The notes beneath the pieces were generated by a model, which made no database searches, was not told where the DNA came from, and saw only the letters and a program-made list of their open reading frames with translations. The translations under genes were made by a program, and so were the position numbers. From Tridacna crocea (Eukaryota; Mollusca; Bivalvia; Cardiida; Cardiidae), in NCBI GenBank assembly GCA_943736015.1, contig OX031066.1, forward strand, positions 23,730,127-23,794,126: 64,000 nucleotides of DNA, given 5' to 3'. Positions 1-64,000 of the stretch are shown one piece after another (positions within the stretch are counted from its first letter, which is position 1; each line of letters begins with the position of its first letter).

Positions 1-110
1 GGGTTAAACAGAACTATCTTTCTGAGTAAGACTTCATATCACAACTTGTTACAGTACAGAAGTGAACATTTGACAAATTTATCATGAAGTATGACATTTA
101 ATACTCATAC

Positions 111-253
111 CCTGGAGGATCCGCCCATGTATCATTGACAGTAATCAAAAAACGAACACCTCTGAGTTTCCTTGGAGCATTCACATAGCTGAGCTCCCCG
201 CACGTAACTTGAATAAGAGTCACAAACACTAATAAAAGAGATAATTTAGACAT
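111..253 (-). CDS. first coding exon of an unidentified secreted protein (partial gene)
   Basis: Read on the minus strand from an ATG at 253-251, the frame is open for 47 codons plus two bases and ends at a good splice donor (GTATGAG, bases 110-104). The first 19 residues, MSKLSLLLVFVTLIQVTCG, form a textbook signal peptide: a lysine near the N-terminus, a leucine/valine-rich core, then small residues before a Cys-Gly. Cleavage would be near residue 19. The mature part that follows is basic (APRKLRGVRF) and then reaches NDTWADPP, which includes a possible N-glycosylation site (NDT). The rest of the gene lies left of the window, so the family cannot be named. The gene is on the same strand as HACD3 and PPCDC. 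Exon call is from the signal peptide plus donor; product is unknown. Confidence 0.6.
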
Positions 254-518
254 TTTTGTAACAAATACAGCTTATCCCAAATTCTTTAGAAAAAGTGACC
301 TTGAACTCAATAAACCAAATAGAGTCCTGTCATTGACCCTTTAAGGTCTTATGTGGTTTTTTTATCCAACCTATAGACAGCTTGGTAGAATTTTGTGAGC
401 ATTTCAGTTGGTTAAGAAGCTGATATTGAAGTTTTTAGACTGTTTTTGTTTACTATGTTATTTTCTGTCTGATCATTTTTACCTTTTTGCCACCGTAAAT
501 TAAATTTTGCTCAGCTCT
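254..518. other. noncoding, presumed 5' flank of the secreted-protein gene
   Basis: No coding frame, repeat or clear core promoter was recognised upstream (to the right) of the minus-strand start at 253. Confidence 0.3.
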
Positions 519-716
519 TTAACCCTTTACCCCATAAGGTATTTCTATGGTATCTCTAATTTCTTATGTGTATATGACACCTTTTGATAGCATTGAAAAC
601 ATTGTGGAAAAAGGTGAAATTGCTTGTCATGAGCAATTTCACCTTTTGCCACAATGTTTTCCAAAGGCTCCTACAAGCATTACGTAGAAATGAGTATCTA
701 TGGAGTAAAGAGTTAA
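519..716 (+). mobile_element. TTAA foldback MITE, subfamily B
   Basis: Starts and ends with TTAA. The hairpin core is the B type, with AAAGGTGAAATTGCT on the left arm and AGCAATTTCACCTTTTG on the right. The termini read CCCTTTACCCCATAAGG and TATCTATGGAGTAAAGAG, as in the copies at 38605, 42732 and 63362. Confidence 0.75.
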
Positions 717-723
717 GACTCTT

Positions 724-1170
724 TTAACTCATTATCAAACGAAAATTTTTTTGCCTTATCCAAATGGAAAGCATTTGCAAGCGACAAAATAAAAGTGACT
801 AAAAGTTTGAAATTTATTTTAAGAAGCCTTTAGAAAACATTGTGAGAAAAGGATAAAACACTGGTTACCAGCAATTTCTCCCCACAATGTTTTCTAAAGG
901 CTTCTTTCTCAGGGTCATCAAAAGTAGGGATTGTGTGGCAATGGGTTAACTCTACCACAGCACAAAATTTCAGACTAGTACTAACTGAATACATTTAAAG
1001 ATGAAAAATTCAAATCAGCTCAAATGCCAGCATTTGTCCTTAATTGGGTAAAAAACTTGTGGGACAAGGAGAAAATGCTGGTAACCAGCATTTTCTCCTT
1101 TTCCTACAATGTTTCAAAAGAATTTTCCATTAGAGTTGATAAAAGTCAGCATAGTATGGTTAGGGGTTAA
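724..1170 (-). mobile_element. two TTAA foldback MITEs (subfamily A) joined at one TTAA
   Basis: Copy 1 spans 724-949 and copy 2 spans 946-1170; the TTAA at 946-949 is the right end of one and the left end of the next. Both are in the orientation with the ACAAAATTT end on the left and the GGGATTGTGTGGTAA-type end on the right. Each has the A-type hairpin (GGAGAAAATGCTGG type, diverged in copy 1). Confidence 0.7.
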
Positions 1171-1317
1171 GTATTGTGTAAATTTTTATCAAGTCAGTTT
1201 GCAAAAACCTTAACTCTTTCATTACTGAGTTAATAAATTGCTTTTTTTCAAAGGTCGCAAATAGTTTCAGTACAAGATCAAACGAGAGGTAGGTCACAAT
1301 CCAGAATATAGCAGTGG

Positions 1318-1378
1318 ACAGTGTAGATCACAGATCAGATTGCATGTTCGATGCAATCTGATTTTGATCTATACTGTA
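1318..1378. repeat. small GATCAGATT-type foldback (about 60 bp)
   Basis: Inverted arms of about 25 bp (GTAGATCACAGATCAGATTG against CAATCTGATTTTGATCTA) around a short loop. The same foldback occurs at 25170, 39271 and 44290, each followed by CTGT and a short A-rich stretch. Confidence 0.6.
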
Positions 1379-1419
1379 CACAACAGCTTCTGGAGTCATC
1401 TATGATATGGAAGGACTTT

Positions 1420-2055
1420 ACCAGACATCAAAAATTTTAGACTTGCTTCCATTGAAAGCATTCAGATAAATAAATGTCTATGCCTTTGAATTTAACTTTA
1501 ATGGGGTAGAAAACATTGTTGAAAAAGGAGAAAATGTTGGTTACCTGCATTTTCTACTTTTTCCACAGTGTTTTTAAATATTCTCTCTCAGAGTGTTGAC
1601 AACTTGGTATTATTTAGTAAGGACTTAACACTCTACCAAACAATCCCTGGTTTTCATGACTCTGAAAGAAGCCTTTAGAAAACATTGTGGGAAAAGGAGA
1701 AAATGCTGATAACCAGCATTTTTTCCTTTTCCCACAATGTTTTCTACCCTTCCCAAAACAAATTTCAATTTTTGAGCCATTCTAATTTTGTTGTCTGCTA
1801 ATGCTTTCAATTCGGATCAGTCCAAAAATTTGTCATTTGATAAACATTTAACTCATTTCCAAACAACAAAACTTTAGACTGGTCCAAATTGAAAGCACTT
1901 GCAGAAGACAAAATAAATGCAACTCAAAAATTGAAATTTGTTTCCAGTGGGGTAGAAAACATTGTTACCAGCATTTTCTCTTTTTCCCACAATGTTTTCA
2001 AAAGCCTTCTATCTCAGGGTCGTCAAAACTAGGGATTGTCTGGTAAAGGTAAAGT
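1420..2055. mobile_element. chain of three TTAA foldback MITEs (subfamily A)
   Basis: A degraded copy (about 1420-1628) is joined at TTAA 1625-1628 to a copy in the CACACAATCCC-left orientation (1625-1851). That copy is joined at TTAA 1848-1851 to a copy in the opposite orientation (1848-about 2055). The junction TTAA is shared in both cases, so each later copy probably inserted into the TTAA bordering an earlier one. Confidence 0.65.
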
Positions 2056-2092
2056 TAGCAGAAAAATGGGAGAAGTATTAAACAAGAAGGGT

Positions 2093-2295
2093 TAGGGTCC
2101 ATGCCTTATCTCTTAAAGATGGGTATTTAGATTTTTCACATCTCACCAAATGAAAAAAAAAAAAGAAAATATCACTGAAATTTATATGAAAAAACAATAC
2201 AAATCATCAATAAATAAGAATAATAAAATTACACAGAAAGATTTTTTTTTTATGGTATTCCCTTAAAAGGCTACATAGCATCTTAAACTATTTTT
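2093..2295 (+). mobile_element. GGTGGG element, partial copy
   Basis: Begins TTAAAGATGGGTATTTAGA, continues through the TCACCAAAT and AATTACA blocks, and ends with AAGGCTACATAGCATCTTAAACTA. Homologous to 7158, 53370, 63029 and 63189. The internal TTAA (about 2284) is unoccupied here. Confidence 0.6.
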
Positions 2296-2825
2296 AGGCC
2301 AGGGAATCCCTCTCAAAGGATTCCCTTGCCTATAGGGATTGTAAGCTGCCTATTCAGACAAAAATGTTGGATGGTGTGTCCACTATATATCGCTGAGTCC
2401 GCCAAATCAACTAGTTTCCCAAGTATATACAGAGATTGCTTATCACACAGTGTGAATGCTTTCCTTTCCTCAAAGCTTTCATCTGCAAAACGCCATGGAA
2501 TTGCAAGGGTATTACGACCCTTTAATAACTGACGAGTGTGTGTTTTTTATCCAGTTTTTGTCATTAACACTGACCTAATAAAGGCATAACCTAATGGACT
2601 TAGCTTTATCCGGTAGTTGTGTATTCCTACGCGCTATATACGGTTAATATCTATAATGCTCTCTCTTGTACTCAGGATCATTCACATTCAGGTATGGTGA
2701 GATTTACGAACGACGACTCTGCTCGGAGTTTGTCTATAACGTTGTGTTGACATTTGAACATGTGTGTCACAAAACGCGTCTCCGCTAAAATGCGATTGTA
2801 AATAAAGCAAACTACATATAGAATA
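2296..2825. other. no gene recognised
   Basis: AT-rich noncoding sequence with short accidental frames only. No repeat family matching other parts of the window was recognised. Confidence 0.3.
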
Positions 2826-3410
2826 TTGGCCCGTGTTATGTTTATCACTTTTTCTTATGTATATCGACTAAATCAAGGGTACTTCAGCGGAATCGCAGCT
2901 GGAGAAATCGGCCCCTGGAGAAATCGTCCCCAAACTGCTTGGCCCGTGTTATGTTTATCACTCCGGAGAAATCGTCCCCTGGAGACGATTTCTTTGGTGA
3001 AATCGCCCCCAACATCAAATTTCATCCATATCGTCAATCAAGTTGTCTATAAAAATATTTTTGAAATTTCGTTGTCTTTAGTATGTAAGTTATGTGTATT
3101 AGTTACCTTTATCCAAGAGTTATTTGGTAGTTTTGTCATTGTTTATATTGCCTATTTCACACTGATAGAATGTATTTCACACCTTTTACACCTGTCACAA
3201 ATAGATTACACCTGTGTGATTTTTAAGAATGTCTTTGATTGAGTTCGATTTGAAACCAAATAAATGCTTATATTTTTTTTCTGTAGTCGTTCACTTGTCA
3301 TTTAATGTATTTTTTTATCTCTCTCTCTCTACAAATGTCATATAACATACCTGTAACCAATATCATTTAGCAGGGGCATCAGTGTCTCTGACACACATAT
3401 TTCTAGTCTT
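2826..3410. repeat. short direct and inverted repeats containing GGAGAAATCG units
   Basis: The block GGCCCGTGTTATGTTTATCA occurs twice (2829 and 2940). Between and after the two are several copies of GGAGAAATCG and its inverse CGATTTCTCC-like partner. The 138-codon frame across this block encodes low-complexity sequence and matches no family I know, so I treat it as non-coding. Confidence 0.4.
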
Positions 3411-3740
3411 CACTAGGGCTTGTGTGCATCCGAATATTTCCGGTCCATAACTTCTACAATTGTGGATGGATTTCAAAATAATTTGGCACAATTGACGTCC
3501 ATCACGGTTAGATGTGCCATTTGAAACATCTGTTCAAGTAGGTTCAAGATCAAGGCCACATTGAAGGCCAATTTTTCGTCCGAACCATAACTCCTACATT
3601 TTTGGATAGATTCCGATATAAATTAGCATAATGCATTGTTCTCCATCATGAGTAGAAGTTTCCTTTGAAACATTTATTCAGGTCCAGGGTCTAGGTCAAG
3701 CTTGAGAGTCAAGTGTTCACGGGCTTGACACAAGTTGTCC
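3411..3740 (+). repeat. two-unit tandem repeat (units about 125 bp)
   Basis: Two diverged units each contain a TCCG.CCATAACT.CTACA motif, then TGGAT.GATT, then a CATTTGAAACAT-like block and AGGTTCAAG/AGGTCAAG. Probably a fragment of a HINE-like tandem core. Confidence 0.4.
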
Positions 3741-4560
3741 TTGGGCAACGATTATGAATTAGGATTAACGTCTTTTTATATTATGTAGTTATAAGTATCG
3801 AAGCTCAAGTCACTGTGACTTGTCCGTAAAATAGGCAAGTAAAATAGGACAACCTAGCCAAATCGTTTTCCCAAAACAATCCAACCTTTTCACAGTATTT
3901 TATTGAGAAAATGTTTTGACTAAAAGAGAATTCGCTTGTAACAAGCAATTCCTCCCAATTTCCCCAAAATCTTACTTTTCAATATACACGAAGAACTACT
4001 TTGGATTTTCATCTACAACTTCCTTCAAATATGACTAGTTCAAAATTTCATCGACTTGTGGAAGGTAGAGACAACATGACCAACTGCCGTATCACTCCAA
4101 TCTTTATTATTCATTACATTTTACCTTGATATCTATCTTACATGTATCTTCACTGAAATCAATAAAAATAAATATGTTCTTGCATCATAAATGTAAAAAA
4201 TAGTGTCATTCAGGACTACAAGACATCACATGTCTCAGAAAATTTAGATAACCAAAGTTGGTATTGCACCGATTGAATACGGTTCAATTTTGACTTGGGA
4301 TTGTTTACAAGCACGACAAATTAATAAGTATTCTAAGCCATTATCAAGCACCCCATAACTGTGAGCACATGCCTAGCTCTGGCTTAATTAGTTTCTGGCT
4401 GGTGCTTTCTAGTATCAGTTCAAAATTTCCTGATAAAACCAAGAATTCCAGGGGCTTAGTGGAATCCGCTTGTATCCCTGTCCGTCTACCTGTTTGTATT
4501 AATTAAAACTGACCTTATGTGTTGTTTCATATCCCGAATTTCCTGGCCTTCAGTACTATC
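3741..4560. other. no gene recognised
   Basis: Noncoding AT-rich sequence on both strands; only short accidental open frames. Confidence 0.3.
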
Positions 4561-4599
4561 AGTACTTTGATTATATTTCGCACCAGCAATTAAAAAATG

Positions 4600-4850
4600 C
4601 ATTGTGGAAATGGTAGTGACTAATGACGCTTAAATTCCATATCCTAACAAATATGTAGTTATTTTCCATAATGTCTTCTTCGGACACTATGTTTGAAGCT
4701 TTGTATGTGTACTTCCAGTGTATAAATGAGCGAGTTGCTCATGTAGAAATAGATCATGTTTCTCTGGGAGTATATTGTACTTTTTAAAATGTTCGTCCCA
4801 GAATCTGAATGGCATAATTTTGTGCAGTCTAATCTTAATCCACAATGGCT
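4600..4850 (+). mobile_element. GGTGGG element, 3' part only
   Basis: Shares ATTGTGG.AATG, GTGACTAATGACGCTTAAAT, ATTTTCCATAATGTC and TTCGTCCCAGAATCTGAA with the long copies at 53370-53908 (minus) and 63600-63960 (plus). It ends near a half copy of the GATC.AGACT foldback (about 4818-4850). Confidence 0.5.
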
Positions 4851-4876
4851 GCAAAAGCAGTTATAGTTGGGAAAGG

Positions 4877-5103
4877 CAATTCAACTCTTACCAAACAACG
4901 AAATTTTAGATTGGCCCAAATTGGTAAGATTTGCAGACAACAAATTAAATGTTGCTATTTGTTTCTGAAAGGTTAAAAAACATTGTGGGAAAAGGAGAAA
5001 ATGCTGGTTACCAGCATTTTCTCCTTTTCTCACACTATCTTAGAAAGGTTTCTTTCTCAGAGTCGTGAAAACCAGGGATTGTTTGGGAAAGGGTTACAGG
5101 TTA
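4877..5103 (-). mobile_element. TTAA foldback MITE, subfamily A
   Basis: ACGAAATTTTAGATTGG end on the left, full A hairpin in the middle (GGAGAAAATGCTGG and its inverse), and CCAGGGATTGTTTGGGAAAG end on the right. The flanking TTAAs are diverged (TTCA and TTAC). Confidence 0.7.
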
Positions 5104-5387
5104 ACCTTATCTTTTTGAAAATGCCAGTGATTTGACCAAATTTGGGGAAGACTACACAATACAATTACGCCTTTATAGATATTTGTCACAAAACTAGGTC
5201 AACTGTCCCCATTCTGTACAAATCTTGCAAGAATACCATAGGAACAGGATCTAGACAGGGAAATATAAGTAGCTCATTTTTTGGTGCTACTGTAAACCCT
5301 GGTAGAGTTCATCTCATGGATTTCTTCACTATTTTCACATATTGATAAAAATCGTTAAGAAACCCAGCCGTAAAAATGTAATCTACA

Positions 5388-5599
5388 TTAACCCTTCACC
5401 ACACAATCACAAATATTGCCTTTTGAAAACATTGTGTGGAAAGGAGAAAATGCTGGTAGCCAGCATTTTCTCCTTTTCCCACAATGTTTTCTAGCAAAAC
5501 ATAGACAAACTCCATCATTTGAGCCACATGTAAAATTTTGCTTTGCAATATTTTCAAATTGGGCAAGTCTAAGTTTTTATCCAGTGGGATAGGGGTTAA
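5388..5599 (+). mobile_element. TTAA foldback MITE, subfamily A
   Basis: TTAA at both ends (5388 and 5596), CACACAATCAC end on the left, A hairpin at about 5432-5492. Confidence 0.75.
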
Positions 5600-6345
5600 G
5601 GTACTGGTATATTTTCCTACACGCCGATTTTCTTCTTATGAAAGACAGATTCGGTGGTTTTAGCCACATTTGATTTGACATCTGCAAGTACCGGTACTCT
5701 CAATTTTAATAAATCTCAAATTTTGTCATCTAGGCCCATCTTTTCTAACCATACTTTAAAAACCTTCTTTGTCATAGTCTCAAGAATTTTCTAAATCTGA
5801 AAGTAAGGCAACTTTTAATTGGCTAAACGAAATATTTCAACCACTCAGAAGTTGTATTACTTTCTTAGAATCTAGAATAAACCCAAAAAAGAAATCTAAA
5901 ATTTTTAGTAAATACTGTAAAATTAAAGGAATCTGAAAGGGTAATTCTGACCAAAAACTTTTGTCAAAAGCAATTTCCTTTTCCCACATCTTCAAACAAT
6001 GATCATCCATGGGATTGTGATAAAAAGGCCATTTCCATGTAGATGGGATAAAACAAAAACTTACTCATTTTTATTCAACAACATTTGAACAAATTCTTGA
6101 ACATCAAAATGAAAAGTTACAATACAAACATTTAATATTTTCAACCTAAAATTGAAACACCAAGTTATCAAGATATAATTATCTAAAACTAGAACTGCTG
6201 CAATGGGGACTAACACTCTCTTTCCCCCCCCCCCCACCCCACACACACACAAAATAAGCACCTTGTCAGCCATCGGAGCAGCTCAATCAGAGAAGAGATT
6301 TGATTTTCAGAACATAGATTACCAGTGAGCTTGACCTTTGACCCA
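5600..6345. other. no gene recognised; C-rich/CA tract at 6223-6250
   Basis: Noncoding. Contains a poly-C run followed by CACACACAC at about 6223-6250, and a stretch near 5812-5870 (GGCTAAACGAAATATTTC, CAGAAGTTGTATTACTTTC) that resembles the perfect palindrome at 34381. Confidence 0.35.
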
Positions 6346-6565
6346 TTAACTCATTGACCCATTTTATGCTTGTTCAAATCGAAAGCATTTGTGGACAACA
6401 AAATAAAAGTGACTAAAAATTTAAAATTTGTTTAGTGAAGGATAGAAAACATGGTGGGAAAAGGAGAAAATGCTGGTAACCAGCATTTTCTCCTTTTCCC
6501 ACAATGTTTTCCAAAGGCTTCTTTCTCAGGGCATCAAAAGTAGGGATTGTGTGGTAATGGGTTAA
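6346..6565 (-). mobile_element. TTAA foldback MITE, subfamily A
   Basis: Exact TTAA at 6346-6349 and 6562-6565, with the full A hairpin between them. Confidence 0.8.
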
Positions 6566-6861
6566 CAATAGGGCATCTGCCTGGATCATGAGCAACACTT
6601 AAAAATGGTTTCAGGGTCCTGAGTTCAGTATGTGGAAAAACTGTTGGAGAATCGCTCAGGACAATTTGTGTCTACGGACAGACAGATGAATGGACGTATG
6701 GATGGACAGATAGCCATGGTGATTTCAGTATACCCCCTTCAACATCATTTTAGGGGGTGTTCTGTAACAAACAAAACAGACTTATTCTTTGTCTTGTTTT
6801 TTAATAGCCATCATTATTTCTATGTTTTTGCTTCGAGGTCCTTGTTAACAGTAAAACCTTG

Positions 6862-7163
6862 ATGTTACTGGATCCAGTCTCCTTTTACAGACCTGAGGAA
6901 AAAAACGTGAAAGAATTATGTGCATATCACAATACCAACGGTCACACAATAAATCAGTGCAGGACTTTCAAAAGTAAATCATTTAATGTAAGAAAAAAAT
7001 TCTTTAGGAACAAGAATTTGTGCTTTAAATGTGGACTCGGCTCAGATCACTCAGCCAAAAACTGTTATGAGAAAGTAAAATGTCAATTATGTGGCAAGGA
7101 TTCTCAGTCATCAGCCTTACATAATGACGGCGGGGAGATACACGCGAAAGACCATGACCTTAA
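6862..7163 (+). pseudogene. BEL/Pao retrotransposon gag, zinc-knuckle fragment
   Basis: An open stretch carries the cysteine/histidine pattern typical of the C-terminal part of BEL/Pao gag: CAYHNTNGHTINQC, then the CCHC knuckle CFKCGLGSDHSAKNC, then CQLCGKDSQSSALH. The capsid part upstream is not recognisable. On the right the frame is cut by a GGTGGG element that begins at the TTAA of 7158-7161. The pol part resumes only at about 12.2 kb on the same strand, so this and the pol relic probably come from one element split by insertions. Gag of this family packages the element's RNA in virus-like particles; this copy cannot make a complete Gag. What is seen is the knuckle pattern; that the two parts are one element is inferred. 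Confidence 0.65.
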
Positions 7164-7530
7164 AGGTGGGTAATCAAGTTTTTTTACATCACACCAAATT
7201 AAAAAATATAATTTATATATCACTGAAATCTTTATTTTAAAAAATAATACAAATCATCATAAATTAAGAATAAAAGGCTACATAGCCTCTTAACCCATTA
7301 CCACACAATCCCTACTTTTGACGCCCCAGAAAAGGAAGACTTTTGAAAACACTGTAGGAAAAGGAGAAAATGCTGATAACCAGCATTTTCTCCTTTTCCC
7401 ACAGTGTTTTGTACCCTTCCCAGAACAAATTTCAATTTTTCAGTCACATTTATTTTGTCGTCTGAATTTTCAATTTGAACCAGTCTAAAATTTTGTCGTG
7501 TGGTAAAGAGTTAAGCTATTTTTAGATTTC
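7158..7530 (+). mobile_element. GGTGGG element (5' part) interrupted by a TTAA MITE
   Basis: Begins TTAAAGGTGGGTAATC inside the gag relic and reaches AAGGCTACATAGCCTCTTAA at 7293. It is then broken by the MITE at 7290-7514 and resumes as TTAAGCTATTTTTAGATTTC. Confidence 0.65.
7290..7514 (+). mobile_element. TTAA foldback MITE, subfamily A, inside a GGTGGG element
   Basis: TTAA at 7290-7293 and 7511-7514. Removing the MITE and one TTAA restores CCTCTTAAGCTATTTTTAG, which is exactly the uninterrupted sequence of the 53.7 kb copy (minus strand). This gives direct filled/empty-site evidence for a TTAA target duplication. Confidence 0.85.
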
Positions 7531-7535
7531 CCGCC

Positions 7536-9375
7536 AAAAATAAAAAAAAGTATTAGGCTAAGGCCCAGATCAAAAAAGGGCTCTATTTTTAATTTTTTTT
7601 CAATCCATCCAGTAGAAAAATTCAAATGGTACAGTGATTTAGGATAGCCTATTAGGGTCACTTTAAGCATGGATGCCAGATCTGAAAGTGGTGCAGATTT
7701 TTTTTATATGCTAATAAACGCGCCTACCCCAAATTTGCCTATAACAAAAATTAAACTTTTCCTATGTTCACAATAATGGAAAAAAAACAATGAAACAATG
7801 CAATCTTTTTGACAAATCTTTTGAATTTAAGATGCTCATAAAAATCCACATTTGCCTGTATGTAAGACTTTTATTAAATCAAGTCTGACCAATTTCAGAT
7901 ACCGTAAAACACCTAATAAATGTTCCTAGCAGAAATGAATAGAAAACAATCTCTGAATTTCAGTCTTCACATTGAATGTGTTAATATTTCTGGCTAGATT
8001 TTTTCACAGTTTTGGCTAGAGCTACTAGGGCAGAAATGGAGGACCTGAATTAAGAACAGTTATGGAGTTTTAGCATTTAGCACCTCAAAAATGATCTATT
8101 TATGAGTGCAACAGTATAATTTGTTGTTGCACACTGACCTTTGATTTCGTTATTTCATTATATATTCACAACTGTAACCATAAGTATGCCAACATTATGA
8201 TTTGGCTATTTTCATTAATTAAGCTGCTTTATTTCCTTTGTTATTCTAAGTCTCCTACTCTATTAATCTATTTCACTGATACAATAGGGGATATGACTTG
8301 AAGCAATAGGGTCATGATGGCCCTGTATCGCTCCACTGGCTAATAAGAAAAAAAACTACAAGCCAAACATTATAGGCTAAGGCCCAGATCAAAAAAAGAG
8401 CCCTATTTCTAATTTTTTTTTTTCAATCCATCTGGTGAATTAGGATAGCCCTTTACATTCACTTTAAGCATGGATGCCAGATCTGAAAGTGGTGCAGACT
8501 TTTTTTTATATGCTAATAAACGCGCCTACCCAAAATTTGCCTATAACGTAATTTAGACTTTTCCTATGTTCACAAAAATGAAGCAGACAATGATACAATG
8601 CAATCTTTTTCACAAATCTTTTTAATCTAAGGTGCTCATAAAAATCCACATTTATGTAAGACTCACAATGTATATTAAATCAAGTCTGACTAATTTCACA
8701 TACCATAATTCACCTAATAAATGTTCCTTGCAGAATTAATTGGAACCAATCTCTGAATTTTCAGTCTTCACATTGAATCTGTTTATATTTCTAGCTAGAT
8801 TTATTCACAATTTTGCCTAGACCTACTAGGACAGACAAACAGGACAAAAATCAAGAAAACTTACTGAGTTATAGCATTTAGTACCTCAAAAATGATCCAT
8901 TTATGAGTGCCACAGTATAATTTATTGCTGCATACTAACCTTTGATTTCGTTATTTCATTATATATTCATGTCCAACCATAAGTATGCCAATACTAAGAT
9001 TTGGATATTTTCATTACTTAAGTTTCTTTATTTCCTTTGTTATTTTTACTCTTCTATTCTGTTACTCTATTTCACTGATGCAATAGGGGACATGACTTGA
9101 AACAAGAGGGCCATGATGGCCCTGTATCGCTCCAGTGGCTAATGAGTGAAAACACAACAAGCCAAACATTACAAATCCGGCCAACAAGTTTCAAACTTGA
9201 AGACATACAATAGGGTAAGGCCCAGGTCAAAAAAGGCCCTATTTTTTCATCCATTTGTTACTTTAGTTCACTGATGCAATAGGGGATCAAACTTAAAACA
9301 AGAAGGCCATGATGGCCCTGTATCGCTCCACTAGCTAATAAGTGAAAACACTACAAGCCAAATATTACAACTCTG
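7536..9375 (+). repeat. tandem duplication of an about 820 bp unit, third unit shortened
   Basis: Unit 1 (about 7536-8366) and unit 2 (about 8367-9200) align along their length. Shared marks are GGCTAAGGCCCAGATCAAAA, GGATGCCAGATCTGAAAG, GCTAATAAACGCGCCTACC, CCTCAAAAATGATC and CATGATGGCCCTGTATCGCT. A third, internally deleted unit (about 9200-9375) keeps only the ends. The CATGATGGCCCTGTATCGCTCCA mark is the 5' mark of the HINE-2 elements. Part of the unit (about 7550-7740) recurs inverted at 11950-12120. Confidence 0.65.
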
Positions 9376-10693
9376 GCCAATTGGTTTTAAACTTGAAGGC
9401 ATACATTTTTTTTCTATGAAGTTCTACGAGAATGTTATGACCCCTTGACCCCTGGGCAATGCCTTTTTTTACCACAAAGCTATAATTACTTGAAACTTGG
9501 TGGAGGTCCGTAAGATAAACTTCCATATTACATAATATAGGATGTGTGGTATACCAGAAGGTTTTCAAAGTTTCCTAAAATAAATGCCATGTAAAACATG
9601 AGACCCATGAAACAGGGCTAAATTTGGTAGCCCTAGGCCTTACTATGGTTCGTAAAAAGATCACTAAAAAAGTTTTCACCACAAAAGCCCAGGTAAAACT
9701 TGTGACCACTGGTGTGGGGACAAACTTAACCCCAAGGCTATAATTTAGGCCCTTCTGATAGAGGCCCACTATATAAAGCTACATGCAACATTTGGTAGTC
9801 CAAGGCTTTGTGGTTATGTACAACTAGGGGTTTTCCCAATATAAGCCAATATAAAAATTGTGACCCCCGGGGCCGTGCCAAATTTGACCCCAGGGCTATA
9901 AGTTGGGTATCCTTGGTTTACGCCCACTTGATAAAGATACATGCCAAATTTGGTGGCCCAATGCCCTATGGCCCGCCCTGGTGGCTCAGTGGTGATCGTG
10001 TCGGACTCATGACCTGATGGTTGTGAGTTCGATACCCGGTTGAGGTGAACTTTCTTTCCGACGTATTTTCCCCTCTCACGTCTGCTGAGGCATGTGAGAA
10101 AAATAGTCGGTGGCTATGGAAAGAAAGCTTAGTACTGGTGTGAGAAAACCAGGAAACGCATGTGCGTCACCGACCCCCATGATATGACCTTAGCTGTTGA
10201 AGTAGTGTTAAACCCCAATGCAACCAACCAATTAACCAACCAACCAAGGCTCTATGGCTAGGGATCAGAAGGATTTTAAAATTTTACCTATATAACCCCA
10301 TATATAACTTGTGACCCCCCCCCCCCCGCCCCGAGGGGTCAATTTTGACTCCATAGCTATTATTTGAAGGAACACTGTAGAGGTTCGCTACATAAAACTA
10401 CATGCCAAGTTTGGTAGCCCTCGGCCTTATGGTTTCGGATAAGAGGATTTTCGAAGGTTTTCAATATTTTTCAGTTTTGTTGCCATGGCAACCAGACTTT
10501 TTAAAGGAATCAAATTCTTTCAAGAAATTCTAAAGAAGGCCACGGCAGGATCATTTCTTTTAAGTTTCATCAAAATTGGATGGGTAGTGTCAGAGAAGAT
10601 GTTTGAAATATAAGTTAATGCACGCATGGACAGACGCACAACGGACACAGGGCTATGACATAAGCGCGCTTGCCTTCAGTCAGTGGAGCTAAA
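9294..10693 (+). mobile_element. HINE/pearl-like element, type 2 (GCTCCACTGG subterminal repeats)
   Basis: The 5' part carries a GGCC.TGATGGCC palindrome and TATCGCTCCACTAGC. The core has diverged tandem units of about 160 bp that repeat TTGTGACC..GGGGC, GGGCTATAA, ATGCCAAATTTGGTAG and a CCTA.GGCC block. The 3' end has CTTGCCTTCAGTCAGTGGAGCTAA, a worn copy of the hairpin CTGGCC TTT GGCCAG followed by TGGAGCTAA seen at 28246 and 52645. The structure (subterminal inverted repeats, tandem core, 3' hairpin close to CTAA) is that of Helentron-associated elements. A SINE is inserted at about 9972-10245. Class call is inference from structure; no transposase or Rep is present. Confidence 0.55.
9972..10245 (+). 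mobile_element. tRNA-derived SINE, family 1
   Basis: Carries a polymerase III A box (TGGCTCAGTGG) and B box (GAGTTCGATACC) at tRNA-like spacing, and a body homologous to copies at 20700, 50398 and 52728. The tail is CCAA-rich. Flanks AATGCCCTATGG and AAGGCTCTATGG look like an imperfect target duplication. The anticodon-loop position reads CTCATGA, hinting at a Met-like ancestor, but this is weak. Confidence 0.75.
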
Positions 10694-10699
10694 TACCTC

Positions 10700-11949
10700 T
10701 TGATGACTTAAAGTAAACAAATGCGCAGTTCATTGAGCGTAATTGTGACGTGTGATCAATCATCAGCTTCTTTGTTTGCTGCATTGACAGTACAGCTGCT
10801 TTGTGTGTGTGTATATATTTGTGTGTGTGGGGTGTGGATGTGGGTGTTTTTCTGTTTTATTTTGAAATGTCATGATGTAACGGATTTATTTCCTACATAA
10901 CAAATCTTAACTAGTCAACAAGACAGTATTTTGGTGCAAATAACTTTTCTTCATTTCATGTATAACTATTCAATAATTGTTTAGTTTATTTTTTTCTCAA
11001 ATAAAGGCACTACGTACAAAACTTTGTTATTAACACTTTTATGTGTCTGCACTGTAACATTTTGTGTCATTGCTGTAACACATGTGTCGTTTATTATAAC
11101 AATGATAAAAACTGCTCATAAAATGAAGCCACGCCATTTAATTTAATGAAGAACATTCTGGAAACAAAACGGAAAATACAGTTACATTTTCATTTTCATT
11201 ACAAACAGCTATTTACTAAATGTATATAACTTTTTCAAGGAATTAAAATAGTTGCAAAAAACTGATTTTCTCCACATATAATGTGCCAAAATTTTGTTCC
11301 AAAATACTCAATTCAAATAAAACAAATATGCGTTATACAGATAGTTCGAAGTGCAATCTGACCTAAAAATATCTAATTTTCTTAATTAGAATGGGATTTC
11401 TTTTACTTTACAATTTCGTTACATGAAGGACATGTCAATGTGTTATGACTGGCATTGCATCACCGTAAATAATATTCAAGTGTGGAATATGCATTTTTCC
11501 GTGTGCAGTACATTCTATTTGTACATATAAGAAACCTTATCAAACAAAAAAAAAATCCAACTTCATTTTCAAAAATCATGTCTCCTACAATCTGCCATAA
11601 CTATATATTAGCTCATAGTGGGTGGGGTAAAGGATAAGCAAGACCAAAACATAAATACAATGCAGCAATTTAGTACAATAGTAAGCATTTAGTTCTTATC
11701 AAACCCTTCTATAAGAAGCTGAAACCCAAAGGTCTTAAATGATATTAAGTTGCTCATGATTTTCAGTAAATGTATGCAAATTTGGTGGGTGGGGTAACAC
11801 CAAGGCGCCCAATCTATATTTTCTCCTCCTGTAGCTTAATTTTACCATTACTTATGCGCTTCACTGCCAATTAGAACTATTTGCAATCAATATACTCTGG
11901 CAGATATTGAAATTTTGTGGTTTGTACACATAAGCTTAATTCAATGCAT
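10700..11949. other. AT-rich noncoding filler of the element that splits the BEL copy
   Basis: No gene. Contains a GT-rich tract at 10800-10850. Three stretches (11620, 11784 and 11957) repeat GTGGGTGGGGTAA, suggesting an old internal repeat of about 170 bp. Confidence 0.35.
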
Positions 11950-12205
11950 TTTCAGTGGGTGGGGTAACAAAATGTCGTCTGAAAAAAATCTGCACCACTT
12001 TTGTTTCTGCATCCACCCTAATTTGACTTCTATATAGCTGTACTATCACCTGGTACCAATGAAATTTTTCTACCAGATGGATTGAAAAAAAATTGAATCC
12101 ACCTGGCCAGGCCTTAGACTATATTGTGGGAATGTTATGTGGCTGGCAGGTGACTAATGACACTTAAATTCCATAACATTACAAACATGTAATGAAATAG
12201 GATCA
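11950..12205. repeat. inverted copy of the 7550-7740 block plus GGTGGG-element 3' sequence
   Basis: The reverse complement of 11955-12020 matches the GGATGC.AGA..AAAGTGGTGCAGATTTTTT block at about 7670, and 12080-12115 is the inverse of the GGCCCAGATCAAAAAAG block. So the about 4.5 kb insertion in the BEL element is roughly bounded by inverted repeats. From 12120 the sequence ATTGTGGGAATGTTATGTGG, GTGACTAATGACACTTAAAT is that of the GGTGGG element. Confidence 0.5.
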
Positions 12206-12212
12206 TCAGTGT

Positions 12213-13053
12213 TCCAGACATCAAAGAATGATGTCCATTGAAGATAAAGAATTTTTAGGGATTATGGAAACTCAGTTCAAGAAAGATTCAAGAGGTTACT
12301 GGACAGCGCCTTTGCCTTTTCATTCCAGCAGACCAAGGTTGACTAATAACCAGAATAGGGCTATCAATAGAACAAAAACACTTGTGGCCTCTTTGAAGAA
12401 AAATCCTACTAAGTAGTCATTTCATAGATTTCATGCAGAAGATGACAAGACAATTGTCACGCTGAAGTAGCGCCAGCATTGGCATCAGACTCAGAGTGCT
12501 GGTATCTACTCATATTTGGGATTGATCATCCCAAGAAACCCAACCAGATAAGAGTGGTGTTCGACTCCTCAGCAAAACATATGGGTCTATCTTTGAATAG
12601 AGTACTGATGACAGGTCCTGACCTAGTAAACAGTTTAATGGGATTGCTATTAAGATTTCATCAAGAGCCTGTTGCAATTTCTGCAGACATAGAACAGATG
12701 TTTTATCAGTTTTATGTTGAAGAGAATGATAGAAATTACCTGAGATTCTTTTGGTTCAAAGATAATAACCCAGACACGGCCATAATTGAATACAGGATGT
12801 GTGTTCATGTTTTTGGAAATAGCCCTTCGCCATCAATAGCAACATATGGACTCAAAGAGAGTGCCAAGTCCTCAGAAAGTATGTATGGGTCAGATGTGAC
12901 AGAGTTTGTTTGCAAGAATTTTTATGTAGATGATGGGCTTACGTCTTTACCAAGTTCTGCTCAGGCCATAGATCTGTTGAAGCGAAGTCAAAACGCACTG
13001 GCCTCTGGAGGCAATCCAAGATTACACAAAATCTCTTCAACAGCCGAGAAGTA
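12213..13053 (+). pseudogene. BEL/Pao pol relic: reverse transcriptase
   Basis: The translated sequence has BEL/Pao reverse transcriptase marks in order: SIEDKEFLGIMETQF, then WTAPLPF, then IRVVFDSSAKHMG, then an ADIEQMF block with one catalytic aspartate, and KNFYVDDGL (YVDD at 12922-12933) with the catalytic aspartate pair. The reading frame is broken: an in-frame TAG ends the first block at 12416, and a frame change follows before 12479. No protease was recognised between gag and this block. The reverse transcriptase would copy the element RNA into DNA in particles; this copy cannot be expressed intact. Family call is firm, activity is excluded. Confidence 0.85.
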
Positions 13054-13813
13054 ATGAACGCTTTTCTCAAGGAAGATTTAGCTAAGGATCTGAAAGGTTT
13101 ACACATTGGACAAGTTGAGCTTCCAACACAGAGAAGCCTTGAGCTAAATTGGAATCTGGAAGCTGACTGCTTTTCCTTTACTAACTCCTCTGAATTAAAA
13201 CCCTGCACAAAAAGGGGAGTTCTTTCTGTGCTCAGCAGCCTCTTTGGGATTTGTAGCACTGGGATTTGTAGCACTTGTTCTTGTTCATGGAAGGATCATT
13301 ATGCAAGATATAATGGCAGGATCTCAGGATTGCGATGAGCCATTGCCTTTTGAGACCAGTCTCTGAAATACCTTGAACATCTGAAAATTCCATGCACTTA
13401 TCTTGAAGGCTTGTTGCGGGCAGCAATTCAACAAGAGGTACATGTGTTTTGTGACGCGTCAGAAAACGCTATAGCTACTTGTGCAGAAGGATTCATTGAA
13501 GCATGGACAAATGATTCCAAGACTGAAATTATGCTCTGCGGTTATGGCAGCAGAATTAGCTGAGGTCGTTTCGGAACATTTAAATACATGTATACAAGTT
13601 GAGACAATGAAGTTCTATTCAGATAGTCGTGTGGTTCTAGGATATTTATACAATAGAGTCATCAGGTTCTATGTATATGTTGAAAGCCAGGTGAATAAAA
13701 TTCTCAAGTGTACAAGACCTGATCAGTGGAACTATATCTGTTCCAAAGACAACCCAGCAGATCTTGGTACAAGGCCTACACTTGTTGAAAGTATCCAAGA
13801 AAGTATATGGTAG
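13054..13813 (+). pseudogene. BEL/Pao pol relic: RNase H / connection region
   Basis: Continues the pol after the reverse transcriptase with conserved BEL features: GLHIGQVELPTQRSLELNWN-type text, the ALCSAV.AAELAEVVSEHL-like helix and FYSDSRVVLGYL with an acidic residue of RNase H. Stops end two frames at 13338 and 13813, and at least one frame change lies between 13330 and 13480. Decayed. Confidence 0.7.
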
Positions 13814-13889
13814 AGGGTCCAGGTTTTCTGTTAGAAAAAGATACATTGACAGAAGCAAGCTTCAAACTTCAAATGCCTGAAGAAGATCC

Positions 13890-15378
13890 AGAAATCTGTC
13901 CTGAAACTTGTTGTTTGAAGAAAACATTACTCCCAAAGACTTAACTGTTGGTACAAGGGGTTTTGAGAATGTTTCCCATTTGGAAAGGTTACTGAATGCT
14001 ATAGTGGTGTGGAAACGATGTCTTAGGCTCCAGTACTACAAAATTCATGATCTAAGAGATTCTATACTTACTCCAGAGTTACAGAACTTTGCTTGTAAAT
14101 TCATATTCTCACTTGTGCAGAAAGAAATTTTTCGTGAGGAAATCAAAGCTATCCAAAGCAGTGTCCCAATTTCAAGGAAGAGCCTTATTGTAAGCCTTAA
14201 CCCATACATTCACCGAGATGGCTTACTCAGAGTTGGTGGTTGCCTGCAAAATTCTGATATGAAAATTATTGAAAGAAATCCCATATTGCTTCCAGGGAAC
14301 CACTGGGTGTCTAGATTGTTGGTGTATTATTACCATGAACAAGTGAAGCATCAGGGACGTCAAATTACGGAGGGTGCCATCAGTGAAGCTGGCTTCTGGA
14401 TTACTGGAGTTAAGCGATTGATTGGATCCTTGATCCACAAATGTGTAAAATGTCAAAGATTACGGGGAACCTTGTATCACCAAAAGATGGCTGATTTACC
14501 AGATGATAGACTTATCCCAGGTCCCCCATTTACATCGGTTGGGGTAGACTGCTTTGGACCATGGCAAGTATCAAGTCAACGCACAAGAGGAGGACAGGCT
14601 TCAAGTAAAAGGTGGGGAGTAATGTTCACATGTTTAACGTCACAGGCGGTTCATATTGAAGTCATAGAAGAATTGAGTTCTTCATCATTTATAAATGCGT
14701 TACAGAGGTTCACAAGTATTCGTGGAAAAGCGAATATAATTATATCGTTCAGACAGGGGCACCAACTTTGTAGGAGCATTAGACGATTTGGGTGTGAGGG
14801 TTAGCGACAGTGTTAATCAATACTTGGATAAAGAAGGTGCTACTTGGATTCCTAATCCGCCTCACTCATCCCATCATGGAGGGGTATGGGAGAGAATGAT
14901 CGGCGTAACAAGAAAGATTCTTGACTTGTTACTACTTGATCTACAGGGTGGTAGATTGACTCATGAGGTTTTGGTGACATTCTTAGCAGAAGTATTGGCA
15001 ATAATAAATTCAAGACCACTTGTATCTCTATCATCAGATTCGACTTATCCTACACCTTTCAGTCCTGGACTGTTACTCACTCAAAAAAGTGACAACATAG
15101 TTGATGTGGTGATACCATCAGACATTAAAGATTTGAACAAGACACAATGGAAAAGAGTTCAGATATTGGCTGAATCGTTTTGGAAGAAATGGAGATCAGA
15201 ATTTCTCCAGACTCTACAAGTGCGAAGAAAGTGGACGTCGGAACAACAACAGCTAGAGACTGGAGATTTTGTACTACTGCGAGACAAACAGGTTGCTAGA
15301 AACAACTGGCCGATGGGTCTTATAGTGAGTGTTTTCGTGAGCCATGATAAACTTGTGAGAACAGAGTGCAAACTGTAG
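13890..15378 (+). pseudogene. BEL/Pao pol relic: integrase
   Basis: A zinc-binding HHCC region ends in CVKCQRLRG. The catalytic core keeps VDCFGPW (first D, about 14547), and the last catalytic residue is in HHGGVWERMIG (E, about 14890). The segment that should hold the second D is disrupted by a frame change near 14750, so the two halves lie in different frames. A C-terminal segment with GDFVLLRDKQ and NNWPMG follows, and the frame ends at 15378. The integrase would join the cDNA to host DNA; the break and upstream damage make it non-functional. Confidence 0.85.
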
Positions 15379-15439
15379 GAGCAAACAGAAAACCCACTGT
15401 TTATGAACGTACAGTGAATGAAACGGTTATGCTTATTAC

Positions 15440-15830
15440 GTCATAAAGACAAATTTAGCCAGCTTATTGAACTTTAGATCTACTGTATTTTATGATGTTG
15501 CAAGAGCAGTTATTAAGAATTCAGTCTTAATCATCATGTATATTCTGCTAAAATTAGAAGTGTATTGTTTAAGAAGCATCATTAATCTATGCAATCAGTT
15601 TTCACAGAAGTCAATATTTCTCGTTAAAGGCTTTCTCTGGAGTGAATGACTCAACTAGCCGTTGTATTCTTCACATCACTGCAGTAATTGTATTGATGCA
15701 TCTTTTATAACTAGACTTTAATGATCTCAAGGTGGATATTTAGTAATTCTTTACTATTTGTCTATTTGCAGTTTTCTCACTGTATGAATGATTGAATAAA
15801 GATTAAAAGCTATCGCACTGTCTGTTCTTC
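15440..15830 (+). repeat. possible 3' LTR / 3' end of the BEL element
   Basis: Noncoding AT-rich sequence directly after the integrase, with a polyadenylation signal AATAAA at 15795-15800. No matching 5' copy was found in the window (the 5' part of the element is lost), so the LTR call rests on position only. Confidence 0.3.
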
Positions 15831-16640
15831 CGTGCAAGCATAGGGCGTATAAAAATAAGGTGGAAAGATTGACTGGTGGACAGACAGACAGACATGATGA
15901 AACCATTAAACCCCCTTATTCTTCGTAGGTGTTGGGAGGGTCTAAAAATCAACAAAAGTTACTTTTCATTGAAAGTAAAAGCACCAGCTGACATGCATGA
16001 ATATATAGAACTTGAATAGGAAGAAAACTGGCAATTTCTGAAATGGAATCATCTTTAAAATGGATAAACATGCCCTGTGTGAATATAAACAAGATCCAAG
16101 GGTAGCTCATTAATGTCCTACAGAACTGGGCCATTTCATCAACTTGCTAGCCTGCTATCAAATTAAAACATGTGTATGCTTTATTTCTTCAACAATAAAA
16201 TGCTTTTTAATCCTTTAACACACAAGTCAGAGCTTTGAACCTAAGAAACACACTTAACATAGTGGACCCCTAATAGAAAACAGGTATTTCCACAATGATA
16301 CTATCCTACAAAACTTGCTATGATTAAAAAAAAAAAGTGTTATTGTACTGCTTTAACCAAGCCATTTTTCCTTTTTTGTCTTTTCTCAAATTATAATTTA
16401 TAAATCTAAAACCACTATAATTATTTTCATTACAAAGGGAGATGGTAATTACCTCCCTTTCCTGGAAACTAACAAAAGTATCTACAAATAATTTTAAGAT
16501 AGGCATAAAGAAATTTCTGGTTGGTTAAAAATGTGCAAAAGTATTAAACCTGTATAAATCTGTATTTATCAACTATCAAGAAAACTTTATGCAATGCTGC
16601 ACCAGAGATATTAGGGGGCTACTAACTTAACAAAACATAT
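15831..16640. other. no gene recognised
   Basis: Noncoding AT-rich sequence between the BEL relic and a nested MITE cluster; only short accidental frames. Confidence 0.3.
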
Positions 16641-17015
16641 ATGCTAATAAGCTACATTTTTTCCTTATCTCACAATGTTTTCTACTCTTATCTAGGCAAG
16701 TTCCAGCATTTAACTCTTTACCAAATGACAATATTTCAGATGGATCCAATTTAAAAGCACTTGCGGACAACAAAAATTTATTTGGCACAAATTATGGGAT
16801 TTGTATCAGATGGTCTAAAAAACATTGTGGGAAAAGGAGAAAATGCTGGTTTCCAGCATTTTCTCCTTTTCCCACAATGTTTTAAAAAGGCCTACTTCTC
16901 AGAGTCGTTAAAACTTGGGATAGTGTGGTAAAGGGTTAAGGGGACTTTTGATTTGTTGTCTGCAAATGCTTTTAATGCGGATAAGTTCATGATTTTGTTA
17001 TGTGGTAAAGAGTCA
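16640..17015 (-). mobile_element. TTAA MITE inserted into an older MITE
   Basis: A complete subfamily A copy lies at 16710-16939 with TTAA at both ends. Its left flank (CACAATGTTTTCTACTCTTA onward) and right flank (TTGTTGTCTGCAAATGCTTT, then GATTTTGTTATGTGGTAAAG) are the two halves of the right part of another copy, so one MITE sits inside another. Confidence 0.75.
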
Positions 17016-17383
17016 TATCACAAATTACACATAAATCCAGTTTTACTTTTCCTGCCAGTCATTCCTGTTATGTTTTATCAATTTCACAGTACAGGACAAA
17101 AAATGCATTTAGAATGACAAGTTTCAAAAAGTTTTAATTCTTATAAAAAAAAAACAAACAAAGTCTAAGCTACATCTCTGATTACAGGAGGAATAACATA
17201 AACACATTTTGTTGTCATAAATTCAAGTTAAAACCTCAAACTGATCATTTTAATGAAAAAAAGAAGATAGAAATGAAGAAAAAAAAGTCTAGGCAATATC
17301 TTTGGTTAATGAAGGAATTCTAAAGACACATCTCACAATAAACCCAGTTTAAAACTATCAATTTATCATTTGAATGAAAAATA
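17016..17383. other. no gene recognised
   Basis: AT-rich noncoding stretch with two related AATGAA.GGAATTC-like blocks; nothing coding. Confidence 0.3.
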
Positions 17384-18504
17384 CAAGAGGGCCATGATGG
17401 CCCTGAAAATCGCTCACCTGAGTCTACTGACCAAACATGAAACATTTTCAATCTCGTTTCCCAGTGACCTACTTTTTTATCAGACATTACCCATTATCAA
17501 GCACTTTTGAGATATCAATAAGAGTACTGGACTGAAAATGTGGCCTCTACAGAATACAAAAGGTTTTTCTAAGATTTGACCAAATGACCTAGTTTTGGAC
17601 CCAACAATTACCCATTATTAAACTCTTTTGAGACATCACCAAAACAAACATTCTGACCAAATTTGAAGAGTATCAGGCAGAAAAATGTGGCCTCTAAAGT
17701 GTACACAAGGTTCTTCTAATATTTGACCCAGTGACCTATTTTTTGACTCCACATGACCCATTTTCAAAGTCATTCAAGGTATCACCAAGACAAATATTAT
17801 GAACAAGTTTCAGGAGTATCAGACTGAAAATGTGTCCTCCAGAGCATATACAAGGTTTTTATAACATTTGACCTATTGACCGTTTTTGACCAAACATGAC
17901 CCATTTTCATACAAGATATTATCAAGGCAAACATTCTCAATAATTTTCAAGAGTGTTGGACTGAAAATGTGGCATCCAGAGGATATACAAGGTTTTTCTA
18001 AGATTTGACCTGGTAACCTAGTTTTTTACCCAACATGACCCATTTTCAAACTCATCCGAGATATCATCAAAGCAAACATTCTGACCAACTTTCATGGGTA
18101 TCGGACCGAAAATGTGGCCTCTAGAGCATACACAAGGTTTTTCTAAGATTTGACCTAGTGACCTAGTTTTTGACCCGACATGACCCATTTTCAAACTCAT
18201 TCAAGATATCATCAAGGCAAACACTCTGACCAACATTCATGAGTATCGGACTGAAAATGTGGCCTCTAGAGTGTACATAAAGTTTTTCTAAGATCTGACC
18301 TAGTGACCTAGTTTTTGACCCGACATAACCCATTTTCAGTCTCATTCGAGATTTCATCCAGGCAAACATTCTGACCAACTTTCATGAGTATCGAACTGAA
18401 ACTGTGGCCTCTAGTGCCTACACAAGGTAAAAGTTGACGAAGGACGCCAGACGCAGCACTATCACAATAGCTCACTCTGAGCACTTTGTGCTCAGGTGAG
18501 CTAA
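17384..18504 (+). mobile_element. HINE/pearl-like element, type 1 (GCTCACCTGAG subterminal repeats)
   Basis: The 5' mark is AAGAGGGCCATGATGGCCCT followed by GCTCACCTGAG. The core is seven or so tandem units of about 148 bp repeating TGACC..GTTTTTGACC, ACATGACCCATTTTCA, AGATATCATCAA, ACATTCTGACCAACTTTCA and AAAATGTGGCCTCTAGAG. The 3' end is CTCTGAGCACTTTGTGCTCAGGTGAGCTAA: a hairpin (GAGCAC TTT GTGCTC) ten bases before CTAA, and CTCAGGTGAGC inverting the 5' GCTCACCTGAG. This matches the Helentron-associated (HINE/pearl/DINE) layout. Minus-strand frames across the array are translations of the repeat, not genes. Confidence 0.65.
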
Positions 18505-18711
18505 TAAAACAAGAAATATAAAACAAAGTATAAAAATCTGAATAATGTTTATGCATATGCATATTTCTCTGCATCTATATAAATGTCTTTATGACTGTCC
18601 CATCATAAACCCCATTTAAAACAATCAATTTATCATCTTAATAAAATACATATGTAAGTTTCTCTGCATGTAAATCACTGTCTTTATGAACACTTTCAGC
18701 ATTATAAGTAG

Positions 18712-19062
18712 TTAACCCTTTACCACGCAATGAGACCTTTTAATAACCCTAGGTTGTTCAAAAAAAAAATCTTTACCCTCATTATTGTCCATCCTACTAG
18801 CCTGTTTTTTCCTATCAATAATAAAGCATCACATTACACTGAATCTGTAATAATCCTTTGTCTATTATTAGTTTCTTTTTACAAAAAGAAAAACTTAAGG
18901 TTTGTCCAAACTGAAAGCAGCAAAATATAAAATAATGCTGGTGACTTTTGTTTGAAAGGATACAGAACATTGTAGGAAAACATTAGCTAAAATGTATCTA
19001 ATGCTTCCAAAGCCTTTTTGTTCAGTGTCAATAAAAAACAGAATCATTTGATACAGGCTTAA
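18712..19062 (+). mobile_element. degraded TTAA MITE, subfamily A
   Basis: Ends are TTAACCCTTTACCACGCAA at 18712 and GGCTTAA at 19062. The interior is diverged and carries extra sequence. Confidence 0.4.
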
Positions 19063-19330
19063 CCTTATTGCAAACAAGCAAATTTGTTAAATGATATCCC
19101 CCGCCAAATAATGTACTTGACCGCTTCACTTACAATCACTCCCATGGAAGGATGGACAGGCAATGCTAAAACTATATCCCTTTGCCTTTGGTGGAGAATA
19201 ATAATAATCCCTGGTTTTAATGACCCAAGGAAAAAGGGTTCAAACTTGAAAATATTGTAGGAAAAGGAACTAGTATGTTCTGCTTTTCTTCATATATTTT
19301 CTATACTTTAAAAGAGTAATCCCATTACAT

Positions 19331-20573
19331 GCAGTGTTCCCACTGAAAATTTTATTTGGGGGTTTTGTACCCCCTACAACTGAAAAATGGGGGTATAAGA
19401 AAACAAAATGGGGGTACAAATTCAGAAAAAACTTGTATGCTCACAACTCTAGATATTTACTTAATGCCTCATTCTTGTTAAGATGCAGAACAATCATATT
19501 ATAGATCTACTCTGTCAATGTACATTTTGAAATGTATGCATAACTGACAGTAAAGAACTGCAAAGTTTTAACTAGACTGTAGTAGTCTTTATGCTCATAT
19601 TTTCACATCCCATTAGCCGTTTTTGTTTCAGTTTAGATTTCATATTTGAAGGTATGACAATAATAGTTCTCAACTAAAGGTAAAGTAATCCATATTGATG
19701 ATTTGCAGCAAAAAAAAAGTATGTTACACCAAGATATTTGTGGAAATTAATAGCTAAAGTCCATTAATAGCTGAAAAGAAAGTATGAAGTGACTCTGATC
19801 AGACCATGTAAACAGGAGCATTTTGTTATGTCATGGGTTTCCGCGGTTTTTGGACCAATCTATTTTTCATGTCCATTTAGTTATGGATAGGTGTTTCTGC
19901 ATAATCTGGCAAATGGTTTTCAAGAAGGATAGCAAGTTACTTCAAGACCTGTCATTTTACACAAGATCAGCGGATAATGGCTTTCATTTTTGGTTACATT
20001 TTTTCGTGAGGTCTCGCCAAACTTTGTTACGTGAGTTTCAATTCTGTACAGTAATTGACACAATAATTTGCGTGAGTTTGAACACTGATATGAATTCTGT
20101 TTTCTCGATGATGAATATTTCTACTTGTGTGCCTTGCTTGCTTATGGGAACCCGAATTCCGAAACCCAAAAGTCCATTTCCGAGCTAATCCCAATATAGT
20201 GTCACAGACGAAAGACGTTGACATCAACAAAACGCTTTTTCATATACTGTGTCAAATAAAGGAGAGCTGAATTAAGGATTCTTTTTTGAAACAAACTAGT
20301 CCCAGTCTGCAAATTATACATCGCAATAATAAAGACCAAGTACCCCGACCATGTAAATGTTCTAAAAATAGAAAACTGGAAATCCAAAATTTTTCTGATG
20401 TTAGATTTACTTTGTCCGCAAATGGCTCTTACGTGAGCTGTTCTATGCAAGAACTTTTTTCATTTTTATGTTCTATCTTCTTCTGTATTTTTTGTGCGTG
20501 ATTTCACGTACAGGTTTAGAATTTGTGCGTGTTTTATTTCATTTATACCTGTTTCACGCACGCACGAACACTG
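19331..20573 (+). mobile_element. hAT-like nonautonomous element
   Basis: Ends are CAGTGTTCCCACTG and the inverse CGAACACTG, a terminal pattern usual for hAT elements. Both sides carry ACATG. Internal sequence is shared with 22053-22577 and 38187-39035 (ATTTCATATTTGAGGGTATG-like, AAAGTATGTTA, AGTCATTAAAAGC, TGTCATGGGTTTCC). No transposase frame is seen. Confidence 0.5.
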
Positions 20574-20699
20574 ACATGATTATCTAAATTAAATTAATTA
20601 GTTAATCACTTGTCAACTACAATTGGTTCCAGCAAGGGCTAGCCTAAAAATCATCTTGTACAGAGATAAATTAATTGATAGATTGAAAAAGAGGTTAAT

Positions 20700-20945
20700 G
20701 CAGTTTATAAACAGTTTATGTCATATCATGGGTCTCAGTGCTGGTATGCACAGGTTTCCTAGCTTTCTCATACCAGTACTCACACAACTTTCTCTCCAAG
20801 TCACTAACTACCTTCTCATATGCCTCAGAGTTGAAGGCAAATAATCGCCATCATGACAGTATGCCTCAACTGTATATTGAACACACAACCACCAAGTCAT
20901 GAGTCTGATATGCTAACCACCGAGCTACCCTGAGAGGTGGTATAA
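20700..20945 (-). mobile_element. tRNA-derived SINE, family 1 (minus)
   Basis: Reverse-complement copy: the tRNA-like head is at the right (GGGTAGCTCGGTGG-like A box, diverged B box), and the body matches the 52728 copy. It is old, with many changes. Confidence 0.6.
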
Positions 20946-21327
20946 AGTTAAAGCTATTCCATCTTAAAAGAACTAGAGCTGTCACTGAATCTGATTTAAT
21001 AACCCCAACAGCACTTTGACGGAAACAGGTAATTTCACAAAAAATTTCCTATGTTCAAAGGAAGATTACCCTGGAATCATAGGGAGTAGATGAATGAAAA
21101 CTGCGTCTTGCACAACTTCAGTATACGATCAGTGTATCAAAAAACTTTCAATACAATAGCAGCAAAACTGTAGTGGGAGTTCGCAACACAAAATTACTAG
21201 TATTTTGTACACAGACGGACACATGAACAGACACATGGATGGACAAACAGGCAGGCTGATTCCAGTATACCCCCGAATTTGTATTGCAGGGGTTTAATTA
21301 CAAAGACAAGTCTATAACAATATACAA

Positions 21328-21413
21328 TTAATTCATTTTTTTCAAAAAGGCTGCTGTCTTGGACAACTTCTTTTTCCGCAGTTCATACATGTGATGCATC
21401 ATTTTAACGCCAC
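21328..21413 (-). CDS. HACD3: HACD3 exon 9 (residues 343 part-370 and stop)
   Basis: Cytosolic tail MYELRKKKLSKTAAFLKK, Lys-rich and ending in KKMN. A lysine-rich tail is usual for ER membrane proteins of this family. Stop TAA at 21330-21328. An ATTAAA polyadenylation-like signal lies about 30 bp further on the minus strand (about 21295). Confidence 0.92.
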
Positions 21414-24400
21414 CTGAAAAATGGAAAGAAAAAAAGAAATCTCGATTAATCCAGCATACTTATAAGTCTTTACTTCACAGTCATGCATTCTCAAAAAAGC
21501 TGTCCAACATTCTTATTTGTCCATATATTTGTAGGCCAAGTCTTCTTGTTTGTTGTATTACATCATAGCATGTACATGTATTGCCAAAGAAAAACTTCTA
21601 ATAACTGACTTACACCTTTACCAAACAACCAGAGTTTTTTGGAACCTGATGTTAAGGCTTTTGAAAACATTGTGGTTATAAGGAGAAAATGCTGGTATTC
21701 AGCATTTTCTCCTTATCCCATATGTTGTCAACCCTTTCAATGCAAAATACCTTGGTTCTAGCCTCTTTTGAAATTTTGCTATCACTGATTAACACATTCC
21801 TGGCATTATTTTTCATATCTTTCCATGAAAGTGCTTTCAACTCTCCAACAGTGATTGGTGTTTACAAGTGTCCCCACAAGATTAAGTTCAATGGACTAGA
21901 GTCCAGGAAAGAAAGGAGCTAAGCATTTTGTGTCCTAAAGGAGATAATTTTTTTCCCGAAAGTTTCATGAAGCCATGACAATACTAGATGTTCTATAAGG
22001 GATATAACAAGGAATGTGATGGCAGAAAAAACTATCAAGGATTGAAACTGTACCATTGTTCCCACAGGTGTTTTACTTGATGGGTACACTTATTCCCTGA
22101 GCTGTAAATCTAGGGTTAAAATTTCATATCAGTGGGTATGACAATAATGCATCCAAACAAGAAGTAAAGTAATCAATAATGATGTTTTGCACCACAAAAG
22201 TATGTTATATTAACATATATGTGGAAATTACTGTTTAAAGTCATTAAAAGCTGAAAAGACAGTCCGAAGTGACTAAGATCAATGTCAAAAGGAAAATTGT
22301 GTTGTGTCATGGGTTTCCTTGTTTTTTTGCAACGAGCATCTGTTCATATGTTTTAATTTATGGATAGGTTTTTCCGCATAATAAAAATAATTTTTCAATA
22401 AGGGCAGCAAGTAACTTCAAATCCCATCATTTTACACAAGTTAAGCAAATAATGGATTTTTTTTAAAGTTTTTTTTTGTTCTTATGTGAGGTCTCACATG
22501 TATAGAAAATTTGTTAAGTGAATTTTAATTCTATGACGTGATTTACACAACAATTTGCATGAGCAGGAACACTGTATATCAGGTTAACCTGTACATGTAC
22601 TTACCAAAGGCTAATACCAATAGATATGTATGTAGAAACCATGGGAAATAAAATGCAAAATTGGCAGAGTTTGGTAACTGCAAACTAAATATGTTGGATT
22701 CTTCAAACAGTGGAATGGACATAATGACTATTGTAGCTGAAAAAGAAAATAGAGAGCTTATAATAAAAGTACTCTAAGTTGATCCATCACTACAATATAA
22801 AAAAGACATTTCATCCTTTGCAGTGATTAACTTTTTACAACACAACATTTTAAATCTAACCATGTTAAGAAATTTGCCCTTATTACATAGCATAATCTTT
22901 AGACTAATGATGAAATCAATATTGAAGGAGCTTACAAAAATACTTCAAATGATAGCACATGTATTTATTCTGGAATATGAAGAAAAAATGTAGGAAAAGG
23001 AGAAAATTCTGGTTACCGGCATTTCTTCCTTTTCTTACAATGTTTTTGAAAGGCTTCTTTCTAAGGGTCATTAAAATTTGTGATTGATTTTGTGGTTAAG
23101 GTTTAAGACAATAAAGTTCAAAAACTGGTGTGTGATAATGAGGATAAAAAATATTGTAGTAAAAAGAACAAATTGCTTGTTACCAGCATGTTCTCAATTT
23201 CCCACTATGTTTTCACAAGCTTCAAGAGCTTTAAAAGGATTGTTGAAACTTGATATTATATTGTAAAGCATTGAACCTTTACCAACGGATCAATCTTTAC
23301 CAAAAACCCTGAGAAAAAAGCTTAAAATTGAAAAATATAGTTGCGAAAAAAGGACTCCAACATGTTCTCATATTCCCAATGTTTACGAAACTTTTTCCCG
23401 ATGTTTTTATCCTATCTAAGCCATACTCCATCATTTGAACAAAATACATGTATCTCATTGTTATACTTTGCTTTCTGCAAATGCTTTGAATATGGGAGTC
23501 TAAAATACTGACATTATATTACAGGTTTACCAAGCTGGACCCATCACAAAGTTGTTTTTCACATGGGGTATGAAATCTTCCATTCCTATTTATTAAATGT
23601 CATCATGGTAAAGTCATTAAGGAGAATTTGACTGAAAGATTGGGCTGCCAAAGTTTCAGAACAGTCTAAAGAACCTACGCACATCATCATTCCAAGGAAG
23701 AAAATTCTCAAAACATAAAATAACTTGGTGTATAAACTCTTTACTAAACAATGAAAATTAAGTATCAAAAAATGAAATTTTAGACTTGTTTAACCCATTA
23801 CCACACAATCCCTACTTTTGACGCCCCTGAGAAAGAAGCCTTTAAAACATAGTAGGAAAAGGAGAAAATACTGGTAGCCAGCATTTTCTCCTTTTCCCAC
23901 AATGCTTTCTACCCTTCACCAAACAAATTTCAAATTTTCAGTCACTTTTATTTTGTCGTCTGCAAATGCTTTAGATGTTGAAAGCCTAAAATTTTGTTGT
24001 TTGGTAATGAGTTAAATTGGAAAAAACTGGACAACAAATCAACTGTGGCTCAAATTATGTTATAATATGTCTGACCTGGGCTGACCCTTTTTGCTATTGG
24101 TCAATTTTCTGCAGGTCAGAGGACCAGTATACCTCATTTCTCAGTTGGTTGTTATACAAAACAGATTTTATGGATCCACAGTACTTTGATGACTTGCCTT
24201 CTATTATGCATCATTGAGATACCCTAAGCCCCCTTTTGCCAGAGTCTGGCTCAAATTAATTAAAAAAAAAAAAACACAAATACCTTCAAAGAGTATACCA
24301 AGAGGATATAATGGAATCCACGCAGTATATCTCAACCATGTTATCCAAGAAATCTCATACTCTATAGTACTTAACATATAAAATGGATATCTGAAATGAA

Positions 24401-27400
24401 AGTAAACATAATCAAGCCATGCTCTGGTAAAAAGGGGCTTGTTGCAGTTCCTTGATGCATTTTACCAATCAAGCCACCATACAGTTACAGATTCATAAAT
24501 ATCATTTTGTTTCACAACTGGCTGAATCCTGTATTAGAACAGTTCTTGGATATGCAAAAAGTTTACCGATAACTAAAGGTTTTGACCCGTGTCAGCTTGC
24601 GCAAACTGCTTAAACTGGCATGGGTCAATATTTGTTGTATTTGCACTGAGTCCCCTTCTTGCAAAGCATTGCTTAATGTTTTTTTTTTTCAGAGTTCTGC
24701 TAGCTCCATCCTTTAAATAAAACTACCTAGTGTCTAATAATAATACAGATGAAAAATTATGCTATTGATTGATTGAATGATTGTATGGGATCATTTTCAA
24801 CATTATTTCAGTTATATAGCAGAAGCAAGTGCACCAAAATATTCTTTCCAAGCCAATGGCTGCTTTTCCATGTAACCATTATCACAAAAAAAAAAGAAAA
24901 AATGGCAGCAGTAGGAGAGGAATGAATCCTGTCACAATGACTGTCATCAATCCTTGGAATGAAAATTGGCCAAGCGAGGGATCAAACCAACAACTCCCTG
25001 TTCTCAAGTCCTGTATGCTTCCAAAAGAGCTATTGCGGCCGGGCTGAATGTTTATGCTAATAAAGATAAACACAAATAATACTATATAAGTTTGGCATTT
25101 GAAATTTCAACCTTGAATTACATTGAAATCTCAATTTTAGCCCATAGTCTCTTAAGATTCACTTTCGTAGTGTAGATCAAGATCAGACTGTACAGAATGT
25201 GCAGTCTAATCTTGAATCTACGCTGTCTAAAAAGGAAATATCTTTTCCCAAAAACTGCCTTTAAACTAGCAAGATTTCGGTTTTTAGTATCAGCTTGAAA
25301 GTTTCATTGCATTAATTTAACAACATAAGGGAAAATTCATTACTGATTTGAATTATTATTATGATTGTTTTATTTTCTATGTGCTAAAAAGATACAAGTA
25401 CATTAGATGAAAACTTCTGACAGATGAACAATCAAAATCTCTAATGAAAGTCCTCCTAATTAGGGATTTAATACTAAACCTTATTAGTTCTACAGCACTC
25501 CAGGTCATAAAGAGATACCATACAGCTGGAGCATCTTGCAGTCTAATGTCTTGTAAAATTAACCCAAATAGTATAAGATTTCTACCAGCAACCTGATAAA
25601 AAAACAAAGTCAACTACAGCTTCAAAGAAATAAAATCAAAAGTAAAATACATGTACCTAGTTGTATGATGGTTGTATGGCATTTAATACCGTTTTCAACA
25701 TTCAGTTATATTGCTGCAGCCAGTGCACCTATCCATGCTTTCCTTGAGTTTCTTTTTACCAACGCTCTGCATAATATTCTTTTCAAGCCACTGGCCGCTT
25801 TCCTAGACAACCATTGTGGAACTAATGGTCATCGGTGAAAGACAAATTAATCCTGTTGAAATGATTATCATCAATCCTTGGAAAGAAATTGGCCAAGCTA
25901 AGGATTCATTTCAAGTCCTGCACACTACCAATTGAGCTATGGGGGCTCAGCATTATTGGTTAAAACAAAACAAACAAACAATGATTCATATTTAACACCA
26001 CCCATGGAGAAATAAAGTGGTGCTGGTAAAAAGTATATCACGTTTTGCAACAAAGTTTCCTATCCTTTCCAAAAATCATCATTTCCACCACATTCAACTT
26101 GTTATCTGTATATACTTTCAATTAAGACAGGTTTTTCTCATGTGGCAAAGAGTTAAAAAGCATTTAACTGTTTTTCTTTTTCTATCTATATCCTTTAAAT
26201 GAAAAAAAAAAAACCTATGTCTCTAAGGCATCTTTTGACCTTTTATCTGTCAAAGAAAAAAAGAAAGAAGAGGGCCATGATGGCCCTGAAGCCACTCTCC
26301 TGAGCCTTTTGACCAAACATGACTCATTTTCAATTCTTTTTGAGATATTATGACAAACATTCTACCAAGATTTTCATGAGTATTTGACTGACAAAAGGTT
26401 TTTTAAATATTTGACTCACTGACCTAGTTGTTGACCTGAAAAGACCCACTTACAAACATCAAGACATACATTATGAAGAACTTTCATGAGTATAGCACTA
26501 CAGCTGTGTTCAGTATAAAGTACACATCTTCGAATATTTGGCCTGGTGACCTACTTTTTGACCCCAAAACTACTCAGATATATTATCAAGACAAACATTC
26601 TGACCAACTTTCAAGAGTTTCAGACTGAAAATGTGACATTTAGAGCACACACAAGGTTTTTTCTGAGATATGACCTAATGACTTAAGTTTTCAAACTAAA
26701 ATGGCCCATTTTTCAACTCCTCTGAGATATCATCAGTTTTGTGAGTAGTGCACTTGAATTGTACCTTCAAGTGCATATACAAGGTAAAAGTTGATGACAC
26801 ACTGGACACAGCATGATCACAAATAGCTACACCTTGAGAATTTTGTGCTCAGGTGAGCCAAAACAAGAAGACCATGATGGTCCTATATCGCTCACCTGAG
26901 TACTAAGCAGTCGGGTCTACAATGAAAATTCTTCTTTTTCGAGAAGATCATCATATCGTATTTGGCAGAGGTCCACTAGAAGATGCTACATAATGAAATA
27001 TCAATGCTCTACGATTTCCATTTTCAGAGAAAAATATTTTTAAAGTTTTCCTTCTTTGTTCCTATGTTTCGAATTTGTGACCCCCGCAGCTGGGCCAGTT
27101 TGGACCCCAGGGACATCATGTGAACAAACTTGGTAGAAGTTAACTAGCAGATGCTTCATACCAAATATCAAAGCTCTACTCCTTCCTGTTTCAGAGAAGA
27201 AGATTTTTAAAGTTTTCCTTCTTTGTTCCTTTGTTTCAAACTTGTGACTCCCGGGGTGGGGCCAGTTTTGATCCCAGGGGCATCATATGAACAATCTTGG
27301 TAGAGGTCCACTAGGAGATACTACATACCAAAAATCAAAGCTCTGACCCTTCTAGTTTCAGAGAAGAAGATTTTTAAAGTTTTCTGTCTTTGTTCCTATG

Positions 27401-30400
27401 TTTCAAACTTGTGACCCCCAGGCCTGGGCCAGTTTTGAACCCTAGGGTATCATATGAACACTCTTGGTAGAGGTCCACTAGGAGATGCTACATACCAAAT
27501 ATCAAAGCTTTGACCCTTCTAGTTTCAGAGAAGAAGATTTCTAAAGTTTTCTTTCCTTGTTCCTATGTTTCAAACTTGTGACCCCCAGGCCCGGCCAGTT
27601 TTGAACCCCAGGGTATCATATGAACACTCTTGGTAGAGGTCCACTAGGAGATGCTACATACCAAATATCAAAGCTTTGACCCTTCTAGTTTCAGAGAAGA
27701 AGATTTCTAAAGTTTTCTTTCCTTGTTCCTATGTTTCAAACTTGTGACCCCCGGGGCAGGGCCAGTTTTGACCCCAGGGGCATCATATGAACACACATTG
27801 TAGAACTTTATTAGGAAATCCTACTGACCAAATATCAAAGCTCTACATCTTCTAGTTTCAGAGAAGAAGAATTTTGAAGTTTTCCTTCTTTATTTTCTCT
27901 GTTTCAAACTTGTGACCCCCGGGGCGGGGCCAGTTTTGACCCCAGGGACAACATATGAACCTCTATCTAAGGAACATTCCTGCAAAATAATAATGCTATC
28001 CAGTTAACCATTTGGCAGGAGAAGATTTTTAAATTTTTTTTACTTTGGTTGCCATGGCAACCAGAATTCTTCATGGAACGCAATTATTTGAAGGAATTTG
28101 AAAGAGCACCACCTACGGAACATTCCTGTGAAATTTGGTAAAAATCCAGTCAATAGTTTCTGAGGAGAAGTTTTTTTAAAGAAAAAGTTTACGGACACAC
28201 ACAGACGGACGTACAACCGACACAACCCCATGACAATAGCTCACTGGCCTTTGGCCAGTGGAGCTAAAACCTGCACCTTCTAGTTTCATAGAAGAATTTT
28301 AAAGTTTTCCTTCTTTATTCCTGTTTCAAACTTATGACCTCAGGGGCGGGGCCAGTTTTGACCCCAGGGGCATCATATGAACAATCTTGGTAGAGGTCCA
28401 CTAGGAGATGCTACATACCAAATATCAAAGCTCTATGCCTCCTAGTTTCAGAGAAGAAGATTTTTAAAGATTTTGCTATTTTTTTCCTTTTGGTTGCCAT
28501 GGCAACAAGAAGTATGGGTGGAATTCAATCTCATGAACAACTTTGGTAGAGCTTCACCCAAGGAACATCCCTGCCAAGTTTCATCAAGATTGGCCCTGTG
28601 GTTTAGGAGGTGAAGATGTTAAAAGAAATTGTGGACGACGCACAACGGACGACGGACATTGGGCGATCACAAAAGCTCACCATGAGCACTTTGTGCTCAG
28701 GTGAGCTAAAAAAACCTGCCAGATTTTACCTGCATAAAAGGTGTCATAACACCTGTTTTAACTAGTCCTATCAATGGATGTAACACTTCTAGTATAGCTA
28801 TAACCTGACACACCATTAACTGGGTCCCAACAGTTTCGAAAGCTTTCTCTTTGGAAGCTGAAAGGGAAAAAGAAGTAAAACTTGAGAATTAACCCATTAT
28901 TCTGACAACCCTGAGAAAGAAGCCTTTAGAAAACATGGTGGAAAAAGGAGAAAATGCTGTTTACCAGCATTTTCTACCTTTCACACAATGTTTTCTAACC
29001 TTTACAAAACAAATTTCAAATTTTCAGTAACTTTAATTTTGTTGTCTGCAAATGCTTTCGATTTGGTCAAGCCTAAAATATCGTCGCTTGGTAACAAGTT
29101 AAATGTATAATACAATCATTCTTTCCAGCACACCTAGACCAAAAATACCTGGAAAGACAGAAATGCGATGTTCCCTAAATACTGAATATTATACTGTAGA
29201 GACTTTCCTGGTGCTTGTATTTACTTCCAGCTGCATGAGAAAATTTGGTATTGCGCTGGACCAAAGGCCGCGCAAGATGCCAAAATTGTCTTACACAGTG
29301 AGACGTAAATACAAGAACAAGAAAGTCACTACAGCCCAATATTCCTTTTATTATATACCTACATCCTTTCCATCACAAAATGTCACAAAATATTGAGATT
29401 TTATTTGAAAAACCGTTTTTGCATTAGTCAGTGACTTTGTCTTTATGAATGGCCGACAAATAAAACTTTGACTAACAAACTTGCAAATGCATACATAATG
29501 TATAGACTATCACCTGTGAGTTACATTATTATGACATAATTATACCAAATTTTGGAACCATATTCCACTGGGTGTAGATACAGATGTTTTTTGTCATGTG
29601 TGATTTTATCCATCTGCAACACATGTACTTACCCCACAACACATACAGGTACATAATAAAGAGGAATTTTCTTGAGCAGTATACCATTGAATTAGAAAAA
29701 TGTCCAACTGTTAAGCCTACAGGTGTAACTTGTGTTCCTTTCAAAAGAGCCATCCTCCCACAAAAGGGGTTTGATGCACCTCTCTCTCTCTCTCTGTGAT
29801 ACATCACATCAAGCAAATCAAAGGGTTATAAGGGATCGATGAAATCTGGGGGGTTTCTTTTGTGTTTTTTACCCTTAACCACATAATCCCATGTTTTAAC
29901 AACCCTAAAGAAGAAAGCCTTTTGAAAACATTTTGGGAGGAGAAAATACTGGTAACCAGCATTTACTCCTTTTCCCAAAATACTATTTCTATCATTTCTA
30001 ATGTTTTCTACCCTTTCCAAAATGTTTTCTACCCTTTCTAATGTTTCCTACCCCTTCCAACATGTTTTATACCCCTTCTAATGCTTTATACCCTTTCTAA
30101 TGTTTTCTACTGCTTCCAAAATGTTTTCTACCCCTTCTTAAAAGTTTTTACCCTTACTTGTTTTCTATCCTCTCCAAAATGTTTTCTACCCCTTCCAAAA
30201 CGTTTTCTAGCCTTCCTAATAATTACTATCCTTTCCGATGATTTCTACCCTTTCTAATGTTTTCTATCCCTTCCAGTTTTCAACCCTATCTAATGTTTTC
30301 TTCCCCTTCCAAAGTGTTTTTTATCCTTTCTAATGTTTTCTATCATTTCCAAACAGTTTTCTACCCTTTCTAATTTTTTCTACCTCTTCCAAAATGTTTT

Positions 30401-33400
30401 CTCCCCTTTCTAATGTTTTCTACCCTTTTTGATGTTTTCTACCCCTTCCAAAACATTTTCTACCCCTTCAAAAATGCTTTATACCTCTACTAATGTTTTG
30501 TTCCCTTTCTAGTGTTTTCTACCCTTTCCAAATGTTTTCTACTCTTTCCAAAATGTTTTCTACCCCTTCCAAAATGTTTTCTAACCCTTCCGTAATGTTT
30601 TCTACACCCTCCAAAATGTTATTTACCCTTTATGTTTTCTACCCTTTCCAAAATGTTTTCTACCCTTTCCAAAATGTTTTCTACCCCTTCCAGTGTTTTC
30701 TACCCTTTCCAAAATGTTTTCTACCCCTTTTAATGTTTCTACCCTTTCACAAATGCTTTCTACCCCTTCCAAAATATTTTCCACCCTTTCTGATTTCTAC
30801 CCTTTCTAATGTTTTCTAACCCTTTCAAAATTTTTCTTGTCTAATAATTCTTTCCCTTTCCAAAATGTTTTCTACCCCTTCCAAAATGTTTTTACCCCTT
30901 CCAAAATGTTTTCCACCCTTTATTATGTTTTCTATCCATTCTAATGTTTTCTACCCCTTCCATAATGTTTTCTACCTTTTCTAATGTTTTTTGTCCCTTC
31001 CAAAATGTTTTCTACCCCTTCTAATGTTTTCTACCCCTTCTAATGTTTTCTACCCCTTCCAAAATATTTTCTATCCTTTATTATGTTTTCTACCCTTTCT
31101 AATGTTTTCTACCATTTCCTTTCTTCCTTTTCCCTCCCTTTCAAAATGTTTTCTGTGTGCTTACCAGAATGTTTTCTACCCTTTTTAATGTTTTCTACCA
31201 CCTCCAAAATGTTTTCTACCCTTTCCAATGTTTTCTATCCCTTCCAGTTTTCTGCCTTTTCTCATGTTTTCTACCCTTTTTAATGTTTTCTACCACCTCC
31301 AAAATGTTTTCTACCCTTTCTTATGTTTTCTATCCTTTCATAAATGTTTTCTACCCCTTCTTATGTTTTCTACCCCTTCCAATATGTTTTCAACCCCTTC
31401 CAGAATGTTTTATATCCTTTGTAATCTTTTTACCCTTTCTAATGTTTTCTGCCCCTTCCAAAATGTTTTCCATCCTTTATGTTTTCTACCCTTTCTAATG
31501 TTTTCTACACCTTCCAAATATTTTTCTACCCTTTCCAAAATGTTTTCTACCCCATCCAAAATGTTTTCTATCCTTTCTTATGTTTTCTACCCTTTCTTAT
31601 GTTTTATACCTCTTCCAAATTTTTTTCCATCCTTTCCCAAATGTTTTCTACCCTTTGTAATATTTTCTAGCTCTTCAAAACATTTTTCTACCCTTTCTAA
31701 TGGTTTCTGCCCCTTTCAAAGTATTTTCTACCCTTTCTTATCTATTCTATCCTTTAGAAAATTTTTTCTACCCTTTGTTATGTTTTCTACCCCTTCCAAA
31801 ATGTTTTCTTTCCCTTCTAATATTTTCTACCCTTTCTTGTGTTTTCTACCCTTTATGTTTTCTACCCCTTACAAAATATTTTCTAGCCCTTCCAGATTGT
31901 TTTCCACCCTTTCTTATGTTTTCTACCCTTTATGTTTTTTACCCTTTCTAATGTTTTCTACCCTTTTGAAAATGTTTTCTATCCTATCTAAGACAATTTT
32001 CTCCAACTGAGCTACACTCAGATTGTTGTCTGCAAATGGTTTCAATTTGGACAAGTCTTACATTTTCTTGTTTGGTAAAGAGTTAAATACCAAATAAATA
32101 ATGAGGTAGACTGGTCCTTTGCCATTAACATTTTTTACAACAAATGAAAACTTGTGTGGAGTCCATGGTTGTGAGGTAAAGCATCCGCCACATAACCGGA
32201 AGGTCCTGATTTTGAGACCTGCGAGCCATGTGTCAACTTTGGGATTATTAATAAGCCCACACATTTAAATGCTAGTAACTGTGCAGTTCCCAGGAAGCGG
32301 AATTAGTATAAATTGTAAGAACTTGCTTCCAAATGGGATGTGAAATAAATATGCTTTAACTCCTTACCACACAAGAAAATTTTAAACTGGCCCAAATTGA
32401 AAGCATTTGCAGACGACAAATTAAATGTGACTGAAAAATTGAAATTCGGTTTGGGACGAGTAGAAAACATCGTGGGGAAAGGAGAAAATACTGGTTACCA
32501 GTATTTTCTTCTTTTCCCACAATGTTTTCTAAAGGCTTCTTTCTCAGGGTCGTTAAAAGTCGGGATTGTGTGGTAGAGAGTAAAAATTACAAAAATTTCA
32601 GCCAGGTTGAGCTTGCTCAGTCAGTCCAGCCTGACTTGCATTTGATACTTTTGCAGAGCTCAAATTATATTGAAAATTCAGGGTGCAAAAAATCCACTTA
32701 TCCACTCGACCTTACAGGTAAAAATTTGGTGAGAGCAAGTTTATCATCCCTCTTTGTCTAACTGTAGGACTAGTGCAAAATCACAGCAGCAAAAATAAAA
32801 TTTCTGATTTTTTTTTTTTTGACTCTGTAATTAGTCATGAACTCATTTGTCTCACCATGTCTTCATTTCTGCAGATGTATGGGACAATTATCGTTTCTCT
32901 GAATAATCCTGGGCAAACACTAGAATCAGAAATGGAAGCAATTGATAAATCCATCATCTATAATCATCTTTTTTATATACAGTAAAACCTCTCCTCCCGA
33001 CCACCCCGACAGTACGAGCAACCTGCTATTAAGAACGATTTTTGCCAGAACGGAATTTTTCCTTCTTCAAGATCAATGATCATAAACCCGGAAATACGAA
33101 AACCCGCTATTCCGATATTACGACCACCGTTTTCAGTACCAATATGAATTTACCTGTGGATTTTCACCCCGAGAAACGACCGCTCGATTTCCATAACATC
33201 TTTACAAGCAGCCAATTTTCACGCATCCGTAATCGCGAACCATAGACTGTGCCACATGTACGAATATTCTTGGGTCCGATGGAAATTACAATCAATTATC
33301 GGTCTGTTGTTTGTCCACTGACAATAGATTGTAACGTGATTGTGTTAATTAATCAGGATGTTACGTAACATAATCAAATGACCTGTGAATGGATATGTTT

Positions 33401-36400
33401 AAACCATCGATTTGGCTTTCACACGGCAATCAAGCATTTATCACACGTCTCTGACCCGGATAACAAACATGTCTACATCCGGGTGACCAGGTTTATTGTT
33501 TATAGCTGACTGATGTAATTTACGAAATTTGGGTTTAGCGGTGATCGAGATGGGATTATCATTTTGAATTTGGAACTTTACATACTGTAATTATACCGCA
33601 ACGAATAAGCGATTGTTAACAATTGAACACGAAGACAGTAAGAGCGACGATTAGCAGGCCTGTTCGAATTTTCAACTCGGATGAAAAAATAGAAGGTTGG
33701 GGAGTCCTCCGTATACGTTAATCGTTCAAAGATCGGCCCGTATTTGAAAATCTTTGTTTTAGAATGAAATTCGGCAGTTGCAGTATGAGTTTTTAAGACT
33801 ACACGAAGTGAAAAAGCATAAATTCTACCAGAACTAACATAAGATCCTTTAGTCTTCAGATGCATTTAGTTAATGTACATACCTGGTTTTGATTGTTTTA
33901 AATAGGCAATTATGAATTGACATGCTTTTACAGGTGGATTTATTTCACAAATTTAAGGAAAAATAATACTTTTCAGTGAACATGAAAATGGTGTTGTCAT
34001 TTTCATTTGTATACTTCCCTACGTCAAATGCATTTACTACTCGCGTCATTTAGCCCTGCACAAGTCTACTCAGAGCCTGGGTTTATATCAGAATGTAGGC
34101 GTCTGAAACCCGGAAATCAGACCACCCCACTAATAAGACCAAATTTTAAAAGTACCGTGGGTGGTCTTAATAGAGGAGTTTTACTGTATAACCGTTTACC
34201 AGAAAACAAATTTTTGGACCTGACCATACTGAAAGCATTTAAGACAACAAGATAAATGTAGCTAAAATGTTGATTATTGTCTATGATAGGATGGCAAGAT
34301 TGTGGGTTACCTATGTCCATACTCACCAACCATTCCTAGAACATTCTTGGTCTTATTCTTCAAAATTTTCTGGCTGTGACAGTAACAGAACTTCTGATTG
34401 GCTAAACCAAATGGTTTAGCCAATCAGAAGTTCTGTTACTTGCACACTGACAAAATTCTGAAGAATAAGACTGAGAAAGTTCCAAAGAATGGTTGGAGAA
34501 TACTGACCCAGCCTCTTCTCCTTTTCCTCACAAAATTTTCAAAAGCCATTTTCCCATAGGTTGTTAAAACTCGGGATTGTGTGATAAAGGTTTAACTTAA
34601 ATACTAACTTATTCGTTGATAGCCTTCACTGTATGGAAATTGGATAACCCATTACCACACAATCCCTACTTTTGACGCCCCTAGGAAAGAAGCCTTTAGA
34701 AAACACTGTGGGAAAAGGAGAAAATGCTGGTAACCAGCATTTTCTCCTTTTCCCACAATGTTTTCTTACCTTCACAAAACAAATTTCAAATTTTCAGTCA
34801 CTTCTATTTTGTCGTCTGTAAATGCTTTCAATTTGGACCAGTCTAAAATATTTTCGTTTGGTAATGGGTTAAGAAAGAGAATGCAACATGCAGAAATGTT
34901 AACTACCTGGACCGGACTTGAAGTAATGATATGACAAACTGAACACAATAAACGTAAAGCCAACAAACTGGAACAAATTATAGAAGAACAGGTACATCTT
35001 CTTCACATCTAGTTGTGGATCTGCAACAGAGAAGAAGAAATGAGTAAGTAATTGTATGGTGTTAAATGATGTTTTCAACATTATTTCGACTATATTATGA
35101 TTGCCAGTGCTCCTATCCATGCTTTTCCGGAGTCTATTTTTGACTTGTTAATTAAACAGAAGTTTACATTTATTAAGTTACACAACAGCACATGCAGACT
35201 CACTATACAGTATCAGTTTTAACAAGCCACATCTGCATCAAATTTTATTCTTTTTTTTTTTTTTTTTTGATCCCTAGCAAAAGTTGAGTAGTATATACAT
35301 GTAGATGTCACATATGAGATATAGACTTAGTCACCACCCATAATTTCTAAAAGCCATGCTTTAATTCTGCATCGTATACTGGGTATTTAGCAATGACCTT
35401 GGGGGTGACTTGGAGTAAATTCAGCTGTCTATTCTTAGGTATTTTTTTTATCTTACAAGAATAGCCAAGAAAATTAGGGAATTCCCAACTGATTAAGAAG
35501 TTTTTCTATAAATATTCAGAAAAGTGGCATGACCACTTTTCACTGAATTGATTGAACCACTACACATGCATTGCAAAGAAGGTAATGCATGTATAAAGAT
35601 TATTATGAAAACAAATATGATTGATTTTGTGCTCAAACAAAAGTCATATGATCAGAAAACTTGACGGTATAGATAACATATTTTTAGTAGCGTGGTACTG
35701 GAACATCTTAACCCATTACTACACAATCCCTACTTTTGACGACCAAAAGAAAGAAGCCTTTAGAAAACATTGTGGGAAAGGGAAAAAATGCTGGTAACCA
35801 GCATTTTCTCCTTTTCCCACAGTTTTTTCTACCCTTCACAAAACAAATTTCAATTTTTCAGTCACTTTCACTTTGTCATCTGCTTTCAATTTGGGCCACT
35901 CTAAAATATTGTCCTTTGGTACTGACTTAAAACACTACACAATCCCTATTTTTGATGAAAATGAGAAAGAAACCTTTAGAAAACATTGTGGGAAAGGGAG
36001 AAAATGCTGGTAGCCAGCATTTTCTCCTTTTCACACAGTGTTTTCTACCCTTCACAAAACAAATTTTAAATTCTGTCACTTTTACTAAGTCATCTGTAAA
36101 TGCTTTCAATTTGGACCAGTCTAGAATATTGCCCTTTGGTAATGACTTAAATGACATCTGTTTGTTGATATTTACCTATAGAAAATGAATTAAATTTCTC
36201 TTTGCAAGATGATAATGAACTTGAAGTTCCATAAAAAGTTACGAATCAGACATGTCAATATTTTTTTATGTATATATCAGTTCAAAACTACATGTCAGTA
36301 TAATTAGTCAGACAACTTTCAATTCTTTTAGACAACTACTTCATGAAAAATATGGGCAAGTGAAATCTCTGCAGCTTGAGTGACCTTTAACACCTACTCG

Positions 36401-39400
36401 CTCTGCCGGGCAAGCAATTAACCCTTTACCAGACAACAAAATTTCAGCCCTGTCCAAATTGAAAGACTACAATTTCAGTGTGGCTCAAATGGTGTAATGT
36501 TTCTTTGATAGAGTAGAACACATTGTAGGAAAAGGAGAAAATGCTGGTTACCAGCATTTTCTTCTTTTCCCACAATATCAAAAAGCTTCTTTTCCAGGAG
36601 CATCACAAGTCGGCATTTTGAAAGGTACAAACTTTGTAATTCTTCTTCTTTCAGTTCCTGTGCAATCTTCTCCGCCATATATTTCGCTTGAAGTTCTTCT
36701 TCATCCTCTTCCTCCTCATCTTCATCTTCAAATGTAAATCGATCAAAATCAATTTTCAGCCACGGCAATTTCACCTGTTTTTCTGTAAGTCGAGGCCATA
36801 CTTCCGCTCCCTTTTTCTTGATGCTGAACTCCACACCTCTATCTGTTTCACGGTACTTGCTCTCCTGTAGAGAATATGTGCAAAGATTATCAGTCATTAT
36901 TTCTAAGAATCCTTTAACCATAAACCCCCCTTTCCCACCCCCCCCCCCCCCCCCAAAAAGAAAAAAAACAAAAAAACAAAAACTTGGACATGTACAAGTT
37001 GAAGCATTTGCAAGGGGCGAATTAAATATAGCTTGAAAGAGAAGCTGTCTGAGAAATGCTAGAAAAACATTGTGGGAAATGGAGAAAATGCTGGTTATTT
37101 GCAATTAAATGTAGATTGAAAGAGAAAAGCTGTCTGAGAAAGGCTAGAAAACATTGTAGGAAATGGAGAAATTGCTGAAGACCAGTTTTCTAACACCCCT
37201 GAATAAGAAGCCTTTTGAAAACCTTAACCAACATTTTAAGGTTTTTATCCTATCAAAGAAAACTTTCATCACTTGAAGCATGTTTATATTGTCATCTGCA
37301 AAGGCTTCTAAGAGTTTGGACTAGTCTAAGATTTGGTTGTTTGGTAAAGAGTTAACTCATTACCGCACGAGAAAATTTTGGACTGGTCCAAACTGAAAGC
37401 ATTTGCAGACGACAAAATAAAGGTGCCTGAAAGTAGATTTTTTTTCTGTGAAGGGTAGAAAACACTATGGGAAAAGGAGAAAATGCTGGTTACCAGCATT
37501 TTCTCCTTTTCCCACAGTGTTTTCAAAAGGCTTCTCTCTCAGGGGCGTCAAAAGTAGGGATTGAGTGGTAATGGGTTAAATCTTTACAAAAAGACATAAT
37601 TTTAGACTAGTCCAAGTTGGCAACATTTGCAGATGACACTGTGACTCAAAAATAGAAATTTGTTTTGGGAAGGAAAGAAACTGTTGTAGGAAAAGGAGAA
37701 ATGCTGGTTACCAGCATTTTCTCCTTTTCCCACAATGCTTTCAGAAGGCCTCCTTTTCAGGGTCGTAAAAACCAGGGATTGTTTGGGAAAGGGTTAAAGC
37801 AGAAACTATGGCTGTTAGTCTAGGGCTAACCTCCAGAGAATGAAATGTATCATCTCTCAGTTGTAATCTGTGTAACCTTGCAACTGTCACGGGAAAGACT
37901 TGACACAAAGATACAAGAAAGATTATAGGGTATTGTGGCACTTATGAATCAATGCTGGTTTTCTTTATGTAGATCTCTATGCACCTTAAAATTCCCTAAG
38001 TGTTAGTATTAATGGAGATTATCTATGATCTAATCTTACCCATTAGCACAGAGAAATTTGTAGAATATGTCTGTTTAAGCACCACTTTTAATGATAAATA
38101 GTTATGTAATTTTAACAGCGCTTTTCTCCGCTGTTGTTTACCTGAATGATGTCACATTTCAGCCTTCGGTGCACACACAAACAGCATCAGTGTTTCCAAT
38201 GGCTTTTTATTTGAAGGGTATTCTGACCCCCTGAGCTGTAAATCTGGTGGTAAGATTTCATATTTGAGGGTATGACAATTTTGGGTCCAAACTAGAAGTA
38301 AAGTGATCAATAATGTTTTGCACCACAAAAGTATGTTATAATAAGATATCTGTGGAAATTTACTGTTTAAAGTCATTAAAAACCCAAAAGGGCTGTCTGA
38401 AGTGACTCTGATCAGACATTGTCAGAAGGAACACAGTGCTGTGTCGTGGGTTTCCGTGTTTTATGCATCAAGCATTTTTTCACGCGTGTTAATTTATGGA
38501 TAGGTTTTTCCATGTGATTTGACAATACTTTATCAATAAGGGCAGAAAGTAACTTCAGATCCTGTCACTTTACACAAATTCACCATATACTGGATTTTTT
38601 TTTCTTATCCTTTTACTCCATCAGGCATTTATATGGTATCTCTAACTGACCCAAAATAACAACAAGGATGAAGCTGTTTCTTATGTGTATATGACACCTT
38701 TTGATAGCATAGAAAACATTGTGACAAAAGGTGAAATTGCTCGTCACGAGCAATTTCTCCTTTTGCCACAATGTTTTTAAAAGGCTCCTACAAGCAATGC
38801 GTAAAAGTGAGTATCTATGGAGTAAAAGGTTAACTGATGTCTCATGTGTACCTTTAGTCTGAAGGTGTCTGCTCCGATGCTATTTTTGTTACTGGTCTGT
38901 GAAGACCAGTCACAAAAATAGCATCGGAGCAGACCCTTCAGACTGAAGGTATCTCACGTGTAACCAAAATTTGTTACATGAATTTCAATTCTATAGCATG
39001 ATTTACGCAAAAATATGCGTGGGTGGAAATACTAAGGTTCCATGCTTAACCTTTCCCTATGTGGCTATCTTTACTCTGCTGTTGTACCTCTGATAGTTAC
39101 CTCTATTGTGGTATACATGTATGCAAAATTTTAGTACACATTTTATGGGTCAGAATCTCAGTTGACCCTGAAGCTAATAAATAAGTTAAATTAAACTTTT
39201 GAGTCAATGATAAAAACCTAAATGTTGCTATTTCAAAGTTATTTCTAAGCAAAAAAATATCTCCCTATCAGACAGCATTGATCCAAGATCAGACTGAATG
39301 TTCTGTGAAGTCTGATCTTGATCTACCCTGTACACAAAAGGTCTCCAAGCCACCCTTTGCAGCGTGTGAGTAAAATACATGCAGCCACGAATGACATTCT

Positions 39401-41597
39401 TAGATACTACTATGTGACCCCTTGTATGTTAGATATGAAATGTCTTACACTTACTTCTGGATTTACTGGAAGATAGAAGTCAAGTTCAAATCCATATCTG
39501 TTGTTACCTTGGGCCCCGACCCCTTCAATCACAGCTTCTAATCTGTCTTCAGTAAGGTCAACCTTTTCCACCTTTAATGAAAATTATGATCAATTTTCAA
39601 TTGCTTAACTCTTTACCACGCCACAAAACTTAAGACCTATCCGAATTTAAAACATTTGCAGATGACAATTTCATAGTGGCTCAAACTACACAATTTTTCT
39701 CTAATAGGGTCAAAAACTTTTTTTGGAAAAGGAGAAAATGCTGGTTACTAGCATTTTCTCCATTTCCCACATAGTTTACAAAAGGCTTCTTCCTTAAAGT
39801 CGTCATTGTGTATTAAAGGCTTAATTTTTAATGAGATAACAAAATTTTAGACTGGCCAAAACCGAAAGCCTTTGATGATGAAAAATCACATGTGAGACAA
39901 AATTAATGATTAGAATTGTCTCTAAAAGCTTATAAAACATTGTACAATAAAAGAGAAAATGAGAGTTATCAGCATTTTCTCCTTTTTTCACCATGTTATC
40001 AAATATTATCTTTGTCGAGGTCATTAATGATTAAACCTGGGATTTCTAGTACTTTATATTTTACCGAATAACACTTTTGACCACCATGAACTATTCAAAA
40101 TAAAAGAAAAAAATAATAGGTTTTTCTTCGAGAAACAGAATATAAAGGTGTAATTCCGTATTGCTTTTTTACCGCGTTAAACTGTATATAATCACAAAAG
40201 ACCCATCTCATTTAGCATATATAATTGGTATTATAAAGTGTACTTCTGTGTTATTCGGTATATTTCTCCGAGTGATTGGGGATACCTGCGTCAGTGTGAA
40301 GGTGTAATTCGGTACTTTTTTTTTACCGAATAACACTTTGACAACCATGATTTATTCAACACTCTGATGATAAACTAATAAGTATTTCTCCGGTAAACCA
40401 AATTAAGTTTAAAGGTGTAATTCGGTACTGGTTTTTTACCGAATTAAACTGTGTATAACCACTAAAGACTAATCTTAGTTAGCAGATATATATCGGTATT
40501 ATAAAGTCTAATTCGGTGTTATTCAGTACATTTCTCTGAGTAATTGGAGATACCTTTGTCATTTAGAAGGTGTTATTCAGTACTTCTTTTCACCGAATAA
40601 CACTGTTGACCTTGTTGAAACTTTGTCCAATAGTTTAATTAATCTCATAATAATCTAATAAGCAGGTATAATTCGGTGTTATAGAGTATAATTCAGTATT
40701 CTTCAGTCTCCGAGTTCTCCAGGATACCGAATGCAATTTAACAGAGTAATTTGGTATTAATGCATATATAATTAGGTATTACAAAGTTTGCTTCCATGTC
40801 ATTCGGTCTCCTGAGTTCTCAGGGATACTGAAGTCAGCTTAAAGGTGTAATTCTGAATTTTTTTCCCCAAATTAAACTGTAAAAAAACCTAAAAAATTCT
40901 GACCATTATTATTAATCTGTCAGTCATCAAATACATCTTGGCAGGTAGAATTCGGTGGAATTAGATAATTCATTTTAAATCGCTCTATATTGGTTTGTAT
41001 AATTCCCTCCAAGAGATCGGCGATACATTGTCCAGTAAGTGTGAGGGTGTAATTTGGTCCTTTTTTGTAACGGAATAACATGGTTGAGCACTCTGAACTG
41101 TTTACAAAATTAATAGATTAATCTCATAGTAATATAATATTTACATAATAAGTGTTTTGCGGATATCATTTGCTATTATGAAGTGTAATTCGGTATATCA
41201 GGCGTTATTCGGTATTTCCATGCACAACTTATTTTCAATTTCTTTCAAAATGGCTCTGTAATACTTGTGATCCATTTTCTCGAATTTGAAGAAGTTGTAT
41301 ATGAAATGAGGGCAAATTCTGCCAAGAAATACAGCAACTCGTCTATTAAGGTTATAAAACGCACAACGAGTTGGTTTTTTGGACGAAATGACTTTAGGGC
41401 GAGTTGTCCGCGATTTGTCAAGTTTCTGCCCATTATTAGCACCACTCGGGGATGTTAATCACTGGTAGTACAAGAAAAGCTATTTATAAGGACTGTGACT
41501 AATTAGCACATACAAGAGTCTTCCTTAAATCAACTTTTAAAGAAATGTCGTCAATTTTTTGCCCCCAATACACGAAGGGACGCAGAGTGTCGGCCAT
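21328..41597 (-). CDS. HACD3: HACD3, very-long-chain (3R)-3-hydroxyacyl-CoA dehydratase 3 (complete, nine exons)
   Basis: Exons (minus, in order): 41514-41597, 39455-39571, 36633-36864, 34907-35020, 28730-28857, 25480-25592, 24284-24390, 22605-22736, 21328-21413. They join in phase to 1113 bp, i.e. 370 residues plus TAA; human HACD3 is 362. Residues 1 to about 95 form a CS (p23-like) domain starting MADTLRPFVYWGQ. An acidic run (113-124) and a charged helix follow, then the multi-pass PTPLA domain. The dehydratase Tyr and Glu, seven residues apart in LYPLGILFE, are present at 291 and 298. The tail is Lys-rich. The enzyme removes water from 3-hydroxyacyl-CoA in the third step of very-long-chain fatty acid elongation in the ER membrane. 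In vertebrates the CS part links it to Hsp90 and Rac1 signalling. HACD1/2/4 lack the CS domain, so HACD3 is the right member. Introns are filled with mobile elements; none falls in the coding sequence. The exon 3 donor (GTTTGT) is the least certain junction. Confidence 0.94.
21611..21735 (+). mobile_element. partial TTAA MITE, subfamily A
   Basis: Left end and hairpin core (GGAGAAAATGCTGG and inverse) only; the right half is missing. Confidence 0.55.
22053..22577 (+). mobile_element. hAT-like nonautonomous element (short copy)
   Basis: Shares most of its length with 38187-39035 and part with 19331-20573. Ends near TTGTTCCCAC and GGAACACTG. Lies in HACD3 intron 8, with its right end about 30 bp from exon 8. 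Confidence 0.5.
22605..22736 (-). CDS. HACD3: HACD3 exon 8 (residues 299 part-343 part)
   Basis: Encodes IVIMSIPLFEESNIFSLQLP, matching the SIP.F loop of the family, and the last membrane helix (FPWFLHTYLLVLAF). Acceptor CTTTTTCAG, donor GTAAG. Confidence 0.93.
22860..23530. mobile_element. cluster of three degraded TTAA MITEs
   Basis: Hairpin cores or their remains at about 22990-23040, 23145-23215 and 23335-23420, with partial ends between. HACD3 intron 7. Confidence 0.5.
23790..24015 (+). mobile_element. TTAA foldback MITE, subfamily A
   Basis: TTAA at 23790-23793 and 24012-24015 with complete interior; close to the consensus of the family. Confidence 0.8.
24284..24390 (-). CDS. HACD3: HACD3 exon 7 (residues 263 part-299 part), catalytic residues
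   Basis: Completes RYPFYML and encodes WLRYTAWIPLYPLGILFE with the two residues used for dehydration: Tyr291 and Glu298, spaced as in yeast Phs1 (Tyr149, Glu156). Confidence 0.94.
24768..25046 (-). mobile_element. tRNA-derived SINE, family 2 (minus)
   Basis: Read on the minus strand it begins GCCCGGCCGCAATAGCTC, has a GGTTTGATCCC B box, a body shared with 25661, 45125, 49611, 54935 and 60469, and a tail of GATT/AATC repeats. HACD3 intron 6. Confidence 0.7.
25170..25228. repeat. small GATCAAGATCAGACTG foldback
   Basis: About 25 bp arms (GTAGATCAAGATCAGACTG and CAGTCTAATCTTGAATCTAC) with a short loop. Same family as 1318, 39271 and 44290. Confidence 0.65.
25480..25592 (-). CDS. HACD3: HACD3 exon 6 (residues 226-263 part)
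   Basis: Encodes VAGRNLILFGLILQDI and the conserved WSAVELIR that precedes the RY motif. Acceptor ATCAG, donor GTTTAG, phase 2. Confidence 0.93.
25661..25945 (-). mobile_element. tRNA-derived SINE, family 2 (minus)
   Basis: Body matches the other copies, including ATTCTTTTCAAGCCACTGG, the block that is interrupted by a MITE at 49735. Confidence 0.65.
26264..26861 (+). mobile_element. HINE/pearl-like element, type 1 (short core)
   Basis: 5' mark AGAGGGCCATGATGGCCCTG, core of about three diverged 148 bp units, 3' end TTTGTGCTCAGGTGAGCCAAA. The next HINE begins at once (26862). Confidence 0.6.
26862..28709 (+). mobile_element. HINE/pearl-like element with tandem core and two successive 3' ends
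   Basis: The 5' mark AACAAGAAGACCATGATGG leads to the type 1 GCTCACCTGAG. The core is about seven units of 160-170 bp repeating CCTTCTAGTTTCAGAGAAGA, GTTTCAAACTTGTGACCCCC, GGGCCAGTTTTGA, CATCATATGAAC, TTGGTAGAGGTCCACTAGGA and CTACATACCAAATATCAAAG. A type 2 end (CTGGCC TTT GGCCAG, GGAGCTAA) lies at 28246-28267. The core then resumes and ends with a type 1 end (GAGCACTTTGTGCTCAGGTGAGCTAA) at 28684-28709. HACD3 intron 5, 20 bp from exon 5. Confidence 0.65.
28730..28857 (-). CDS. HACD3: HACD3 exon 5 (residues 183 part-225)
   Basis: Encodes the segment with VCQVIAILEVLHPLIGLV, where family members have the (Q..A..E..H/N..IGLV) membrane helix. Acceptor CCCTTTCAG, donor GTAAAAT. A HINE ends 20 bp downstream (28709) and a MITE begins 31 bp upstream (28889). 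Confidence 0.93.
28889..29102 (+). mobile_element. TTAA foldback MITE, subfamily A
   Basis: Exact TTAA at both ends. Its left end is 31 bp from the 3' splice site side of HACD3 exon 5. Confidence 0.75.
29868..32086 (+). mobile_element. TTAA MITE with an internal 2 kb minisatellite
   Basis: The left end (CCACATAATCCC, GAAGAAAGCC) and A hairpin (about 29925-29975) are followed by about 90-100 copies of an 18-24 bp unit (AATGTTTTCTACCC with TTTCCAAA/TTTCT variants, about 29990-31990). Then come the normal right part (TTGTTGTCTGCAAATGGTTT, TTTCAATTTGGACAAGTCT) and GGTAAAGAGTTAA at 32086. The unit is the segment that follows the hairpin in ordinary copies. Long plus-strand frames here (up to 260 codons of FSTLSNVFYPF-like text) are translations of the array, not proteins. 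Confidence 0.8.
32356..32584 (-). mobile_element. TTAA foldback MITE, subfamily A
   Basis: Left TTAA at 32356-32359, full hairpin, right TTAA decayed to GTAAAA. Confidence 0.75.
32980..34186. mobile_element. pogo/Tigger-like nonautonomous element (TA target)
   Basis: Begins TA-CAGTAAAACCTCTCCTCC and ends TAGAGGAGTTTTACTG-TA. The CAGTAAAACCTC-type terminal repeat and TA flanks are those of pogo/Tigger members of the Tc1/mariner group. Inner copies of the ends (CTATTAAGA against GGTCTTAATAG, GACCACC against GGTGGTC) also invert. No transposase frame was found across the 1.2 kb interior. HACD3 intron 4. Confidence 0.6.
34188..34594 (-). mobile_element. TTAA MITE whose core carries a different foldback
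   Basis: The outer parts are subfamily A (CAAATTTTTGGACCTGACC on the left; GGGATTGTGTGATAAAGGTTTAA on the right). The middle holds an inverted repeat of about 190 bp (34318-34510). Confidence 0.5.
34318..34510. repeat. large foldback with a perfect 28 bp core palindrome
   Basis: Bases 34381-34408 are matched exactly, inverted, by 34413-34440, with AAAT between them. Outward, GGTCTTATTCTTCAAAATTTT pairs with the AAAATTCTGAAGAATAAGAC block, and CACCAACCATTC pairs with GAATGGTTGGAG, giving imperfect arms of about 95 bp. Confidence 0.8.
34644..34872 (+). mobile_element. TTAA foldback MITE, subfamily A
   Basis: Left end ATAACCCATTACCACACAATC (TTAA changed to ATAA), exact TTAA at right (34869). 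Right end 34 bp from the donor of HACD3 exon 4. Confidence 0.75.
34907..35020 (-). CDS. HACD3: HACD3 exon 4 (residues 145-183 part)
   Basis: First membrane segment of the PTPLA domain (MYLFFYNLFQFVGFTFIVFS). Acceptor TTGCAG, donor GTAGTT. Confidence 0.93.
35131..35700. other. HACD3 intron sequence, no gene or repeat family recognised
   Basis: AT-rich, with a T-run at 35250-35270. A family 2 SINE tail fragment lies just left (about 35051-35130). Confidence 0.35.
35708..36150 (+). mobile_element. two TTAA MITEs (subfamily A) in the same orientation sharing one TTAA
   Basis: Copy 1 is 35708-35930 and copy 2 is 35927-36150; the TTAA at 35927-35930 serves both. Both have the CACAATCCCTA..TTTGA end on the left. 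Confidence 0.8.
36418..36628 (-). mobile_element. TTAA MITE, subfamily A, abutting HACD3 exon 3
   Basis: Exact TTAA at 36418-36421. The hairpin is intact except for a shortened right arm. The right end is decayed (AAGTCGGCATTTTGAAAGGTAC) and lies within about 5 bp of the exon 3 donor. Confidence 0.65.
36633..36864 (-). CDS. HACD3: HACD3 exon 3 (residues 68-144)
   Basis: End of the CS domain (WPRLTEKQVKLPWLKIDFDR) followed by an acidic run of 12 D/E residues and a charged helix. Acceptor CTCTACAG. The only in-phase donor is GTTTGT at 36632; the degraded end of a TTAA MITE (36418-36628) sits right against it. Confidence 0.88.
36928..37100. repeat. poly-C/A-rich tract and half MITE
   Basis: C-run at 36937-36953 followed by AAAAAG repeats, then a degraded MITE half (GGAGAAAATGCTGGTTAT at about 37080). 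Confidence 0.45.
37180..37797. mobile_element. chain of three TTAA MITEs (subfamily A)
   Basis: A half copy (about 37180-37355) joins at TTAA 37352 to a full copy (37352-37579, minus), which joins at TTAA 37576 to another (37576-37797, minus). Confidence 0.75.
38605..38833 (+). mobile_element. TTAA foldback MITE, subfamily B
   Basis: B hairpin (AAAGGTGAAATTGCTCGTCAC and its inverse), left TTAA changed to TTAT, right TTAA exact. Confidence 0.75.
38850..38951. repeat. foldback, arms of about 48 bp
   Basis: GTCTGCTCCGATGCTATTTT and its exact inverse AAAATAGCATCGGAGCAGAC, extended by TTTAGTCTGAAGG against CTTCAGACTGAAGG, around a GTGA-like loop. No other copy in the window. Confidence 0.75.
39271..39336. 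repeat. small GATCAAGATCAGACTG foldback
   Basis: GATCCAAGATCAGACT against AGTCTGATCTTGATCTA, followed by CCTGTACACAAAAGG. It lies about 120 bp from HACD3 exon 2. Confidence 0.65.
39455..39571 (-). CDS. HACD3: HACD3 exon 2 (residues 29-67)
   Basis: CS-domain strands, 39 codons in phase 0 on both sides. Contains EGVGAQGNNRYGFELDFYLP, close to the vertebrate text. Acceptor ATTAAAG, donor GTAAGTG. Confidence 0.93.
39605..40034 (-). mobile_element. two TTAA MITEs (subfamily A) sharing one TTAA
   Basis: 39605-39824 and 39821-40034, same orientation, joined at TTAA 39821-39824. The second has a diverged hairpin. Confidence 0.65.
40055..41215. repeat. array of degenerate units rich in TAATTCGGTA / ACCGAATAACAC
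   Basis: About four diverged units of roughly 260 bp. Each holds TTTTTACCGAATAACAC, a TTGACCACCATGA-like block, GGTGTAATTCGGTA, TTTTACCG.ATTAAACTGTA, ATATATAATTGGTATTATAA and GTGTTATTCGGTATTTCTCC-like text, then a GGGATACC/GAGATACC mark. The motif TTCGGTA or its inverse recurs more than 15 times in both directions, giving internal foldback potential. The array starts right after a MITE chain and ends about 300 bp from HACD3 exon 1, in intron 1. No family recognised. Confidence 0.7.
41514..41597 (-). CDS. HACD3: HACD3 exon 1 (residues 1-28)
   Basis: Start codon at 41597-41595 in AAAATGGCC, a good Kozak context. Encodes MADTLRPFVYWGQ and a first CS-domain strand (ISLKVDL). Donor GTATGTG, phase 0. 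The YW.Q motif is the family mark that anchors the start. Confidence 0.92.
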
Positions 41598-42507
41598 TTT
41601 GAAATTTTTCTAAGAGTAGCTTCCCTTGTTGCTGGTACATAGTTATAAACTTCGCATATTTTAGTACCATTATGCACATTATGTGACCATTTTTTATATT
41701 TTTACAGAAATATAAATTTTGTCATGCCAAATAATCTTATTCAGTGGGTGAAGCCAGAAGAAAAATACACTACTTAGTCACGGGGGTTATGACCACTTAG
41801 ATCATTTTATGGTCAAAGGGAGAAAACTCGTACAGATTAAAAACTCCAGTAAATCAAGAGTTGTTTCCCTTATAACATTGAAACAGGATTCGGTCCAAAG
41901 AAGATTCGACCATATGCAAAAAGTAGTGACGATTCGATCCGCGAATTTGGCCCCAAAACAAGATTTAGACCACATAAAAAGGATGCATCCCCTGCTTAGA
42001 ATTATGTTCATTGTGTTAAATGTGCTGTTGTTTTTATTCCTTAATTTTATATCTTTTGGAAACATTAATTTCAACCAAAATGAAATTCAAATAAATTACT
42101 CTTCCTGCAGCTAAGGTCAATGTCCTGGCATGATAAAAGTTCCAGAAAATAACGAGCTTGGTAAAAACAATGTGTAGTTTTAAGCTAATCTACAAGTTTA
42201 GTGTATGGGTGTATTTACATGTAGTAAAATGTGTTGTTTTATCACACCTTTACAAGGCTTTCATATGCAGCTCTTGTTTCCATCTGTTTGTGTCAAGATC
42301 AGAAATTGACTCATTCTCATTGAAGTCAAAGCTACATAAAAAATATGAAAAGTTATTAAGGAAATATTTGAGTAAAAAAAACTTATTAATAGTATCTTAA
42401 ACTGTTATGAACATAATTATAACAACATGTTTTAAGCAAGCTTCAAATCCATTTACTCTATTAATCCTTTTCTTGGAATTTTTCAAAACTTCTAATTTCA
42501 AAACTTC
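41598..42507. other. HACD3 upstream region, no second gene recognised
   Basis: Presumed promoter side of HACD3. The sequence just upstream of the start (minus strand) reads GAAAAATTTCAAAATGGCC. No TATA-like or initiator element could be assigned. Overlapping frames on both strands at 41802-42114 look accidental. Confidence 0.3.
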
Positions 42508-42712
42508 TTAACCCTTTCCCGAACAGTCCCTGGTTTTCATGAACCTGAAGCCTTCTGAAAATAATTGTGGGGAAAGGAGATAATGCTTGTAACCTTGTTT
42601 TCTTCCTTTCTCAAAACCAATAATTTTTTTTTAAAGTCACATTAATTTTGTTGACTGCAAATGCTTCCAATATGGACATGTCTACAGTAAATGTTGTCTG
42701 GTATAGAATTAA
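42508..42712 (+). mobile_element. TTAA MITE, subfamily A (right hairpin arm diverged)
   Basis: Exact TTAA ends; CCTGGTTTTCATGAACCTGA left part; hairpin arm 2 largely lost. Confidence 0.55.
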
Positions 42713-42731
42713 GTAATCACATTTGGCCATT

Positions 42732-42961
42732 TTAACCCTTTACTCCATAAGGCATTTCTATGGTATGTCTAATTGACCCTTAATAACAGCAAGAATGAAA
42801 CCATTTCTTATGTGTATATGACACCTTTTGATAGCATAGAAAACATTGGGACAAAAGGTGAAATTGCTCGTCAGGAGCTTCACCTTTTACCACAATGTTA
42901 TCCAAAGGCTCCTACAAGCAATGCGTAGAAATGAGTATCTATGGAGTAAATTAAGGGTTAA
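42732..42961 (+). mobile_element. TTAA foldback MITE, subfamily B
   Basis: CCCTTTACTCCATAAGGC start, B hairpin (one arm shortened), GAGTATCTATGGAGTAAA end. TTAA at 42732-42735 and 42958-42961. Confidence 0.75.
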
Positions 42962-43266
42962 CAGTATCATGATTGACAAAAGAACTGTCTGTTTGTGCCA
43001 CTTAGTTGTAAGTCCTTGTTTTTCAATGAAAATTCTAAGATGGAAAAGGCACATAACTGTGTCATAAATAGTTTGATGATTACCTGCCCCTGTTGTTCAG
43101 GTTTCCATGTTGATAGTAACTGTTAACAACTATTCCAAGTTTGAAGCAAATATCCTCATTTACCACAGATGTTATGAAATGTCTAAGTTCTTTAATAAAA
43201 AAAATGTCTAAAATGAGGCACAATTGAGTTGAAAATAGTTTTAAGGTTACCTGCCCCTGTGCAAGG

Positions 43267-43499
43267 GTTTCCCTTTACCACACAATCATGACTTTTGATG
43301 ACTCTGAGGGAGTAGTCTTTTGAAAACATTTTGGGAAAAGGAGACAATGCTGGTAACCATGCAGAATTTTCTCCCTTTTCCACAATGTTTTCTACCCTGC
43401 AAGAAATGAACTTCTGTTTTTGAATTACACATGTTTTGTTGTCTGCAAGCACTTTCGATTTGGATATGTCTAAAAATTTGTTGTTTCGTAAAGGGTTAA
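43267..43499 (+). mobile_element. TTAA MITE, subfamily A
   Basis: Complete interior with a small insertion in the hairpin loop; right TTAA exact (43496), left diverged. Confidence 0.65.
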
Positions 43500-44289
43500 T
43501 AATTATAATAATAAATTGAAAATTCATTTATATCCATCTTTATTTCTGTGTTTTACCTTATTTTCTTCTCTAAAAATAATGATGGGAATAACTGACCAGT
43601 AATTGATATTTTTCTTTAACTTTAGTTTTGTCTCTAAATGTAATGCTGGGGATGAGTCAGTGGCTATTTTTCTTTTACTTTGATAAACCATTTTTGCTCA
43701 AATAGATATTTTGTGGATGGGTAAAATGGTCAGCAAATATTTGCAGTTAACAAATTTTCATAAAGTTGACTTATCATTTTTGGTAAAATCAGCTTCCTCT
43801 CTTCCATTGTTTAGTACATGACGGTTACATAAGTTGGGATGAACCAGCCTGGACCAACAAGAAATCAGAATGATGGGACAAACAAGACTGGACAAACAAG
43901 TACTGACGAACAATTCAGGCCCGGGGACGAAAAAGCCCTTTACCATCTGGAAACTGAAAACCCATCTCTATCCCTATGGATCTCTACATAATCAACATTT
44001 TGCGGAATCAAAATCATATCTTTCAATAAAGCTTTCCAGAGAAAGAGAGGGAGGGGGAGGGGGTAGGGACGGAGGGAGAGAAGTGGGGGGGGGGGGGGGG
44101 GGGAAAGAGAGCTCTGTTGTACAATTTTATGTTTTGTAAACCTAAATAGATGTAGATCTAGGTAAGAATAGATCTAGTTAATCTTTATCCTGCTAAGTAA
44201 ATGAAATAATCTTTCGAAGGGTAAAAGTAAATACGATCCCTATTCAACGATAGTTTTGGAAGAAAGATAGAATCTATCTCCTTATCGGA
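43500..44289. other. no gene recognised; G-rich simple tract at 44040-44108
   Basis: The G-rich tract (GGGAGG repeats ending in a run of about 18 G) is low-complexity. Nothing coding. Confidence 0.4.
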
Positions 44290-44352
44290 GATTGTAGATC
44301 CAAGATTAGACTTCACGTGTTGTGCAGTCTGATCTTGATCTACACTGTCCTC
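44290..44352. repeat. small GATCAAGATCAGACTG foldback
   Basis: GTAGATCCAAGATTAGACT against CAGTCTGATCTTGATCTAC, followed by ACTGTCCTCAAAAAGG. Confidence 0.65.
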
Positions 44353-44569
44353 AAAAAGGTCAGTGATACTTGCTCAGCAGTCTCGGGTTTGTAGCCAACG
44401 ACGTGTAGCAAACTGAATGAAAATGACAATTTAGGTTGTAGAATTACTAGGTTGTAGAATTACCTTGATAGATCTAGTCAGGCCGTCATTTCTATCTTTA
44501 ATTCTTGATGTATCAAACATTAGAGACGAAAAGAAGGAAAAGCCACTTTCTTGTTTGAAGATAGTACAT

Positions 44570-44658
44570 GTATATCGTGGGTTAAATAGAAAACCTCGTA
44601 ACTAGAGCTTGTTCAAGCTATAGTTACGAAGATTTTTTAAAGTAAACCGACGATATAT
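44570..44658. repeat. degraded foldback related to 52163-52247
   Basis: TATATCGTGGGTTAAATAGA, AACCTCGTAACTAGAGCT and the inverse AGCTATAGTTACGAAG..TTT, ACCGACGATATA. The core CCTCGTAACTA.AGCT is shared with the better copy at 52163. Confidence 0.6.
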
Positions 44659-44899
44659 CCGTTATTCCAATCTTAAAATTTTGGCGGTTGTTGTGTTTAC
44701 CGATGCAATTAAATACAAGGGAGACTACTGCCTAGTCTTGAAATATTATTTAGCTTGTCTGTCGTAAATTCTTCCGATCTTTAAATATTTGTCATGAAAA
44801 ATATACTAAAGATATTCATTGCAGCTCGATAGAAAACCAAATTATAGATATCTGCTCCTTTTCTTTAAACAAAGTTTTATTCGCCATGGGTTTTATGCC

Positions 44900-45060
44900 A
44901 TTGAGCTGTAAGGGACGCGACTCTGTTACGCCCAGACAACTGTAAGTTACCTCCCTTAGACCATAAAATTTTCGCAACTTTCCATAACTCTCACGAGTTA
45001 CCTCCCTTAGACCATAAATTTTTCGCAACTGTTCGATCCTTGCATGCCGTAAAAACATCA
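44900..45060. repeat. 57 bp tandem duplication with AGTTACCTCCCTTAGACC
   Basis: The block from GTTACCTCCCTTAGACCATA through TTTTCGCAACT occurs twice (about 44945 and 44997). A minus-strand 99-codon frame crosses it and is judged accidental. Confidence 0.55.
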
Positions 45061-45124
45061 GGATATCCAATTCTATTTTCTGTGCGATATTTGGCTTAAT
45101 GATTGTTTGTATCAAGTTTAATAT

Positions 45125-45260
45125 TTTTTTTTAACATTATTTCAGTTATATTGCTGCAGCTAGGGCATCTATCCTTGCATTTCTGAGGTTTCCTTTACCA
45201 GTACTCAGCACAATATTTTTTCCAAGCCACTGGCTGCTTTCCCATAAAATCATTATCGGA
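45125..45260 (-). mobile_element. partial SINE, family 2 (minus)
   Basis: The tail-side half of the SINE only (TTATTTCAGTTATATTGCTGC, CTTTCCCATA); the tRNA-like head is missing. Confidence 0.55.
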
Positions 45261-45585
45261 AGAATGGTCAGTGGAGAGAGGAAAGCAAAATGGTGGGCAA
45301 AATATGGAACGAATCTAAAACCAGGCAAATTTGTGAAAAGATATAATTATGAAAAGCATTTTAACTACAATAGGTTGACTCTTTCTTCATTCATTTGTGT
45401 CCACTTGTGTAACAACTCGGATATCAAATACTAGTAAGGCTCAAATGAAGCAAGTTGCCCTGAGAAAACATTGTGGAAAAAAACACTGATTATTAAGTTT
45501 TTCTTCTTTTCTCCACAATGTTTCCAAAAGCTCTCTGGGTCAAGGTTAATAGGACTAGGGATTGTTCAGTAAATACATGTAATTC

Positions 45586-45790
45586 TTAACTCTTTCCCAA
45601 ACGACAAATTTTAGACTTTTCAAACTGAAAGAGTTTGCAGATGACAATTTCAAATTTGATAAAAATGGCAGAAAGTTCTCCAAATGGGTAGAAAACACTG
45701 TGGGAAAAGGAGAAATTGCTCGTTACAGTGTTTTCAAAAGACTTGTACTGCAGATACGTAAAAACAAGGGCTTGTTTGGGAAAGGGTTAA
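45586..45790 (-). mobile_element. TTAA MITE, subfamily A (short hairpin)
   Basis: TTAA at both ends; the right hairpin arm is cut short. A more degraded copy lies directly left (about 45412-45589) sharing the TTAA. Confidence 0.6.
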
Positions 45791-45966
45791 ACACAAAAAA
45801 ACCCCAACAAATTCAGATGTAATATATTTTCTTTTCGTCTATGAATGTGAATACAATGTATACAAAAAAACAGAGATATGCATCATGATGTGACAACCTA
45901 CAGAGCTCCAGAGAGAGGGAGTGATTCTGATTTCAAAATTTAAAATATTAATTATTCTCCACTTGA

Positions 45967-46145
45967 CCCTTTACCAGACAACAAAATTTTAGCCATGTCC
46001 AAATTGAAAGCATTTGCAGACAAGAGTTTCAATGTGGCTCAAATGGTGCAATTGTCTGTTGACAGGGAAGATTTTCCCACAATGTTTTCAAAAAGGTTTC
46101 TTTCCAAGGGTCGTCAAAAGTCGTCATTGTGTGGTAAAGGGTTAA
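45967..46145 (-). mobile_element. TTAA MITE, subfamily A, internally deleted
   Basis: Ends intact (left TTGA, right TTAA 46142); the left hairpin arm is deleted. Confidence 0.65.
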
Positions 46146-46636
46146 TCCTATGGATTTACGGATGTTTCGGTAACAGACAAGTTCAATTAACATAGACTTA
46201 TAGAGTAAATTGATTGGATATTTTGGTAAAAAAGCAATAATAAAGTGTTTATGTACTTTACACCCTACGCATGGCTATATTTTGTTCAAACCTTCTTTAT
46301 TTAAAACCTTAATTTGTGCATTCCACTATGTTTCATAAATAATATTTTCGTTATGCATCTCATTTCATGCTGTATGTATTGATTATGTGGATTGCCTATC
46401 TTTCAAGCCAAAGAGGGTGGAAAAATAGGTTTGAACCTATGTATCAAGGGATAAATGGGTGAAACATGCAATAGTAAAAGGTTTTAACATAACAAAGCCA
46501 TACATTAGGTGTTAAAAACGTCACAGAACATAAACACAGTATAATTGCTTTGTAACCAAAATATCCAATCGATTCACTCTACAAGTCTATGTTACCGAAC
46601 TTGTCTGTTACCGAAAAATCAGTCACCCATCCTATG
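46146..46636. repeat. foldback element with about 80 bp terminal inverted repeats
   Basis: The left arm (46146-46228: TCGGTAACAGACAAGTTC, ACATAGACTTATAGAGT, TTGGATATTTTGG) is matched inverted by 46555-46636 (CCAAAATATCCAATCGATTC, AGTCTATGTTACCGAACTTG, TCTGTTACCGA). The interior of about 325 bp has no frame. Confidence 0.75.
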
Positions 46637-46697
46637 TTATGGGTACTCATTAGAATCGTCTCATCGAGACGATTCTAATGAGTACCCACAACATAGG
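46631..46697. repeat. palindrome, GGGTACTCATTAGAATCGTC type
   Basis: Arms of about 30 bp around ATC, nearly perfect. The same palindrome with the same right flank (AGGGTTT.GAAGAGAAATAAT) is at 50671-50727. Confidence 0.8.
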
Positions 46698-46699
46698 GT

Positions 46700-47478
46700 T
46701 TAGAAGAGAAATAATGAATTTAGAAAACCATCAATCCCTCTTATCTCGAGTTCTGATAACCTACATTGATAAATCTTGAGATCAGCAGCGTAGGGACAGC
46801 ATCAGCCTCTCCCATCGGAGACGGTGGCTTAGAATCCCATAACTGGCTAAATCACCACTAGAAAATGGCCTGTAACAAACGACAGGGGACATTCAGACAT
46901 TTGCGTAAACTGTCATTTTCGGATCAGCTTGCACAAATGGCATAGACTATCTGAAACAATCCCTTCCATTTTTATATAATTTTCTGTTTTTCGCAGGTCT
47001 ACAGCAGGACAAAATCTTATGTAGTCACAAAGTAGGGTCTCGGATTCCGAGACACCACCTTATGAAAATGCCTCTTTCACATGTTGCAGGCTGAGTAAAG
47101 AGGCTGTATGGCACACAGCACAGACAAATTGAAAATGATATTTTCTGTTTTCAACTTTTCATGTAATTTTCTGTTTTTCGCAAGTCTACAGAAGAACAAA
47201 ATCTTACATAGTCATGAAGTTGCATCTCAGATTTTGAAATGCCATCTTATGTAAATGCCCCAATTCCCAAATGAGTCTTGCAGGTGGAACAATCATTGAC
47301 CAAAATGAACTCTTAACCACATGACAAAATTTCAAAGTAGACAAAATTAACAGAGTTTGTCCAGTATTACAGGCGACCACTCCTTCATGCATAGCTTTGT
47401 CCCGATTTACAAAATACAGTACCTGACCACTGCTTTGAAAAGATATCTCTTCGGCTCAGTGTTTATGTTATTGATCTT
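46700..47478. other. no gene recognised; a worn internal duplication
   Basis: The block TAATTTTCTGTTTTTCGCA, TCTACAG..GGACAAAATCTTA, CATAGTCA.GAAGT occurs twice (about 46975 and 47165). Noncoding. Confidence 0.4.
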
Positions 47479-47708
47479 TTAACTCTTTACCACACAGTCC
47501 CGACTTCTGACAACCCTGAGGAAAAAGCCTTTTGTTAACAATGTGAAGAAAGGAGAAAATGCTGGTAACCAGCATTTTCTCCTTTTCCCACAATGTTTCC
47601 TACCCATCACAAAACAAATTTGAATTTTTTAGCCATATTTATTTTGTCGTCTGCAAATGTTTTCAATTTGGACAAGTCTACGATTTTGTCGGTTTGGTAA
47701 TGAGTTAA
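47479..47708 (+). mobile_element. TTAA foldback MITE, subfamily A
   Basis: Exact TTAA ends. On the minus strand it presents AATAAA (about 47637) downstream of the PPCDC stop codon, a possible polyadenylation signal for that gene. Confidence 0.75.
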
Positions 47709-47739
47709 ACCTCATTGTGTATGTATCACAAAATGTCAA

Positions 47740-47968
47740 TTAACCCATTATCACACTGCAAATTTTTAGGTTTGTCCAAATCCAAAGCATTTGCAGACAA
47801 CAAAATAAAAGTGCCTGAAAATTTGAAATTTGCTTTGTGGAGGGTAGAAAACATTGTGGGAAAAGGAGAAAATGCTGGTTACCAGCATTTTCTCCTTTTC
47901 CAACAATGCTTTCAAGAGGCTTCTTTCTCAAGGTCGTTAAAAGTAGGGATTGTGTGGTAAAGCGTTAA
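47740..47968 (-). mobile_element. TTAA foldback MITE, subfamily A
   Basis: Exact TTAA ends (47740, 47965). It ends 12 bp from the PPCDC stop codon, so it would be transcribed as part of the 3' UTR. Confidence 0.8.
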
Positions 47969-47979
47969 ACATGGTGATA

Positions 47980-48056
47980 TCAGGTTTGCAGTGCTAACTG
48001 ACGTTGATGAATCACAGCTTCAATGATGGTGGACACTTCTGCCATAGCTCCAGCAC
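47980..48056 (-). CDS. PPCDC: PPCDC exon 5 (residues 161 part-185 and stop)
   Basis: GAGAMAEVSTIIEAVIHQ and a short tail; stop TGA at 47982-47980. Acceptor TTTTCAG. Confidence 0.94.
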
Positions 48057-51000
48057 CTGAAAAAACAAAACAAAACAAAAGTAATTTAAAGCCCCGATAG
48101 CAACCAAAAATAAATAATGTGTAGAGTTAGTCAATTGCAGAAATTCTATAACAAGACAAGAGGGCCAAGATGGCCCTTGATCACTCACCTGAATATTTGA
48201 GTAGACCATGGTCAGTTTTTTTTTTGGTTATTCCAAAACTTTTTCTTCAATAACTTCAATAAAAAGAACAAGAGCACTACATGTGGGTGCCAACAATTGG
48301 CTGTTGGGTACTGGATATTAATTTAAAATTGTAATTCAAAAAAGGGGCATAATTTGGCACCAAAAGATCATTTCTGTAAAAATTACTTAAAAATCTGACC
48401 AGTGGTTTCAAAGAAAAAATTTTCTTAAATAATTTCTTAATATTCGTATATTGCAAATAGCCCCACCACCACCAGAGCCTTGTTTCTTGACAAATCCAAA
48501 TTCCTCTTACATTTTTTCAAAAGAGGCATCTAAGGGACATTTCTGTGAAATTATTTCAAAACCTGATGAATGATTTAAGAGAAAAAGAATTTCAATTGCT
48601 GGTTTTCTCCTTTTCCCACAATGTTTTCAAAAGGCTTTTTCGTCAAAGACATTAAAACTTATGATCGTGCGGTAAAAAGTTATAAAGGAATCACATACCT
48701 TTATCTCCACACATGAGTGTTTTCTCTGTTACAGGGATCTCTATATAACCCCAACTTTTCAGTTTGTCTGTCTGTTCAGCTGTTAGTGGGTGCTCCCACA
48801 TATACGTGTTCATGGCTGGTGCAAATAGTAATGGCCGACTCAAATCCCAAGCTCTGACAACACAGGTCTGCAGAAAAATGAAAAATATCTCTGACTAGAT
48901 CTACACCCAACTACTGGAAACAAAAACAAGAGCTTCACAAAGCGGCACATACCGGTATATGCCAAAAGGGGCTTGTCAGTGAAATGGATTAAAATCTAGA
49001 ATGCCTTCAGATACCCAAAGTTTAAAAGTCACATGCACAACTACACATCATTGAGATTCGTTGTGGTAAGTTTCAAATCATTCCGATGGAAACTGTAGGA
49101 GGAGTTGCACACACTAAAAATTCCTAATGAACTGACAGACAGACGGACAGATGACCAGGGCCATATCATAATACAACCCTTCGGAAGTATAAAAATGCAA
49201 CACTGAAAGACAATGAAGAAGTTTCTTGACTCTTTACCGCACAATCCCAACTTTGAATGACCCTGAGAAAGAAGACTTTTGAAATACTATGGGAAAAGGA
49301 GAAAATGCTGGTAAACAGCATTTCCTCCTTTTTCCAATGTTTTCTACTCTTCCCAAACCAAACTTTAATTTTTCAGTCAACTTTATTTTGTCATCTGCAA
49401 ATGCTTTCAATTTGGACCAGTCTAAAATTTTCTCGTGTGGTAGAGTTAGTCAATTCATGCCCTGAGTTTTACTGTTTGGAAATTGATGTGGGAAAAGAAG
49501 CAATAATTATTGCTTGTATTGTCCATTTCATTTAACTTTACCTATAATGTTTTCAAAAGCTTTCTTTATCAGGATTGCCTAGAGCTGAAATTGCCTGGTA
49601 AAAGGTTTCACTGTTTGATTGAATGTAAAGTGTTTAACACTGTTTTCATAATTAATTCAGTTATGTATTGGCTGTCAGCGCACCTATCCATGCTTTCCTG
49701 GAGTTTTTTTACCAGCAATCCACTAGAAATTCTTTTAACCAATTACCATACAATCCCTACTTTTGACGACCCTGAGAAAGAAGCCTCTGGAAAACATTGT
49801 GGGAAAAGGAGAAAATGCTGGTAACCAGTATTTTCTCCCTTTCCCACAATGTTTTCTACCCTTCACAAAAAAAAATTCAAATTTCCAGTCACTTTTATTT
49901 TGTCATCTGCAAATGCTTTTGATTTGGACAAGCCTAAAATTTTGTCATTTGGTAATGAGTTAAAGCCACTGGCTACTTTCCCACATAACCACTGTCCAAG
50001 CAGTTGTCATTGGTGAGAAAGGAAACAATCCTGCCTCAATGAATATCATCAATTCTCAGAAAGAAATCGGCCAGGGATCGAAAACCGGCAACCCCTGTTC
50101 TCAAGTCCTGTATGGTTCAAACTGTGCTACCTGATAACAATACAAGCATAATATAATACCAGTCCATAAGATATGGACAACATACAGATGAATAATCAGA
50201 TATACTATGTGCTATTACGCTTTTCTTTTTAAAGGTAGCTGAAAGTCAGTTTTGTGTGGTATAGGGTTTGAAAAGAAAGCAATACATGCAAAATGTCATA
50301 TCAGTTAATAAAGCAGAGCTCCAGTTAGAGGGAGTAATTTTGATTTAAAAAACGAAAATATTAATTATTCTCCACTAAACCCTTTGTAATGGGTACTTGG
50401 CTGGTTGGTTGTATTGGGGTTTAATGCCACTAACTTTAACAGCTAAAGTCATATCATGGCGGTCGGTGACGCACATGTGTTTCCTGGCTTTCTCATACCA
50501 GTACTAACACAACTTTCTTTCAAAAGCCACCGACTGCTTTTCTCACATGCTTCAGCAGAGGTTAGAGGCAAAAATAAGCCGGAAAGAACAGTTCGCCTCA
50601 ACTGGGTATCGAACTCACAACCACCAAGTCATGAATCTGATATTATCACCAATGAGTCACCTGGGCGGGCGTTATGGGTACTCATTAGAATCGTCTCATC
50701 AAGACGATTCTAATGAGTACCCATAACATAGGGTTTGGAAGAGAAATAATGCATTTTGAATTCCCTCTTATCCGGAGCTCTGATAAATTTGAAAAACATA
50801 CCAGTAAATTATCACATATACCATGTGCTATTTTTGCCAGCGTGTTAGCATCTAGAGGTGCAATCAACAGCAGGTCTGCCCATCGTCGCAGTTCAATATG
50901 GAGGACCGGATCACCTCTTTTCTTCCAGGACTGAAAATAAACTTTTAAATTTTCTAACATGATATGTAAATTCGGCTCTATAAACACAGTGCAATGAAAA

Positions 51001-54000
51001 CGTGGTAAAATATATGTTATTTTATGTAGAGTGATTTCATTCTTTATAGTGTGATATCATTATGTTAATGTAAGAAAGTCAGTTATTCAATGGATATTAT
51101 ATGCATCCACATTTTTATTAAAAGTATGAACTTATTTTCCTTTGATTAAAAGTTGTTCATGTTAGAATCGAAATATTATTGTTCAATAACCACATTATGA
51201 ACTACGAGGAGCAATGAATAAACCACTTGGGCTATCACCCTCATGTATTTATAACATTGCCTCATAACTCAAAATGGTGGTTTATTGAATAAACCACGAT
51301 AGAAGATTATTTCTTAAATAAATGTACCTTACCACACACCAAAAATGTAGACTTTTTCAAAATTCATCTTTGATAGAGTATCCATAATTTTGAACAAGAG
51401 CTTCGCAGAGCTGCGCATATACGCCCAAAGGGGCCTGTCGGTGAAATGGGTTAAAAACTTAAAATCTATAACAACCTACAGAGATCCAAATTTTAAGAGA
51501 TTCATTGTGGCAAGTTCCAAGTTATTCCAAATGGAAACCGTAGGAGTTGCGCCCACAAAAAATTGCTAAAGGAGAGCCAAATGGACAGACAGACAGACGA
51601 CCAGGGCCATAACATTTGAAAATGACATGAAAGGTGCAGTTCTGGAACAGAAAAAACTGTATGATAGAAACCTGACTTTGTTTTTGACGACATTTTACTC
51701 ATCTGATCACAATTCCCATCAAAATAAATCAATCTTTCTGAAAACTGAACATTTTCTAGTAAAAATCTTGACTCATAATACCAATCATGTGAAAGAGTAG
51801 TTTGAAAATCAGGGCTCTAAACAGTGCAAAACTTTATATCTCTTTTAATATAAGTTATTTCCCTTGATCAGTACACATACAGATTTAATTACGGTAACCC
51901 TTTACCAAACGAGAAAATTTCAGACTGGTCCAAGTTGAAGGCATGTGCAGACGATAAAATAAACCTCAGTCAAAAATTGGAATTTGTTTCTCGCAGGGGA
52001 GAAAATATTGTGAGAAAAGGAGTTACCAGCATTTTCTCCTTTTCCCTCAATGTTTTCAAAAGGCTTCTACCTCAGGGTCGTAAAAACCAGGGATTGTTTG
52101 GTGAAGGGTTAATATGAGTTATTTCCCTTGATCATTACACATATAGATTTAATTAAGTCAGCATATCATCGGTGTACTTCCAAAACCTCGTAACTACAGC
52201 TCGTTACAAGCTGTAGTTACGAGGTTTTGGAAGTACACCGACGATATGAGCCTATTCTAAACCTGTGATCCCTGTGATGGTGCTAATTTTAACCCATTGG
52301 CTACAACTTCAACAATCTTGGTAGAGGCCTAGATCTATTAGATGAAACTACTAGCCAAAGAGTGTAGCCCTTGGCCTTTTGCTTTCAGAAAAGAAGGTTT
52401 TTAAATATTTTCAATATTTTTCTGTACTGTTGCCATGGCAACAAGAGTTTTCAATTGGAATTATATTCTTTGAAGGAATTTTTAAGAGGACCATAGCATG
52501 ATTATTTCTCTGAAGTTTCATAAAAATTGGTTGGGTAGTTCTAGTGAAGTTGTATGAAAAAAAGTTACACGTAATTCACACATGGATAGATGAACCCATT
52601 GATGGAACAGACAGACAACAGGCCATGACATAAGCTTGCTGGCCTTTGGCCAGTGGAGCTAAAAATCTTTCAAAAGCCTGTTCCTTGTGAGAAAGTAGGG
52701 TCAGTATTAGTCCTTTACTTTGTATAGCCCGCAAGGGTGGCTCAGTGGTGAGCGTGTCGGACTCATGACCTAGTGGTTGTGAGTTCGATACCCCGTCGAG
52801 GCGAACTTTCTTTCCGGTGTATTTTCACCTCTCGCCTCTGCTGAAGCATGTGAGAAAAGTAGTTGGTGGCTTTGGAAAGAAAGTTGTGTTAGTACCAGTA
52901 TGAGAAAGCCAGGAAATACATGTGTGTCACCGACCGCTATGATATGACCTTAGCTGTTAAAGTGGCTTTAAACCCCAACACAACCATTTACTTTGTATAG
53001 ACAGATATTATTATGTTGCAGTATTATTCAAAAACATAGAATTTGTGGCAAATGGAGAAACTATTGGTAATGAAATATTTCTCTACTTGCTACACTGTTT
53101 TCTTGGAAACATGCACTTATATATCAATTCAGTCATAAGCTGTTTCATATCTGTAATCCTTCCATATGTTGAAGAGCTAATCCTCCACCAGACGATGAAA
53201 ATTTATAGTTATCCAAATTATAAGTACTTGTTCAACTTTAACGTGGCTCAAAAATGTCAATTTTTTATAGGGTAGAAAACATTGTGGAAAAAAACAAAAA
53301 AAAACAAGAAAATCTTGTTCTTGCAATGTTTTCTACAAGCTTCTTCCTCTGGGTTGTTAAAGGTGGCCCTTCAGATTTTGGGACGAAAATTTTACAAAAG
53401 TGCAAAAAAATCATCCTTATACTTACAAAGCCTTTTAATTTTCATTCATATAACCCCAGTAGTCGAAAACCGTCCGACAACACGAGAAATTAGAAATTTA
53501 CTACGGCCCAGGTTGACACCAACGGGAGACACCTTCTATTTTTAGATGATTAAATTCTCCCATTTACATACAGGAATACACAGAGGAAGCTTCAAACATA
53601 GCGTCCGAAGAAGACTTATGGAAAATAATTATTACATGTTTGTTATGATAGGGAATTTAAGCATTATGAGTCACGTGCCAGTCACTTGACATTCCCACAA
53701 TGCTTTAGTGATTTTTGGCGCGAAATCTAAAAATAGCTTAAGAGGCTACGTAGCCTTTTAAGGGAATACCCTCAAAAAAATTTTTTTTTGTAATTTTATG
53801 AATCTTAATTATTGATGATTTGTATTATTTTTTCATATCAATTTCAGTGATATATATATTTTTGAATTTGGTGAGATGTAAAAATTCTAAATACCCACCT
53901 TTAAAAGTCAGCATTGTGTGATAAAAGTGGAATATGCAAATCTAGTTATGGATTTACATGCTATTACATGAAGATTAGTATGTTAGGTATTTTGAAACAA

Positions 54001-56298
54001 CAGCCTGTCTCTTTCTTTGTATGCATATTAACCCTTTACCACACAATCCCTACTTTTGACGACCCTGAGACAGAAGCCTTCAGAAAACATTGTGGGAAAA
54101 GGAGTAAATGCTGGTAACCAGCATTTTCTCCTTTTCCCACAATGTTTTCTACCTTTCAAAACACAAATTTCAAATTTTCAGTCGCTTTTACTTTGTTGTT
54201 CTCAAATGTTTTCGATTTGACAAGCCTAAAATTTCGTTGTTTGGTATTATCTAATTCTTTCTCTGAAGAATGCTTTGGTAACCAGCATTTTCTTCTATTT
54301 CCCCACAAAGTTTCTGCCCTTTTTCTCACTTACACCATCATTTGAGTCACAATAGAAGGGTTTTTGGTTTTTGTTTTTTGCTTGCTACAAGCCATTGCTC
54401 AAAGACTTTCCCATAAATCTATCATTAACCCTTTCACACAGAGCAGAACTTTAGACCTATCCTAAGCATTTTCAAATGAAAATTTCACAGTGGCTCAAAT
54501 AATGCAATTTTTCTTTGATAGGGTAGAAAACTTTGTGGGGAAAAGGGAAAATGCTGGTTACCAGCATTTTCTCCTTATCCCAGATAGTTTTCAACAGGCC
54601 TCTTCCTCAGGGTCATTAAAAGTCGTCATTGTGAAGTAAAGGGTTAACAAAATCCATTGTTCTTCCCTTCAAGTATTTTTCCCACAGGTCCTTTAAGTCT
54701 TTACGAATGAAAAAATTCTGGAAAAGACAAACTGAAGCATTTGCTGATGACAAATCAAATATGGCAAAAACTGAATTCTGTCATTGGAGGGGGAGAAAAC
54801 ATTGTGGGAAAAGAAGAAAATGATGGTTACCAGCATTTTCTCCATCTCCCATAATGTTTTCAAACACGTTCTTCATCACTTTGGTAAAACTCGACATTGT
54901 GTGGTACAGGGTTAAAGCACTCTGGTGTGTCTGGATTGCTCGTTGAATGGTGTTTAATGCTGTTTTCAACATTATTTCAGTTATATCACTGCAGCCAGTG
55001 CACCTATCTATACTTTCTTGGAGTTTGTTTTACCAGTGTTCAGCACAATATTCTTTCCAAGCCATTGGCTGCTTTCCCATATATGAACAATCTAAACAAT
55101 GATCAGCTGCGAGAGAAGAATGAATCCTGACACAATGACTTTCATCAATTCTCTGAAAGAAATTGGCCTAGCTGGGAATCAAACCAGGGACTTCCTGATC
55201 TTGAGGCCTGTTCGCAAGGTCCGATTTTGCTATCCATGTCTAGAAACGGCCAATGTGCGGTAATGGGCTAAAATGCCAGGTTTATACAAGTACCTCCCAT
55301 TCCTCAGCATCTTCATGGACTGTGATGGGTAGTGAAGTCTTATCAAAGAAGTGTAGGGCCCTGTTTGTAGTCACCAACTTAACTTCGATCTACAATACAG
55401 ACACAGATATGTTTATAACATTTTTTTTTAAATTCCAGACTCATTCTATATCATTGTGTACCTCTGCACTTAGTTAACTCTTTACCATACAATCCCAACT
55501 TTTAATGACCCTAACGAAAAAGCCTTTAAAAACATTGTGGGAAAAGGAGAAAATGCTGGTTACCAGCATTTTCTCCTTTTCCCACTATGTTTTCTACCCT
55601 TTCCAAATCAAATTTCAATTTTTGATTCACGTTTATTTTGTCATCCGCAAATGCTTTCAATACAAACTAGCCCAAAATTTGTCGTTCGGTAAAGAGTTAC
55701 CAGGCGGCAAAAATTTAGACTTATTCAAATTGAAAGCATTTGCAGACGACAAAATTAACGTTACGTTATCTAAAATTAATTTTTTCTGAGAGGGTAGAAA
55801 ACATTGTGAAAAAAGGAGAAAATGATGGTTACCAGTATTTTATCCTTGTCCCACAATGTTTTCAAAAGGCTTCTATCTCTGGGTCGTAAAAAATACAGGG
55901 ATTTCTTGGTAAAGGGTTAAGCAAGCAAGTAAAAAAGAAGTTAATAATAATGATGATGATGATGATGATGAAAAAAAGACGTTACTTGATCATTTTCAAA
56001 TTTCTTAATTTACGAACTGCAATTATATGCACGAACACCACAACAATAAAGTACAGTGTAGATTTTCTAAGACTTGAGATGTATCCGAAATACTAGATAC
56101 GTCCAAATACGTATCTAATTCTACTTTCAGTTTTACAACCATTGCATACAGACAAGTAGATGTAGCCTATGCAACCGGGCTATTTTTTAATTAATCGTTA
56201 ATGGTGCTTACCTTCAGCTTCAGAAGTTCTTCAACAAGTATTGGTATTTTGATAGAAGCAACGCTGCCGGTGCAGCACAGCAAAACTTTATAGGTCAT
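47980..56298 (-). CDS. PPCDC: PPCDC, phosphopantothenoylcysteine decarboxylase (complete, five exons)
   Basis: Exons (minus, in order): 56212-56298, 55294-55389, 50802-50930, 48699-48867, 47980-48056; together 558 bp, 185 residues plus TGA (human PPCDC is 204). Residues 1-29 give the first flavoprotein strand with GSVASIK. WADLLLIAPLDANTLAKIA with the preceding active-site histidine (VLHIELRRW, residues 70-78) is the FMN and catalytic region. FAPAMNTYMW is the PxMNxxMW substrate motif, and MCGDKGAGAMAE holds the reactive cysteine of the substrate clamp. The enzyme is a cytosolic FMN-dependent trimer that decarboxylates 4'-phosphopantothenoyl-cysteine to 4'-phosphopantetheine, the third step of CoA synthesis. 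All junctions are GT..AG and in phase, and all key residues are present, so the gene looks functional. The introns carry many MITEs, two SINEs and foldbacks. Confidence 0.96.
48158..48590 (+). mobile_element. HINE-like element, 5' fragment (type 1)
   Basis: AAGAGGGCCAAGATGGCCCT then TCACTCACCTGA is the type 1 5' mark. The 3' hairpin end is missing. PPCDC intron 4. Confidence 0.5.
48595..48682 (-). mobile_element. half of a TTAA MITE, subfamily A
   Basis: Only one hairpin arm and one terminus remain (TTCTCCTTTTCCCACAATG to GTGCGGTAAAAAGTTATAA). Confidence 0.5.
48699..48867 (-). CDS. PPCDC: PPCDC exon 4 (residues 105-161 part), PAMN motif and clamp cysteine
   Basis: FAPAMNTYMWEHPLT and the TLMCGDKG start of the substrate clamp. 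Acceptor CTGCAG, donor GTATGTG. A half MITE lies 16 bp beyond the donor. Confidence 0.96.
49225..49450 (+). mobile_element. TTAA MITE, subfamily A
   Basis: CCGCACAATCCC left end, hairpin slightly diverged, right end GTGTGGTAGAGTTAG. Confidence 0.7.
49611..50130 (-). mobile_element. SINE family 2 split by a MITE
   Basis: The left part (to 49738) and right part (from 49960) are the two halves of a minus-strand family 2 SINE. The break is at ATTCTT-TTAA-AGCCACTGG, where other copies read ATTCTT-TTCA-AGCCACTGG. Confidence 0.75.
49735..49963 (+). mobile_element. TTAA foldback MITE, subfamily A, inside a SINE
   Basis: TTAA at 49735-49738 and 49960-49963, near-consensus interior. Confidence 0.85.
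50398..50670 (-). mobile_element. tRNA-derived SINE, family 1 (minus), inserted in a palindrome
   Basis: Complete copy with the tRNA-like head at the right. Target duplication GTAATGGGTACT (50386-50397) and GTTATGGGTACT (50671-50682), the sequence of one palindrome arm. Confidence 0.75.
50671..50727. repeat. perfect 26 bp-arm palindrome, GGGTACTCATTAGAATCGTC type
   Basis: Arms are exact inverses around CATCA. Second copy of the 46631 palindrome. It lies 75 bp from PPCDC exon 3. Confidence 0.85.
50802..50930 (-). CDS. PPCDC: PPCDC exon 3 (residues 62-104), active-site histidine
   Basis: VLHIELRRWADLLLIAPLDA then NTLAKIAHGICDNLL, the most conserved part of the family. Acceptor TTTCAG, donor GTATGTT. 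Confidence 0.97.
51000..51855. other. PPCDC intron 2 sequence, no gene recognised
   Basis: AT-rich. Contains a block at 51395-51600 (AAGAGCTTCGCAGAGCTGCGC onward) similar to 48925-49170, a diverged short repeat with GACAGACAGACGACCAGGGC. Confidence 0.4.
51857..52159 (-). mobile_element. TTAA MITE (51894-52112) between 48 bp direct repeats
   Basis: The MITE has the A ends but a shortened left hairpin arm. The segment AGTTATTTCCCTTGATCA.TACACATA.AGATTTAATTA occurs on both sides (51862 and 52116). Confidence 0.7.
52163..52247. repeat. near-perfect foldback, 39 bp arms
   Basis: ATATCATCGGTGTACTTCCA then AAACCTCGTAACTACAGCT, with the inverse after a CGTTACA loop; one mismatch. A worn relative is at 44570. 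Confidence 0.85.
52270..52664 (+). mobile_element. HINE/pearl-like element, type 2, 3' fragment
   Basis: About one and a half core units (TTGGTAGAGGCCTAGATC, GTTGCCATGGCAACAAGAG), then the intact 3' end: hairpin CTGGCC TTT GGCCAG, GTGGAGCTAA. Confidence 0.6.
52728..52986 (+). mobile_element. tRNA-derived SINE, family 1, with exact target duplication
   Basis: A box TGGCTCAGTGG, B box GAGTTCGATACC. Flanked by the exact 14 bp repeat TTTACTTTGTATAG (52714-52727 and 52987-53000), the signature of target-primed retroposition. The youngest-looking SINE 1 copy here. Confidence 0.85.
53370..53908 (-). mobile_element. GGTGGG element, near-complete copy with an empty TTAA
   Basis: On the minus strand it runs from TTAAAGGTGGGTATTTAGA (53908) through CCTCTTAAGCTATTTTTAG (53730s) to TTTCGTCCCAAAATCTGAAG. 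It is the uninterrupted reference for the copies at 7158 and 63189. Confidence 0.75.
54028..54252 (+). mobile_element. TTAA foldback MITE, subfamily A
   Basis: CACACAATCCCTACTTTTGA left end and perfect hairpin; right TTAA lost. Confidence 0.75.
54425..54647 (-). mobile_element. TTAA MITE, subfamily A
   Basis: Exact TTAA at both ends; the loop-side hairpin is intact. Confidence 0.75.
54693..54915 (-). mobile_element. TTAA MITE, subfamily A
   Basis: Exact TTAA at both ends, with a diverged but pairing hairpin. Confidence 0.7.
54935..55200 (-). mobile_element. tRNA-derived SINE, family 2 (minus)
   Basis: Full body with CTTTCTTGGAGTTTGTTTTA, ATTCTTTCCAAGCCATTGGC and TTGGCC.AGC.GGGAATCAAAC (worn B box). 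Ends about 90 bp from PPCDC exon 2. Confidence 0.65.
55294..55389 (-). CDS. PPCDC: PPCDC exon 2 (residues 30-61)
   Basis: IEVKLVTTNRALHFF and the EDAEEWE end, matching the family strand-helix. Acceptor TTGTAG, donor GTACTTG. Confidence 0.94.
55474..55920. mobile_element. two TTAA MITEs in opposite orientation sharing one junction
   Basis: 55474-55698 (plus) and 55695-55920 (minus) meet at TTAC 55695-55698. PPCDC intron 1. A GAT repeat follows at 55951-55975. Confidence 0.7.
56212..56298 (-). CDS. PPCDC: PPCDC exon 1 (residues 1-29)
   Basis: MTYKVLLCCTGSVASIK and a first helix. The start was chosen because it opens directly before the first flavoprotein strand. Donor GTAAGC, phase 0. Confidence 0.94.
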
Positions 56299-56569
56299 GT
56301 CACAGAACCTGAACCCACATGCATAGCTAGTATTGACTTTGAGCAGGGGCTGTCGCCTAGCCTATTCACATTTTTGTCGAATAAAAAAAAAAGAGGTGCC
56401 GGTTGGGGTTTTCCCGGTACCTTAACACAAGTTTATCCGTTAACCAGCATTTTCTTCTTTTCCCACAATATTTTCCACCCTATCAATGACAAATTCCATC
56501 AGCTGACCTCTGCAAATGCTCTTAATTTGTGTAAGTTTAAATTTTTGTTGTTTGGTGCAAAGTTTTACT

Positions 56570-59530
56570 GTTAATTTCATTTTTCAACAAATAGATCTAA
56601 TACAATTTTGCATTTGTCAAATACAAGGCATTTGAAGACAACAAAAAGAACGGACTACTTTTTACTACCCTACTCTACCCAACTCTTCCCTATCACCTGA
56701 ACCGATCCATCCTTTGGCCCGTTTGTCCATCCAGCCACTCACCAACCTATGCATCCTTCAACACTCACCTATTCATCCATCCATCCATCCATCCATCAAC
56801 TCCCATTAATCCATCCATCCGTCCACCCGTCTGTCTGTCCATCCATCCATCCATCCATCTAGCCATCAATCCATACCGGGATCATATTTATACATGATCC
56901 CTGATCCATCAATCCATCCATCCATCCATCGAAACTCATTAAGAACAACAAAGTGTAAAAAGAAGACTGGGTGTTGACCACATTGTATCATATTTATTTT
57001 TCATTTACTACAACTTCATCCACAGCGTAAATCTAGTAAATGAGTGTAAAGGTTAATCAAAGGACTGATAGTCCTGAGAGTCGCCTGTAGGGTAATGGGT
57101 TAGAAGTTTTCACCCTCTTTTGTTGAAATCTACTAAAAGCATTCAAGATACAAAATAACTTAACCACAAGACAGTATTATATGCAAGCATATTTCTGAGT
57201 TGTCATCCTAAAATTAAAAATATCCGTATTAAAATTTACATTTAAAAAATGTGGTGGAAATTAAAATTTAGGCACCAGGACCAGCTTTAATAAGTTCAAC
57301 GTTTTTTACTCACAGACAACAACCCTTTACAAATAAAGACCAGATTATCTTCTGGTATAGGATTTAGTGACATACTTTCAGACAAAAAATGCCCTTTTGC
57401 AACTCGCTCATATCTAATCTTAGCAGTCTGACAAAGTTTCATAAGTATTACACTGAACATAAATGGATTCTACAGCTCTATTACGGTTTCGTCTGATTTG
57501 ACCTAATGACAACCTCTAGGCTTTTTCTTTTATCCCCAGGTGACCTATAGTCAGTTTTGTCACAGAAATTATTGAGACAAAAAGCCGGGCAATTTCATGA
57601 TCATTGGACTGAACTGTAGCCTTTGGAGCACAAACAAACATTTGACTCAGTGATCTACCTGTCCTTTGGAAATAATTTGTTTATGTTGTTGTCCAGGTTG
57701 AGGTTTTGACCAGCAATGGACTCTATGAATGTGGTTGCTACAACTCAATAAAATCTATAACCCAACAGCATGATCATCAGCCTTTAATATTTGTCTGCGT
57801 TTTATAACGTCCCAGGGATTATAGTGCTTCCACACCAATCGAAAATTGTCTTCATGTATATTGCTTTGGTGTAAATTAAATGTTTGCGATTCGCTTTATT
57901 ACCCTTTACAAAAACCCTTCACAAGATTACAAACATTCCAATAAAGAACGTGTTGTTCGAGCGGGTAAACACTGATCTATTCTATTATATTTGAATTATA
58001 GCGGAGTAAAAAGTCGATTTCTCAGATTGCTGGTTGTTAGAACTGCGTAGTGTAAATTCAGATTTTGGCAGTTACAAAAGCACCTTGCGTTCTAACACCT
58101 GCACTAATAAATTGTTGTATAATATATACTATATCTAAGTTAATCGCTCATTGAAAAAAAAACAGCAGACTTTAACAAATTTGGCCGTCTTTATGAACGA
58201 AAACTAATTAAATATAGTAAACTTCAAAGCACTCTCTCTACATAGGTCAGTGTACGCTGAAAGTAAAGGCCGGTTCAGCGACTGATTCATAAATATGTAA
58301 ATTTATAAAGATTTCCGTGGTGCAAATGACGTTTATACGTCACGTGATTACAAGATCTATATTTGTCTCAAAGCTACATTCCAGAAAACACCTGCAAAGC
58401 GATAACTTGGTACAGCCTAGAACCGTGTACATTGCATACGCTATGTACGATCTCTGGTGCACCTAGAATATGGGTGTGCAAAGTATCTAAAGTCTAGATT
58501 AAAAAGCTGGGAAGAAGCAACGTGTAAGAATGTCTAAGAAGGCAATGCAATCATTCCATGTCGTTATAAATTCGTTAAAAAATTAGCCTACCGTTGAGCA
58601 AAAAAGCAATATTTTGAATCGGCATCGCCTTTCTCTGTCTGATCATAGGTTGAGCGTTGAATTGAAATAAGGCTTGCAGTTAGGATTGTAAGATTGTAAG
58701 AGTTAGAGTGTACTCCTAATGGGTAATGATCAAACAATTTTCACTGAGAACTGTTCGCAAATAGAAAAGATGCTTGTAGTTGAAGATTTCTCAGCGTGTC
58801 CGCAGACTTGTTTAGTTCGCGGCAGCTATTTTTACATATACGTAATGCGCTATTTTTAGAGATGATGTCTTACAGAGACATCAGGCTAATGTGTATCCAT
58901 GTGGACGAAATGATTGTTTCAAAGGTTTGAACCGTTAAACAGCTCAGTCTTTACAGACATATTCATTATCACAAAGGCGCAATTGTAAATTATTTAAAAC
59001 AGAAAAAAAAAAACTGGGTTGTTCACCGAATTATTAGGAAACTGTTTTATCTCGTAAACCGGAACTTTGGACAGGAAGCAGTACAAGGCCGGAGGTATGC
59101 TTACGTCACCCCATAGATCAAGACGATAACAATGAGAGCCTGTTTGCTACGCAAACAGGCGACTCAAAAATTAGGCCACAAATACCACCCTGTATCAGAA
59201 AGATCTATTTTTAGAGCTTTTAACTCACACTGTGTTAGTTCATGTGTATCAACAGGATTTAGAGTGTTGAAATACTTCTAGATCTTAAAATTCATTTTAT
59301 CAAGTAAAATGTATTTATTTGTGAAATGATACTAGGATTTTTCTATTAAACATGGTATACAACGTATGATCGATCGTATTTCTGCAATACCTTTCACGAT
59401 TGAGAGTTTATTACAAATAGTTCGTCACGGATTACTGATTTTCTGAGGAACATACCGGTAGGAAGTTTATACCTGACCCCAGGTTGTTTTGTTTACAAAC
59501 AACCGTGCGCTCTCGTAACATGCGCCCAGC
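56570..59530. other. intergenic region between PPCDC and the divergent gene
   Basis: No exon recognised. Contains a CATC simple repeat (56760-56930), worn HINE-core-like text (57290-57660) and a palindrome GCCTGTTTGCTACGCAAACAGGC-type near 59140. It should hold the promoters of PPCDC (minus) and of the gene at 59531 (plus), but no core element could be assigned. Confidence 0.4.
56752..56935. repeat. CATC tetranucleotide microsatellite
   Basis: Interrupted runs of CATC/CCAT, with the longest pure runs near 56780 and 56845. Confidence 0.85.
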
Positions 59531-61239
59531 ATGGATAACAATACAAAGTCAAAGAAATCGAAAGGTAGGTTGATAATTTCCCCTAAAATGATAGACTTGT
59601 TTTACAAAAAAAAAATGTTTTAATATGTCACGCCTTCTAGTTACGATGTTTGAACCTAAAATACAGCATCTTTGTTTTCATCGATATTTTGTTGCATTTG
59701 CAATGATGTTGTCGCTTACGTTTTTATTTATTTTCATTTAACCCATTACCACACAGTCCCTACTTTTGACGCCCCAGAGAAAGAAGCGTTAAGAAAACAT
59801 TATGGGAAAAGGAGAAAATGCTGGTAACCAGCATTTTCTCCTTTTTCCCACAATGTTTTCTATCCTTCACAAAACAAATTTCAAATTTTCAGTCACTTTT
59901 ATTTTGTCGTCTGCAAAATGCTTTCAATTTGGACAAGCCTGAAACTTTGTCATTTGGTAAAGGGTTAATACAGATGACCTGACAAAAATCGTTGGAGATT
60001 TTTTTATCGAATTTGTTTTATTTATTATATTTGAATTATCACCCGCTACTCGGATATCATTCACAGAAAAATGGAAAGAGCTGTGTAATTTCACAGCTCA
60101 TTCCATATTATGATTGTCCTTGTTTATGGTTTGATGGAACTTATTTTTCTCATCAAGTCATGGTCATTCAGGAGTAGAAGGAAGAGAAAGGACCACCCTT
60201 TCTCAATAACCCCTTCCAGAAAAATATCAGTTTGTAGGGTTTCGATCCAAGATGCTGTAGGTAGGGTAAGTAGGGACTTAATTCTATTTCTTGTTTTCAG
60301 AAACTATGTACTGAAATTGTGCCCCTCCCCCCCCCCCCCCAAAAAAAAAAAAAAAAAATGTATTTTCTTCAACTGTAAGATAGAAAAAAAATAGGGTCAG
60401 CAGCATTTTCTAGGAAGGGTTTGGAAAACTTTGTCTGGTAAAGGTTTAAACAAACTTACAGCCAACCCCTTTTCACCGCTGACCGGTGCCTCGATGATGG
60501 TTATGTGGGAAAGCAGCTGGCGGCTTGGGGAAAGAACATTGGTCGGAGTACTGGTAACAGAAACTTCAGGAAAGCATGGATAGGTACACTGGCTGCCAAG
60601 ATATAAATGAGATAATATTGAAAACAGTGTTAAACACCATACAATCAACCAATATAATCCTTCACCATATAACTAAGTTTTACCCTGCATGTGCAGACAA
60701 TTCAATGTGGCTTAACTCTTTACCATACAATCACAACTTTTCACTACTGTAAGAAAGAAACCCTATGGAAACATTTTGGGAAAAGGAAAAAATTATGGTA
60801 ACCAGCATTTTCTCTTTACCGCACCATTTTCGTTACTTCTAAAACCCAAGTTCAATTTTTAAGTCACATTTTATTCTATTGTCTGCAAATACTTTTAATT
60901 TGGACCAGGCTATAACTTTGTCATTTAATGAAGAGTTTAATTATGCACTTTTTCTTTGATAGGGTAGAAAACATTGGGGGAAAAGGAGAAAATGCTAGTT
61001 ACCAGAATTTTCTCCTTTTCCAACAATGCTTTTTATAAAGATACCTGGTTAATGGTCAATTTAAGGTATGATTGTCAAATTAAGGTTAAACAGTTTGCCT
61101 TTTTGATTAACCACATTTTTCAAAGGTGCTTGCAAAGCTCATAGGACTTATTATCCTTTTACAGGTAAAAAGAGATGGTCATTGGTAAATGGATTTATGA
61201 GCAAGAAGAGCAAGGAGACTGAGGACAGTGTGGATAATG
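59531..61239 (+). CDS. first two coding exons of an unidentified Lys/Ser-rich protein (partial gene)
   Basis: Exon 1, 59531-59564, opens with ATG in CAGCATGG and encodes MDNNTKSKKSK; its donor is GTAGGT (59565). Exon 2, 61165-61239, follows a pyrimidine-rich acceptor (TTATCCTTTTACAG). It is 75 bp, phase 1 on both sides, and encodes GKKRWSLVNGF, then MSKKSKETEDSVDN, ending at GTAAGA. The frame joins cleanly. The product so far is 36 residues, highly basic then acidic, with no known domain; later exons lie beyond the window. It is transcribed away from PPCDC, 3.2 kb apart. Intron 1 holds MITEs, a SINE fragment and a C/A-rich tract. Splice-site quality and phase match are the main support. Confidence 0.55.
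59738..59968 (+). mobile_element. TTAA foldback MITE, subfamily A
   Basis: Exact TTAA ends, near-consensus interior; intron 1 of the plus-strand gene. Confidence 0.85.
60325..60360. repeat. poly-C then poly-A tract
   Basis: A C-run of about 14 directly followed by an A-run of about 19. Confidence 0.8.
60469..60655 (+). mobile_element. SINE family 2 (plus), head missing
   Basis: GTTATGTGGGAAAGCAGCTGGC through GTGTTAAACACCATACAATC and the AATC-type tail; the tRNA-like head is absent. Confidence 0.6.
60712..61087. mobile_element. two TTAA MITEs sharing one TTAA
   Basis: 60712-60940 (plus) joins at TTAA 60937-60940 to a truncated copy (to about 61087) with an intact hairpin. The latter ends about 75 bp before exon 2 of the plus-strand gene. 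Confidence 0.65.
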
Positions 61240-61519
61240 GTAAGAGATGTTTTCACTCCTAGAATAATATGACCATAATCTCCCACAAGATAGCATTCTA
61301 TAAATACTCCTCTATTTAATTTGGGGATTCTGGGTACAGAACCAGACTACTTTTCTACACAACAACCGTTACTTTAAATTTCAAACTAAAATAAACGTTT
61401 ACTCAATAAAACTCTACCTAGTGTGATTTATTCAGCTACAATCAGCAGTTTAGAGAAATCTGCAGCTTTACCAAATAATTCCTGGTTGTAATGACCCTAA
61501 GGATGAAACCTTTTTTTTG

Positions 61520-61775
61520 AAAACTCTTTACCAAACAATACTAAGTTTTAACGAACCTGAAGAAAAAGCCTTTAAAAAAAAAATTGGGAAAAGGATAAAA
61601 TTCTGGTAAACAGCATTTTCTTCTTTTCCCACAATGTTTTCTACTCTTTCAAAGTCAAGTGGGCTGAAGGAATAAGACTCTTGACAGCATAATCGGAAAA
61701 GGAGAAAATGATTTTACATAGTAATAATTATAGCATTTTCTCCTTTTCCCACAGTGTTTCTTCATTTCAGAGGAT
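61520..61775. mobile_element. degraded TTAA MITE pieces
   Basis: A left half (61525-61650) and a separate hairpin with an enlarged loop (61690-61770). Confidence 0.5.
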
Positions 61776-62121
61776 TTTCCTTCTTTGAAGTTACACAAAA
61801 TTTCAATGAAAAATCGAAATTGTCCCCGTACTAGCTTATGTAAGGCTCTGCCCACAATATTGCTGTATGAACTGATTTGAGATTGACTGAATGAAGATTG
61901 GGGGGGGGGGGGTTCAGACATTCTATCAGTCAAACACTTGTTCCAACACAAATTCTATTATCTAGGCATGTTATATTTGGCTGCAAATGCTATGAATACA
62001 GCCAAGTCCTCAATTTTACACTGTAACTTTATAGAACAGTAGTAAGGCAATCCACTATGACACATGCAGCATGCTTTGTTATGGCTATGCGAGCTGCAAT
62101 GACCTCTTTGCTTTGTGCATA

Positions 62122-62581
62122 TTAACCCTTTACCACACAATCCCAACTTTTTAGGACCCTGCGATAGAAGCCTTTTGAAAACATTGTAGGAAAAGGAGTA
62201 CCGGTAAATGCTGGTAACTAGGATTTTCTCCTTTTCCCACAATGTTTTTTACCCTTCCCAATACAAAATTAATATTTTCAGTCACTTCTATTTTGTCGTC
62301 TGCAAATCCTTTCAATTTAGACCAGTCTAGAACTTGTCATTTGGTAAAGAGTTAACCCATTACCACACGACAAAATTTTGGACTAGTCCAAATAGAACAC
62401 ATTTTGTAGATGACAAAATAAACATGAATCAGCAAATGAAATTTGATTTGGAAAGGGTTGAAAACATTGTGGGGAAAGGAGGAAATGCTGGTTACCAGCA
62501 TTTTCTCCTTTTCCCACAATGTTTTCATAAGACATCTTTTACAGGTTCGTTAAAAGTCAGGATTGTGCGATATAAAGTTAA
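62122..62581. mobile_element. two TTAA MITEs in opposite orientation sharing one TTAA
   Basis: 62122-62355 (plus) and 62352-62581 (minus) joined at TTAA 62352-62355. Both have full hairpins. Confidence 0.8.
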
Positions 62582-62803
62582 GTTTGCACTTGTTATATTT
62601 TCACATTAGAAGGGACATAATAATTATTCAACTTTGTGCATGACAACTAAATTTCATATTTGGTCCATGTTGATGATATTTGCAGATGTCATCATGACAA
62701 ATTACATAATGGCTCGAATGATGGAAATTTCTTTTTGAAAGGTTAGAAAACAATATACTATCATTTTCAGCTCGTACTGTATACATGGAATTTTTCTCTT
62801 ACT

Positions 62804-63032
62804 TTAACCCTTTCCCAAACAATCCCTGGTTTTTACGGGTCAGGAATAGAAGCCTTTTGAAAATATTGTGGGAAAAGGAGAAAATGCTGGTAACCAGCAT
62901 TTTCTCCTTTTCCCACAATGTTTTCTACTCTATCATATAGAAAAATAAACTTTTTAGCAACTGTTAATTTGTCATCTGCAAAATGCTTTGAATTTGGTGT
63001 GGTCCAAAATTTGCCATTTGGGAAAGGGTTAA
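62804..63032 (+). mobile_element. TTAA foldback MITE, subfamily A
   Basis: Exact TTAA ends; the right TTAA (63029-63032) is also the start of a GGTGGG element. Confidence 0.8.
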
Positions 63033-63192
63033 AGGTGGGTATTTAGAATTTTCACATCACACCAAATCAAAAAATATTTATATCACTCAAATTTATATGA
63101 AAAAAACAATTCAAATCATCAATAATTAAGAATCATAAAATTACAAAAAAAAAAAATTGAAGGTATTCCCTGAAAAGGCTACATAGCCTCTT
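63029..63192 (+). mobile_element. GGTGGG element, short copy
   Basis: TTAAAGGTGGGTATTTAGAA to GGCTACATAGCCTCTTAA. It is followed at once by a second copy sharing the TTAA. Confidence 0.75.
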
Positions 63193-63965
63193 AAAGGTGG
63201 GTATTTAGAGTTTTCACATCACACCAAATTAAAGACAATATAATTTTTTATATCATTAAAATTTATATGAAAAACCAATACAAATCATATATAATTAAGA
63301 ATCATAAAATTACAAAAAAAAGTTTTTTTGATGGTATTCCCTTAAAAGGCTACGTAGCCTCTTAACCCTTTACTCCACAGATACTTATTTCTACGCATTG
63401 CTTGTAGGAGTCTTTGGAAAACATTATGGCAAAAGGTGAAATTGCTCGTGACGAGCAATTTCACCTTTTGCCACAATGTTTTCTATGCTATCAAAAGGTG
63501 TCATATACACATAAGAAACAGCTTCATCCTTGCTGTTATTTAGGGTCAATTAGAGATACCATGGAAATGCCTTATGGGGTAAAGGGTTAAGCTATATTTA
63601 GATTTCGCGCCAAAAATCAATAAAGCATTGTGGGAATGTCAAGTGGCTGGCACGTGACTAATAACACTTAAATTCCATTACATAACAATCATGTAATAAT
63701 TATTTTCCATAATGTCTTCTTCGGACAGATGTTTGAAACTTTGTCTGTGTTTTTCTGTATTTAACACAATCTAAAAATAGAATGTGTCTCCCGTTGGTGT
63801 CAACCTGGGCCGTAATAAATCTCTAATTTCTCAAGTTATCAGATGGTTTTCGACAACTGGGGTTTTATGAATGCAAATTAAAAGGCTATGGGAGTATAAG
63901 GATGATTTTTTTGCATTTTTGTAAAATTTTCGTCCCAAAATCTGAAGGGCTAATTTTAGATTTCG
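63189..63965 (+). mobile_element. GGTGGG element, long copy interrupted by a subfamily B MITE
   Basis: Same start, broken at CCTCTTAA by the MITE at 63362-63590 and resumed as TTAAGCTATATTTAGATTTC. It then runs to TTTTCGTCCCAAAATCTGAAG. A further repeat of ATTTTAGATTTCGCGCCAGAAAT begins at 63954 and runs off the edge. Confidence 0.75.
63362..63590 (-). mobile_element. TTAA foldback MITE, subfamily B, inside a GGTGGG element
   Basis: Exact TTAA ends. The hairpin AAAGGTGAAATTGCTCGTGAC and its inverse are perfect. Orientation is opposite to the other B copies. Confidence 0.85.
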
Positions 63966-64000
63966 CGCCAGAAATACAAAAAAGCATTGTGGGAATGTTT

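What the first reader, a model, noticed from the sequence alone, without database searches (positions are those of the whole stretch)
7290..63590. Same TTAA hit twice: filled and empty sites in three copies of one host repeat
The GGTGGG element has an internal CCTCTTAAGCTATTTTTAG. It is empty at 53.73 kb, filled by a subfamily A MITE at 7290-7514, and filled by a subfamily B MITE at 63362-63590. The two insertions are independent (different subfamily and orientation) yet at the identical TTAA. This proves TTAA target duplication inside this window and suggests a preferred site.
Basis: seen in the sequence. Interest (0 to 1): 0.8.

Follow-up and report, generated by a model that had tools for sequence, protein, structure and literature searches.

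The report
Favoured TTAA landing pads in a transposon
In this animal genome small jumping elements have landed again and again in the same two TTAA spots of another abundant jumping element, far more often than in two other TTAA spots of it that were checked, so its thousands of copies act as a natural test of what makes a landing site attractive.

Summary
The filled and empty sites are real. At 7290-7514 and 63362-63590, TTAA MITEs of two subfamilies sit in the same internal TTAA ("site 3") of a 540-bp TTAA-flanked repeat; the copy at 53.74 kb is empty. Both junctions are exact. One detail is wrong: the two MITEs lie in the same orientation.

Exact-flank counts over the 1.05-Gb genome give 143 filled to 5551 empty at site 3. 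The neighbouring TTAA ("site 2", across a 12-bp palindrome) has 308 to 7333. A control TTAA ("site 1") has 15 to 5562, 11 of the 15 being MITEs. So this TTAA is used about 12-fold more than the control, but site 2 is hotter still. The host repeat inserts into itself with a similar bias: 97 at site 2, 59 at site 3, 7 at site 1.

A flank model from 49 unrelated MITE targets ranks sites 2 and 3 above the controls, suggesting base preference around TTAA. Pokey/mPok of Daphnia is the closest precedent. New here are the scale and the bias shared by two unlike TTAA elements. Most likely a new member of a known kind.

The parts
7164..7289 (+). host repeat copy 1, left part with an internal deletion that removed site 2; begins after TTAA 7160-7163
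7290..7514 (+). subfamily A MITE (7294-7510) with TTAA on both sides, in site 3 of host copy 1
7515..7554 (+). host copy 1 resumes after site 3 (short, then truncated)
53361..53900 (-). complete 540-bp host copy between TTAA 53357-53360 and 53901-53904; site 3 empty at 53738-53741, site 2 empty at 53758-53761
62808..63028 (+). MITE abutting the host repeat, sharing TTAA 63029-63032
63033..63190 (+). left part of outer host copy
63191..63194 (+). site 3 TTAA of the outer host copy, filled by the inner host copy (self-insertion; genome place C11:23793310)
63195..63361 (+). left part of inner host copy
63362..63590 (+). subfamily B MITE (63366-63586) with TTAA on both sides, in site 3 of the inner host copy
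63591..63950 (+). inner host copy resumes; right terminus eroded
63949..64000 (+). outer host copy resumes just past site 3 and runs off the window
2117..2297 (+). left half of a further host copy; its site 3 (CATC-TTAA-ACTATTTTTAG) is empty

Best explanation
The GGTGGG repeat is a 540-bp DNA transposon without a long reading frame that inserts at TTAA (termini AGGTGG...CCACCT). Two of its internal TTAAs, one on each side of the palindrome GGCTACGTAGCC, are favoured targets. TTAA MITEs that resemble piggyBac elements have landed there independently many times with TTAA duplication, and the repeat has inserted into itself there too. Shown: exact TTAA junctions, independence of the sampled events, and occupancy about 12-fold (site 3) and 20-fold (site 2) above a control TTAA of the same repeat. 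Inferred: movement is cut-and-paste; the preference comes mainly from the bases next to TTAA (A avoided and C favoured just 5', with the complement 3'), much as reported for Pokey/mPok in Daphnia; the MITEs are moved by a piggyBac-type transposase of this genome.
For: MITE filled:empty by exact-flank pattern: site 3 143:5551, site 2 308:7333, site 1 15:5562; odds ratios against site 1 after removing non-MITE matches 12.7 and 20.2. Non-MITE share: 3 of the 100 listed of 143, 5 of the 100 listed of 308, 4 of all 15, 1 of all 12 at consensus 241. Self-insertions: 59, 97 and 7 at sites 3, 2 and 1. Exposure is similar: in the filled host copy of 28 site-3-filled loci, site 1 is intact by exact pattern in 8 and site 2 in 12; site 1 with TTAA in looser context in 16. 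Of 15 MITEs touching host repeats that were not the reason a locus was fetched, 3 are at site 2, 1 at site 3, 8 at the host's own boundary TTAA, 3 near consensus 215 and 338, none at 35, 93 (site 1), 241 or 463. A flank model from 49 unrelated MITE targets gives 9.0, 2.7, 0.6 and 0.3 for sites 2, 3, 1 and 241; permutation p 0.005 and 0.0014. 118 matches to the piggyBac transposase domain.
Against: The flank model rests on 49 targets: cross-validated AUC is 0.63 and bootstrap intervals are wide (site 2/site 1: 1.4-174; site 3/site 1: 0.7-32). With 3 or 5 flanking bases instead of 8, a model that still included MITEs adjoining other MITEs put sites 2 and 3 only at 1.5- to 2.4-fold. A large mouse dataset found no motif beyond TTAA around piggyBac hits (PMC3983033, passages). 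The shared bias of two different elements could equally come from DNA shape or chromatin at the palindrome. The published CC[C/T]T end motif is present at both ends in only 5 of 38 inserts. Of five piggyBac loci inspected, one (L084) showed TTAA-flanked inverted repeats with CC ends, CCCTTTATATAC, sharing only CCCTTTA with the MITEs; another (L086) had a 14-of-16 match without CC ends; no parent was found. Empties at consensus 241 were not counted genome-wide. Of 10 site-2 self-insertion loci, three are copies of one amplified composite.
Confidence: 0.7

Rival explanations
1. The two hot TTAAs are favoured because they flank a 12-bp palindrome (cruciform, bend or open chromatin at the centre of the host repeat), not because of the adjacent bases.
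For: Both hot TTAAs sit on the two sides of GGCTACGTAGCC, and MITEs and the host repeat itself share the bias.
Against: Among 85 MITE targets outside host repeats, stems of 6 bp or more within 25 bp are hardly commoner than at 1161 other TTAAs (7.1% against 5.9%). Decayed palindrome centres are commoner in filled copies (13 of 29) than in empty ones (5 of 36), as expected from age, so this decides nothing.
Confidence: 0.25
2. No preference: MITEs are so dense here that repeated hits at one TTAA are expected.
For: MITEs cover 12,177 of 64,000 bases in the window, with 440 TTAAs outside them; outside host repeats in held sequence there are 85 full-length targets for 1079 free TTAAs.
Against: Site 1 of the same repeat is hardly used, and consensus 241 has only 11 MITEs.
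Confidence: 0.05
3. Sites 2 and 3 are ordinary, and site 1 and consensus 241 are abnormally cold.
For: The general MITE:TTAA ratio outside host repeats (85:1079) exceeds the occupancy of every host site counted; the flank model puts site 1 and 241 below 1.
Against: The general ratio probably accumulated over a longer time than the host copies have existed, so the levels are not comparable (inference); the model also puts site 2 in the top 0.4% and site 3 in the top 6% of TTAAs.
Confidence: 0.2
4. Filled copies multiplied from a few filled ancestors.
For: It does happen: L073, L076 and L081 (host-in-host at site 2) share outer flanks at 97-99.8%.
Against: 30 MITE-filled site-3 copies and 10 site-2 copies share no outer flanks over 300 bp in matching position, and carry MITEs of several subfamilies in both orientations.
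Confidence: 0.03

Closest known systems
Pokey and mPok (piggyBac superfamily, Daphnia), PMC3849761 (passages read)
   Same: TTAA MITEs that use one TTAA of a repeated unit although the unit holds over 30; weak flank preference including C one base 5' of TTAA; about 23% of mPok copies tandem on a shared TTAA.
   Different: There the unit is rDNA and use is almost exclusive; here the unit is another transposon, two TTAAs are favoured, only about 2-4% of copies are filled, and the host repeat itself shares the bias.
CMITE of Acropora corals (piggyBac-related MITEs), PMC2872659 (parts 1-3 of 4 read)
   Same: TTAA duplication, CCCTTT... ends, internal region better conserved than the ends, tandem arrays, a filled/empty pair.
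   Different: About 100 bp and an estimated 1600 copies there; about 221 bp with a central palindrome and 58 stretches in this 64-kb window alone here. No sequence comparison was made.
T2-MITE / Kolobok superfamily, PMC6004289 (passages) and PMC9587614 (passages and three sections)
   Same: The host repeat inserts at TTAA and has AG...CT termini, matching the 5'-RR...YY-3' description.
   Different: Inverted repeat of only about 6 bp; no autonomous relative or transposase was sought. KolobokP long direct repeats (about 450 or 660 bp, 3-5-bp duplications) do not match.
piggyBac hotspots in HEK 293 cells, PMC3078864 (passages read)
   Same: piggyBac returns to one TTAA and ignores neighbours and near-identical sequences; sequence context proposed.
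   Different: Five hotspots hit twice each in cells; here a natural series of hundreds of hits in thousands of copies.

Membership tests
piggyBac-type MITE (the inserts) | TTAA target duplication | tested here: met
piggyBac-type MITE (the inserts) | termini CC[C/T]T at both ends (motif from PMC2872659) | tested here: not met
   5 of 38 inserts have it at both ends; of 76 ends 17 are CC[C/T]T, 25 CCCA, 26 CTC, 8 other. The window's B copy meets it, A does not. The same paper lists one piggyBac with CCCATT ends. I therefore call the inserts piggyBac-like only
piggyBac-type MITE (the inserts) | short, uniform, without transposase frame, abundant | tested here: met
   inserts mostly 221 nt; 58 merged stretches in 64 kb; longest frame 31 and 53 aa in the two window copies
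piggyBac-type MITE (the inserts) | autonomous piggyBac with the same inverted repeats | tested here: inconclusive
   118 PF13843 matches; five loci inspected, one with TTAA-flanked CCCTTTATATAC ends, sharing only 7 bases with the MITE
Kolobok superfamily (the host repeat) | TTAA duplication and 5'-RR...YY-3' termini | tested here: met
   18 copies, chosen for TTAA on both sides and these ends; four of them (L002, L004, L005, L007) were fetched by site 3 alone and seen whole; definition from PMC9587614
Kolobok superfamily (the host repeat) | Kolobok transposase in an autonomous relative with the same ends | not tested
   no search was made; the host repeat is therefore only called Kolobok-like
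KolobokP long terminal direct repeat | length near 450 or 660 bp, 3-5-bp duplications | tested here: not met
   540-bp consensus with TTAA; values from PMC9587614

The most novel reading that the evidence does not exclude
The host repeat carries a double TTAA landing pad around a palindrome that draws two unlike TTAA elements (piggyBac-like MITEs and the Kolobok-like repeat itself), so that an abundant transposon acts as a sink that absorbs new insertions.
Probability: 0.2. Interest if true: 0.6.

Novelty: new member of a known kind. Interest (0 to 1): 0.4.

Why it matters
Thousands of similar host copies, each offering the same internal TTAAs, form a natural target-choice experiment. It shows that TTAAs within one 540-bp repeat differ about 10- to 20-fold in use, and that two unlike TTAA elements agree on which are good. 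That makes the old question of what a TTAA transposase reads beyond TTAA testable from sequence alone.

Tried and rejected
Palindrome enrichment near other MITE targets: hardly any. A first flank model included MITEs that adjoin other MITEs, whose ends mimic a motif; it was rebuilt without them. KolobokP long terminal direct repeats as the identity of the host repeat: length and duplication size do not fit. Baseline MITE density as the whole explanation: rejected by site 1. Age bias (site 1 present only in young copies): not supported, site 1 is exact in 8 and site 2 in 12 of 28 filled copies (one search gave 12 and 14 matches in 30 loci, but counted other host copies and two loci that are not MITE-filled). 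Palindrome state in filled and empty copies: uninformative because filled copies are older. The self-insertion denominators use two-sided flanks while the self-insertion patterns use one flank; the resulting undercount is of similar size at the three sites.

Dropped before counts: L016 and L022 (not MITE); L052, L053 and L055 from pooled sequence (they overlap L049-L051). In one search the pattern was short, so some of the 11 MITEs may lie outside the host repeat. The right junctions of the 7 site-1 self-insertions were not looked at.

Full report
What is there. The window is part of contig C11 of an unnamed 1.05-Gb genome of 31 contigs. The 'GGTGGG element' is a transposon of about 540 bp: 18 copies, chosen for TTAA on both sides and intact ends, give a consensus AGGTGGGTATTTAG...GAAGGGCCACCT without a long reading frame (34 aa at most). 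Its internal TTAAs lie at consensus 35, 93, 140, 160, 241 and 463. I site 1, 140 site 2 and 160 site 3; site 3 is the TTAA of the finding. The palindrome GGCTACGTAGCC lies between sites 2 and 3.

The observation. At 7290-7514 and 63362-63590 a MITE with TTAA on both sides splits site 3. At 53738-53741 site 3 is empty. The junctions are exact. The MITEs belong to different subfamilies but lie in the same orientation, unlike the report. About 1.2-1.5 kb of flank on both sides of the 7-kb and 53-kb copies and on the left of the 63-kb copy show no similarity to each other beyond MITE copies (one match ran 19 bases past the MITE mask). The 63-kb host copy is itself inserted at site 3 of an outer host copy: left junction clean at 63191-63194, right junction eroded near 63947. 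So in this window the same TTAA has taken three insertions, two MITEs and one host repeat. A further half copy at 2117-2297 has an empty site 3.

Is it chance? MITEs are very dense here: 58 merged stretches cover 12,177 of 64,000 bases, so a double hit in one window proves little. I therefore counted the genome with exact flanks, of the same length within one base at each site, and inserts of 200-230 nt. Site 3: 143 filled, 5551 empty. Site 2: 308 filled, 7333 empty. Site 1: 15 filled, 5562 empty. Some filled matches are not MITEs: 3 of the 100 listed of 143, 5 of the 100 listed of 308, and 4 of all 15. Corrected occupancy is about 2.4%, 3.8% and 0.2%; odds ratios against site 1 are 12.7 and 20.2 (the site 3 and 2 corrections extrapolate from the 100 listed). 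At consensus 241, 12 matches were found, 11 of them MITEs. Its empty sites were not counted genome-wide; in held loci the exact empty pattern occurs 30 times against 31 for site 1, so its occupancy is probably also near 0.2%. Sites 35 and 463 were not counted.

Independence and exposure. Thirty site-3-filled copies (28 fetched loci and the two of the window, the 63-kb one tested on its left only) and ten site-2-filled copies share no outer flanks over 300 bp in matching position; the closest pairs of inserts are about 95-96% identical, and several subfamilies and both orientations occur. In the filled host copy of 28 site-3-filled loci, site 1 is intact by exact pattern in 8, site 2 in 12 and consensus 241 in 7; site 1 with TTAA in a looser context is seen in 16. 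So filled copies did expose site 1, somewhat less often than site 2 by this strict measure, which cannot explain a 12- to 20-fold gap. Among 15 MITEs touching host repeats that were not the reason a locus was fetched, 3 are at site 2, 1 at site 3, 3 near consensus 215 and 338 where the consensus has no TTAA, 8 at the host's own boundary TTAA, and none at 35, 93, 241 or 463. In L030 both site 2 and site 3 are filled.

Self-insertion. The host repeat joined to the left flank of site 3 occurs 59 times, of site 2 97 times, and of site 1 7 times. Of 20 site-3 loci, 14 have the inner copy in the same and 6 in the opposite orientation. Ten show an intact TTAA and a recognisable site-3 right flank, two have TTGA, one a flank deletion, one a different right flank, and in six the right end was not found. 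The three loci are the same places as L052, L053 and L055. Of ten site-2 loci, three are one amplified composite. The bias against site 1 is 8- to 10-fold by raw counts, of the same order as that of the MITEs.

Why these two. From 49 MITE targets outside host repeats and away from other MITEs I built a model of the eight bases on each side of TTAA. A is avoided and C favoured just 5' of TTAA, with the complement 3'. It scores sites 2, 3, 35, 1, 241 and 463 at 9.0, 2.7, 0.7, 0.6, 0.3 and 0.3. Random sets of 49 TTAAs rarely rank the sites so (p 0.005 and 0.0014 for two statistics), but bootstrap intervals are wide, the cross-validated AUC is 0.63, and an earlier model with only 3 or 5 flanking bases gave sites 2 and 3 just 1.5- to 2.4-fold. 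Palindromes are hardly enriched at 85 other targets. I therefore favour base preference over palindrome structure, without excluding the latter. The bias shared with the host repeat is the least explained part.

Which transposases. The MITEs duplicate TTAA and have ends near the piggyBac motif, but the strict CC[C/T]T motif stands at both ends in only 5 of 38 inserts, so I call them piggyBac-like and do not file them as members. The genome has 118 matches to the piggyBac transposase domain (a lower bound, 116 of 196 candidates were scored). Five loci were inspected. L084 has a 2.76-kb unit with TTAA and 12-bp ends CCCTTTATATAC, sharing only CCCTTTA with the MITEs; L086 has a 14-of-16 match without CC ends; in the other three nothing clear was seen. 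The parent is not identified. The host repeat has the termini described for Kolobok, but no transposase was sought.

What is known. Pokey and its MITEs in Daphnia use one TTAA of the rDNA unit despite over 30, with weak flank preference including C just 5' of TTAA, and many sit in tandem on shared TTAAs (PMC3849761, passages). piggyBac hotspots with neglected neighbouring TTAAs were reported in HEK 293 cells (PMC3078864, passages), whereas a large mouse dataset found no motif beyond TTAA (PMC3983033, passages). Coral CMITEs show TTAA, tandem arrays and conserved internal regions (PMC2872659, three of four parts). My searches listed no paper whose title or abstract start describes a TTAA hotspot shared by Kolobok-like and piggyBac-like elements; the library is open-access only and most listed papers were not opened.

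Verdict. The system is a new example of a known behaviour, with unusually strong numbers and one open question: why two unlike TTAA elements agree.

Noticed in passing
window 35712-36145, 36975-37793, 55478-55916, 62126-62567: MITEs stand next to each other, apparently sharing a TTAA; 36 of 85 full-length MITE targets outside host repeats in held sequence adjoin another MITE.
   Followed up: partly
MITEs in the window, e.g. 7346-7410 and 63417-63483: Subfamilies A and B share a central palindrome of about 65 bp that is more alike between them than their ends.
   Followed up: no
L073, L076, L081: A host-in-host composite with its flanks occurs at three places at 97-99.8% identity, so it was amplified as a larger unit.
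   Followed up: no
L084 (G000:C10:28375100-28378900): A 2.76-kb TTAA-flanked piggyBac unit with 12-bp ends; three further matches score within 0.2 bits of it, suggesting recent activity.
   Followed up: partly
L049, L060, L061, L067, L068: Several self-insertions have GGTATTTTTAG or similar instead of GCTATTTTTAG right of site 3, perhaps a subfamily of the host repeat.
   Followed up: no
window 29946-31991: Array of short units spaced often 19, 21 and 40 nt, partly matching MITE sequence.
   Followed up: no
window 26926-28484 and 17625-18428: Tandem repeats of about 167 nt and about 145 nt.
   Followed up: no
window 6980-7160: Sequence left of host copy 1 looks by eye like a retrotransposon gag with Cys-rich knuckles (label recalled, no search run).
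   Followed up: no
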